From contig SCHM01000004.1 in the NCBI GenBank assembly GCA_004123355.1, positions 4,372,316 through 4,436,315 of the forward strand: 64,000 bases of DNA. The letters are read 5' to 3'. Positions 1 through 64,000 of the stretch are shown here, piece by piece; position 1 is the stretch's first letter, and the number at the start of each line of letters is the position of its first letter. The stretch comes from Amphirosellinia nigrospora. Its lineage: Eukaryota; Ascomycota; Sordariomycetes; Xylariales; Xylariaceae. The notes under the pieces are model-generated. The model did no database searches. It saw only the letters and a list, made by a program, of their open reading frames with translations, and had not been told where the DNA came from. The translations under genes were made by a program, and so were the position numbers.

Positions 1-560
1 GCGACGAAGCTATGTACGCTGTTGTCAATCGCTACTTCCGTGGCATCAACTGGATACAGCTCATCAGCTGGACCAACGAAACCGCATCCGAACAGGAATG
101 GCAGTACTCATACACCTCGGGACTAAGCATTACCCAAGGCTCCGAGGTCAACAACGGCTTTAACCTTGGACTCTCATACAAGGGCATGTCTATCGGCATT
201 GAGCATAGCACTCGCACTTTCAAAACTACTGAGACATCTTCGACGGCAACATTTACCAAGACAATCAGAGTGGCCCCAAACTCGACGATTATTTTCTACC
301 AGAAGCGCTACGACTTTGAGGACAATATCACGTTTGTTAACGATGCTTGGGGCCGGGATTGGAACATTGGTCCCTGGGGGGTTACAATCCGCTTACGACC
401 AAGGTCATCCGTCATGGCAGAGGAGTATTATACCAAGAGCAAGAAGTTCCCCGAGGGGCCAGTCAGTCACTACGCGCGTTTGCACCGACCGCTGATATTA
501 CTCGTAAGCGGGTTTACCGCGCGGGCTAAAGACATGCTTGTCAAAATGGGTCTTTATTAA
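1..560 (+). CDS. C-terminal part of a beta-rich fungal protein, cut by the left window edge
   Basis: The reading frame is open from the left edge, so the start and N-terminal part lie outside the window. The visible part is rich in Ser/Thr/Asn and aromatic residues in alternating patterns that suggest beta strands. The general look resembles aerolysin/ETX-MTX2-like fungal proteins, but I see no diagnostic motif and this is only an impression. The last third is less convincing as protein, so the copy may be incomplete or decayed. It lies upstream of an ankyrin remnant and a HET gene, which fits an accessory region. Treated as a possible fossil and not analysed further. Confidence 0.4.
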   Translation, partial: DEAMYAVVNRYFRGINWIQLISWTNETASEQEWQYSYTSGLSITQGSEVNNGFNLGLSYKGMSIGIEHSTRTFKTTETSSTATFTKTIRVAPNSTIIFYQKRYDFEDNITFVNDAWGRDWNIGPWGVTIRLRPRSSVMAEEYYTKSKKFPEGPVSHYARLHRPLILLVSGFTARAKDMLVKMGLY

Positions 561-1088
561 ACTCTTTAAACAGACCCCTGGTAAAGAGGGCCCTTATATA
601 AGGGCCTTCTTCGCGAGGGTTTTCTCTTCATCACCACACTTTTTCCCCTCCTACGAAGGGGTTGGCTTTTAGTGATGGTTGGAGATTTTCTATCTCACCC
701 ACCGTCCCCAGGCGGTAGCCAAGGCCTGGAAGGAAGGAAGGATTGTTTTGGTGGTTTGATTTATTTGAATTTTAGGATAGATAGTCGGGAGGAGGGGGCT
801 GACTAAAGACCTTGGTTCGAGGTGGCTGACTTAATAGCATACAACACGCGATATAGCGCACTGTTAGGCCCTGGGTTAGCTCGCCACTCTCCCTTAATAC
901 ATGCGTTTAAACTATTGCTGTCCTGTTGAGTGAATAGAAGGATATAGTGAATACAACCGATCTCTGTCGATGTCCCAATTAGAAGGACCGCTCATCTTAT
1001 GATTTGCTAATATCGAGAGGGGGGAGGAAGGCTCGATGTACTTACACTAGGACTAATTGTAGATATTATATAAGTACTTGATACGCAC
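561..1088. other. Intergenic stretch, nothing recognised
   Basis: Purine-rich and low-complexity segments (for example around 730-800), with no conserved coding pattern on either strand. Confidence 0.5.
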
Positions 1089-1440
1089 CTATTTTTTATG
1101 AGCAGGCTGCTCTAGGAACGTAGAGCTTAACAACCCCAGCCCGGCCCTACTAAGATACAGCGAGTGATGCAGTGCACTCGTGATAAGTAACCGATTGACG
1201 GCCGTTCCATTCCTAGGTAGTAACGTGATCACTTCAATAGACGCAATATGTAATGCGGCAGTTCTTTCATTATTCACTGTCGCGATATCGGCCCCTTTCT
1301 CAAGCCGAAACCTTATCACTTCGACACAGCCTGCAGGACGCAGTGCAGCTACTCCTCTATCACTCGTAGCACTAACATCAGCCCCGTTGTCAAGCAGAAG
1401 CTTGATCGTTTCTATGGGATTTTTCGGGCACGTCTCGTAT
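1089..1440 (-). pseudogene. Ankyrin-repeat gene remnant
   Basis: The minus strand encodes at least two degenerate ankyrin repeats. Read from about 1410 downwards, one repeat shows IKLLLDNGADVSA and the next shows FRLEKGADI followed by TAALHIAS. These are the LLxxGADV and TxLHxAA signatures of the 33-residue ankyrin repeat. The repeats are spaced correctly, but the helix tips are eroded (for example LRPAG in place of LHxAA), and no full gene surrounds them. Ankyrin arrays are common C-terminal domains of fungal NLR-like and HET-associated proteins, and a HET gene lies about 1.2 kb away on the other strand. A fragment of such a receptor is the likely origin. The adjacent minus-strand stretch 1476-1685 is open but unrecognised and could be more of the same relic. 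Confidence 0.6.
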
Positions 1441-1699
1441 GATAGGTGACTACAAAGTCAGCTGGTCAGCTAGTTTCACAAATTGGTCCTTACTACTTCA
1501 CAGTTTCTTTCGCAATTAGTTAACCCGTTTTCCCCAAAACGTTGCAAACCTCTAGTTATGAAAGTAGTTGATGAATTTGGGTTCGTTAGGCGAAAGCTGG
1601 TCGCTTGGATTTCGACAAGGTCGCCAAAATGTAGCAACACTGCGTTGAACCATCGCTGTTGCTTGAGTAGCGAATCAGAATACATATGCCTGTGTTGGA

Positions 1700-2645
1700 A
1701 CTGCGGTACACGTTGACTCTGTCACGGAACAGAACTGCAGCACTATACTGCGACACTGCCAAAAGATAGAAGGTTCGACTCAGAAACTTGACCGTCTGGG
1801 GACACTTATATAGTTAGAGCCGTGACAGACACCGCCTAGTCTCGGCGGAGAAAGCTGGACTTAGCCACACATCTACATATAACTATACATATGCGTCTAG
1901 TGAAATGGCCAGGGTGACTGGGACCTAGGGAGAGGAAGTAATCTGAGAATTAATTATCCAATTCAAGTCGTAGTCACGTAGAAATAAGGGGAACCTATCG
2001 ATTGAAAAGAACGCGATATAATCATAAAATAAAAGAAATTAAATTTTCTGAGGTGTGTTGCCTGCTAAGTACTCCGTATAAAAGTAAGATACAGCAAGGA
2101 ATTCTAGTATTTTTACGTATTTTCACCCCTGGTTAATTTACAAATCACTCGTCCTACTTCACATCACTTTAGAAGACTCATTTTGAAGCACATATGCAAG
2201 TATTATTTTTATATTAATTTTAGGGTATTTGAACAAGCTATGATGGCAATAGATTAATTGACATGGCAATAGGATGTGATCAAACGCGCTTGATTGTCCC
2301 GGTGGCTGACAAGCGAACGTCAAAGCGCAATAAATTGTGATCTAGTACAATCTTTGTTAACTGTCCGAAGCGCTTGAGCTATCCTTTTGTTAGGACGATT
2401 AGAGACGATTATAGGATGATAATCCTTCAAATTTTCGGATGCACTAGCTCTGTAGAAATGTCAGATTATCTCCATTCTCAATGCAACGTTTGCAAAACAA
2501 TTACGTTATTGAGATGAGGCTAACTACATGAAATATACACAATATGTGGCCAGCACATATGACGTCATTGCCCAATGTGCATCCTTAGCTATCACTTTCT
2601 ATGCGGTCTCCTCCGTCTATCAACGTAAGCATGTGTTAACAAAAC
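1700..2645. other. AT-rich intergenic stretch upstream of the HET gene
   Basis: No coding signal was seen. AT-rich segments at about 2000-2250 may include the HET promoter, but no motif stands out. Confidence 0.5.
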
Positions 2646-5266
2646 ATGACAATGTCTTCTAATACCCAAGCAGTAGATAAGAAAGACGCTGTCAAGAAGA
2701 AGACCAAGGGGAGTTTTGCGTTGGGACTTGTTAGTCAAGCTGGCGTTGGCGGCGAAGAAAGCGTGGGAGGAAGGTACTATAACTCGCACGCCTAAGGAAT
2801 TATTTGCGCAGTACAATGTAAGCCGGTACAATTTCCAAATAATCTCCTCCTCTGGGAAAGAGATAAGATCAAACTAACGTTTTATTTCTGTAGCCGCTCG
2901 ACAAAACCGAGTTGTATTCTTACTCGGCGCTGCCGACGCCCACGAGTGTACGACTGTTAGAAGTCGGCGCTGGCAACCCAGGTGATTTGATACAGTGCAA
3001 ACTACACGCTGTAGACCTAAGGGACAGTCCTAAGTACATCGCTTTATCGTATTCGTGGGAAAAGGATGGATCCTGGACAAAGTTTGCGGCTGGTATTGCC
3101 GGAGGACTTCTGGGCGACGCATTACGACATGTCGGAATCAACTCATCCAATTCCAAGTCTAAGGACATCGACACTGATAACTCGAGCAAAAGGGTGATGA
3201 TGTGCGATGGCAAGAAGATGATCATAAAGCCGAACCTATACGATGCGCTCCTACAGATTAGACAAGTAAAGCCGGGCTATTATTGGATTGACGCAGTCTG
3301 TATGAATCAGACTGACGATGTCGAGAAGACGCAGCAACTTCAGATGAGTACGTCTGTATGAACAAGAACAAAGGAACTGCTAATGATATTAATACCTCAC
3401 AGTGAGTGACATCTATCACGCAGCCGAATCGGTTACCGTATGGCTGGGGAAATGCCCGCAGTTGCTCTCTTCAGGTGTCGCTCGGTTTGAAGCAGCGCAA
3501 GGCGATCTCGGGCCTATGAAACTAGAAGATGAGAAAGCAGGCAAAAAGGAAATGCTAGGGGATGATTCAGAGCAGTATACATTCATCGGAGCCGCATATT
3601 TATTATCTCGTCGCTGGTTCGGGAGACTATGGGTTTTGCAAGAATTTTGTCTCGCCAGGCGTATCGACATTTGGTTCGGAGAGCACCATATTCGCCCTGA
3701 AACTGTGGTTGGTTTGATCCAATCGTTCAAAAAAGTGCTCGAGGGGAAGGACGATGATAGCAAAGGAAAAAGCGATATCGGACTTACAAATTGTGAGCTT
3801 CAACCATGTTGCATTCGTCAAGGTTAGTTCCTATGATCACGGCTACTGACGTTGAACACTCAGTCTTCCGCCCTTTTTGGGGTCTTCACATCAAGTTTGT
3901 TCCTCCTTTGTTGGAATCTCGTGATCTGTTCCAACAAGGCATGAAGTGGTCTGTGGAAGAGTGGCTTCGTCTAACTCGTGGGCGATCGGCCTCAGACAAT
4001 CGCGATTTCGTCAACGCGGGGCTTGCTCTGATCCAACAAGCATCACTGACGATCGACCAAAGCATGCAACTTGAAGACGCAGTGTCGTCTCCACAATCCG
4101 GGCCGAGGTTATGGTCTTGTCTACGTGCGACAGCTGGAGTAGACAAATTTGAAGTAATGTTGAATCTCGCTGCATGTCTGCTCACGCAATCTCAATCTGT
4201 CTTTCTTTTATCTATGGGGTCATGGGGAAATAATTCATTTCTCCCCACTTGGGTACCCGACCCGGGATCACAAGACGACCGCGTCGTTGAACCGTTCGCT
4301 TTCTTGAAGGGTACCAACTTCGCCGCTTGCGTGACATCGCGTGCCTCGCCCAAGATCTCTCCCGACGGACGAACTCTATATCTCCAAGCCGCTCGGCTTG
4401 GAGGATTGAAGCACGTGCTGAAGAGAAAAATGCGTGTAGCCTTCGACTTAATCGACGTGGAAAGCGACATGGTCTCATTTCTGGAGTTCGCTGCGAAGAT
4501 TCCGACCAAGTATGGTTCTATGGGGGAGAGCGGGCTCGATGCATTGGCCAAGACACTAATAGTAGACTCTCCCATGGAGGGTGATGTGGTCATTGGGCTG
4601 ATTGAGTACTTGAACATTCACGTTTCCAGATTCCTTCGCAAGCTAGATAGGTTGAGCAACCCGAAACAGTACCCAAGCGGGGTAGAGGGTTATGTCTCGC
4701 GCAAAATGGACTCTCGAATGGATGAACCGAGCCCAGACGAAGCGAAGACACTAGCGGTACGACTGGGCGAGGCGTGGACTAAGCTACAAGCATTGTACCC
4801 GAATAAGCCGTGGCCCTCGTCAGAAGCGAAGTCAAAGCAGAAGCTGGGTAGCGAGCATCAAGACTTCGTCTCCCTCGCCGTAAAGATCAATGGCTGGAGG
4901 GCATTGTTTCTTACGGATCAAGGACTGTTGGGTCTGGGGGGTTGCTGGGTGGAGGAAGGTGAAGTTGTGATGTTGGTGGAGAGCGGTTACGTGCCGTATA
5001 TATTCGGCTCCGCGGACGTACAGGCGATGCAGCACGTGAAGAAGGTGGAGGAACAGCTGGAGAAACTCGGCAATGAAACCCAGTCGCTACCGCAAAAGAA
5101 GAAAGAGACACAGGCTCAATTAAAGAAGCATCTGAACTCTTTGCAGAGTAGCATGGGTAAGCAAGCTGGTGCGTGGGCTCTCGATGGCGAGGCATATATA
5201 CACGGCCTCATGCACGGGGAAGCGATGGATAGGTCCTGTGCTTTTGAGCCAATTGCTATCAACTAG
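2646..5266 (+). CDS. HET-domain (heterokaryon incompatibility) protein
   Basis: Four exons: about 2646-2817, 2894-3347, 3403-3822 and 3864-5266, giving roughly 815 residues. Introns are 76, 55 and 41 bases with GT..AG ends; two have clear branch sites (GCTAATG, CTACTGAC). The N-terminal half has the PF06985 HET blocks in order: IALSYSWEKDG, then YYWIDAVCMNQ with DIYHAAESVTVWLG, then RRWFGRLWVLQEF. The C-terminal half has PTWVPDPG and the closing GEAYIHGLMHGEAM, typical of long HET proteins. Exons 2-4 join in phase. Exon 1 is off by one base near 2745 (one extra or two missing), so the exact N-terminus is uncertain; ATG 2646 or 2652 fits. HET domains act in vegetative incompatibility or immunity-like cell death in the cytoplasm; the trigger for this one is unknown. 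Confidence 0.88.
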
Positions 5267-6213
5267 GTTAGGTAAGTTTACGATTTCTTAATTGACAAGT
5301 GGGTTTGTATATTTCTGACCTGCCGTGTAGCGCTATGACTTCGGTTGACTTCCGAGAAGGTTGTGAGGTTTAGGGTCTTGGCATAGCGACTTAATAGTGC
5401 TCGAATAGTAGGGATAATGACCAGACAAAAACTTGATGAAACCATATTAAGGGTGTGGTAGCTTAGGGATATAAGATTATAAGGATTCACATTAGTGTAT
5501 GTACCACGAAATGAACTACTATAGAAACAGAAAGCTTCGTACCTAGGACAGTGTAGACACCTTCATCAAATCTTGCTCGCAAAGGGCAGAATAAGGGTTT
5601 GTCTTGGCGCTGTGGTTGGGCCATTTGTCTGTGATGTGGGGTCGGCTCCGGTTAAAACGGCACCATCATGTACATAGTACAGGTGCCCACCCCTGTAAAT
5701 ATGATCTATAACGCCCCAAACATGGCTAGCTCGCCGTCTACTGACCAGACTACTAAGTACGCGCACCTGGTCGATAGCAAAGACGCGGCGGCTGGCTTCC
5801 CAGCTTTGACCACTGATCCCGGTCACATCCAGGTCACATCCAGGTACTGATCCAGGTACCAATTGCCAATTGCTAATTCGTTCCCCTTTTTTCAGCTGGT
5901 GCCTGGGACGACTGATACGATCGTCATTTACGCTTCCAACTATCCATGTCCCGATCGGGCTATCCCACAAGCACACTGCCCACTGCCGCCCGTATTCCGT
6001 CGTCCGTCTCCCCACCGCCAAATTTCTGAAAACTACCCTCATTACCTCGTCGCTCCTTGGGTTAGTGTATCTTCGATTTTGGTCCGAGACGATGTTGGCC
6101 GACACATAGCTTGCTTGTCCTGCTGCTGTTCTGCTGTTCATCCGCCAGCTGCCATCCCAGACGGGAAGATATAACAAGACAAGAAAGACTTGCGAGCATA
6201 ATTCGACAACCCG
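5267..6213. other. Intergenic stretch between the HET gene and the glycosyltransferase-like gene
   Basis: Probably the 3' end of the HET transcript followed by the promoter and 5' leader of the next gene. It contains a small direct repeat (5821-5857). A long open minus-strand frame runs through it but has no recognisable protein features. Confidence 0.5.
5821..5857. repeat. Short direct repeats upstream of the glycosyltransferase-like gene
   Basis: GGTCACATCCA occurs twice in tandem, followed by a variant ending GATCCAGGTACC. Replication slippage is the simplest origin. Confidence 0.7.
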
Positions 6214-7847
6214 ATGATCTCCCTGGTCGGCGCTCCTCGGGGACTGCGCCTCCTGCTCCCGTTGAGCTTCTTCGCCCTCGTGCTTGTGCTTGGTGGTCTT
6301 TTTCACAAAACAGGGCAGACCAGCCAGCTTTTGAAGAGCATCCAGAGCATCAACGGTGGCGACCAGCAGCAAGCAGACGATGAGAGGCCCCATGTCCGCC
6401 CAACCAACACCCATCCTCCCCCCAAGTACAAGCCGACGTCAACCCTTGCCGTGCCCTCAGTAACCGACCCATTCCCTCTTCTGGCCTCGTCGACCGCCAC
6501 GCCGCCACCAATTCCCGAATACAACATTCCAAAGCCCGGCCTCCACCGCGACTATGGCCTCTCCTACATGCCGCCTCTCTTCATCGGCTTTACCCGTCAA
6601 TGGCCCATGCTCCTGCAGTGTGTCGTGGGCTATCTCACCGCTGGGTGGCCACCCGAGTCCATCTATGTTGTCGAGAACACTGGTGTGCAGAATTCGAATG
6701 CCGATGGGAAGCTGACGCTCCAGAATCCCTTCTATCTGAACCATACCACCCTGACCCGTCTCGGTATCAATGTACTGCAGACACCTGTGCTCTTGACCTT
6801 TTCGCAAATGCAAAACTTCTTCATTTCCACAGCCACTTCCCGCCAATGGCCATATTACTTCTATTCACATCAAGATGTCTTGGTCATGTCGTTCGAGGAT
6901 GGGCCGACACTATAAAACGCCCCGGCGATCGAGATTGGTTCTTTTATGACGACCAAGAAAAGGCAGATATCTTGCGCCCGGCAGCAGCGGGGCACAAGGG
7001 ATATAGGACCATCTACGAGAATTGTCTACGAGAGCTGAACCACACACTGGAAAATGAGAAGCGGTGGGCCTTTCGCTGGTTCCAATACGATCATTTAACA
7101 CTAGTGAACCGCGGCGCACTCGATGCTGTTGGCGGTTGGGATAGTCTAATGCCATATTATGGAAGCGATTGCGATATGAATGCCAGACTCGAGATGGACG
7201 GGTGGACCATGCGACATCGCCGCGTTGGGATAATCAATGATGTGTCGACCGTCTTGGAGGATCTTGCCGCATTATACCGCGATCCGAAGGTTGTGCCTAC
7301 ATTTGTTGATCCTAATCCGATTCCCGAAGAGGAGTTAGAGAAAGTGGAGCAGCCACATAAAGATGAGAAAACCGGCGATGATGAGTCATCCCAGGATGAT
7401 GGAACCGCGAGCGAAGAGACGAAGCCGGCAGAGCAACCCTCGGAGAAAGCCGCGAACAACCCCGCAGAAAAGACCGAGGAAAATTCCACGGAGAAACGGG
7501 AGGCAGAGAGCTTTAAAGGGGCTGTTGGGTCGGGAATTTCCCAGGCCATGGATTATTTTCGCGCCCTTCTCCAAGTTGCCGACGACATGGGGCAGTATAA
7601 ATATCGGAGCGAGAATACTGCGCGCAATTCCTGGCAGGGTAGCCAGCACGGAGGTGTTGGCGAGCCATACTATTACAACGCAGATGGTTTCGGTAAATCC
7701 TTCTGGATATTAGCTGAAGCTGGTCGCGAGGTTTTCCGTCAGAAATGGGGTCACCGCGACTGCGATCTGGTAGAGGAGACGGCTTTGCAATTAGACGATC
7801 AGTGGCGCGTTGAGAAGGACTGGGAAGATGCTCCGTCCGACTCATAG
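6214..7847 (+). CDS. Type II membrane glycosyltransferase-like protein
   Basis: The ATG at 6214 gives a short basic N-terminus and one hydrophobic segment at about residues 9-30, so the protein is probably a type II Golgi or ER membrane protein. A Pro/Thr-rich stem (about 45-110) precedes the catalytic-like part. Visible conserved blocks are FIGFTRQWPMLLQCVVGYL, WPPESIYVVENTG, SHQDVLVM, then RPGDRDWFFYDDQEKAD, VGGWDSLMPYYGSDCDMN and GWTMRHRRVG. The pattern of a nucleotide-sugar-like N-terminal fold followed by a GSDCDMN acceptor-side motif suggests a GT2/GT-A-like enzyme, but no specific substrate can be named. A Glu/Lys-rich linker (about residues 370-430) precedes a conserved tail. The frame switches once near 6895-6915; restoring one base closes the model at 544 residues. 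Single exon. Confidence 0.7.
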
Positions 7848-8473
7848 GAAATGTATAATTCTAACGTAATCATGGTAGCATTTGGTTTATAACGGACGGC
7901 GTTGGCATATGGTAGAGGGGTTGGTTGGTCGGTTGGGGTTTCACTGCTCCGACGTATTGTACTAGGAGACCTGTCTAGCGCCATGCATTTACTTGATCAA
8001 TCATGAACTTGGGGTAGGTGATAGTTAAATAATAATAATAAAACTTACACATTTGCAAGACGATTGCCAAAAAGGATGGTCTTATTAATGGCGAAAGGGT
8101 AGACATTACGGTTTCAGTCTCTACTACAATTGGCCTGGACGACGGACACGATAATTTCATTACAGAACTCCACCTCGTATTTTGCCATGGCATTACGTCG
8201 TGAGTGGGACGGAGAACGTCCTAAAACACCTAATGTCGCTATCTTGCCATCACGCCATCGCCTATACTTGTTAGTATTTACCTAGGTAAGATTATTTGTG
8301 CATTGTGAATAGCCCTAAAGCGGTGGGTAATGATCAATCCAAAAAGTGAGGTGAAGAATGTCATTGATTAAGCTAAGTTCTTCTGATCCAGGACCAGCCC
8401 GATTTAATCTATTTGGGTGGAGGTCAAGCCCCCACCATCACACCTGCCATTAGTACCGAGGTACGGCTCATAC

Positions 8474-8480
8474 TATATAA
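8474..8480 (+). promoter_or_regulatory. TATA box candidate of the Zn2Cys6 regulator
   Basis: TATATAA, 21 bases before the CGG repeat array and about 400 bases before the ATG at 8877, implying a long 5' leader. Confidence 0.5.
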
Positions 8481-8500
8481 GCTCTCTTGCGTGCAAGTTC

Positions 8501-8536
8501 CGGAGTGGTCGGAGCAATCGGAGCGATCGGAGCGGT
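8501..8536 (+). promoter_or_regulatory. Four-copy 9-bp CGG repeat, candidate Zn2Cys6 binding array
   Basis: Four head-to-tail copies of CGGAGNNNT (CGGAGTGGT, CGGAGCAAT, CGGAGCGAT, CGGAGCGGT). This gives CGG triplets spaced by 6 bases in direct orientation. Zn2Cys6 proteins bind paired CGG triplets whose spacing and orientation set specificity. The array lies 341 bases upstream of a Zn2Cys6 gene, so autoregulation is an obvious inference. Confidence 0.55.
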
Positions 8537-8876
8537 GAATCCCGCCCAAGCTAAATCGTCAAAGTCAGTCAAGGACCTGATGCTTTCCCACCTTCCGGGT
8601 TTGTCATGACCGAGAGACGTCCGGACTAAACAATACGCACTACACCGCCGCTCGCCGTTTGATTAATCGCTGACTAATCGGTCATTGTTGATTTGATGCT
8701 GGAGCCCGTGACCAACCCGCGATACCCTCAGAGCCCTATGGCAAAAAAGGGACGGAACAATATCTACCTAGAATTGACAAACGATTTGAATCTCTTTGCC
8801 ACACATCTCACTAGTCGAGCTCCGAGCCTCGAGTGTAAACCACCGGCATCGATCAGGCTCGAGCAAGGGTTGAGAT

Positions 8877-11379
8877 ATGCAATCCAACGACGAATCCGAC
8901 TTAACCAGGTCGGACAAAACCAATGAGGCTTCCAAGACCCGTAGCAGGCCCAAACCACAGGTCTCATGTACTCTATGTAGAGCTAAGAAGTATGATGCTA
9001 TAACCGATTGATAATCTGCTTTACTCACGGGGCCTATAGGTTGAAATGCGATCGTAGCCTGCCCTGCAAGAACTGTCGAAGGCGGCCGCCCGGCAGTTGC
9101 GTCTATGTATCAAATACGACTCGAAGAGGTTCGCCTGGATCGGCATTCCAAGACCGTCTCGGCCACATATCCAGTCGCATACAAAGGCTGGAGACTTACG
9201 TTGTGTCCGCCGCTCAAGGGGCAGCTGAGAGCACCCAAGAGGGGTCAGAAGGGGGATCAACCCCAGACTCAACTCCTATGACCGCAAGCCACTTCTTCAG
9301 ACGAGCGACGGCGGTATCAAAAAGTCTAATCTTGCCGTAGTTCCAACATTGGCCGATCATCATGAGACAGAAACGCGAGTTATTGACACGACAAACTGGG
9401 AGGCTGTTATCCGAGAGGTAGGTACCATGAGGCGCAAGCTGCAACTTGGAAAACCACTTTACTAACCATGGCAAGATTGATCTTATTAAGTCTAATATGA
9501 ACGACATAAGAGGCCCCGAGTCGTCAACCACCAATGAGCCTTTGCGCCCAGCATTGTTCTTTGGTCTCACAGATGACGCTTCTTTCGAAAATCTTGCCAA
9601 CGCCTTGCCAAATAGGCGGGTCGCTGATCGCCTCATAAACATATTTACTACTGCCTCACATTTCCCTGACGTTCCTATTCATTTACCGTCGTTCCTAAAA
9701 GAGTACAAAGAATTTTGGGATAATCCTAGGGGAGTAAATCTTGCAGTAAGTAATTCTTAGAATAATTATCTACTCGTGTTGGCAACCTTTATAGCGCGAA
9801 ATTTCCTTTCTTGAACAAAATAGAGTGCAGAAGCTTCCGAAGCGCTCCCAAATTATGCGGTACATGAAGATAACTGACTCCTGGTTTTGCAGTGGCTTTC
9901 TATTCTATTTTCTATGATCTCAATCGCTTTACAGTTCGTGTTCGAGTCCGGGACGGATATGGAGGAAATCCCTTTCGTGGAATCTGCCTCGAAGCAATAC
10001 GCTTCGAAAGCAGCTGAATGCCTTAGGATATCTGATTATGCTAAGCCACAATTTAAAACTGTCGAAGCCATGGTACGCAGTTCCCACCCTGAGATGGCAT
10101 GAATGAGCTCCCCTAATAAACGCAGCTCATGTGTCTTCATTGTGAGCATACTTGGCTAGAAGAATACCATTTTCGATCTTCTCTTATCTTAAGCTTCGCC
10201 ATACGCGTCGCCATGCGATCAGGTTATCACCGCGACCCGTCTCACTTCCCTGAGATATCTGTGTTCGAAGGTGAGAAACGGCGGAGAACATGGTCATGCC
10301 TAGTTCAACTTGACCTTATCTATGCCTCATATCTCGGTCTACCCCCACAGATTACTCATTACCAGAATGATACAAGATTACCGGCAGATATTCCAGACGA
10401 AGACTTATTTGCAGAGATGACAGAATTGCCCCCATCTCGACCCCCTACTGAGCCGTCCATAGTAGGATTTTTAAATTATAGGGCCCAAACTGCTGCAATA
10501 CTTGACCAGATCACGGAGTATACAGCATCATTCCAAGAGCTTAGTTATGAGAAGATTCTTGATCTCGATCGTGCTCTAAATGATCAAATCAACACGTGTC
10601 CCGCTTGGCTCAAGGCAACCACCTCTGACCAGTCAGAACGCGAGCCTATCAACGTGAACCGAGCGATAGAAATAGATATCCTCCAACAACGCGCACGCAT
10701 CACTCTGCATCGAAATTTTCTGGCTCCCGCTCGAACTGATGCCAAATATTCCTACTCCCGTGATGCCTGTCTAGCAGCCGCAACCCGAGTCCTCCAACAT
10801 CAACAAACATTGTCCAAACTTTCGTTTGAGGTCGATGGCATGGTTATAGAGAACTGGCGGGCTTTATCTCTCATGTCTCATGATTTTCTTCTTTCTGCCA
10901 TGGTTCTTTGCGTCAGCATAGATCATACTCTACGGGACGGATTAGCGTTCGAAGTGCCGCCTAATTCAACATACAGGATCGAAGACGTCACGGAGCAGTT
11001 AGAGCTACTCGACTCATGCCAAAGACTTCTCGCCAGTAGAAAGCACCTAGGCCCTTCCACTCAAAAAGCGATACAAGTTATTAATGCTGTCGTTTCTCAG
11101 GCGTATACGGCTTTGGGGCTAAGTGAGGATGTTACAGAACCTGTCGAGACCGCTCCGAATGGGCAGTGGTTTTCTTCGACGCCTGAGGCTCTGCAGACAG
11201 CGTTTGAAGCATCCTTCCATCCTGAGATATCTCAAGCGCCAACCACCTTCCGAGGCATGTCGAATGCTTTTTTCCCTCCCGTTGGCGCCTATCCTCAGCC
11301 TCCACTGAACCTGGGTACACGCCCCGTTGTAGCCGGTAGCATGGCGACAGTCTTCGACTGGAATACATGGGAGTCTTGA
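8877..11379 (+). CDS. Zn2Cys6 fungal transcription factor with Fungal_trans domain
   Basis: Five exons: 8877-8989, 9040-9417, 9476-9745, 9893-10072 and 10126-11379. Splicing the first intron builds the binuclear cluster CTLC-RAKKLKC-DRSLPC-KNC-RRRPPGSC (Cys spacing 2-6-5-2-8), so the ATG at 8877 and this junction are well supported. A linker with a possible coiled coil (DRLGHISSRIQRLETYV) follows. The middle region has the PF04082 signature: RISDYAKPQ, then LSFAIRVAMRSGYHRDP and EKRRRTWSCLVQLDLIYASYLGLPPQI. The frame switches once near 9270-9310; with one base restored all exons join in phase and give 731 residues. A nuclear DNA-binding regulator; targets unknown. Its 3' end faces the tyrosinase gene 372 bases away, and a CGG repeat array lies in its promoter. 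Confidence 0.9.
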
Positions 11380-11751
11380 AATATGTGATTCAATGCATAT
11401 CTCAGTAAGTAGTGAAAAGCTCGTAACATCTACTCCTGCAGGTTCTAATGAGATAGCAGCCTAAACACGACACACCACTGGATCTTCATGGGCAGTAATC
11501 AAAATTTTAGGGGCTCTGTACTTGAGTTGAGTAATAGACACAGGTTGTTGCGCGAAGGTCTGTAAATCACCTTCGTATATTAATCTAACAGGTACATACA
11601 GAAGCCTTATTTTTGTGCAACCCCAGGTGTGCCTCGAGGTGCGAAGGCCGAGTTAAACGTCTCATGGATTTCTGGGCAGTGGATTGTTCCAACACCAAAG
11701 CTATTCCAATAGAGACCCGGACGTCAACGCCAAACTTAAGCTACTTTTCAT
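11380..11751. other. Convergent 3' intergenic gap
   Basis: Between the stop codons of the regulator (+) and the tyrosinase (-). It should hold both 3' untranslated ends; nothing else was seen. Confidence 0.6.
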
Positions 11752-13036
11752 CTACTCGTACCGATAACATAATCGTCCACCCAGAGGGTTGACTATATCG
11801 GCCATGACCACTCGTCCGCCAATATATCCAAAATCCAAAATATCTGAGATGGTTGCATTGGGAGACGGAGGACCTGTGCACTACGTTAATATCTTCGCAA
11901 AATAAAATCAAGATAATCTAGAGACTTACTGTTAGCCCATGTTTGCGTGTCCGATGTGACATATAGGCGATCCTTAAGCGATTGTCCTTGCCAGATAGCC
12001 CACAAACGATCCAACTGGCCATGGTGGAAGTAGAAGCCAGGGTCATTCGGTGAAGTAAAGATATCGGACAAGTCGCCACCGACAAAGCTGTGAGCCGCGA
12101 AGTGGACGCTCGTGTCCATCCGATTTCGAAAATCCCCCACAGTTGGCTGAGAAAGTAACGTGATCACGTTATCCTTGGTCAAGAAGTTTTGGGCAAGCAC
12201 CTGCAAAAAGTCGCGCGACAGACAACGCGGGTTGTACTCCAGTCCTGTTCGGTTTGAAACCCCTTCGACAGGGAAAACACGTCCGAGGGTCAGGGTAATA
12301 TTGGCAAAGGGCCCGTCGACGACGCAGCCTCCGCCAGTTCCCGGGGGCGAGTGATCACTACCGGCGTAGGCACTCCAGGGACGGTGCCATTGAGAGTGCC
12401 GTGTGGGACGGGGACGCCGTTTCCTCCCATGGAGTATTCGGAACCATCCCACATGGGGTCCTTGGTGTAGTCGTCGTTGTGAATCGACCAGTCCCAGTAC
12501 GGCTGAGCGCCCTTGTAACCGCATTCATCACGAAGTGCGGTTTCATACTGCCAGACCATGTACCTATGCCATGGCAGCAGCCATCCCTAGAACGGCAAAC
12601 TTAGTCGGTTTCCATGAGCCCTCGTCAATTCTATTGATCACCTACCGTGAAGTGGATGAAAAGGGTCTGATTAACATGGGACGCGGTGAAATCATCCATC
12701 CGGTTTCTCACTCCCGGTGCAAATGACCGCGAAGTTTTCGCAGGCTTTCGGCGCATGCATTTCACTGCGTCGATGTACTCCTTGCGCTCGTGCAAGGTCA
12801 GATTGTACCTGTGTAAAGTTGTCAATATACAGACCCGGCTGCTGATGACGACACTTACCAAGACTTTCTCACTCGTACGTTTTTTTCGTTGCAGTGACCG
12901 CCGTGTGCCCTTAGTTGGAGTTCGGATGACTGGCGATAAGCGTCAACGAATGAAGCAAGTTGGGAATCTGCTTCGCATGCACTATAGGCTGCCCCAGCAG
13001 CAGACTAGCCACGGAAATAACGGAGGAGAATCGCAT
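11752..13036 (-). CDS. Secreted tyrosinase (type 3 copper enzyme)
   Basis: Four exons on the minus strand: 13036-12859, 12808-12646, 12586-11930 and 11873-11752, with 50-59 base introns. The protein starts with a signal peptide (MRFSSVISVASLL). The CuA site is visible as DDFTASHVNQ, IHFTGW and PWHRY, the last two joined across an intron. The CuB site has HFAAHSFVGG and DPGFYFHHGQLDRLWAIWQ. GGCVVDGPF and the C-terminal FGYIGG are also typical. Length with corrections is 373 residues, the size of short secreted fungal tyrosinases without a large latency domain. The frame switches twice (near 12990 and in a C-run near 12350); one restored base each makes all phases close. It would oxidise phenols to quinones outside the cell or in the secretory route. 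Divergent from the binding-protein-like gene at 13667. Confidence 0.9.
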
Positions 13037-13666
13037 GGTGAAAGGTATTCAGAAATAGCGATGCAAGAGACAAGTGTGCTGTTGAGCAATATAGCAATTT
13101 TTTGGTCGCAGGAACTTGGTTTTTATATAACAAAATAGTGTCTCTTACACATTATTTTATTCAATGTCACAACCTCGTATCTCTCAAATGCCCAGTCTCG
13201 GTGCCGTTCTTGTTTCCCGGTATGAGGCCGTCACCGCCAATTTCGGTCTCTCGGAAGCAAACAGTTCAACGAAGATCGTTATAGTAATGATCACTAAGCT
13301 TACGTCTACTCGAACGAACTGGAGCTGATTAAGGTGTGAAAATTTATCATTACTTAGGAATGCTGAAGCCGACCGTCCGTCGTCAATACGGCAATGACGA
13401 ATATTGGGGAACTCCTTTGAAATCTGACCATCCGTGGTGGGTTCGGAAGGTTGGGGGGCTGCGGATTCCACGGCTCGGCCAAGATATATACGAACGGCGA
13501 AGCAATGGCCGGAATTGCCGATTATATCTAGATATAAATACGAGGACGAGGAAGTAGAATACCGAACTATCTGCGTAACAACAGACTTAACCTACGTGTG
13601 GCACAGTCTTGTAATTCCTTAACCTACGACTTTTTTCAGTCTTTCAATAGGAGTCATCTTGGCATC
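13037..13666. promoter_or_regulatory. Shared divergent promoter of tyrosinase and binding-protein-like gene
   Basis: A 630-base gap between two head-to-head genes for secreted proteins. A TATA-like site for the tyrosinase lies at 13124-13130. No other motif is convincing. Confidence 0.55.
13124..13130 (-). promoter_or_regulatory. TATA box candidate of tyrosinase
   Basis: TATATAA-like sequence about 90 bases upstream of the tyrosinase ATG at 13036. Confidence 0.4.
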
Positions 13667-14764
13667 ATGCATATCCACCACGCCTTTGTCCCACTCGTAG
13701 CATCGGCTTCTATCGGTGCCTACCAAGTTGCCGCCGAAAACCGATCGTTGGAGCAAATCCACCAGGCTGCTTTGAAGGAAGGCGGAGTCGTGACCCTTTG
13801 GCATGGCGGGAGCGAACCACACCAACAGGATGCTCTCAAGAGTGCCTTTGAAGAGAGATTCCCAGGAATGACCCTGAACGTCAGCGTGAGGAGTTCTAGC
13901 TTCATGGGACCCGACATTGATCGACAAATCGCCGCGAAGAACGTCATCGTCGACAACGTCTATCTGCAAACTTTACAAGATTACCCACGATGGAAACACC
14001 AGGGAGTCTTGCTCAACTACAAGCCAGCCGGCTTTGACCAAGTCTACGACGTGTTTAAAGACCCCCAGGGAGCATGGGTCTCATCCACCGTCAACGCATG
14101 GAGCATCATCTACAACAAGGACAAACTGAACGGCATCGAGCCCCCTACATCGTTTACGGATTTCCTCAAGCCGGAATTCAAGGATAAGCTGATCTTCACA
14201 ACCCCGATCGACGACGACGCCGTCCTCAATACTTTCGATCACATGTCAGTAACCCCTAATTCTCCCTCACAGCACCTTTACTAACGTGAATGGCCACGAC
14301 AGCCTCAACACGTACGGCGTCGACTACTTCTGGGCGCTCCAGGCGCAGAATCCCAAATGGGCCCCCACCACGAGTCGATCGCAGGCCAGCTCGCGCAGCC
14401 CAACACGACCTACGCGGCCACCTTCGGCACGACGATCGGCCTGGTCTCGCAAGACCCTCTCGAGGTACACTTCCCGACCGACGGCGCGCCCTTCACCTCG
14501 TGGGCCCAGGGCGCCGCGATCCTGAAGGACGCACCCCATCCCGAGGGCGCCAAGCTGCTCCACAACTACGTGATCAGCCAAGAGTATCAGAACAAGACGG
14601 GCTCGTGGAGCATCCGCCGGGATTCCCCGGCTCCGAAGGGCTACGTGAACATCTTCGACACGCCGAACACGAACCCCGTCGACTTCGGCCACTGGATGTC
14701 TGACCGTGTCTATGTGGAGAGGCTGCGGTTCTGGTTCCAGGACAAGATTGGATATCCCGTCTAA
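13667..14764 (+). CDS. Secreted periplasmic-binding-protein-like (type II) protein
   Basis: Two exons, 13667-14244 and 14303-14764. The N-terminus has a signal-like segment (about residues 1-22, ending near QVAAEN). The mature part resembles bacterial ABC-transporter solute-binding proteins of the Fe3+/2-aminoethylphosphonate type: LEQIHQAALKEGGVVTLWHGG, FEERFPGMTLNV, DIDRQIAAKN, GAWVSSTVNAWSIIYNKDKL, PTSFTDFLKPEFKDKLIFT, then the C-terminal lobe with APFTSWAQGAAILKDAPHPEGAK. Such proteins occur widely in ascomycetes without a partner ABC permease and are usually regarded as ancient bacterial acquisitions. The frame switches once in a G/C run near 14360; with one base restored the model closes at 346 residues. 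The ligand is unknown. Divergent neighbour of the tyrosinase. Confidence 0.85.
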
Positions 14765-17240
14765 ATCCGCCGGTTAAAGTTCGCAGCGAGCGTAGATGAG
14801 GTTGTGTTACTTGCATTAGCCACCACTTTTGATAGACTTGGGTTTCAGTCAACTCGCCTGAGTTTGGTTGATTCATTTATTGTGTAACTAATAGGTGTAT
14901 TTATATTGTGTAATATACTTCTTGTATTCATATCATTTTGGCAAATTGTGTTCCCACCCCCCTGAGTCCTCAATTCCCTACCATTGTAGGAAGACGCGGA
15001 CCCTAAGTTCACTCTTTTGATTATCCCCCATGTACTATTCTGTACCCCTATGCTCAGCCCAGCGTCCCCCAGCCTCTTCTTCGGCACTACCTACGCGTCT
15101 AGACTTTGTCCAAACTCAAAGTGAGGGTCCGATCTCCCCTTGGCCCACCCAGTGAGTACTTTATAACCCATTTGAACATCAATGGCTAATGGCCTTGTTG
15201 GTAATGGTCTAACGATGTAGCGTTTGTATCTTTACTCCGCATCATTAGGTCAGGGGGTTCCATTCCCTCACTGGCTATTATCTATTATTATTTTCCTACC
15301 CCTTTTTCTCCCCCCCCCACCAACTAACCCCCTTTCCGTCGCTTGCGCTTTGTATTTATCTTCTAAACAAGCTTTTACTTATACCCCTTTACCATTTTAC
15401 CATGTGTAAACTCGTACGCAGTAACTATATGATCAATTGGTTTTGATGATTTAAGAAGGTTGCAAGTTATATATCATTTCGTAAAGAATATTTAAAACTA
15501 TATTTCTATGCTTATAAACAAGCTCACGACTTTGGGCTTGCTATGATTCCTATAAAACAAAGCATACGTGTCAACATAACTAAGAGACTTAGGTAGTTTA
15601 GTGACTAGCTTACAGCATAGAGCCACTCGGATGCTCTGCGCAGCAACAAAAATAAGCGTACCTCTCCTAAGAGATCCTGGGGGTATTAACTAGCATTGCT
15701 ATATTTCTCAACATTCAACTCCTAATAATATCGCGGTGTTTCTCAGGTTAGGTTGACGTGGCAATACTCATGCTATGCGATATAGGTCAACTACAGGGCC
15801 ACGAACCACCCGAATTCTCAAAAGGTTGAATAGTTTCCGATCCAATTTCGATATTGAATTGGTATACAGATAACACAAATCGTGTTTGGCACATTGTTTA
15901 ATATTTCCGATACAGGTTTAACAGAATGACATATCGTGAGTCTTTATCAAAACAATCTTCTGTAGCTAGTGTATCTCTCACTTCACTTAGTAACACACAT
16001 ACCAATTTACTTAGCTAACAAAGGCTACGCCTCGCTCGCATCACTGCGTTGCCATTACCAATTCATCCTTAATTTGTAATATAGACAGAATATTTTGCTA
16101 CAAGTAGACACTGTATTTAATCATGGGCATTTTATTGTTTTTATTCTCGGTAAACTACTTTAGCAGTTGCGTTGTTCAATTCACATTCGCAAATAACTAA
16201 AGTTAATTGCTATGAATGTGGTGTCTTAGTGTTACACGGATCTGGCATAAGTGCATTGGCTAAAGCAGTCGTACGAAGTTATCGTAAGTTTCAAGCAAAC
16301 ACCAAAGCTAAAACAAAATATTAAAACATTTAGTTTCTGGCTATACAGGTTTGTAGAAGTCCGCAAAAAATAGACGAAAAGAATTTTAGCATAAAATAAC
16401 ACGAATCCTTCCTCCTAGAAAATAGGAACTTAAATTTTTATGGCACTATTGGCACTATAGTTGTTTATTATTCAATTTGAACCAATTCCAAGCTCTCTAT
16501 CTGGACCCTTGTGACACCTAGCTAGAACTTGTAAAAGATTACTCGTTGGTCTTCATATATGATTAAGACTAGAAGGTGTCATTGATTCAGCCAATATACA
16601 GCACCATTCGGACAAAGGTCATAATAGCTCAGAAAGCGTAGCGCCACTCGATATCTAGGTATGTCTGAGCGCGTCATCTAGAAGTGGCTACCCAGCTACA
16701 TTCCAACTCGGCCTAGCAACCGTGATCACCAATGAGACAAACCGTTTCGGGTAGGTTTCTAGATAAACCTGAAGTTGGCCCTTTGTCTCAGATCTAGACC
16801 CAGAAAGCTGCAAGCGATTCTAAGCTGAACCAACCTCCACCCTGGTTACTGTTTTCAGTCAGAAGAGCGATATTTTGCGACTCCAGACAAAGAACTTGAG
16901 CCGCACCTTTGTCGTAGCTCTCGTTATTTACACCTTGGTGAGACGAGCTACACTTAGCTTCTAGTATGATCTTGGTCCCCCGAGTCTGTTCTCCTCCTCA
17001 TCCTCTCTTATGCATTCATGGTGCCTAGAACATAGGTATCCAAATTATAGCAAAACTGTTATATTTAACCTGCGCCCTTCCTCATCCTCCCTACCATCGC
17101 TTTTTATTGATCATCTTTGCATCTTTGAGCCAGTTTTACATCGCCTGTAGATATTACGGCCAGAGAATAAGACTGGGACTTGACTTTAATTACGGCAACC
17201 CTATCTGCTGACTCCGGCCGTGCCGGCTGCAGCGCCCAAG
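14765..17240. other. 2.5-kb gene-poor stretch
   Basis: AT-rich with scattered stops in all frames. I found no conserved protein pattern, no transposon ends and no tRNA. The last few hundred bases (about 16950-17240) are pyrimidine-rich and probably form the promoter and leader of the long gene that follows. Confidence 0.55.
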
Positions 17241-20200
17241 ATGGCATCCGACAACAATGATCTCAAATTCGTGGAGTATCTCGGGAATGTGGGCGTTGTA
17301 GAGAAAGAGAAAGCTTTGAATGAGTTCCTCGAGAAGCACGAGGAAATAGCCGTAACGGAGGACCCTATATCACCAAAGGTATACCAGGCGTTGATCGACC
17401 AGTACTTCGAACCGGCCAACGAAGAACGTACGTACATAATACAAGAGTTGAAGTCCGTAAGCGATTCAGACGTCGCGGCAAGAGAAAAGTACGATAGTTT
17501 TATCAAGACGCTCATCGACAACATTATCTTTCTCCATACTTCGCGTGAACTGGAAGAAGACGAAGAAGCACCACAACAAGGGACCGTGAAGTGGCTGGAT
17601 AAAAAATATGTCTATTTCACCAGCCTCATCAACGACGAGAACAACGATTTCATCGTAGACCACCTGACGACTATCCGGGCCTCGTTCGTTGCGGCCAAGG
17701 ATGAAGTTCTGGATGGGCCAGATTCACTTGTTAAAGCCAAAAAAGGTACAGCGACGACCGGCACTGGGAAGAGACCACCAAGTGAGGATGGCACTGCTGG
17801 TAATGGGCCAGTCGCGAAGAAGGCCAAACAGCAAATACCCTTCGGTAAATGGTGGGGAACCTACAAGGAGAAACTCAGCTGTCCCGACTCGTTTTTCGAG
17901 ACCATCAACCAGTCTAAGGAGTACCTCGCCAATCCCACGGACCTGCCGGGCACCAGAGAAAACAGGCTGCGGATGGTCGGGTTCCTCAGGAGGGCTCTCG
18001 ACGACGTCGGCCTGCGCGTCAAGTTGAACGAACTGCTCCTCATGACAGAGTTCGTGTTCCGTAGCCGGAGCTATACAATCAAGCGTGGGCCGATGTTCAT
18101 TATACCCGGCATCATGGAGAGTAGTTCACGTCTTGGCGCAGCTGGGTGGTATGGCCTAAACGACCTCAAGAAAATGTTGGGCGGCGGCTTCAGTCCGGAC
18201 GAGATATCGACGAAGAACTTGACACCCCCACCCGCAATCGCACAGGGCATGGTGGCATTAGCGAGATCGCAGGAGATGAGTGGATTACGTCTGCGTGGCG
18301 GCGGCAGCAGTAAGGTGGCAGACAAATACATCCACAAACATCCTTTCTCCAAGGACCCCAAACGAGTGACAAAAAGGATAGAAATCAGGGAGGGGATGGC
18401 ACACCGTCTCCGCGAACCAGCTGAGCTTTGGGACCAACTGCTAGAAGATGCTACATTTCCCAAGGGTGTGTGGATGCATCGCATTCACGAAAACCGCCCT
18501 CCTATGGTGGACCCAGGTCGCATGGGGCCACGAACCGCCGCTCGTTTTAAGAAAGCAGTAGAAAAGATACCTCGTGCTTCGGAGTGGGATCGTATCTCCA
18601 AGGAGGACGACGAAGGAACTCTTAGGTCATGGGCCGATACGTTCGCGGTTATTATAGAGACTGCGCGAGGTAGGGTGTATGACTTCCTGTATGGAAATCA
18701 TGAGATCTTTCCCGACGAGCCAAGCCTACTTCAGCCAAGTGGCAGGGACAGCCAAAGACTCGGTACGGGAAGACAATTACCGATAAGAGCTTCGCCAAGT
18801 TTATAGGGTATGCCTTCCGGGCCAGAGTATACCAGGCCCTCCGCTTTCACATAGTCTGGATCGATTATCTGCTGGGCAATCGCAAACTTGCGGAGCTACT
18901 GAAGGAGGAGAGGATACTTTATGAAGTGTGGAGCGAGCACGAAGACTTGTATCTGAACTGGGAGAATAACAAGTGGTTTGAGCTCTCGAACCCGTGGGAG
19001 ATTGCCAGTCTGGAGAGTCGTTACCAGTCTCGAGAAATCCTGCGCCTGCAATGGAAGCGGGAGATAGCCAAGATTGATGAGGCTATTGAGAATCTCAATA
19101 AAGACTCTCAATATTACAATGACCCTGCTAAGAACAAAGCGGAGGGCAAAGTAATTCCATCGCAGGAAGCCTCGTCTTATGTTCCACCGCCTGGTTACGC
19201 TGAGATCTTGGCCGCACTCGACGACCAACTAACAGGAAAGCAAAGCAAGCAGGGCAAAAAGCCACCCAAGAAGGGTCCGCCAAAGAGTCCGACTCCCGAG
19301 ATAATTGACCCAATGGATGTGGATGAGGATGAGGAAATGAGTGAGGGAGGCAACGACGATAACAACGACGGCAATTCCAAAGATGGCATGGATGTCGACA
19401 ATGAGTCAGAGGTCGATCCTTGGACGAATCCCGGGGCAAGACGGCCGTCGACAAGAGTGCAAAGAGCGCCACCAAGGATACTAGCGGATGCCTTGAATAC
19501 CTCTTGAAGACGCGCGATACGTACGACAAGAAGCTCAACGAATTAATCAAGATTAACAATACCCTAGACCCCCTCGATGTCGGAAATAGAGCCGCCATCA
19601 ACAGAAACAACCTTGACATCATGGCCAAGAACCAGGTCATTTGGTCCCTAGACACTGAGATCCACAACCTGAAGCGTGCCGTTGATCCCCTGGCCGATGG
19701 GAGCCATGGCAAAGGAGCGGATCACAGCTGGGAACTACCACCAGAGGATTATTACTACAAGTGGATCAAGCAGATTCCGAAGCAGCCAGAAGTACCCCTC
19801 GGACATACCTCTCTTGGCCGCGGGCCTCTGCCCGGCGCACATCCCAAGACTGGCCATCCTCGGGTCTTCGTGGGCGGCTGTGCAGAATTCGGCACAGCGC
19901 CGGACCCCGATGAAGAAGCAGGTGAACCAGTTTCTAAAGACGGGGGTCTTTTCGGCCCAAATAATGATAACAATAACAAGAACAAGAACAATACCTGGGG
20001 AAATAACGACAACGGATGGGATAATGATGGGAACAACGTCAACGGGACGACCGTGATGGCCACACCGGGTCAAGAAATCCTCGACAAAATCCGAGAATAT
20101 CTTCGGAGAAGCAACACAGCCGAGGTGACGATCCGACAGTTGTCTAGGGCCACGAGCAGCGGCAAAACGCTCAACGAGCTGCAGAAGAAGGCGCTCGAGA

Positions 20201-22241
20201 AAGCCCAGCAGACGAGGAAAGACAGCATAGCACTGGTCAAGAGCTTGAAAGACAGCACGGACGCGTACACACGGGCGAGGGCGGAGCTCGTAGAGCAGGA
20301 GGAGCGAGAGAAGTTGCTCGCGCAGATCAAGCTGGCGGACGAGAGTGCAGACAAGGCCGAGAAGAACTACGAGCAGACCACTGACTTTGCGGCCAGCATC
20401 CAGAAAGAGATGAAGCTCCTGGCCGAGAAGAATAAGAAGGAGGCGGAAGCGGCGGAAGCGGCTAAGAAGGCCAAGTTAGCAGAGGAGGCTGCGAAGAAGA
20501 AGAAGGAGAGGAGGAGGAAGCGGCGGAAGCGGCTAAGAAGGCCAAGTTGGCAGAGGAGGCCGCGAAGAAGAAGGAGGAGCAAGCCACCCAGCCGAAATCC
20601 ACGATTGGACTAATTCCGAAGCCCGAGATCGACACCGAGACCTCAAATGAAAAACTGCTGCTGCATGCAATACAAGTGGAAGAGAATTCTCGGAAGGCGC
20701 GCAACGACGCCCGGGCTGACTACGAGGACGCTGTAGATAAAGCGGATCTGGCGCAGAGCGCGGTCAAGGCCAACAGTAGCGACCCAGAGCTAAAAGACAA
20801 ACTAGTCGCGGCAGAGGACGAGGAAACCGATGCGGCAATACATTACAGTGAGTGGATAAACTACCACCGGATAGCCCACGAGGCCGTGGAGTCGCAGATG
20901 CGGTGGTACGAACCGGCCGAGATGTTGGATCAGCTAGAGAACCGGTTCAAAGAGCTGAAGATGGAGTTTCAGCACTGGATCAACGGGCGCGAATGGGGTG
21001 ACTACAGCGGTGATAATGGACATATGATGGAAGAATGGATCCTGAACTGCTCGAGCCTCATCTTCCAGTCTCTGAAGGCCGTAAACATCAACCCAGGAGT
21101 GGACTGGTGGTGGGAGATGCATGAAGGCTTTTGGAATGTGCCTGCAGCGACCATAGATAGGAAGCGCAAGATTTGGCTCTTCACCACTATCCGACAACTG
21201 AACCACCGTCTCTCGCAAATGGAACCTCCGATCCCGCCCTTCCTCGAGCTACCGCCACAACCTCCGGCGGATTGGGAGGAGCCCACACCAAATCCGTACG
21301 ACCTCATCGAAGCCGAGCATATTCAGCTGGGTTTGCCGGGGCCAGAGTCAGAGGATGAGGAAGCATCGGTTCCATCACCGGTTCCAAAAACGGTTCAACA
21401 CCCGCTGACCCCGAAGCCGACCCCTGATCCAGTTCCTGTGACGGGGCCTCAAATAACGGTACAAGGACCATCACCGAAGACTGCAGTGACGAAGTTGCCA
21501 GTAATACTGGAGGGAAAAACGGTATCAACAACACCGAAGGTCACAACACCGAAACCCGAAACGACGACGACCCTGAAGCCGCCACCGGTTTTGGTCCTGA
21601 AAAAGGAAACGACGTCGCCGAAGCCTCAACCGGTTTTGGTCCTGAAAAAGGAGGAAACGACGTCGCCGAAGCCTCAACCGTTTTTGGTCCTGAAAAAGGA
21701 GGAAACGACGTCGCCGAAGCCTCAACCGTTTTTGACCCCGAAGCTACAATCGACGACAACCAAAGTCTCGCCGAAAGTAAGCCCGCCAAAACCGCCGCCG
21801 ACCACCACCAAGACAACAGCGACGACGACGGACACCTACCAAAGAACCGCTGAAGACAACCACGGGCTATCGGTGCCGACGGTAATGACGAAGTGGCCAT
21901 CGCCGCCGAAGAAGACGGAGACGTGGAAGTCGGTGACCACGACCATGACCAAGACCACGACTAAGAAACCCAAGGTCAGCACACCTAACATGCCAGCGAC
22001 GACAAAACAAGAACCAACGCCGCCGACCACCACCGCCGAGCTCACGGGGTTGGGTGAGGGCGGCGGGCAGAACGACGCGTGGCCCGAGCTCTCGGAGCTC
22101 GTCGTGGCGACGTGGACGAGCCTCATGGCGCACGATGCCCTGAGGCAGAAGGAGGGCGATACCTCCAACGTCCCGGGACCTGACCGGTCCCTGTGGCCGA
22201 AGCCCGTGTACAACGCACAGTCGGACACGTACTGCCTATAA
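17241..22241 (+). CDS. Very long fungal protein of unknown function (about 1,667 residues) with coiled coils, repeats and an LRLRGG motif
   Basis: I do not recognise the family. ATG 17241 (MASDNND) is the first in-frame ATG. The N-terminal 500 residues look like folded, conserved protein: PFGKWWGTYKEKL, RMVGFLRRALDDVGL, FIIPGIMESSSRLGAAGWYG, ELWDQLLEDATFPKGVWMH. Residues 349-354 read LRLRGG, identical to the ubiquitin C-terminus. A second aromatic-rich segment follows (FAKFIGYAFRARVYQALRFH). Next come an acidic MDVDEDEEMSEGG segment, an Asn-rich tract near 19965-20040, long Ala/Glu/Lys coiled coils (about 20080-20580), another folded segment (WWWEMHEGFWNVPAATIDRK) and a Pro/Thr/Lys-rich tail with tandem repeats. 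A nuclear-signal-like KKAK lies near residue 195. The frame switches three times (near 18750-18790, 19430 and 20510), each cured by one base. No introns were evident. Confidence 0.75.
20440..20575 (+). repeat. Imperfect coding duplication (Ala/Lys/Glu coiled-coil unit)
   Basis: Two copies, about 55 bases each, encode AEAAKKAKLAEEAAKKK within the long gene. A frame switch falls between the copies, where purine-rich repeats make base-calling and assembly hard. Confidence 0.75.
21577..21738 (+). repeat. In-frame coding minisatellite, 45-48 base unit
   Basis: About three and a half head-to-tail copies encode variants of ETTSPKPQPFLVLKKE. Copies two and three are nearly identical in DNA, implying recent expansion. 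The array lies in the Pro/Thr/Lys-rich tail of the long gene and keeps the frame. Confidence 0.85.
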
Positions 22242-22953
22242 TAGACCGAGTTCGCGACTGTGATTGTTGCTCTGACCAGGGGGCGGTGGTATTAGGACCG
22301 GGGAGGATTTCTTTCTGCGAGTACACTAGGAAAGAGAGGTCATGTAGATGATATGAGGCTGGTATTGTGTTGAGCAGATCCCGAGAGCTTGCGGGGAGGG
22401 AGAGGAGACATAGAGGGAAGGAAAGAGAGAGGAGGACGATGCAGTGTACGTAAGACCCTGACTTGACAACATGTCAGAGAGGTGGGAGTGTAAGGCAGTT
22501 TTCTTTCCGTCCATTTGAGCAATGGAGTCACAGTCAGGTAGATTTCCACGCATTGTGTGATCACGGCCTGCTAAGATAGCATCGTTTCCTTTGTTTTTAA
22601 TACACAAAATATTCAGCAATTGCTGCTAGTTCGTACCATCCATCCTTACGAACGTCGTGAAAATAAATAGCAAAATCCTAGAGCAGGATATTGGTAGTAA
22701 ATCCTTGCCTTCGGATTTGGGATAGTGATACATACTACTGTAATAGACCCTATTTGAGTCGTTGCCTCCTGAACTCAATAGCTCGAGTCCTAATCCTGTA
22801 GAACCACCATGAGAGCTCATGCCGATATCAACTTCAACCTCCAGCAGTCTTTCGGTCGTCATGTAGCTCCTAACAGGCAGGTGGCTGATTTACCTTGAAC
22901 TTGACGATATACCATGTCTATCACCACATAAACTCGCGTGATTCCCTCTCCCT
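22242..22953. other. Convergent intergenic gap
   Basis: Between the stop of the long gene (+) and the stop of PPG1 (-). A purine-rich block lies at about 22390-22440. No gene was seen. Confidence 0.55.
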
Positions 22954-24379
22954 TTAAAGGAAGTAGTCGGCAACAGGTTTTTTGGCAGGCATCCCCCTAG
23001 AATCCTGCGGTGCGGCCTGAAAGACACGATACCTGCGTGCCGGCCCCCTCTTGAAGTTCTCATCGCTATCCAGAAGAACGCCCCTGGCAACTCCTCCGTC
23101 ACTTCGCCCAACGTCACCATTACTGCGCGCAAAAAAGCTCTGGCCACTAGAGTCCTCGGACAACTCGAGCACAGCAGCTACGTTACCACAACGGTAGCAA
23201 TAGTTAGGTGCTGACCATACGGTTACGATACTGGCATCGAACATTTCTTTGAACCCTTCCATGACAAGCTGATGTGCTCGCGCGATTAGTGACAGGTCAT
23301 TCCTGTGATTAAAGACTTTGACGATATCAGCTCCAAATAGGAAGCCAGCGCCGCGCGGCGACAATCCCCAGCCATCGATCTCATCCGGATCTGACCACAG
23401 TAAATCGCACATGGCACCCTCGTGCGGGACCTCCTGCTTACGATCGAGAAGGCGGATCTTGTCTACGGTGTCGATCAAGGGCGAGAGACCTCCATGGACG
23501 CAGAGCACGGCGCCTGTTGGGTTGCCAACTGTACCTCCGCTTGAGCCAGATGCGGCGGAGCCGGGCGGGCCTGTCCGCTCGGTCTTACCGTTGGGACTTC
23601 CCTGCTCGCTGCTATCGGCCTTCCGACGCCGGGGAAACTGGCTTATGATAGCTCTATCGGCGTTACAGACTTCGATCTCGATGTCGTCGCGTGTTGTTGC
23701 TTCGTTCGCCGGCTCAAGTTGATGAGACGCGCCTAGAACTATGGCACCAAGCGCGAGATAATCGAATACGTCACAACAATACCGCCAAACGTTGGCGCTT
23801 CCATATTTGCGTAGGCATTCGTCGTAGAAGCCATAGACTGTAGTTATTTGTCGCGATTCATGATTGCCGCGGATCAAGGTCATACGATCAGGATACCGAA
23901 CTTTGAGGCAAAGTAGGAGAAGGAATGATTCTAGGGAATAGAAACCCCGGTCAACGAAATCACCTATGCGCAACCATCTGGTCAGCTATTTTCAGAGTAT
24001 CACACCAGATCGACGGCATACCCATGAACAGATAGTTGGTGTCGGGGGGGTCGCCGCCAACGCGGAAGAGCTCCATCAAGTCGTGGAACTGGCCGTGAAT
24101 ATCGCCGCATATCTACAAAAGCATCAACATCCAATCGCGTGGAATAACGGTTGTGCGTGTCGAGGTACAAGAGGAGACGCACTGTCACAGGCGCAGTAAC
24201 TGTCACCACGTTTCCTTCCTCGATCAGCAGCTCGCGGGCTTTGTGGCAGACTTCTCGGACTTGGGCTTCGGGAATGGGTCGGCAAGCCCTCAGCTGGGCG
24301 ATGGCTCTGACGAAAAGCAATGTAAGAGTAGTCTCTAGGTCAAGAACATGGTGGGCGCATACTTATCGAGGTCGCTCAT
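22954..24379 (-). CDS. PPG1: PPG1-type serine/threonine protein phosphatase (PP2A family catalytic subunit)
   Basis: Four exons on the minus strand: 24379-24363, 24306-24183, 24112-24022 and 23963-22954. Lengths sum to exactly 414 codons (413 residues) with no frame problem. The start [19 protein letters not shown] spans the first intron and is typical of Ppg1. Metal-site motifs are GDIHGQ, GDFVDRG and GNHE, with [11 protein letters not shown] near the end. The C-terminus is DYFL, like PP2A enzymes whose tail is methylated. A Ser/Gly-rich insertion (residues about 158-227) splits the core before GAVLCVHGG. In yeast Ppg1 works within the Far complex/STRIPAK-like assembly; the fungal orthologue probably acts there too. 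Head-to-head with the small gene at 25174. Confidence 0.93.
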
Positions 24380-25173
24380 CTTCGCGATGATAGAGAGAGA
24401 TAGAGCTTGGTAGGTTTAGAGGGCGCGTCGGCGCACCGCGCACGAGGAGGAGGGACAGGCGCAAAACCTCGAAATCCCTTGACCTTGATAGCAGGAGTTG
24501 AGTTTACAAGGCTATACCATCCTTTTGGATCTGCTTTATGGTACCTACAGCGTAGCGACGAGGTCATGCAGCCAATAAACCCGGATCGAATTAGCGAGTT
24601 GCCTTCTAGCGATAGTTGTGTGGTCGTCGCGGAGTTGTCTGTCACATACGGTAGAGTAAGAAAGTAGGTGTGTGTAGGTAGTGGGATGTTTTGGTGCTGC
24701 TATCACCTCAGTACGTAGGACGGATATCCTAGTTCATACTAGGTCCCTGCCAAGAACACATTTAGTGCTACCTATACTGGACTAGTTGATGGTCTAGCGC
24801 GTGCGGCTCATTGGCGTCGACCTCCCAGCAAGGTCGGATATTCCTCGGACCAATACGAATATGAGGTTACCAAATCGAAGCTGGAGCCATACCATCTCAA
24901 CTTACAGGACCTACATACATGGCCTCTCGAATGTCCGTCAACAGGCGTCTCTGGACCTCAATTGGCATGACACGGGCACAGTGCGGTCCGCCTTAAAGTA
25001 TGAAACGCTTCCCCATCTGGCCCATTGGAAAACCAGCTAGCTAACATCGCCATGCATAGCCTCCTCCTCCTCCTACACTTCTCTCCAGTCAGTCTCTAGT
25101 CCGGCGCGCGCGTTTGCGCCGGGGCGAGACGAAGAGACCGCACGATGCCACCCCATCTACACCCTCGCTCACG
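24380..25173. promoter_or_regulatory. Divergent promoter region of PPG1 and the small conserved gene
   Basis: A 794-base head-to-head gap. No coding pattern. CT-rich blocks near 25063-25090 fit a fungal 5' leader of the plus-strand gene. Confidence 0.5.
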
Positions 25174-25583
25174 CATGACCTCATCGCTGTTCGCAACCAC
25201 CGTCGTAGCAAGCTTCCTCGTCGTCGGCCTACCCCACATCCTCCCATGTCCCGCACCCCGCGTGGCATACGCAGACGACGGCTCCCCGGACGGCAGCCGG
25301 CGGCGCGCTCGGCGGAGATCTCCACAGCAGATCACTGAGGTGACAGACGGGATTGCCCAGTTTGAGGGCGTAAGCGACAGCAGCAGTAGTGGTATGAGCG
25401 AGGGCACGGCAGGGATGTTGAGAATGACGAGCACGGCGCCGAGGGGGAAGAGGGAGTGTCCGGTCCCTAAACCGGGGGGTGATCGGCGAGCTCATAGGCT
25501 TCAAGAAAGAAGAACGCAATGACGCGACCAGGTCGACGACCGAAAATACTGTCGAAAAAATACAAGCAGCGAATAAACGGTAG
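25174..25583 (+). CDS. Small conserved fungal protein with N-terminal membrane segment
   Basis: Reading from ATG 25174 gives MTSSLFATTVVASFLVVGLP, a hydrophobic N-terminal anchor or signal, then HILPCPAPRVAYAD, a basic RRRARRR stretch, GIAQFEGVSD and ECPVPKPGG. In the first frame the protein ends early. Assuming one missing G in the G-run near 25477, it continues as GVIGELIGFKKEERND to a stop at 25583, giving 136 residues. The extended version reads as normal conserved protein, so I prefer it. I have the impression of a widespread small ascomycete protein with Cys-Pro motifs, but I cannot name a function. An overlapping minus-strand open frame (25096-25434) is less protein-like. Confidence 0.6.
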
Positions 25584-26324
25584 CATTGGGTACATCTAAC
25601 TCCGCACATTGCCAATGTTGAAAAATGTAGATCACCGTACAAATAACACGATCGTAGAACGGCACTACCGAGAGAGGGCAAGAAGATGTCATCGTATTAA
25701 TCTTGGCTAACCCAAGAGCGAGCATCACAAGATATATATCGAAAATCTCTTCCGGCCCATCACTTCGTTACAGCCTGCATTAACAACTATGGTTTGATGC
25801 CATTCAGACTCGCAATTCCATGGAATGGATGAGGTGGCTACTCAGTAAATTCACAGCTTTTTTCTGTCCCCTACTCCTTATACTATAAGTGCAATTCCTG
25901 CACATAGCGATCCCACCAACTCCCGTTCATTTTCCGTTATCGCTCCCTGCCACCACTGTGGCATATAAGATCATCCGGGCTCATCCGGGCATCATCGTCC
26001 AGAGAGAACACCCTCCTTGTAAGTCTAGCCATACCTGATAAATATTAGATATCTGGTTTGGCGCTGGCAGACCTACATCACTCTTTATCGTTTTATTATT
26101 AAGAAACTAATCATGGTCATGGTAGTGACCCATATCCGCCAGGTCTAGCTGCCTACTAAAGACAGGAAAGAGGATCAACGTGGAAAGTCGTAAGCGTGGT
26201 AATGGTACAAAAGTAATCGCTGGTCGCTGGAGAGTCTGGCTATGCCAAGTTGAAGCCGAGGGCAAACTCGGAGGAAACGCACAGAATTAGAATTCCAACT
26301 CGTGCAACCAGTTCCGCAGAGTCA
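25584..26324. other. Intergenic stretch, nothing recognised
   Basis: 3' flank of the small gene and 3' flank of AreB. A direct repeat TCATCCGGGC(T)CATCCGGGC occurs near 25971-25992. No coding pattern. Confidence 0.5.
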
Positions 26325-28989
26325 TCATGATTCAGCCTGTAAGGCAGCGACGAGCTGCTCTGCTTCATCATGGATGTGCTCTTCAAGCTTCGGCTTTTTA
26401 TGTGTAGGCTCGTCGGCCTCCATCTCTTTCATTTGATTCTTGAGCTCCTGGAGCTCCTGCTCCATCTCATCTAGTCGCCGCTTGAGGCTATTCTCCCGTC
26501 TATGACTATCGTCAAGCTGCCGTTGGATCTCTTCACGATGCGCGCGTTCCGTCGCAGCTTCCTTGGCTGACATCTCAGCTGAATGGCGATAGTTATCCGC
26601 GGTCTGATTATCCTGCTCTAGCTGCTGTAGTCGTCCACGGTATAGCTCGTTTATAAGATCTAACTCGCTAACGCGGGTCTTGAGACTGGAGTTTGCGGCA
26701 ATGAGCTGTTCGTGAGTTTGGGGGGCGTCAAGGGGTTGATGGTCGCCATTGCTTGGGAGGGAGCACGACCGGGAGAGGCGCCAGGGAGAGGATAATGGAG
26801 GCTGTCATGCTGAAAATGGTCCATGGTTTGAAAGGCTGTGAGGTTGGGGTCGTAGACATTCGGGTTGTAGTTCGCGAAACTGGCGAGTCGTTGGGGACGT
26901 GGCCATTGACGACTTTCTGCTGGGTTGCCCGAACGGCGGCGAGGGCTGCGGCTGTGGCGGCTGCATTGGCAGCATCGTGACTCTGGTAATTGTTTCCATT
27001 CGAACTTGCGGCAGCAGGCAGACTTTGCTGGACGGAGGTTAACAACAACGAAAACTAGGTGAGCAACACGGTAGGGCGGGGACAACAAACCTTCTTCTTT
27101 TGCATATCTGGCCGCATCGTCTTCACCCGATTGCGACTCTTGATGACATCCGTCTTTAGTGATATCGGTCGCGGGCGGCCGTGCAGCTTGAGAAACAGAC
27201 CGCAGGCATTGCAGAGAACAGAGCCCATCTCGTCGCGGCGCCAGAGAGGCGTAGTGGAGGTGCTGCAATTCTGGCATGTTGGCTGTGTTGGAGGCACATC
27301 GCCGTTAGCATTGGCGGAATGCGCAGCAGAAGCAGTGGGATGTGAGGCCATCATCTTGACGGCGGGCAGCTGATGGGCTGCTAACCTGGTGACGCGATAG
27401 GATAAGGGAGATACGTCGATTATCAGTCGAGCGATGAGAGATTGATAGGGACGATTAGATATGATAAAAAATTTGGGTGATTTGGGAGGTGGGAACCCGA
27501 GGAAGAAAAGAGGACCAGCCCACTAAGGCACGAGTGGGACCTACTGATAAGAACCAGCGGCGAACTAGGAACTGAACTGCGCGGCCTGTCATTGGCCAAG
27601 CTCCAGTCCCGCCTTAGGTGCACGCTAAGGGTGGGCGCCAAGAACCTTAACAGGCCCGCACCGACGTGGTATGACGGCTACTGCAAGATAACTATACATA
27701 TGTAGATAGGCATGGGAAGATAGAGATATGCCTCAGCTTAACGTATCAAGCAGGCACTTGCCTGGTTCCCAATGCGACGGGATCATATAGATCGCACATA
27801 TATCACATTTAAGCTAGTGGCGGGGATAGATAGGAATTAGGTGAACTGGACAAATCAAGGATTTTTGTTTACGAGTCATAACATAAGGAATTTGCTGGGG
27901 TCTGGATAAGACATAGTGAATATCAGGAGCCAAGTGAATGAATACGTACCAGATTACCAGAGGCCGTTGGCGCATGGGCTGCTGGCGACGAAGCGATATG
28001 GTTGTTCATCGTCGCTGGGACAGGTGCAGCAATCGGCATTTGCATTTGCATCTGCATCGGCGCTGGCATTGACATTGGGGCCGGGCCCGGGGCAGGGGCT
28101 GAGGTTGCAGTCGTCATCCCCGCGGGAATCGAAGGAATTGCAGTGGTTGTAGTCTGTGCATAGGTGGGAAACTGTGCTGGCGTCAGCGTCGGCGTGGGCA
28201 TCGGCGTCGATGTTGGCGTCAAGGTTGGCGCAGGCGCAGGCGCTGTGGCTGTAGTTGTAGTTGCAGGTGGTGGCGGTGGTGGTGGTTCTGCTTGAGCCTG
28301 TGGCTCTTGTACCAATGTCTGTGCGGTCGGGGATGTTGGCGCGCTCACGGGCATTGGAAGGCCTTCAGTCCTGTTTGGAAGATATATTTAGTTTCTGATG
28401 CGGACCAGTGAATACCCGCGTCGTGTTAGATTGTATAGAGAAGACAGGGTATTGGTTGTCATTGGCTTGGACATGGGCCGAGAGTTAATGCTCCAAGCCG
28501 AACACTACACAATGCCAAAAGGAGGTAGCAGCATTAACGGCCGAGACACAATCGATGGACGGGTGAGTGTTGTTTGTCGCAGCTGTCCTCATATTACCTA
28601 CGTCCATCTTCTGTAGCAGCCCAACCCGCCGCCCTGCACCTGACTCATCTCGCATGAACCCATGGTAATGGAACAAGGACCACCAAGCACCATCATAGTG
28701 CGCATTGACCTTGCTATACCAACCTCCGTGCACAAGTTTTGTTGATGATATCCCAGTTCGAAAAGGTTGCTTGTACTCACTTTAATTGTGGTGAACCCGT
28801 AGCACTGTCGACCATTGGGGTGATGTCAGGAAGTTGATGGACAGCAGCAGAAGCTGTAGTAGACGTCGAGCTCGGTCGCGATATAGCCTCGTGAGAAGCT
28901 GGCATAGCCTCACCGGTCTCGCCGGTCTCGCCAGTCTCATTGACCTCATGAGCGGCCGGTATGGGCGTCGCGGGCCTCTCTTCCTCCAT
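26325..28989 (-). CDS. areB: AreB/ASD-4-type GATA transcription factor
   Basis: Four exons on the minus strand: 28989-28781, 28370-27958, 27380-27091 and 27027-26325. The single GATA finger is CQNC-X17-CNAC with [11 protein letters not shown] and [16 protein letters not shown], followed by [12 protein letters not shown]. The C-terminal 120 residues form a leucine-zipper-like coiled coil ([15 protein letters not shown] onward). Finger plus zipper is the layout of Aspergillus AreB, Neurospora ASD-4 and yeast Dal80, which antagonise AreA/NIT2 in nitrogen regulation. The long N-terminus is Pro/Thr/Ala-rich with MQMQMQM and PPPPPPP runs. Introns 1 and 2 are unusually long (410 and 577 bases). Two frame switches occur in exon 4 (near 26890 and in a C-run near 26727); with one base each the model closes at 538 residues. 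ATG 28989 (MEEERP) is the first ATG in frame. Confidence 0.9.
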
Positions 28990-30261
28990 GATGATCGGAC
29001 GAATAGCGATCGCGGTGTCTCTCGTTGCTCGTGGCGGGAAAAGTGTAGGTAGGGTGTTGACTTGTATGAACTCGGGCTTCGGCGCGTCAATTCTCGAGAG
29101 TTGCCCAAATAGGATGGACAAAGGCAAGCAAAGCTGTCAAGCACGTCGCGACAAGGTACCCAGGTACCAAAAACCGCGACCAAAACCTAGCCTAGAATCG
29201 ATCGGCCTTCCCGGAAAAGAACAATTGATTATAAAGGCCAGGCCAGGCCAGGGGTAGATGATGTGTTTGTGGAAGCCTTCAACACAAGAATAAAACCGGT
29301 TACCAATTCGAAGGGTCAGTCCTCTTGACTGTGGGTATCTCTCGCGCAAAAGTCACGGGCCGATCGCATTTAATGAGGCAGAAAAGATAGAGGTAGTCAA
29401 AGGCTCGTGATCAGACGGAATAGGCAGTCCTAGGAAACTCAAAGTTTGGATTACCTAAGGAAGAAGCTCCAAACAAGGCTTATAAGGGTGTTAGGGGAAT
29501 AGTAGATGATAAGAGAGAATGGCACCTAGGATGGTGATAGGAGTTTTTTTTTCTACCTCCTACTAGGTACTGCAAGTACAGTTCTTTGCGCTGTCGAATT
29601 GAGGATACATTGTCCATCAACCAATCAGCACTTAAGTACCCTCAATTTTTTATCTCTTCTCTGAGAGGCCTATTAACCAGCTTGGCAGTCGGCCAGTCAC
29701 ATCGCCCGATTAGCTCACATCCAGTCGTATTAGTTCATGTTGATTACATGTACTGTAAAATCATCCATTACTTATCTGGCCTTCCACTTTTACGTATTTA
29801 CACCATTTCCTTTGCCACCGTCCTCTTCACCTTGATGTCCTGAGTGTTGTGCTAGATTTGCCTTCCTACAGGCAACTACCTAAAGAGCTTAAATGATGTG
29901 AAAATGCACGGTGCCTTAAGTACCTTATTTACTACGGGTGGAGGAGTACATATATGTAGCCAATCAGGATCAGATTAAGGGTACAAGATCGGGGTGGTGA
30001 GTTGAGTCTACAGCTGCTCACAGCTGGTGTTATTCCAGCTCCACAAAAATTAAAACACGCGCTAGAGTCTACCTAGCGTTACTCTGATTATTTGTACTTT
30101 GGGCCTTGGAAATTTCAATGTTGCGATCGTAGTCAACCTCACCTAGCGCTTCTTGAGGGCCAGAGAGAACTTTTCCCTAGATCTCATACTTTTCAGCTGA
30201 AACAATCCACTTGGTATTATTCCACAAATTTGCGCATCATTTATCGATTGCCCAAGGCACG
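28990..30261. promoter_or_regulatory. Divergent promoter region of AreB and KRR1
   Basis: A 1.27-kb head-to-head gap. The plus strand has a GGCCA tandem at about 29236-29251. No coding pattern. A long AreB leader is likely, since the frame upstream of ATG 28989 stays open for a while. Confidence 0.5.
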
Positions 30262-32910
<2,649 letters not shown>

Positions 32911-33521
32911 TGGATCTTTTTCGACGCTTAATCCTTCGGCATATACGGATAGCGCTTGCCTACGGTCTATTGTCTTCATCAAGATGAGTGTGCCTGTCAA
33001 CTCTGGCCCGAAACCGCCGATAGCATGACCATTTGTGTTAGCTCACGGCTACGTTCACATATAGACAGGTATGGATGAAGGGTGAGCGAAAAGGGGAAGG
33101 GCGGACGGCTGCCCTTTTATGTTTGGCTCCAGAAGACCACACCTACAAATTTAATTAGAAAGGTCGCTCAGCATAGTGTGGTATAGAAAGTACTTGAGTG
33201 AGCGTAGGCGTTTCGAAAAGTGTAGTTTTAACTCTTATAAGGTCAATGAATTAAATGCGACAACTTAAATCTAACAGTTCTGGTTGTAAACGACATATTT
33301 TGAGGTTCGAGGCATAATGCTCATTTTGCTATCCTATCAGTCTCGATGCAATAAGAGATACCCCAACGCCCAGTGACCCCGTTTCGTTTAGTCTACCCTT
33401 GAAATTCATTACACGTTGGTATCAGAGTCCTTTCCATTTCTCGATGATTTCTTCCGCTCTCCTCTTGTTGGTTGGGCGCATAAGAGACATGATAAGCCCA
33501 CCTTGCTATTACCCACTCTAT
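32911..33521. other. Convergent gap between KRR1 and bystin
   Basis: A 611-base 3'-3' gap with no coding pattern. Confidence 0.6.
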
Positions 33522-36440
33522 TCAGTCAATCATCATGGTGTCATCCCCATCCAGTGCCGGGCCTTCGGGTTCGGCGACCACGCCTCTTCCACGACCGGCT
33601 AACAATTCCCTTCTGATCTCTGGTCCGATCTTATGATGACCATGTGACAAGAGTAAATCGAGGAGAAGTTCACGCTAGTCGAGGTTCACAAATCAGTATT
33701 TGCCATTGCTGAACAGTCTACATGGACTGCCTGTGGGGATGTGCAAGAGTCGCAAGAAAATTTGGTTCGAAATTAAACTAACCTGGTCCTCGGTTATCTC
33801 ATTCTTGTACCGTACTGCGAATGACAACACTACGAAACGTCAGCTCTCACTCAGTATACAAGAGAAGCAAGGCCATCAAGACTAGTTAGGATGGAAACCT
33901 ACGCGTTTGATGCCATATTACTGGTAATTTCGCCTGTATTGCAGCACGCTCTCCATTTTCATTGCCTCGGCCTCTGTAACAGAGGCAGGGTCGGTGTTGC
34001 GAAACCGCAGAAAGTGGAATACCAGCGAGTCAACTACCTGCCACCTAGTCGTTTTATTGTTGTCAGTGATATATTGTACGAAAGTTAAAATTTAACATCA
34101 TGAGATGGAGGATACTTACGGCAAGGCATATCGCTTGTCTAATAATGTTTTGATGAAGACATTTGTGGCGCCGCCTCCTTCTGTTCCGGCTGACGCTTCA
34201 CGCGCAGCAATCTACAGACAAGTCAGCCCTATTTCCATGACATTTGAGGCATTTCTTACATCACACAAGCCTTTTAAGGCAGCACCGCTGTGCAGTACTA
34301 TAGTAACACCGCATTAATGCCCAGTCTTATCGTTCTATCATTCCACATATGTTGCTCACCTGGTATAGACACACGACTTGAAATGGCCAGCAAAAATTAG
34401 CATTTATTTTTCGGTCAAGTCCGAATGATTTTAGGGGCACGTCCAAAACGACTCAAGGCGAAACCAAAGGTTTCGAGGTTTGTTTTCAAATAAATCGGCA
34501 GGGAACAGCATGTTTTCAAGTTACTCACCTCAGAACAGCGCTTATGATGTGCGCTTCCCGTAAAGTCGCACCACTTTCCACGAGGCTGCAATATCAAAAG
34601 TCAGTTAAATTCACTAGAAATAAATGTGTAAAGAACCAGGAATACGCCAAGCAGCAAGCGAGGGACAAGAAAAGGAACAGATTTCGGTAGAATGGAAGGA
34701 GACGTGGCTTCGGTGTTACTTACGGGAAGAGTATGCCTTTGAAAAATGCAGCAGGCTTATAGAGTGCCTTTCGAAGGGCATCGAATAAATGAACGTTTAA
34801 TTTTTTAGTCTAGAAAAAGATGATTCCAGTCAGTATAGTCAACGCCAATAGGAAATAAAGGACTAACCTCTGCTATATTGTCGCGCACGTGTTCCAATAA
34901 TACCATGTTTAAAAACTCCCTTACGACGGCAGGCTTCGCTGCTACGAACAGCCTTGTGGCCGCCATGACGGCGTTAGGGTCCAGCTATACCGTCACATAT
35001 CAGCTACCGTACGAGGTCGGGTGTAGAGGCTTGGGAGAGTTGTGCTTTCCACGTGGAAAGTTACTTCTCAGGAAGAGCACACGGGGAACGTGTCGCATCT
35101 TCTTACTTTTCGGGTTTTGTCAGTTGTATAATGTCCTCACTATCAGATAGTTGGTTAGTCAAGATATCAAGGGACTAGATCAAGTGTCTTGAAGGGGCTG
35201 ATCTCAGCTAGTCCAAGCCAGCCTTCTACCTGATAGCCGCCGCCGAAGCACCAGAAGGGAAACCGGCCGGAAATACGTCGCAGAGAAGTACAGCTTCTAC
35301 TATACATTATCCGAATGCCGGGATGACATTCCGAATGCGCCGTCTCCTCGCTGCACAAGAAAAACAAAGCACAGAACTTACGTGTGGGACCGTCGGTAAA
35401 ATCTTAAATGCTTTAGGCAATTTTCCCGACTTGTACCGGGACAGGAAGAGCCCCTAGAACGTGAAAAGATGTCAGTTGGTGTTCTTGATTCCCACTTCAC
35501 CCTGTACGCATGGGCTGATCCGTCTCATCGCCCCGCGAATCCAACCAGAGTGTCTAAACTCACTATATTAGGATTAGCATTGGAATTTTGGGATTGTCTA
35601 AAAAAGAAGATCGAGAGGCCATGCGTATGTGGGCTTCAAACATACCAATTTTACTATACCTCGACCACCTTTGGCGATAATTCGAAGCCTTCATCAGGAA
35701 TTGCTTCTGGTCTGTCTTCTCCGGCTTCATGGGCTGCAATACGAGCCAGCTGTAAGAAGTCAGCGCCCAGAAATTGTCTTTTATAGCAGATGTTTGAGCA
35801 GGACAGAAAGAATCTATCGGCAGCACGCAGGCGTATATTCCATGTGAAATACAAATTAGTAGAGCAGGAGATAACCACTTCCAATACGTACAATCTACGA
35901 ATATCGTCAGTTATGCAAAATATACGAAGATTGGTAGTCGGGTTGGCTCACAAGATCCGCTAGGTTGGTACCTGTCCCCGTTCCTCTCTCAAAGGTTCTT
36001 GTGTCGCCGTCGCCCACGGCCCTTCGTGAGCAGCGGGTCGTCAAAACTAGGGGGGAGAAACTGTTGGAAGGTTTGGAGATCGTCGGGGTCGACGTCTATG
36101 TTCGATTATCTCGTCGTCATCGTCCGCCCATATCTCATCTTCCTCGTATGATTCGCCTTGCGCTTCGTTTTCGTATCTCGACTCGAACCCGAAGGCAGTA
36201 GCGGCGGCGGTAGGTTCGGTTCGGCGTGACGGAGCGTCCTCCTCTGCCAGTTGACGGCCGATGTCTAAGATCTTTCTACTAGCGCGAGCATCGACAAAGT
36301 TGTTCTCCCGCTCTTCCTCTTCGTCCCGCTGTGACTTTGATTTCGATTTCCCAGGCCGATTCTTCAGTATTCCGGACCCAACTAAGTACTCCTCTTCCAA
36401 ACCGTCGACGCGCCTGAGTGGGCGTGGTTGCTTTCGGCAT
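33522..36440 (-). CDS. ENP1: Bystin (ENP1), 40S ribosome assembly factor
   Basis: An intron-rich gene on the minus strand with at least 11 exons. The start is MPKATTP at 36440. Blocks in order: LEEEYLVGSGILKNRPGK, NFVDARASRKILDIGRQLAEED, AFGFESRYE, VDPDDLQTFQQFLPP, GTGTNLADL, RIAAHEAGED, LSRYKSGKLPKAFKILPT, EDIIQLTKPE, NAVMAATRLFVAAKPAV with MVLLEHVRDNIAE, KLNVHLFDALRKALYKPAAFF, ESGATLREAHIISAVL, VLHSGAAL, TNVFIKTLLDKRYALP, VVDSLVFHFLRF, KLPVIWHQ, RYKNEITEDQ and LLLDLLLSHGHHKIGPEIRRELL. These are diagnostic for PF05291. At least five frame switches occur (N-terminal region near 36030-36410, the WTPN block near 34985, and near 33985); some need one base, three could be two-base losses. Enp1 is a nucleolar/cytoplasmic pre-40S factor, essential in yeast. 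Confidence 0.9.
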
Positions 36441-36805
36441 CGTGGAGTTAATCGTTGTGTTTCTAGTAGTGTTGTGAAAAGATCACTGTCGCAGTTGTCT
36501 TGAATCGTCGGCGGACTCAAATTGGTGTTACATTGCGAACTTGAATAATTACAAATTAAAAAATCTAGGTGGGGCCCCGCGCCCCAACCAACTAGCCTGC
36601 CCAATAGGCAGCCAACCTGAGCTCCCCACCCACCTACCCCTCCATTATCAGTCTTATCGGCCATTAAAAAAGTCATGTTAGGTAGTTGAGCCCTCCATTT
36701 ATCTACATCACCAGCATAACGGAGGAGTCTCAATCACAACGGATCACCAGACAACTAGATAAAACATATTCTAGACTTCGGGGTCGCATTCTAAACCTCG
36801 ACAGT
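36441..36805. promoter_or_regulatory. Bidirectional promoter of bystin and HGH1
   Basis: A 365-base head-to-head gap between two genes of ribosome assembly and translation. A shared promoter is inferred from position only. Confidence 0.55.
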
Positions 36806-38107
36806 ATGCCTACCGAATTAGAAGAGGTAATTCATGATAAATAAAGATTTACGTGGACCACGGGCTGAATCTTAATGTCTGACAGTTAGTCGGCCTGGTG
36901 GTCGATCCTAACCCCAGGTCCGAGTTATCGCGGCAGAGCATCTCGTGCCATATTCGATATCACAACCCAATATTTTTAAGGTCGAAAACCTCAAACCCAT
37001 TCACAATTTAAAACTTTTAATTAAGGATCTCCAGTATGTTTATAACAATTGCATCCTATCCCCAACCCAGGCAATTCAAGGTGAGCTAACCACATGCCTC
37101 TTGGTAGAACACTGCTGAGCACATCATTACAATTCTCATTAATCTCTCTGCCGATCATGAGATACTAGAGAATTTAGCCTCAGATGACAAATTTATATCT
37201 GAGGTTTTAAGACAAATCATCGTAAGTACATGAACATGCATGACTAAATCACAATCCTGATTTTGATCAACCAACTACGGACTTGCTAACGCTTACAAAA
37301 TAGGTCCCAACTGACCTAACGCGAACCTCCTTCTATGTTACTTGCAAATCTTGCTAAATCGGATTCTCTCAAGACTATTTTGCATAAAAAGCAGACGCCA
37401 CCAGACGAACTCAAGTCTGATGAGATGGTGATAAACCAGCTAGTCGATCTCTTTGTCAAAGAAGCGGCATACAACAAGCACGCCGATTTCGATCATCTAT
37501 CTTACCTATTTGCCGATCTCACCAAACACGCCGAGGTACGGCATCACTTTGTCCGCAGGCAGGACTACGACGGCGTCATCCCCATCACGAAGCTCAAAGT
37601 CTTCACAGAAACAAGTCAAATATACGGCGAAAGGGGGTCGCATCAACTATAAAAAATGTAGCCTTTGACGTGCCATCACACCCGCTTTTCATATCTGAAG
37701 ACGATATCGATATTCTACCTTACATTTTACTGCCCATCACAGGGAGTGAGGAGTATGACTTGGAAGAGACAATGGCGATGCTGCCGGATCTACAGCTCCT
37801 GCCCCCGGATAAGCAGCGAGATTCAGATCCCAACATTATCCAGACCCACGTCGAAACTTTATTATTACTATCAACAACACGACAGGCGAGAGAGCGCATG
37901 CGCGAGGTCAAGGTGTACCCAATCATCAGGGAGACGCACGCGCGGGTTCATAACGAGGACGTCCAGGACGCTTGCGACCGGCTAGTGCAAGTCCTTATGC
38001 GGGATGAGGAAGACGAGAAGACGACATCACGTGTGGAAGAGATAGGGGAAGTCAAAGAAGGCGAAAAAGAGGATGAGGATGACGATGATCAGATAGTCGA
38101 GGTGTAA
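36806..38107 (+). CDS. HGH1: HGH1 homologue (FAM203; DUF383/DUF384 armadillo-like protein)
   Basis: Start MPTELEE at 36806 is followed at once by an intron. Blocks in order: LVGLVVDPNPQVRVIAAEHL, IHNLKLLIKDLQ, HIITILINLSADHEILENLA, MLLANLAKSDSLKTILHKK, FDHLSYLFADLTKHAEVRHHF, VASTIKNVAFDVPSHPLF, DILPYILLPITGSEEYDLEE, PIIRETHARVHNEDVQDACDRLVQVLM, then an acidic tail. This is the DUF383-DUF384 arrangement of yeast Hgh1, a cytosolic chaperone needed for folding of elongation factor eEF2. At least four introns. Frame switches near 37310-37330 (two) and 37612 (one) are each cured by one base. Confidence 0.87.
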
Positions 38108-41100
38108 AGCCCACCCCTATCCTATTTATCCCTCGTGGCGCGCATCTCATTAGGTAGTGATTCGGTAGCTTATCAGGGTCCTCGGACCGCGAGCTATAAT
38201 TAGGCTGTGTAAAAGAAATTCAAAGAAAATCTCCTCAACGAACATTATTATTGGACGTGATAGCAAAAATGTTAGGATATTTCTGTACGAACCGCCAGCC
38301 GATAGCCAGCGCTTATCAGGTTGAGATATACAAAAGGACTTAGAAAGAAGTCAAGCGAGGTAGGGTGGTAATCAACAGCAATCACGAGCCAGATAGATAC
38401 TAAGGTATATGCTACAATTTTATATGGCCTCCGTAATGAAATGTATGCAATATTACGAGGCTTGAAGCTTGAAATTTCGCAAAGGGCGCCCTATGGAGCA
38501 ACCGAGGCCTCAAAATTATCTTGAATAGTAGGTATTTTAAGCATCCCATGGGCTTATCGCGATACAGGTTTTCTGATAAAATTAGTTCGTAACATGGAAG
38601 ATATTACCCTCTTTGGGAATATCTAGGATCTAGAAGTACACTCCAGAAGGGAGGTAAGTATACAATTCGCCACCAATACACCACTTCACTAGAACTGGGC
38701 CACTCACTACAACGTGTGTGTTGCATATAATTCTAAAATTCATCAGTAGTTAGATGTATACAAGACGGTTACTGACAGGGCTACACAACAAACCGCCTCA
38801 TGTATCTAAATCAGATTAACTCGCAACAATATTTTAGAGTTCAAGGACGTCTCATGTCCACTATTAGGGGGGCCAACTTTAGTTAACAACCGGAAATCTT
38901 ATGTACCCAGGTTAGCTCTCCCACGCCACAAACATTCCAGGCGCGTCGAGGCGGTCTCTCTAGCATATGTTCCCTGTACCTAGTTATAAACCCGATAGTT
39001 TGGTTAGGTAGTGGAAACAGGCGGCTAAGGCGGCTAAGACACTTATAGCTGGAAATAGATTTTTCGCCACAACTTTCATCTCTTCCACGTCAGATTGGTG
39101 CAAGTTGTCCTGAGTCACGCATCAAATAGTCTTATCAAGCCATACCGCGTTGGTTCTTGAATATATCGGACAAGGCGTCTCGGAATCTAAAGGGCATCAA
39201 TAAATCTCACCCTCGCACGTGGAAATATATGTGTCGATGATTTATTCGGCGTCGTATCAAGAAACCGGTGGGCAGATGTAACATGAGACAAGAATCATCG
39301 TAAAGTACGATACGTAGTGCCAAGAAGACCGTGTCAGGATCTCTGTACACGGGGGTACACTAAAATGATACTTGTTGTCCCGAAGGGCCTAAAATCCCTT
39401 ATTCCGCAGGCTGGTCTTCTATAAACACTCCTTCTTTGTCCTAGGGAGTAGCAGCACCGTGATAGACCGAAAATTATACAAGAAACATAAGACAGAGGCT
39501 TCTATCCATGGCCTGGCCTGGCCCGCGACGGATTTTACATGTTCAAGATATGCCTCGGGTTCGAATTACTACTAAATAGATATTATGACGCCCAGCCAAG
39601 TGTGGGGGGATGTAATCTCGAGACATGTCGTGTTTTCCTAGCTATATATAGCTACATGTGGCTATGTGGGCGCGGTAGGTAGCACTGTGTTCCCGTCGCT
39701 ATGCTTCATATGTACACCAAACTTGTTGATTTCGTAGGAACCGCAACTGAGCTTGGAATTTAGTCATAATTTAACATTTAGCTCATAGAAACGAGTAAAG
39801 ATAAAAAGATAAATAAAAAACTTAAATCTCCGTTCATCTTTCGATCCCACTAAACCAAGTTGAACAGCTTCTTTCTAGCCTTAGCCCTCAAAATCTCCTT
39901 TTTTTTTCTCGAGGCTTCAGTTCGAGGTAGCTTATGCTTCAAAAGAATCACATTTTTTCTTCTCTCGCCTTCCTATAACGCCACAGCATAAGCATATAAG
40001 CGGGACCTGTTTCGCTTGGCTCATCTCACATAACTATTACAATCGATATTATGAGAGAGATTGGTCATTGGATCAAGAATTCCCGCCACTGGCTCCTGAT
40101 ATCACGAGCATTCGGCCCAAAAACGTAATTTAGTGCTCGGTGACTAACTTAGTCAAGACCAAGGCGTTATTGCTTGATGAAGAAGCTTTCAGCTCTGGTT
40201 GTCATGTATCGAGCTATGGGAAATATCGTCTCCATCAGTTAAAGAGAGAGAGACAGACGTGTGGCTGAATGCGTGAATCTGATTGGTTCCAAGCTATCTC
40301 GGGTTCTTCAGCGACAAGTTTGCCCTTTTGCCAAGCTTAACCGTCGTCTGAAGTAGTCTGATCTTCGTGGGGCTGTCGTATCGTATCTTTTAGAGCCATC
40401 GCCACACGTGTGTTTCCCACAACTGAGCATCCCTCGGTTCTTTACACATGCCTACGGCTACCTACTTGCTGTATAGCAGCTGGGCAGATGTGAGATACGG
40501 CAGTCATCGGAAATTTAGAGTTCTTGGCTCATTCTGTGCCGCTGTACTACTCGATAGGTAGCATTGGCAGTACCGTCATCGTCGTACCCGGCTTGGCCAA
40601 CTCTTGTTTCGACACTTCGGTATCGCAGTGGCATTCAGGGCATACCTCATGATTCGATGAGATGGCGCTTTTAAAGTTATTAGCCAAGCATGTTGTTGTC
40701 GAAGACTGCTTTGAGCCAATGAGGGGGCTGGATTTCAGAAACGTGCTTCTTCCGGTAGCTCTCATTCGCCTGGTCCGTCGGTCGTCTAATGGCGACTTAT
40801 CCTTATTAGGAAAGGCGTGTCCGCGGCGCTACCGGGATATCATGCGAATTACTTCAGCCTCGAAGCGTTACCAACATCTCGTCAAACGAGACTACCTACC
40901 TTCGGCCCCGATGTTAGCGAGCTCGATGCATCGATCGACCTTCCATTTAGCTTCCATTGCAGATCCTGTGTGCATACATACAGTAGTACAGGCATGCAGC
41001 TAAACAGCCTACCCAACCGATGTCTCAACGCCAAAGCGGGCTAACCTGCATTGAACGACTGCGCCGATAGTCTGTGTCTTGTGCGGTAGTGCCCGTACTT

Positions 41101-41160
41101 GTAGAAAAGCCCATCGCCCAGTCTCATTGGGTTGACCCTTAGTTGACCCTTGTACGCACC

Positions 41161-41176
41161 TTTTTTTTTTTTTTTT
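41161..41176 (+). repeat. Poly-T run
   Basis: Sixteen T in a row. It could be an A-tail relic on the minus strand, but no retroelement body is visible beside it. Confidence 0.8.
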
Positions 41177-41990
41177 CGTAAAGGAGCATTCTGGAGGCAT
41201 CCTTGCTCAACATTAGATGAGGCGATGAGGCGTGGGTTGACACTCGGTGTAATATTCGGCTCCCCTGCGGTAGAGACATATGACTGTTTTAAGACCGTCG
41301 TGGTGATTCTACAACAGGACGCGAACAAACGTTACAACTAGGTAAGGCAGAAGACTTTACAGCCACGGCTTCCTGAATCGTCAGGCATATTTGCAATATG
41401 TCTATGCATTACATAGGCATGTCCTGACCTTCAAGTTAGTCTATACCATGCAGTGTGGTAACGCATTGGAGAGGTACGTATAACCTTCCAATTAAGGATG
41501 TGCTGTATTGTTTTGACAGCTCCAAATGATTTTCAGCCCATCTGGGTGTGCCTTACCAACAGCAGCACATGAAGGCCATCTATTTGTAACATAGTACCTA
41601 GGCCGGAAGCACCGCGACTGGGGACAGCCCATTATGTCGCCCTCCATTACAGCCCCTGCCGCCCACGCTTCATCATCGTACCAGTAGATCTATCTGTATC
41701 GAGAGAGGCAGTCGAATCGCCGAATAATGACATCCTCAAGTCTACCATGTACAATACCCAGTGCTGCGGTCTCGCCGGTCGATCTTGCTAACGTGATATA
41801 CCTCGGAGACCTTACGTTATGGGAAAGACGACTGGGGGATCATAGGGTCAGGAAGAGCTAGATATTCGATTATACCCATATCGCATACACTAGACCCGTC
41901 GTTCCCGTCTCGTGCGCCGACACTAACAAGTTAGCTCCCTATTCCTAGCTCTCCATCTGAATATTGACCATGCGCATTGGTAGGCAGCTG

Positions 41991-41996
41991 CACGTG
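41991..41996. promoter_or_regulatory. CACGTG box upstream of the phosphate transporter (candidate NUC-1/Pho4 site)
   Basis: CACGTG is the core site of Pho4 in yeast and NUC-1 in Neurospora, the activators under phosphate starvation. It lies 308 bases upstream of the transporter ATG. Other bHLH proteins also use this core. Confidence 0.5.
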
Positions 41997-42215
41997 TATA
42001 TGTCTTTTTAAAGTGTCTGGACACATACCAACTCAAGGGATCCTAGTTCCTGGACTCCAGTATTCTCCATAGTAAGGCTTTGCTGAAAACCTTCTTAGAC
42101 ATCCCACTCATATAGAACTGGCCGCGCCCCTCCCTCCCTGCTCGCGCCCATTTTACCGTTTGACTTTGCGCGCGAGTCAGGGAGACAATTACTTCAACCT
42201 TAACTTTCGATCTTC

Positions 42216-42223
42216 TATATAAA
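42216..42223 (+). promoter_or_regulatory. TATA box of the phosphate transporter
   Basis: TATATAAA, 81 bases before the ATG at 42304. Confidence 0.6.
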
Positions 42224-42303
42224 TATACCATTCTATTCTTCTTAATTTTTCGGGAACTTTTCTTGAATCGTGGCACCATATAATCGTGCTCCTCGACAGA
42301 GTC

Positions 42304-44323
42304 ATGTCTGAGGACACCGCTCACAACACATCCACGCCACCGCCGGCCATTGCCCACAAAACGGCGGCGGTAACAACGCGTACCATAACTTTCACAATGA
42401 TTTTCTACACATCCAAGATCCAATGAGCGTCGACGCCTCGCGCTCGCGGAGATCGACAAGGCCCCTTTGGCTGGTACCATGTGAGGTACGCGTTACCGAA
42501 AACCCCTGATATCCTTTTCCGGTCTCGAGGACTAATCTAATGAATCATAGAGCCTGCGTCGTCGCTGGTGTTGGCTTCTTTACCGACTCCTACGATATCT
42601 TCGTCGTCAGTTTGCTCAATGTCATGTTGGGAATCGTATACTTTCAAGAGTCGAAGGGCAAGCTTCCACAGGCCTCCGACAACGCGATTAAGCTAGCTAC
42701 CTCTGCCGGAACTGTTGTCGGCCAGCTCGGCTTTGGTTACCTCGCCGATCGTGTTGGCCGAAAGAAGATGTACGGTCTGGAGTTAATCGTGATTATCTTC
42801 GCAACTATCGGTCAAGCCCTCTCCTCCGGCTCCCCCTCAGTCGACATTGTCGGCCTCATTATCTTCTGGCGTGTGCTGCTCGGCGTGGGTATAGGAGGAG
42901 ATTATCCACTTTCTAGTATTATCACTTCTGAATTCGCTACTACTAAATGGCGTGGTGCTATGGTAAGCTCTTCAGCGTCGTCAGTCTTTTGTTTTGGGGT
43001 GTATGAGGAGAACAGTTTAACTCAGTTAAAGCTTAACACTCCCGAAAACCCTACATACCATGACAAAATTTTGAATTGGCTGACTCTAAATCCTTTACTA
43101 GATGGTGCCGTTTTCGCTCAGCAGGGTATTGGTCAGCTTACTGCTGCTTTTGTCATGTTGTTCCTTACGCTCGGGTTCAAGGAGGCCTTATCCGCATCTC
43201 CCTCTATCTCCCACTGCGACGGGTGGTGTGCCGTTGCCGTCGACAAGATGTGGAGAGCTCTAGTAGGATTCGGCGCCGTCCCAGCAGCTATTGCTCTATA
43301 CTACCGGCTAACGATCCCGAGACTCCTGTAAGTCCCCGCTGACAGAAATCTTAAGAATAAAAGCTAAGACAGCAAAGCGATACACTTTCGATGTTGGCCG
43401 TGACGTGGAGAAAGCCGCAGAGGACGTCAAGGCATATATGTCTGGCAAGCGCGAAGGCCAGCCCGAGACGTTGCCCGTGTTCAGACTCGGATCGCCGCCC
43501 AAGAGAAGATGGAAATTCCCAAGGCTAGTTGGAGTGATTTCATCCGACATTATTCAATTCGCAAGAACGCCTTGCTGCTATTAGGCACGGCAGGCTCATG
43601 GTTCGTCCTGGATGTAGCATGTGAGTACCAAGTATAAAATTTAAAGCATCAAACATTGACTAAACAATGTTAGTTTACGGAGTCTCCCTTAACAACGCAG
43701 CCATCTTGGAGACCATCGGCTATTCAACTACCGGCGCCCATTCTACCTACGATTACCTCTACAAGACCGCAATCGGTAATCTCATCATCGTTCTTGCCGG
43801 AGCGGTACCGGGCTACTGGGTCTCGGTCGCCACTCTTGATACGATCGGCCGAAAGCCGATTCAGATGGGCGGCTTCATCATCCTAACCATTCTGTTCATC
43901 GTCTGGGGATTTGCCTACAACCACATATCCGGTCATGCTAAGTTAGCAATCTTCGTCCTAGCCCAATTCTTTTTCCAATTTGGCCCCAACATGACTACAT
44001 TTATCATTCCCGGCGAGGTGTTCCCTACTCGGTACGATCGACTTCGCACGGTATCTCGGCCGCCTCGGGCAAGATCGGCTCTATCATCGGTCAGGGCGCC
44101 ATTGCACCTTGCGTTATAGGGGTGGCGGCACCTGGCTCGACCACGTGCTCAGATCTACGCTCTCTTCATGTTCTCGTATTTCACGACCTATTAGTGCCGG
44201 AGACCAAGAGGAAGACGCTGGAAGAGCTTTTGCGGCGAAGACCAGCCCATGCCTGCCACCATTACCGAGGATAGAAGCGGCGGCGGTAGCCAGGACAGAG
44301 ACCGGATTCTCTATAAGTTATGA
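42304..44323 (+). CDS. PHO84: High-affinity inorganic phosphate/H+ symporter (Pho84 type, MFS)
   Basis: Exons about 42304-42485, 42551-42962, 43102-43327, 43378-43620 and 43674-44323. The N-terminus has MSEDTAHN, HNDFLHIQDP and RRRLALAEIDKAPFGWYHVR. The first membrane segment reads VVAGVGFFTDSYDIF, followed by GYLADRVGRKKMYG and the family signature GVGIGGDYPLSSIITSEF. Later blocks are VFAQQGIGQLTAAFVML, ALYYRLTIPE, a cytosolic loop with RYTFDV, SWFVLDVAFYGVSLN, DTIGRKPIQMGG and FQFGPNMTTFIIPGEVFPTRY. The C-terminus is hydrophilic (EDQPMPATITED). Single-base frame switches occur near 42357, 42422, 42465, 43104, 44030 and beyond. Plasma-membrane phosphate uptake is the expected role. The exact 3' end depends on frame: 44323 fits the conserved frame. 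Confidence 0.9.
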
Positions 44324-45405
44324 CGGGAAAGACTAGAGTTACAGACATTCAAGGTTAAGGCGTGTTGTGTTCGCCTCAACATATTCCCATTTTGTGAGGA
44401 GGGTTGGTGTTGGTGAGGACTTAATGTTAGAGGGCGGTTGAAACAGTTTCTCGAATAGTATTTGCACAATTCTTATACCCTAATTCTTTCTAGAGAATGT
44501 ACAGTTAAAATTTAACATCTAATCGGGCCCTCTATCACACAACATCGTGGGCCGGTAGAACGTCTCCTCTGTAGAGAGCAACGTAATCTCATCCTAGGGT
44601 AACACAGGCGTCACGTGGTTTCGTGAGGGCATTAAGTAATGGCAAGGATAGGCGCGAAGCCGATACTCGCGCTCGAGGTACTAATAAATAGTGAATTATA
44701 GATAGTGAATTCCTCGGCACATCTCCGAGGGTAGACAACGGCTTCGAAAGACTAGATACGTCGCCATATCGTAGTTGACTGAAATACCTCAAGGGCGGAG
44801 TGACTGCTCGTGATGGCGGCAAGTGCCGCTAATAAGTTGCTTTTATCAAGATTCATAAGGAAAGTTTCTACTAGAGGTATTCAGAACGAAGAATGATCGC
44901 TATCCATTTGTCCGAAACCCGAAGATGCGGTAAACATAGTACGTCCAGGTCGTCTCCCAGAGCTAAGGGTCTGCTAAGGGGCTCCAGTTCGGTTCACCGG
45001 GATTCTGCTTTGGGTTAGCTCTATTGTTAGCGCGAACGGGCCAGCCACCGGTAACTTTCTCCAGCTTCTCCAATTGCCACGAGCTGATTGAAAAGCTTCA
45101 TAAATTAATTCAAGAGATTACCTGGCTATGCTCTCCTGAGTAAAGATCGCCTTGGCATCGCGTTGCATTATATCTGTGATTGATTGTTCCTTATATTTAC
45201 GCCAGGAGAACCTTATCATTATCTCCTTCCAGAGGTGCTGGAATTCCGTTCGTCCTTTGAATTGAGTTCCCATTGGTTTAGCGCTGTGGCGTGACATCAT
45301 TCATTCAGCATCTCCGGATCTTATCGTCAGCGATTCACCTCGTTGACCGACCGTACAATTATCACAAGACTTGGTCGTAGTCCGCGCCTCGCTACTTTCT
45401 ACACC
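44324..45405. other. Intergenic stretch
   Basis: 3' flank of the phosphate transporter and promoter of the lactate dehydrogenase. No conserved coding pattern. Confidence 0.55.
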
Positions 45406-47199
45406 ATGCCGCCACTCTCAGGACCCGAGGTCGCGAAACATAATGGCAAAGAGTCATGCTGGGTCGTAATACACGTATGAGACTTCTATCGGGGTGTATG
45501 TGTTTGGGTTAGAAGCTTATATGAGATGATCTGATAGGGAAAAGTATACGATGTTACAGAATTCCTACCAGGTGAGCTTCGACCCTTTGTCCTATTGATG
45601 CAAGCAAAATATTCTAGTGTTGCTTACATAGAGATGCAGAACATCCCGGTGGGATGAAGATCATACTAAAATATGCTGTGAGTATGAGTACCCTCGGACT
45701 CAGATTCCCGTATGTTGACAGACACATGCAAAGGGTAAAGATGCAACTGAGGAGTTCGACCCAATTCACCCCCCAGACACCCTAGACAAGTATCTAGACA
45801 AGTCCAAACACCTGGGTCCCGTCGATATGAACACTGTCGCCAAGGTAGAGGAGGTCGAGGACCCGGATGAGGCCGCGCGGCAGCAGCGTATTCAAGAAAA
45901 GCCTCTGCTTTCGCAATGCTACAATTTGATGGACTTCGAGTCTGTCGCTAAGAACGTGATGAAGAAGACAGCTTGGGGATACTACTCCAGCGCGGCGGAC
46001 GACGAAATAGTATGTGCCTCATTCTTACCCCTTTTCTCTGATGCAACGTCATATACCAAAGGGGGGGTCAAACCAGCTCCTAGCTACTTTAAAACGAGTC
46101 GATATTGACACGAGAACAATCTAGACACTACGAGAGAACCATGAGGCCTTCCACCGTATATGGTTCCGGCCTAAGGTCCTCGTCGATGTGAAGAAAGTCG
46201 ATTTCAGCACGACTATGCTCGGCACTAAGGTGGATATGCCATTCTATGTTACAGCGACAGCTCTTGGTAAACTCGGCCACCCCGAAGGTGAAGTGGTCCT
46301 AACACGGGCGGCACACAAGCACAACGTGGTGCAGATGATCCCGACGCTGGCGTCGTGTTCATTCGATGAGATCGTCGACGCGCGGCAGGGCGACCAGGTT
46401 CAATGGCTGCAGCTGTACGTGAACGCGGACCGGGCCATCACGGAGCGTATCGTGCGGCACGCCGAGGCGCGCGGGTGCAAAGGGCTCTTCATCACCGTCG
46501 ACGCGCCTCAGCTCGGCCGCCGCGAGAAGGACATGCGCTCCAAGTTCGTCGACCAGGGTCCAACGTGCAGGGTGGTCAGGAGACGGACACGTCGCAGGGC
46601 GCCGCACGCGCTATCTCCTCTTTTATTGACCCCTCGCTCTCGTGGGCCGATATCCCCTGGTTTCGATCCATAACCAAGATGCCCATCGTACTCAAGGGCG
46701 TGCAGCGCGTCGAAGACGTCGTCAAGGCCGTCGAGTGCGGCGTCCAGGGTGTCGTGCTCTCCAACCACGGCGGCCGCCAGCTCGAGTTCGCGCGCTCCGG
46801 CGTCGAGATCCTCGCCGAGACGATGCCCGTGTTGCGGTCCATGGCCTCGAGAATAAAATCGAGGTCTTCGTCGATGGCGGCGTCCGCCGCGCCACAGATA
46901 TCCTCAAGGCCCTCTGCCTTGGTGCGAAGGGTGTCGGAATCGGCAGGCCGTTCCTATACGCTATGTCTGCGTATGGCCTCGATGGCGTTGATCGCGCCAT
47001 GCAGCTCCTGAGGGATGAATTAGAAATGGGCATGCGCCTCATTGGGTGCACAAGCGTTGATCAGCTTAACCCGTCACTTATTGATACTCGGAACTTGGGC
47101 AGCCATATCACTGGTGTGCCGGTCGATAGTCTTGGACGTAAGGTGTATGACGCTCTTGCGACGCCGGCGTGGAAGACGCCGAAATCATCTAAACTATAA
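45406..47199 (+). CDS. CYB2: Flavocytochrome b2-type L-lactate dehydrogenase (FMN-dependent 2-hydroxy acid dehydrogenase with cytochrome b5 domain)
   Basis: Five exons: 45406-45474, 45538-45572, 45640-45677, 45734-46009 and 46125-47199. The N-terminal cytochrome b5 domain has VAKHNGKESCWVVIH, VYDVTEFLP, EHPGGM and DPIHPPDTLDKYL; the two His residues (HPGG and PIHPP) are the usual heme ligands. The FMN domain has FESVAKNVMKKTAWGYYSS, FRPKVLVDV, PFYVTATALGKLGHPEGE, WLQLYVNADR, FITVDAPQLGRREKDMR, MPIVLKGVQ, LSNHGGRQL (catalytic His) and DGGVRRATDILKALCLGAKGVGIGRPF. No extra mitochondrial presequence precedes the b5 domain, so a cytosolic enzyme is possible. Frame switches near 46558 and 46850 lose one base each; one extra A in an A-run near 45540 is the reverse case. 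Corrected length is 497 residues. Confidence 0.92.
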
Positions 47200-47892
47200 T
47201 GAATCTCAGGAATATGATTTATGTATTAAACTCTACACGAGTCAGATTAGGTCTCTAATATCTCAAACCCTCCCCAGCATAACTTTGTCTTTCATAATTC
47301 GAGTAAGAACTATTAATCGTATATTTATCTCAGCCTAAAACCTCTTACCTCAGATCGGATTGATGTTGCTGTATAAATACTATAGACATTATGTAAGTGG
47401 TATACTGATCTGGAGCATTTAGCCTGTTATTAAGTTTGGAACCTTATACATCAATTCATTCCGCTACCTGTGAACATCGTGAAGTTATGTTGCACTACAC
47501 CAATTGGGCGGCTATAAGGGATTAACTATACGAACCGTAGACGTTCGAGAGGCGTCTGTAACCCGAAAGAAGATACAGGATGGATTGGCAACGAGTGATG
47601 TAGAAGAGATGAAAATGATTGACTTGGCAAAAGGAGGTGGTAAGAATGGCAAATAGTGAAGTCCAGAACACATGGGAGCAAAGAAGTTCACGATAATAGA
47701 AGAACACAAGATGGTGTTGCGCGCGAGAATTACCAGGTTAGAAGAAGCAAGAAATAGAAGCCAATTTGCAGCAGCCATTTTAGATAATTCGCCCCAGGAA
47801 CGTTATGTTACTGCCCAGCGGCGCCCGCGCGAATCAATGCTCCCCTTGCCGCAAGCCCTCTGAAACTACGTAAACACAAGGCTAGCACTCGA
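47200..47892. other. Intergenic stretch with a faint coding remnant
   Basis: The plus strand at about 47530-47850 has protein-like composition (EASVTRKKIQDGLATSDVEE, then MVLRARITRLEEARNRSQ) broken by stops. It could be a decayed transposase C-terminus, but I cannot place the family. No terminal repeats were seen. Confidence 0.35.
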
Positions 47893-48813
47893 CTAATTCC
47901 CCTTTGACTTCTCCAGCCAGATCGTGGACTCGATACCCGCTGAGCCCAACGGACGCTTCATCTCGCACCTGGACCGTCGGACTTGACGGCTATGACGAGA
48001 TCGGAGAAGCCAACCCCCCTCTCTCGCATGCGCTTGACGTCGTGTTCGGTCTTGGCAGCACGCACCACCACCTTCGAACGGGCAGATCCCGGGGCACGCC
48101 GATGTCGATATGCGCGTTCTGCGCGGCGGCAGCGGCAGCAGCAGGCTCGAGCCGGGAGCCTAGAATCTCGGAATAGACGCGCGCATACTCGGCCTCCAGG
48201 TGCTCGGGCACGAGGATCTCGCAGGCCGCGATGCGACGGCGCCGCAAGGATGCGTCGTCTTCTCCTCGTCTCGATACGGGACCCTGTCGGTTCGCGGAGT
48301 GACGTCGTGGCAGAAGAACGGGACGTCGATCCTGCCGTTGGCGAAAAGCTCCGGGCCGGGCGTCTTGTCACCTCTGGAGAACTCTGGCCGCGTAACCTTC
48401 CACTTGATCTCCACCCCATCGGCTTTCTTGCGTGACCCCGCAATCGGGTCGCCGAACTTGACACCGAGACCGGCATCTTTCTCGGGCCCCTCGGACAATC
48501 GTCTGTTAACGGCCCCGACCGATTCCTCGGCGGAGCGGGTCGTGTCGGTGATGGCAAAGTCGATCAGTCCGGGGCTTTCGGCCCCCAGAATCTCATCGGC
48601 AGGTGCTCGTCGTGGAGAGACGGTGGCGTGTCGTACCAGTTGAAGAACTCCAGGTAACTGCCATCCGCGAAGATGACCAGTTTGTTGCGAGACGGCTGGC
48701 CATCGTGGTAGCCTCCGGGTGACGGTGAAGTTATCGGTAACCCAAGCAGGCAGGTTTTGAAAGAACGGGGTATCGACAAGAAGAACGATGTGATCTTGCT
48801 GTGTGGAAGTCAT
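47893..48813 (-). CDS. Glyoxalase-like domain protein
   Basis: Single-exon gene on the minus strand starting at ATG 48813. Blocks in order: QDHIVLLV, FQNLPAWVTDNFTV, PGGYHDGQPSRNKLVIFADG, SYLEFFNWYD, GLIDFAITDT, GVKFGDPIAGSRKKADG, IKWKVTRPEF, IDVPFFCHDVTPR, EILGSRLEP, VGFSDLVIAVK and a tail ending STIWLEKSKGN. DHIVLL near the N-terminus with PGGYH and FADGSYLE is the pattern of PF13468 glyoxalase-like proteins common in ascomycetes. The substrate is unknown. Several frame switches occur (near 48720, 48590, 48240, 48060 and 47960), mostly at C/G runs. About 305 residues after correction. Confidence 0.75.
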
Positions 48814-49693
48814 GGCGCAGGCTTTTTTATTGTGGTTGATTACGATGGATTTGTCATTGATGTGGTTGATTGTGGCTACTTAAATTATGATGGATTTGCG
48901 ATTGGTGTAATTGATTGTGGAGTGAAGTGAGCTCATGCAAGGGCAACCTGATGAAATCTTGGGAAGTAAGAAGCCTATTAAATAGAACATGAACAGAGAC
49001 GGTCTTGTCGATACTCCCCATGAGCAATTCCGCCTGCTTCAAGAAGCTAGTTATGGTTTGGCTCGAGCATGAATGAAAGACCGAGCCACACCCTGCCAAA
49101 AATCTATGCCGCCAGTATGCATAGAAGACCTTTGTTGCGAGATGAATTGGTGGATGGAATGAGAAATGTATTCGGAACTTTCATCTAAATCGTAAATATC
49201 ATCAACACACTTGATAATTCGAAAACCAAACCGATCAAGCTGGAAAGGGGATGAATTAGAAACCAAGGTCACAAATCCAGACAGAGAGGTATCTCATTCA
49301 TTAGGTAATTCATTCATGTCGGTAACAAGCAAGTAGGCAACACGCTGTTGCCTGCCAGCAATATATAGGTATATACATACATATTAATGTATACTATATT
49401 ATGCCTACGCAAGTACCACGCAATGTTTTTGCTATGATTTTCGCTTCACAACCACAACAAATTAACAACCATTCCCCACACACGACGACGCCATGCCATG
49501 TAAATGCCCACAGAGAAAAGAACAGGACAGGTATAATAAGTAGCGGTAGCAGTGAAAACGTCGCGAAATCATGAATCGCAAGACAGCGCCCCCGCCCAAG
49601 AAGGAATGATCTTTTCTAATTTGACCCATGCGCGCTGACATCTGTAAGCCTAGCGAGGTGGTTTCCAGCCACGTCGATCGTTGTCTAGCCAGC
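48814..49693. other. Intergenic stretch
   Basis: Glyoxalase-like gene promoter and RecQ 3' flank. It contains an imperfect duplication (48831-48925). No gene was recognised. Confidence 0.5.
48831..48925. repeat. Imperfect two-copy repeat
   Basis: Units containing GATGGATTTG..ATTG.TGT..TTGATTGTGG occur twice, about 45 bases apart. It lies just upstream of the glyoxalase-like gene. Confidence 0.6.
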
Positions 49694-52600
49694 TCAGTGG
49701 TCCATAAGTCCAATACCATCGAATCCGACGCCTTGGGCTCTGCTACTCCTCCCTCTCGTAGCTGTCGCCCTGCCCGTGAAGCCGCCTGACCGCTCGTAGA
49801 CCTCTTGGAGGTAGCACCTTTCTTCTTGACCCCTGGAAATTTGCCGCCCGAGGATCGCCGAGATGCGTATTGTCCCTTACCGCCGCGACCCCCCCTTCCT
49901 TTTCCGGCACCGGCACCGGTACCGGCGCCTGAGTTACGACCGCGAGACTTGGAGGACGAGGCTTCCTGTTGGTTGGCGCGATGAAAACTCTCCATGAAGG
50001 CCTTCTCTGTAACCGAAGGTTCGAAATAGCCCGAGGTTTCGCCGCCTTCTTCGTCATCATCGTCATCGTCGTCGTCATCTTCTATGGCTTCCATATCCTG
50101 GTCTCCGTCGTCTTCGTCATCATCATCTGTCGTCACCAAGTCTACAATTTCTCCCAGGAGAGGTAGAGCGCGCGGTTCTGGTGACAGGCCCATGATTTCC
50201 TGATATTGCTGGCGGTATCGTTGAATTAACGGGAGCAGTTTATTGCCGTGTCGGGTTACCATATCTTCGTCAATGCCCGGGATCCGCCGCATTTGGTCCA
50301 AAGTAGAAGTCCACCGTAAACCCATCTCACGTAGTTGAAGTTGGGAGAAGAGAGGTTTTCGATAACCGTGTGAAGCCCTGACCTTCTCTTCCATTTTTTT
50401 AGCGTCCTCGAAGAAGCTCTCAAGGATATCCTTTTGTACCTCCGTGAGACTTTCCTCGCTTAGACGAGCATCACGAGATATGGGTGGCCCAACCGGGTTT
50501 GGGTTCATCCGCCGACGTCTAGCTACAGGAGCCGGCATGGTTTCAAAATCGTCGTCCGAGAATCCGTCATCCACGACAAACCCATTGCTGCGGGAGCCGA
50601 AATCATCATCACTCTCTTCGTCGTAATTCGCCACAGCCTTTCCTTTCTTCTTGGCGGACGATTTTCGCGCTGGCGAGGACACTAGCGTCGAAGTGAACTG
50701 CGCCGTACGTCCCTTTCTAGTTGCCGGGGCTGCCGGTGTGTCTAGCCGCTGCTGGGTCTTGGGGGGCCAACCAAACTACCGTCGCTCTTGACTCGAGTAG
50801 TCAACCAGAGTTGGCGTCCCCCGGCTAAGAAGGAGTGCGCCGTCCGTCCAATCTAAAGCATGGTGTCAACTCAAAAAGCGATCATCGGTCCTGGAAGCAT
50901 GCTTACTCTGAAGTACTGGAATGCCATCTTCACTGTCGCTTTGAATACATTTTCCTCTTTCAGTGCTTCTTCTGCAAGCAGTCGGTCGACAATACGATGC
51001 ACTTCGTGCTTAGGCATATGCTTGGCTATGCCATAGAATTCTGGTACTGTGTAATCGGCTTTCTTCTTCTTGCCCATGAGATAGTCGGTGCACTGTGCAA
51101 GCGTCACCCTCCCGCCGACCTCACAATCTCCAGTACAGCAAGCGCATACTTGGTGCGGTCTTTCTGTTGAAATTTGTCTTTCGACTTGCAGTTATCGCAG
51201 TTGGCGTTGCATTGAGCTTTGTTAAACGTTTCTCCAAAGTAACGAAGTATCTCAACCCGACGACAGTCACTTTGGTTATCACAGAAAGCCGCTACCACGT
51301 TAAGCATATTCTCTGGCGCTCTCTTTTTCTTCGCTACCATCGCCGTCGTTGATCAGCTTCCGAAGTTGGGTGAGATCCCCATATCCAAAGTACAGATAAC
51401 ATTCAGATGCCTCGCCATCACGGCCCGCACGTCCAGTTTCCTGATAGTACCCCAAGGCTCTTGGAACAGATTGGTGGATAACAAAACGCACATCGGGCTT
51501 GTCAATGCCCATTCCGAAAGCAATTGTAGCAACGACGACTTTGATTTTTCCCTGTTGCCAGTCTCGCTGTATTCGCGCCTTTTCCTGCGATTCCACGCTA
51601 GCGTGATAGTGATGAGAGGAAATCCCATAGTCTCTCAATTTTTTCGCGATGGTCTCCGCGGATTTTCTAGAGAGAGTATAAACAATACCAGTTTCCCCAG
51701 GGTATTTTGAATTGATTAAATCAGCGATGGTTGCAGTGTTATCCTTCTCTTTTCGCCGGACTTCGTAGTACAGGTTGGGTCGGTTGAAACTTTGCGTAAA
51801 TTGCTCACACTTATCAATGCCTAGATTGTGCTTGACATCCATGATGACGTTCTGGGTTGCAGTCGCCGTTAGTGCCATGATTGGGACTTCTGGGAATCGT
51901 TCCCGAAAGCTGCCCAGCTGCTTGTAGTCCGGTCGAAAGTCATGACCCCATTGACTAACACAATGCGCCTCGTCGATGACGAGACGAGCAAGTTTCTTGT
52001 TACGGTAGAGACAACCCAAGCCAATCAGGAAAGCTTGGCTCTTATTTATCATCTCGGGTGTAACATAAAGGAGCTGAAAGTAGTGTTCTGGGAATGGTTG
52101 CTTTAAGGCATCCATGATCTCCTTCTTCGCCGCAGGCGTAGTATCTCCATTGAAAGTCGCCGCGGCAATATTAAGCGCCTTGAGGTGCTCAACTTGATCT
52201 TGCATTAAACTGAGAAGGGGGGACACAACGACGGTGATTCCGTTGGTTTTGCCGCTAGTTACCACAGCAGGCAGCTGGTAACAAAGAGACTTGCCGCCAC
52301 CAGTAGGCATTAAGATGAAGGCGTCCTTCCCAGCAAGTGTGGCATTAATCGCTTCAAGTTGATTGTGTCGAAAACCAGTCATCCTAAATCGATCTTTGAG
52401 CGCTCGCTTAACATCCTTGTACCACGGGAATCTTCTTTGACGAGCTAAAACTGGAGTAGCCATTGCGTTTTGTCTTTTCCTGACAGCAGATTTTTCCTTA
52501 CGTGCCCCTAGATTACCCGATGTCTCGGAGAGCACAGGTCGCGTGGACGGGGAGGCCTAGCCTCCGAAGACGACTGCTGAAGTTCTATCTCCTGAGCTAA

Positions 52601-55166
52601 CTCTGAAATGTCGATGTCATCACTATAGTCACTTTCATATCCCTTTCTCTGGAGGGCTGCTTCCTTTCTTGGGCTCCTGCGGTTCTTTGAAGCGCTCGAC
52701 TGATGTATGCTTCGTGTTGCTCTAGGTGGATCAAGTCTTGGTGGAAGGTCATGGACGTCAAAGAGATCTTCTTCATAGTCCATGGGATCAGAGGGTTGAT
52801 GTGGGGCTGGTGGTGCCGTTCTAATGTCTCTTGGAGCCATAGGCCAATGTTCTTCACCCCGGGCTGCACGCCGAGGCGACAGCGAAGCAAAGTGCTGGCT
52901 ACCATTCCCTTGTGAGTTAAAAGTCTCGCTCGGACGGGGTCAAAGCTCGGTCGATGAGAACCAAGTCGTGATGGAACTTGCGTCTGCATTATAACCTGGG
53001 TGCTTCCCATCCCCGTAACCTGGCTAGATTCCCGAGACAAAGTCAAAGGTACTGTGAGTTGGGCAGCTTGTGTAGCTTGCACGACTGACTCGGACCGTTT
53101 GGTATGGGGACCATGAGCTGATTGAGTTTCATATTCGTTAGGATCTTTGATATCAGCGTTGGATAAGTACGTCTTTAAGGAATCTTGACGGGTTTTGAGT
53201 TGGCCGTCCAGTTCTTGCAAATGAGCCTCATCATCATCCGTGTTTAGGTCGTGCTCGTATGCGTCAGCAATACGTGCGATGAGTGCATCCCTCTTCGCCA
53301 CCAAATCTTCATAAGACCGGTACTCCTTGGCGAGAAGATCTAAAGATAACTGCTGCTTTATCAACTTCTCCTTATCGCGTCTAAGTTGTTCTCTAGGCTC
53401 AAGAGAGCCCTCCTGAAGTGACATTTTGAAGCGTTCCCTATTCTGCCGCAAGCCCTCTTCCAACGATACTCGCTTCATCTCGAGAATTGACGGTTGATGG
53501 AGAAACAACTGGACCATTGCCGACAACTTCTCGTCGTCGTTGTGAACACTTATTTGGCTACTATGGGGGGCGTTCACGGGTTTATCAACTTCGATCGCCC
53601 GTGGAATTCAACAGGTTTGATTTGAGATTGTTGTTGTCGGTGGGCTTTCTGAGGCGAGCGTGCTACAGTTACGGTTTGGCTAGAAATTAGCGGTTGGGTC
53701 CTTGTTCTTGAAGGCGTGTCTTGAACGGCAGTGTAGTGATCACGTTGAGAGCCAGGAAGTCGCTTCGTGGGGCTGTCGGTTCGCAGAACTAGGCTTTCAG
53801 TCTCGTGGTGAGCAGGTGGAGTCATGGGTTCGTCATCCGAGTCCTGTATAATCCGTTCATCATTCTTCACACGTCGCGATGCTTTCGCCTGTTGCTTCGA
53901 AACATGCTTCACTTCACTTCCAAATAAGGAATCCGAGTCTGAAAGCATTAGGTCTAACTTCGCCTCGAAGACTTCTAGTTTGTCCAAGACGGTGTTTTTC
54001 TTGGGAGTTTTCGACGGGGACTTTTTGATATGCTGAGTTTGGATAAGGGATGCATCATAAGTCAGGTTTGTTCTCTGCTTCGAAGGAGTATTTGGGACGG
54101 CTGTTAATTTAGAGGGCGATTTACTAGGGCTGGTCTTGATCTTGCTCCGAACCGGTGACTTTGTCGGAGACCGCTTCGGCGAAACATGCAGACTTTCGTC
54201 GTCAGATAGAATGTCCATGATGTCTTGAAAATCATCAATAGACGCAATAGGGGGTGGCTGGCTGATCTGGTCGCTCTTCCGCTTCTTCCCACGCTTGCTA
54301 GCTTGAGGCTCCGGACGCCAGGCAGCTTCCTCCTCCCACACCATGACATCGTTCCCAAACGCGACAGATTCTTCATCTGGGGAAACAGGGCCAGATCGGC
54401 TAGCGTAATCCTCACGCCAAATCATCTTAGTGCTCCCGAACGCGACCGAGTTCTCACTGGGGGTTATAGGCTCGGGTCGAGAGGCGAAATCCTCCCGCCA
54501 CAACTGGGTTTCATTCCCGAAAGCAGCGGAAATCGAAGACGTCCGCCTGCTATCGGCAGTCAAGTCAATGATGTCGGCGATAGCCCCTGGCGGTGGGATT
54601 ATGCTCCCGGCCCGCGATTCGGACAAGGCAGACTGGGCATTTTGGGTAGCCGTCCGATTCTTGGCCGCATTCCTAGCTATGGAGGCAGAATATTCGCTCT
54701 CAAGCGAAATGGGCGCGGTCGCCGTTGTCGAGGCTGGCGAGAGAAGCTGTTCCTGTCGGAGGAGTAGGTTTGGCCTCGTTGTGTTTGGCTTGGATGCGAG
54801 GCGGCCCATGTTCTCAACTACCGTGCCCCCTTCTCCTCCTCCTCCTCCTCCTCCTCCTGCTCCTGCTCCTTGTTGGTTCTCCTGCAATCTGCCGTTCGAC
54901 ACGGTAGCCCCATGTGACGAGGCAGAGGGACGACTCGGTTCCCTGGGCAGGACGGGATACAGCTCAGCAGTGGTGGATTCATTCGGACGCGGGGCGGGCG
55001 ACAGTCCTGCAGTGGGCGTAAAGAACACAGTCTCGTCGGTAGGTGAGGATTGCGTATCGCTGGGCTCGCGTGCGGGTGGCAATGCGGGCACAGTTGCGTT
55101 GGGTGTGAGCGAGTTGATATGAGCCAAGAGCCACGACAGTTGATCGTTGAGGTTGTTTCGAGTCAT
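49694..55166 (-). CDS. SGS1: RecQ-family DNA helicase (Sgs1/BLM; QDE-3/MusN type)
   Basis: The minus-strand start MTRNNLNDQLSWLL at 55166 is typical of ascomycete Sgs1/MusN/QDE-3. A long disordered, acidic N-terminal region (55166-52500) carries repeated FGNxxxxWREDxASRPxP units at about 54300-54520 and a coiled coil near 53300-53500. The helicase core (about 52400-51350) has FILMPTGGGKSLCYQLPA (Walker A), VIDEAHCVSQWGHDFRPDY (DEAH), MALTATAT, VVVATIAFGMGIDKPDVRFV and YYQETGRAGRDG. A zinc/RQC region follows (RVEILRYFGE, CDNCKS) and an HRDC domain (about 50450-50200). The C-terminus is acidic then Gly/Arg/Ser-rich. The end at 49694 (GIGLMDH) fits fungal homologues; another frame stays open to 49462. 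Several one-base frame switches occur (for example 53580 and 51115). Role: recombination and replication-fork repair; QDE-3 is also needed for quelling in Neurospora. Confidence 0.93.
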
Positions 55167-55695
55167 GAAGATGTGTCGGAACTACGGTCCCAGTCAACCT
55201 CCGTGTGCATTGAATAGGATCCAAGACCGCATGGGGGGTCGCGCGAGAGGTATGAAGAATTGGATGTCGGTAGGCAGGTATTCGGAAGCGGCGTGCGAAA
55301 CTTGGTTGCTGTTGATGGGGTTCCATTAGGTACCTGGCTTAGTGCCGCGTTTGGGTGGGCTGGCGCGTAACTTGGCCCCCGTTGCCGTGTGGACCCGCCG
55401 AATAGAGCGGGTGGGGTACCTGCAAGACAGATTGGAACGCGACACCACGACACCACACCACCTGACTTTTCAATTAAACAAACTATTCGGGTTAGACAGC
55501 ACTCTATCTGTATTATCACCTCCCCCACTACCTAGGTAGGTTAGGTACCTACCTACTTAGCAACCTATAAAACATTCAGATGAGAGCCACAGATGCCAGC
55601 CTCGTTATCTTAAATTATTAATTAATTGTCACTATTATATCTATGCTACTCTTCTATTCCTCTTATTTTTTGTGGCTCGTAAGTGACTTCTGTAT
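55167..55695. other. Intergenic stretch between RecQ and the DUF1275 gene
   Basis: RecQ promoter and DUF1275 3' flank. It contains a TAGGTA-rich near-palindrome at 55531-55560. Confidence 0.5.
55531..55560. repeat. TAGGTA/TACCTA near-palindromic repeat
   Basis: CCTAGGTAGG followed by TTAGGTACCTACCTACTTAG. TAGGTA/TACCTA words recur across the window, a habit of some Sordariomycete intergenic DNA. Confidence 0.6.
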
Positions 55696-56686
55696 CTAAC
55701 AGTTGCCATCAGCACTTGTCTCCTTCGGCTTCTCCGCGCTATTGAAGAGATACATAATCGCGACAATAAACTTCCCAGCAGCCGATATCAAGATGGCGGC
55801 GGCAGACCCAGCAGTGCGGTAGACGCCAGCTCCCACGAGCGAGCCGCCACCCAGGGCCAGCAGAAACATGATGCGTCTTGTGCGGGGCCGATTGCCGGCG
55901 TGGAGGAGCTTCGGGTCGATGATCAGGTCCACCCACGCCGCCGTCGCCATGGCCGTGCTGATCTCCGTCATCTTCATCGAGCGGGACTGGACTACTTGGC
56001 TTCCGGAGGCGAAAGCAAGTAAGCCTACTACCATCACCGCCAGCCCTCCCTGGGACACCACACCGTATTTGAATTGTAGCGCTGCAGCTACAAAGACAAG
56101 CGCGGATTGTAGCAAGTTGCAGCACCACAGCCACAACCTCATACGGGCTCCGACGATGTGGCTGACCTGGCCAGTCGCCCAGCCGCCGAGGAGGAAGAAA
56201 CCGAGTGCCGCCCCGATGTTAGGCACATAGAACTGATCGCCGTCAAGCCAAGGTAGGACAAGGGCGACTAATAGGAAGACGGTGTTGCCTGTTTGGTTCG
56301 AAGCGAAGCAGTGATAGTCGGGAAATGAGATGGCGTCTTGAATGCCAGTGAAACTGTAAGCGTTTGATCATCAGCACATTGTCGACAACGAGAGGTGGCA
56401 CACTACTTCAAAGCGTAAGGACCTGACAGTATAGCCTAACCATCACTAATCATAGCCTTGTTTGTGTTCGCTCGACTCGACGAGAATCTGCTTACAAGGT
56501 CAGAAGAACAAGCTCGAACTCGACAAAACCTGAGGGACGGACGTCTTCCAGCATGTGACCCCATATTCGTGAGGACATTGACTGATCTTTCGAGATGTCA
56601 TGGATGGGTGACGGGGTGTCCGTTTCTAATTTTTGTTGACTAGCCTGTGCCAGTGGTTGTGTTATGGCAGAAGACTTTTCCGCCAT
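55696..56686 (-). CDS. DUF1275 (YoaK-like) multi-pass membrane protein
   Basis: Two exons on the minus strand: 56686-56496 and 56353-55696, with a 142-base intron. Lengths sum to 283 codons (282 residues) with no frame problem. The N-terminus (about 60 residues) is hydrophilic; then FVEFELVLLTFFTGIQDAISFPDYHCFASNQTGN forms the first conserved block, with the junction inside LLTFF. Further segments are NTVFLLVALVLPWL, GAALGFFLLGGWATGQ, LLQSALVFVAAALQF and MVVGLLAFASGSQ. About six membrane segments are predicted by eye. DUF1275 proteins are widespread in bacteria and fungi; transport function is suspected but unproven. Confidence 0.88.
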
Positions 56687-59600
56687 TGAATTTGAGAAAA
56701 TGATGAATCGTGACAGTCAGGTTTTTTAGCTGATTGCCACAAGAAAATGAGGTACTGTGTAAAAAAACAAAACACGATGTCAGTATCACGTAGGAGAAGT
56801 CTGGATGCCAGTGTAGAGACAAACTCTATTTATCAACGAGGATCTAAGAAAATATATTCCAGCAACATTGCCGCTTTGTCAAAAGGGTGCACGGTGTGAC
56901 CCGACCAATTTCCGAGAACCGTTGTCATGTTGGTAGTGAAAAGTTTTCTGAAGCCAAAAGTCAACCCTTGTTTTGCCTTACTTCAACGGCCATGACGATG
57001 AAGCTCCACCAGCCAGCGGCAAGTGGGTGCCGGAGCCTAGCCTATCTGCTGACGGCCGGCACCGAAGACCCATACCGACAGCCTCGTGCCGCCCCTATAT
57101 CGGTGACGCAGCCCGATCCCTCGATATAAAATGAATGGACAAGTCATATATCCTGCTGTTGAACCTTGGCCGCGGCTCTTGTTCTGCCGCTATTGGACAA
57201 ATACAGAGCAGTATCAATAGGTATGATCGGCCCGGTCACACGCATCTCTGGGCGACTTCCACACAGCCACTCCCGTCATCTTTCTGTTGGTATTGAAGCG
57301 ATAAACGATCCTCGAAATCGATCATTTGCTGTATGATCTTACCCATGTATCTTGAGGAGTTGATAAGTCGTCTGCGTTCTCTAGATTCTACATCCGAGAC
57401 GATAACCTAAGTGGAGTGTTCCCGAGAGCCGCCTTCCACAACGCAGAACCCTATCCATCCAACAGTGGTACCAACTAACTACGTGTACCGAAACCGGAGC
57501 GCCAACGGAACGGTAAGGAGAGCTTTGCTATCAGCCGAGCGTGAGTGGTCTACGAGTGGTCTATACGACTACGACACAGAGTTTGTCAAATAGTATAAGA
57601 GGTCTTGGCACGACTCAATCGTATTGAATGCTCATACAGCGATGCGACTGTGACGACGGCAAGACAACAAATAAGCACGGGCGTATTTACGAGGACTTCT
57701 ATCCTCCCACGCCAGCGTTGCCAATATGCCGAAGCGGAGTCTTCAAATGCCCTTGTACAAGTCTATTAGCGATCAAGACACCACGCCGGCTCGTCGAGCA
57801 GCGCCTTCTAATCCAATAGCCTGCTAAGTCGACCATGTCCGAAACAAGCAGAATGAAAAATGTAGACGTCTTTGTCCACACCACCGACCCAATATGAAAC
57901 ATTGTCAGCAAACCGTCAAGCAACACCAACGTGGCAGTGGACCTATACGAACAGCTAAGCGAGAGGCGAACCGTACATGCTGTAGGTGTTCAATAAGTAT
58001 AGGGTCAATTATCCGGAGCGAGTGTCCGATCTCGAACATACCCTAATCTATATTCCCAAAAACTCGGCGTTTTGTTCCGGTACCGTTGCTGGTGGTGCGG
58101 CTCAAATGCGTAGTTTTGTGACAACATGAGTATATCAGTCGCCTGATATGAGCCGTAGTCACACGGGTATACTGGCAGTTAATCCCATTTTATAACCACG
58201 AGATGGAATCAAAGATTCCTGAAGTTTCCGATCACGAAAAGAAATCAATGCTACAGTAGACAGCACATCCTGCCAACAGTCCGCGTGTAGATCCCGTCCC
58301 GACCCGCCAAGCCCGCCATGTAGCCGCGATAGGGGGTTGACCGGCAGCCCGGTTCCTCGCCGGCGCTCTAGACGTAGGTGGCCGCTGCCAATTACGTAAC
58401 TGACAGAAACCGGACATTTGCCTGGCGCGAAAATATTAATCAATGTCTCGGGCTAGATCGGACTGCTAAAGCAGTAGCGTTTCAGTAGCCCCGACTGCCG
58501 ACCGACTGCCGGTGTTGAAGAAAATACCTGGTGACATAAACGCCTAGGCTGAAGTTCGACAGTTAGAGTATTTATGATGAGTCATGGTGAAAGTAGCTTA
58601 TTACCTTGAATTTTACGTAGTATCTCAGTGCGAGACATCTCTTACCATCTGGACGGCCCAGCATACCGTATCCGCCAACCGGTTAGAATCACTACGTAAA
58701 CAATATATGAATACAGATATCACTATTTTCATTACACTTGACACGATACCTGATGAGTTGGTTACGGATACAAATGGGCATCAACGTTACGAGGCTACCC
58801 CAGCTAAATAAGTTATATGATATGCATAGATATAAGGAGGTACTGGGTAATTGTGATGATAATTTACCTAGCGCCTAGGTTGGGGAGATTAGTATCCAGG
58901 TGAGGTACCTTACGAGCCCCAAAAGAAATCTTCAAAGAAAGATAATAATGATAGCAGATCTAATATAGCTACTACGTCACTTGGGTTTACGTTATCTTCA
59001 TTTCAACGATTCACTACCAATGAGAGACGAGGCAAAAGCAATCAGCCAATGGGTGCGATCTAGGACTCTCTCTTATCAGCATGGGGAGAACATGTTCACC
59101 CGAGCGTCTGGGACGTGGGTCAGCAGCCAAGATCGCCAAGATTGCCTAGACTAGCACGACTCAGACTGGGGAACTTCACACAACCTCAAGATGAGTTTCA
59201 TAAGTCTATTATTTACCCCACGCAGATGGCCTTAATCGCACTCCGACTGCCAAAGAAACGATTTAAATCGACTGTCTTTTCATCCCTATGGATATTGTTA
59301 CTGATCATGCTGTTGGTCGTCGGATACCGCGAATTCTTGCTGAACTAATAGGTAGTTGCTAAATAGTCCACCAGTTACAAGAACAAGCAACCTACCCCCG
59401 AGATTCGCATAAAGAACAATTTATACCCTTCCTTCCCAGGCATCCCGTCATCTCGAACAGCCATCTATCTACCCGGTAGCTAACCGATCTAGGCCAAGCA
59501 ACTCTTATCTCTGGCGCCGGTGGGTCGAGCCCGTCCCCTACGTAACTGAGATAAGAAGAGCCGGGGGTCGTTCAAGATTACAATCACAGCCTCTCCTCTT

Positions 59601-60133
59601 GGCACAGCGCACGGAGGCATAGGGCGCTGTGCGGATGGCATGGATGCTCATCATCCCGTGCGAAAAGAAAATGAAAACGGCCAGGCCTTCTCCTCACGTG
59701 CCCGTACGACCAGAGATAGCGAATGTGACCTCATCGTTTTGCTTATGCGTAAGATGTTAACCGCCCTGTCTACGCCTTACAAAACGAGTGGTATAAGTGG
59801 CGTCCAGCCAATTCACACTCTCTGTTTCTAGACAGAACCGTACCCTATTTTCGGGCCATCACTTCTTGACCTTACCTATCGGCGTTTCTTTAGGGCAAAG
59901 CATACTATAAGCATTAATAGGTCAGTTAGTGTTCCTGCAGACACATCGAAACGATCGAAAACGTTGACATAACCCAGTCTGGCATTCTCCAAGTCCTCAC
60001 TACACCCTTTTCTCTATCCCGGATCAAACAGTCCATCAACTTTGCCAATTCTGAGCAGGATAGTAGGAGTTTGGAGCAACCTCCCACTCCCAGCTCTTGA
60101 GCCCACCAACTAGCTATTCAGGCCACGCCGTCT

Positions 60134-60140
60134 CTTATCT
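60134..60140 (-). promoter_or_regulatory. GATA site (AreA/AreB type)
   Basis: AGATAAG on the minus strand, 334 bases before the nitrate transporter ATG and 32 bases from the NirA-type site. Confidence 0.45.
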
Positions 60141-60171
60141 CGGGACTTGGAGTCGCGATCTACACATCGAC

Positions 60172-60181
60172 CTCCGCGGAG
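60172..60181. promoter_or_regulatory. NirA-type site, palindromic
   Basis: CTCCGCGGAG. The left 8 bases match the Aspergillus NirA consensus CTCCGHGG, and because the sequence is a palindrome both strands match. It lies about 293 bases upstream of the nitrate transporter ATG. Confidence 0.6.
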
Positions 60182-60236
60182 ACGATTTATGTGGGCTTGG
60201 CGTGCGCTGCTTGCAGCCCGATCCCACTCCAGACCT

Positions 60237-60243
60237 CTTATCC
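60237..60243 (-). promoter_or_regulatory. GATA site (AreA/AreB type)
   Basis: GGATAAG on the minus strand, 56 bases after the NirA-type palindrome. Confidence 0.4.
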
Positions 60244-60473
60244 GGAGATGCACCGTAGATGCGCAGACCGCCTCGGAATAGTCGTCGTGGTATTCTGAAT
60301 GCTCGTATGAGTATCATGAGCTGTTATAAAGCGACGAAGTGCTTTCAGACTGGTCCTAATGCTCCACTGAGCCGGAGCTTTTAAGAGATATCTAAAAGAG
60401 AATTTGATATTGTATATTTTGATTTGTTTCGAAAACCCAGTAATTTTCCCACTCGATTAGACTAAAAATCGCC

Positions 60474-62125
60474 ATGATGAAGGCGTCGTATCTCTGGGCT
60501 TCCCCTGAGATCAATCCCGTCAACCGCAAGGCTCGATCAGTGCCTATATTCAATCCTTATGACGTATATGGCCGGGTGTTCTTCTTCTCATGGTTCGGCT
60601 TTATGGTTGCGTTCTGGGCTTGGTACACCTTTCCACCTCTTGTAAGTCGTCATGTCAGTCCTCGGTATATATGTCTTTTCTCACGGCTACCAGATAACCC
60701 ACGTTATCAAAGTCAACCTTCATCTCACACCAGCACAAGTGGCCAACTCCAATATCGTATCACTTATTGCAACGTAAGTCACCGACTACTTAAAATGTAA
60801 TCAGTACTATTTTCAAAACTCACAAGGTGGATTAGATTGTTCATTCGATACCTAGCTGGCCCCCTTTGTGATCAATTCGGTCCCCGCCAGGTGTTCGCGG
60901 GCATCCTCTTCATCGGCGCTATACCCCTCGGGCTCGCTCCTCTGGTCCATGATGCCACGAGCCTATACATCTCTCGTTTCTTCCTTGGTATCCTCGGCGG
61001 GTCATTCGTACCCTGTCTAGTCTGGTGTACTGGATTCTTCGACAAGAACATCGTGGGCTCCGCCAACGCGATTGCTGGCGGCTGGGGTAACGCCGGAGGT
61101 GGCATTACCTATTTTATGCCTGCAGTCTTCGATTCTCTCAAGGAACGTGGATACGACGATGGACCGCCTGGCGTCTGACATTTATCGTGCCCTTAATCGT
61201 GGTCATCGCAACCGGGATCTCCATGCTCCTCCTATGCCCCGATACACCGACAGGCAAATGGTCTGAACGGCTCCTCCGCACCGAACAAAACCTCGAGTCC
61301 CACGGTGTTGCCGGAAAAGACGATGTCATCGTCGACATACCCGGCGACATCACGGCAAAGAAAAGCTACACAGCCAGCAAGTGCTCTGACTCGGAGGCGG
61401 AAAAACATATCAAGGACCACGGCTACGATAAAGAAACCGCTCTATCCGAAGGAGAGATGTTGGAGATCGCCCAATTCGAAACAGTGCAAAAGCCCACACT
61501 CGTAGGGGCACTGGAAGTCCTCGCGTCGCCGCAGACCATTTTCCACCTCATCACATACCTATGTTCGTTCGGTGGCGAGCTGGCCATCAACTCCATCCTC
61601 AGCGCCTACTACGTGAAAAACTTCCCCCACATCAGCTACGCGTACGCGGCAAACGTGAGCGCTATCTTCGGCTTCCTCAACCTCGCGTCGCGGCCGCTCG
61701 GCGGCTTCGTCTCGGACTACCTGTACAAGATCACGGGCCGGAACCTCTGGGCCAAGAAGATCTGGATCGTGGTCTGCGGCGTGTTGACCGGCGCCCTCCT
61801 GATCGTCATCGGGCAGCTGGACCCTCACAGACTACCAGTCATGCTTGGCCTCGTTACGTTGATGGCCCTGTTCCTTGAGGCCGGCAACGGCAGCAACTTC
61901 GGCCTCATCCCGCACGTCCACCCGCAGGCCAACGGCGTCGTCTCCGGCACCACCGGAGCCGCCGGCAATTTCGGCGGGGTGATCTTCAGCATCATCTTCC
62001 GCTTCATGGATAACGGCACGAACTACGCCAAGGCGTTCTGGGTCATCGGTGTCATCACCATTGCCCTTAATCTCATCCTCTGCTGGGTGCCTCCTGTTCC
62101 ACGGGGCCAGATCGGTGGCCGATGA
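60474..62125 (+). CDS. nrtA: High-affinity nitrate transporter (CrnA/NrtA, NNP family MFS)
   Basis: Three exons: 60474-60641, 60694-60773 and 60827-62125. Blocks: [114 protein letters not shown] (nitrate signature 1), the central cytosolic loop with [48 protein letters not shown] and [21 protein letters not shown] (nitrate signature 2). Both signatures and the long central loop are typical of fungal CrnA. One frame switch near 61163 is cured by one base, giving 515 residues. Plasma-membrane nitrate uptake is the expected role. No nitrate or nitrite reductase lies within the window. ATG 60474 or 60477 are both possible. Confidence 0.93.
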
Positions 62126-64000
62126 GCTTTCCTTTCCCTTCATCTTTTCTCTATGCTTACTTTGTAGCCATTTATTACTATGCCATGTATCAAGAAGCAG
62201 CGTGTCCTGATTTCGGCCGGCGTTATGGGAGATTGTAGGTCTGGATGGAAAATTATTATTGTATGTTATATAAGAATATTCGTACTGAGTACATTAAAAC
62301 TGGCCGACCTTTTTGAGTCATCTTGAAGAATAAGAGCTGTTTATTACATCGCCTCCGCTCTTTTCCGACTAAATCACCTGAAATTTTAAGAAATGCCCTG
62401 CTGCATACCCGTGTGTAAGGAGGTTTGCGATACTTACTGTTTTGATGCAGCGCTGGAGAATACAAGAGATTTACGAGAAGATACAGATAGAGCTATTTGA
62501 CCAAGTATTTTAAGACACTCGCATATCAGCCATTGATCATACTCAACATTGGCTACTTGAGATCGAAGTACCAACACATCGTCCGAGGTATACTGGAACA
62601 TTATATTGGGGGGGCCATCCTCGAGTTACACATGAGCTGCGACGCGAGATTCTCCACCGATTGTTCCCCGGAAGCGCAAGAAATCTCAATATCAGCAGCA
62701 CTTTACGCAAGCTCCTCTCACAATCCAATTGCATATCTAGGTCCCATGCTCTTGTATTTATTTTCCATCCAACCACCTCCTCGTTACAGAAAAGCACGTA
62801 TATGAATTGCGAGCTCAAGCATAGCGGAGCGATAACATTGGAAGTGCCCCCCTATCAAGTTATAGACCACAACTATTAAACTCTAATTAAAAAATAAAAT
62901 AGAATCACCTCCTTAGATCCAACAAACGACCAGCGAAACCGACTATCGCGCTTATGCAGCACCAGGAACGGGCGGTCGTAGCCGCGACGATCCCTTCCCT
63001 TTCCGGGCGTCATTATATACAGTGTACAGTGTATCTAAGTAAGGGCGGACCTGACTCGCCTATCGATCGGAAACCGCAGGACAAAACCACGTGGTAAATC
63101 TACCTAGCCCCATCTATCTACTTATCTATCTATCTGTCGTACAACCGTTGATCATGACGATCTGGACGGAAATGCACTCGACACCTACCATGGGCAAGGA
63201 TAGCATTCCGCGTTTCTGAAAGTGCCAGATCTCCTACTAACTAGGTACCTACCCCAACAACGATACGTATCTCCAGAAGAACCCGACGTCGTCCGGCCTG
63301 CTCGGAGAGAGCGATCTCGTGAAGGAGATGGCGCGAGCCTTGGCCCGGGAATAACCCAGGGCAAGACAAGACGGGGAGCAAATCTCTAGCAATTACGCAT
63401 AATTATTTTGGACAAGTTCCCGCCATGCTGGTAACACGAGGTTTTCTCGGGATGACGAATACGAGAATAAGCGAGGCGAGAGAGAGAAAATCCGTCGCCG
63501 TACATGACAAGTATATATCTAACCTATATCCCAAGTTACGAAACAACTTACACTCCTCTCCAACCACAACCGAAAAATATAAAATGCATTCATTATCTTG
63601 CCCCACTCCGAGCCAATTCCAAGGGAGAGGAAGGAAAACCCAAAAGGGTGAACAAACTGACCCCTTATCTTACGTTTCTTGTACAACACACGGTCTGAAC
63701 GGAAAATACTTCGGGATATAAATTTGGGAATAATTAATTCAACATTTTTCTATACAAGCTCTATAGAAGACAAGACGACAACCCGTCGAAATATCCCAAC
63801 GGATTGGGCCAGGATATACAACGAATACACGCCCATACATCCTATGTATCACTTAAACTCCTCCAATCAACTCCGTCATTTTTCGAGCATCGACCTCCCC
63901 ACGACCGATAGACACGGTGGTATAATGTCGGAATCTTAGTTTTGTGGTATCGCTATTAGGTTGTCGGCCGGCCATGAAGCCTTCTTCAAGTCCGAATTAA
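62126..64000. other. Gene-poor right end
   Basis: Mostly AT-rich with no recognised gene. Two short coding-like, GC-richer islands occur on the plus strand: about 62940-63020, and 63253-63354, which ends ESDLVKEMARALARE before a stop and follows an acceptor-like CTAACTAG. They may be exons of an unrecognised gene or relics. Confidence 0.4.

Follow-up and report, generated by a model that had tools for sequence, protein, structure and literature searches.

Frame switches in a 64-kb window of the Amphirosellinia nigrospora genome most likely reflect residual single-base errors of the assembly

Introduction

In two reports on residual errors (PMC8812927; PMC12007338), long-read-only assemblies are described as retaining indels that break reading frames. 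The frame switches analysed here resemble the cases presented there, with small indels or frameshifts in otherwise intact genes across the whole genome; they differ in that those accounts concern errors of homopolymer length, whereas the homopolymer link is weak in the coding genes studied here. Fungal introns provide a second point of comparison, since Xylaria genes can have many or nested introns (stwintrons) that mimic frame changes, as set out in an article on these introns (PMC12403724). The likeness to these Xylariaceae genes is that numerous introns can pass for frame changes; the difference is that the two bystin and KRR1 introns tested here have no second match in the genome, nesting being a candidate only.

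Based on alignments, profile matches and comparisons of gene copies, we conclude with little remaining doubt that the frame switches stem from consensus errors left in the assembly, most of them the loss of a single base, whose source is most likely under-polished long reads. They are thus most likely an artefact and not a real feature of the fungus. According to this explanation, the genes would be intact in the living organism, the breaks existing in the assembly only, and single lost bases would be spread throughout the genome as leftover consensus error.

Results and discussion

Gene content of the window

The window, that is the whole stretch of 64,000 nucleotides that was analysed, corresponds to C6:4372316-4436315 in a genome of 48.1 Mb on 11 contigs. 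Its gene set is ordinary: a HET gene, a Zn2Cys6-type factor, a tyrosinase, a solute-binding-protein-like gene, a Xylaria-specific long gene, a PP2A-like phosphatase, AreB-like, KRR1, bystin, HGH1/DUF383, a phosphate permease, a flavocytochrome-b2-like gene, a RecQ helicase, DUF1275 and NrtA. The AreB name was taken from an earlier sequence-only reading of the window, and the flavocytochrome b2 identity is suggested by the combination of FMN_dh and Cyt-b5 domains. NrtA from the window shares 89% identity with the Xylaria longipes protein, which, together with the 98-99% identity of PRP8 to Xylariaceae proteins described below, identifies the organism as a Xylaria-like ascomycete; full-length PRP8 and NrtA are listed in relatives. 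The long gene (17190-22238, plus strand) is fast-evolving; its five database matches, all from Xylaria or Astrocystis, have 42-58% identity, and it contains internal repeats of about 83-86 bp. In the RecQ helicase (50500-53000, minus strand), which was left out of the switch count, the zinc-binding and RQC parts alternate between frames. Neither Rfam at gathering scores nor ARAGORN found an RNA gene in the window; the RNA-gene tests were therefore drawn from the rest of the genome.

Frame switches in the window

The analysis used a custom protein-to-DNA aligner permitting one- or two-base gains and losses plus GT/GC..AG introns, a comparison of Pfam match positions across the three frames of one gene, and a reading of the open frames. 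Where the sequence-only reading had seen single missing bases throughout the window genes, we count 13 places where the frame switches as after a one-base loss, seven of them firm (all -1, backed by a reference protein or a profile), two weaker (bystin and KRR1) and four supported by open-frame reading (AreB-like, two in the phosphate permease, and the binding-protein-like gene); most of the frame changes in bystin and KRR1 are introns. The statement that almost every long gene changes frame was too strong, the changes in the PP2A-like gene being intron-sized. In 19 simulated control alignments, built from 15 NrtA and four long-gene relatives back-translated with random codons, the aligner introduced a single false intron but not one frame switch, and the switches in the window thus exceed chance.

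Three of the firm sites come from protein alignments on the plus strand. In NrtA, a one-base loss near 61164 (61155-61168) was placed by frameshift- and intron-aware alignment with the agreement of 5/5 Xylariaceae NrtA proteins; the gene also has two canonical introns (60642-60693 and 60774-60835), and its identity to the closest relatives is 89-90%. The Xylaria-specific long gene has one-base losses near 18747 (18742-18754) and near 19433 (19430-19442), each found with all five reference proteins; a pair of gains in the same gene (17526/17569, 4/5 references, net three bases) may be real divergence and was left out of the count. The other four firm sites come from profiles. Positions 28-91 and 81-213 of the tyrosinase domain (PF00264) match in two frames around a one-base loss at 12356-12400 on the minus strand, where the DNA exceeds the length of the profile by about 35 bp, yet no consensus-donor intron fits. 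In the flavocytochrome-b2-like gene (plus strand), PF01070 positions 18-164 are followed in the -1 frame by 171-268, placing a loss near 46545 (46535-46556), and these in turn by 269-349 in the next -1 frame, placing a second near 46835 (46828-46843). Finally, HGH1/DUF383 matches PF04063 positions 12-113 and 108-188 in two frames around a loss near 37610 (37601-37619, plus strand).

The open-frame sites are hand-overs of the same kind: near 26727 at a C run in the AreB-like gene (26722-26738, minus strand), near 42465 in the phosphate permease (42452-42472, plus strand) and near 14360 in the solute-binding-protein-like gene (14355-14375, plus strand). At the second permease site, near 43104 (43098-43112, plus strand), the frame across a 139-bp intron (42963-43101) fits only with a one-base loss. 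Six sites at C or G runs had been named from the sequence (near 12350, 14360, 25477, 26727, 42465 and 43104); five of them carry a -1 switch, and 25477 gave no resolved switch.

Introns and lost bases

Such switches could also be ordinary spliceosomal introns mistaken for lost bases, and for part of the window introns are the correct explanation: they account for most of bystin and KRR1, for the cytochrome-b5 exons and for the PP2A-like gene. The cytochrome-b5 part of the flavocytochrome-b2-like gene (45406-45805, plus strand) was modelled as four exons and three GT..AG introns, with no indel needed. The extra A that had been proposed near 45540 lies at an intron boundary; the exons 45406-45474, 45538-45571, 45634-45677 and 45734-45805, when joined with nothing removed, score 90.4 bits.

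The conserved part of bystin/ENP1 (33525-34984, minus strand, PF05291) was modelled as 10 exons of 17-150 bp and eight GT..AG introns of 48-152 bp, in two parts flanking the switch. Profile positions 88-232 read through six introns (213.4 bits to PF05291) and positions 233-290 through two (77.5 bits). The three two-base losses once suspected here have accordingly given way to eight canonical introns that carry the profile from 88 to 290, with the exception of one -1 site, the N-terminal third being outside the model. This site is a possible one-base loss near 33945 (33933-33990, minus strand), where position 232 is in one frame and 233 in the next with 56 bp between them; it could alternatively be a 47-bp GTTACA..ACAG intron with a poor donor, and the PDB hits for this segment are not strong enough to favour either.

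KRR1 (31314-32758, plus strand) was modelled as nine exons of 12-205 bp (the shortest being 12, 21 and 28 bp) and seven introns of 50-201 bp, in two spliced parts on either side of the stretch from 32111 to 32249. Its second KH domain, read through introns, reaches 106.5 bits to KH_KRR1_2nd. A C-terminal one-base loss near 32765 (32755-32790, plus strand) is probable but weak: positions 278-318 of PDB 5jpq_g match the -1 frame in a low-complexity tail with E = 0.0025, the upstream part scoring 81.6 bits in the other frame. The exon ending near 32111 (32105-32115, plus strand) lacks the expected GT donor, possibly because a base has been lost from the splice site. KRR1 and bystin are convergent, intron-rich ribosome-assembly genes with exons down to 12, 17, 21 and 28 bp; in contrast, the aligner found no intron in PRP8 and two in NrtA. 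When two KRR1/bystin introns were searched for other genome copies, as members of an introner family would have, each matched only itself.

A frame-restoring intron with a consensus donor was absent at 9 of the 12 window sites searched (all but the second permease site), and candidates were found at three: the long gene at 18747, HGH1 and KRR1. An intron is likewise possible at the remaining bystin switch. Against this, the matched positions at the firm sites leave little or no room for one, and introns leave PRP8, the tRNA genes and the 5S rRNA genes unexplained. We therefore regard introns as a highly unlikely account of the switches as a whole.

Indispensable protein genes elsewhere in the genome

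The case against decay had been made in part from KRR1 and bystin, essential genes that decay should spare. These are poor witnesses, being mostly introns with the least certain of the remaining switches; the same point is firmly made by PRP8, which is indispensable for splicing. Within its 7.1 kb on contig C1 (region 5601000-5609000), PRP8 has six indels (four one-base losses, one one-base gain and one two-base loss, the last at a C run near the gene start), which lie at the same positions with all five references (X. longipes and four others); the protein is 98-99% identical to those of the five Xylariaceae. The 10 CCT gene clusters (14.2 kb) contain five losses and three gains or two-base losses with no fitting intron; these indels fall in five clusters, four having no indel junction and one being unclear. 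The 14 proteasome clusters (6.5 kb) contain one loss and one gain or two-base loss, 12 of them having neither. Intron-sized junctions (six in CCT, eight in the proteasome) were excluded from these counts. The three families measured thus carry about 0.3-0.9 indels in each kb of coding sequence, and at this density indel-free CCT and proteasome clusters are as expected and give no support either way. Together with the tRNA and 5S rRNA genes treated below, the affected genes are located on contigs C1, C4, C5, C6, C7 and C10.

Losses outnumber gains across the genes compared, the ratio of one-base losses to gains being 4:1 in PRP8, 5:3 in CCT, 1:1 in the proteasome, 1:0 in NrtA and 3:0 in tRNA, with one undirected tRNA difference in addition; the CCT and proteasome "gains" may instead be two-base losses. 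The one-base gain in PRP8, supported by 5/5 references, is nevertheless a counterpoint to the error reading.

That 13 frame switches occur in one 64-kb window might suggest local decay, the window being a degenerating pseudogene region. The same kind of change is present on other contigs in PRP8, CCT, the proteasome, tRNA and 5S genes, however, and decay should leave substitutions beside the indels, whereas the five tRNA differences come without any, NrtA is still 89-90% identical to its closest relatives and PRP8 98-99% to its references. Decay, already argued against by the sequence-only reading, is extremely improbable given that indispensable genes elsewhere are likewise hit.

Homopolymer runs

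The placement of many switches at C or G runs was another element of the sequence-only reading. Summed over 22 switches, the longest nearby C/G runs reach 63, where 54.5 +/- 4.0 is expected (p = 0.026); the 11 sites that lie outside the window give p = 0.31, and A/T runs near the switches had no effect (p = 0.46). The 22 sites comprise 11 of the 13 from the window (all except KRR1 and the second site in the permease), seven CCT junctions, two of which turned out on later classification to be intron-sized or unclear, and four PRP8 sites, with no tRNA or 5S site; the intervals are imprecise, mainly in CCT and tyrosinase. The link to C/G runs in coding genes is thus weak. As run association is the usual mark of nanopore error, this is a second counterpoint to an origin in assembly error, and a model restricted to homopolymers is poorly supported by these p values. 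Relative to a simple Markov expectation, runs are not clearly depleted in the window, except that long A runs are few.

Genes that are not translated

Copies of RNA genes can be compared with one another. We sampled 38 of the 58 listed tRNA genes, namely the 30 best-scoring and the eight lowest, and defined a sister as a copy that is identical or within three edits once strands are aligned. A sister was found for 28 of the 38; five of these 28 are set apart from it by length alone (one or two bases), with no substitutions, a rate that is raised by the inclusion of the lowest scorers and is not unbiased. The copies L122, L124 and L127 (by one base) and L128 (by two) are shorter than two to six identical sisters, which they match at every other position. 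The members of the pair L036/L054 differ by one base in length, and with one copy of each form loss and gain are indistinguishable. Three of the five length differences lie outside runs of three or more.

Among the 33 5S rRNA copies, 17 lack at least one single base relative to the consensus, and none has a one-base gain. Eleven copies are gap-free, and larger changes (longer gaps, inserts or rearrangements) mark the five copies L112 and L118-L121; L120 and L121, on C9 and C4, carry inserts or a 3' half of unrelated sequence. Eleven copies have a gap at the same C run and may be natural alleles or variants.

Most switches have one sign, as would be expected of programmed ribosomal frameshifting acting genome-wide. 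Yet both signs are present in PRP8, and tRNA and 5S rRNA are untranslated and still changed in length, so that recoding is no explanation for them; its probability is close to negligible. Insertional RNA editing, as in slime-mould mitochondria, is compatible with the sequence because coding and non-coding RNA genes show losses alike. The bases would then be truly absent from the genome and be restored in mRNA, tRNA and rRNA, an idea to which we give virtually no credence.

Residual deletion error of the assembly, which the sequence-only reading had favoured, is thus upheld by PRP8, CCT, the proteasome, tRNA and 5S. Assembly error is preferred over biology because the losses also affect indispensable and untranslated genes, genome-wide. 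The errors are spread over the genome and are not confined to translated genes; a long-read platform and a lack of polishing are their probable source. Claims of gene absence, pseudogenes or frameshifts based on this assembly would be unreliable, and at such indel densities many genes probably look disrupted in the assembly alone. The comparison of sister tRNA and 5S copies provides a test of assemblies that needs no reads and can be used on others.

The sole longer tRNA copy is L123 (C4:9402022-9402157), a copy of the L031 tRNA with a 63-bp insert in its 3' part and one substitution. A search of the genome with this insert returned only the insert itself; its sequence (GTAAGC ... CTAAC ... 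AG) resembles a spliceosomal intron.
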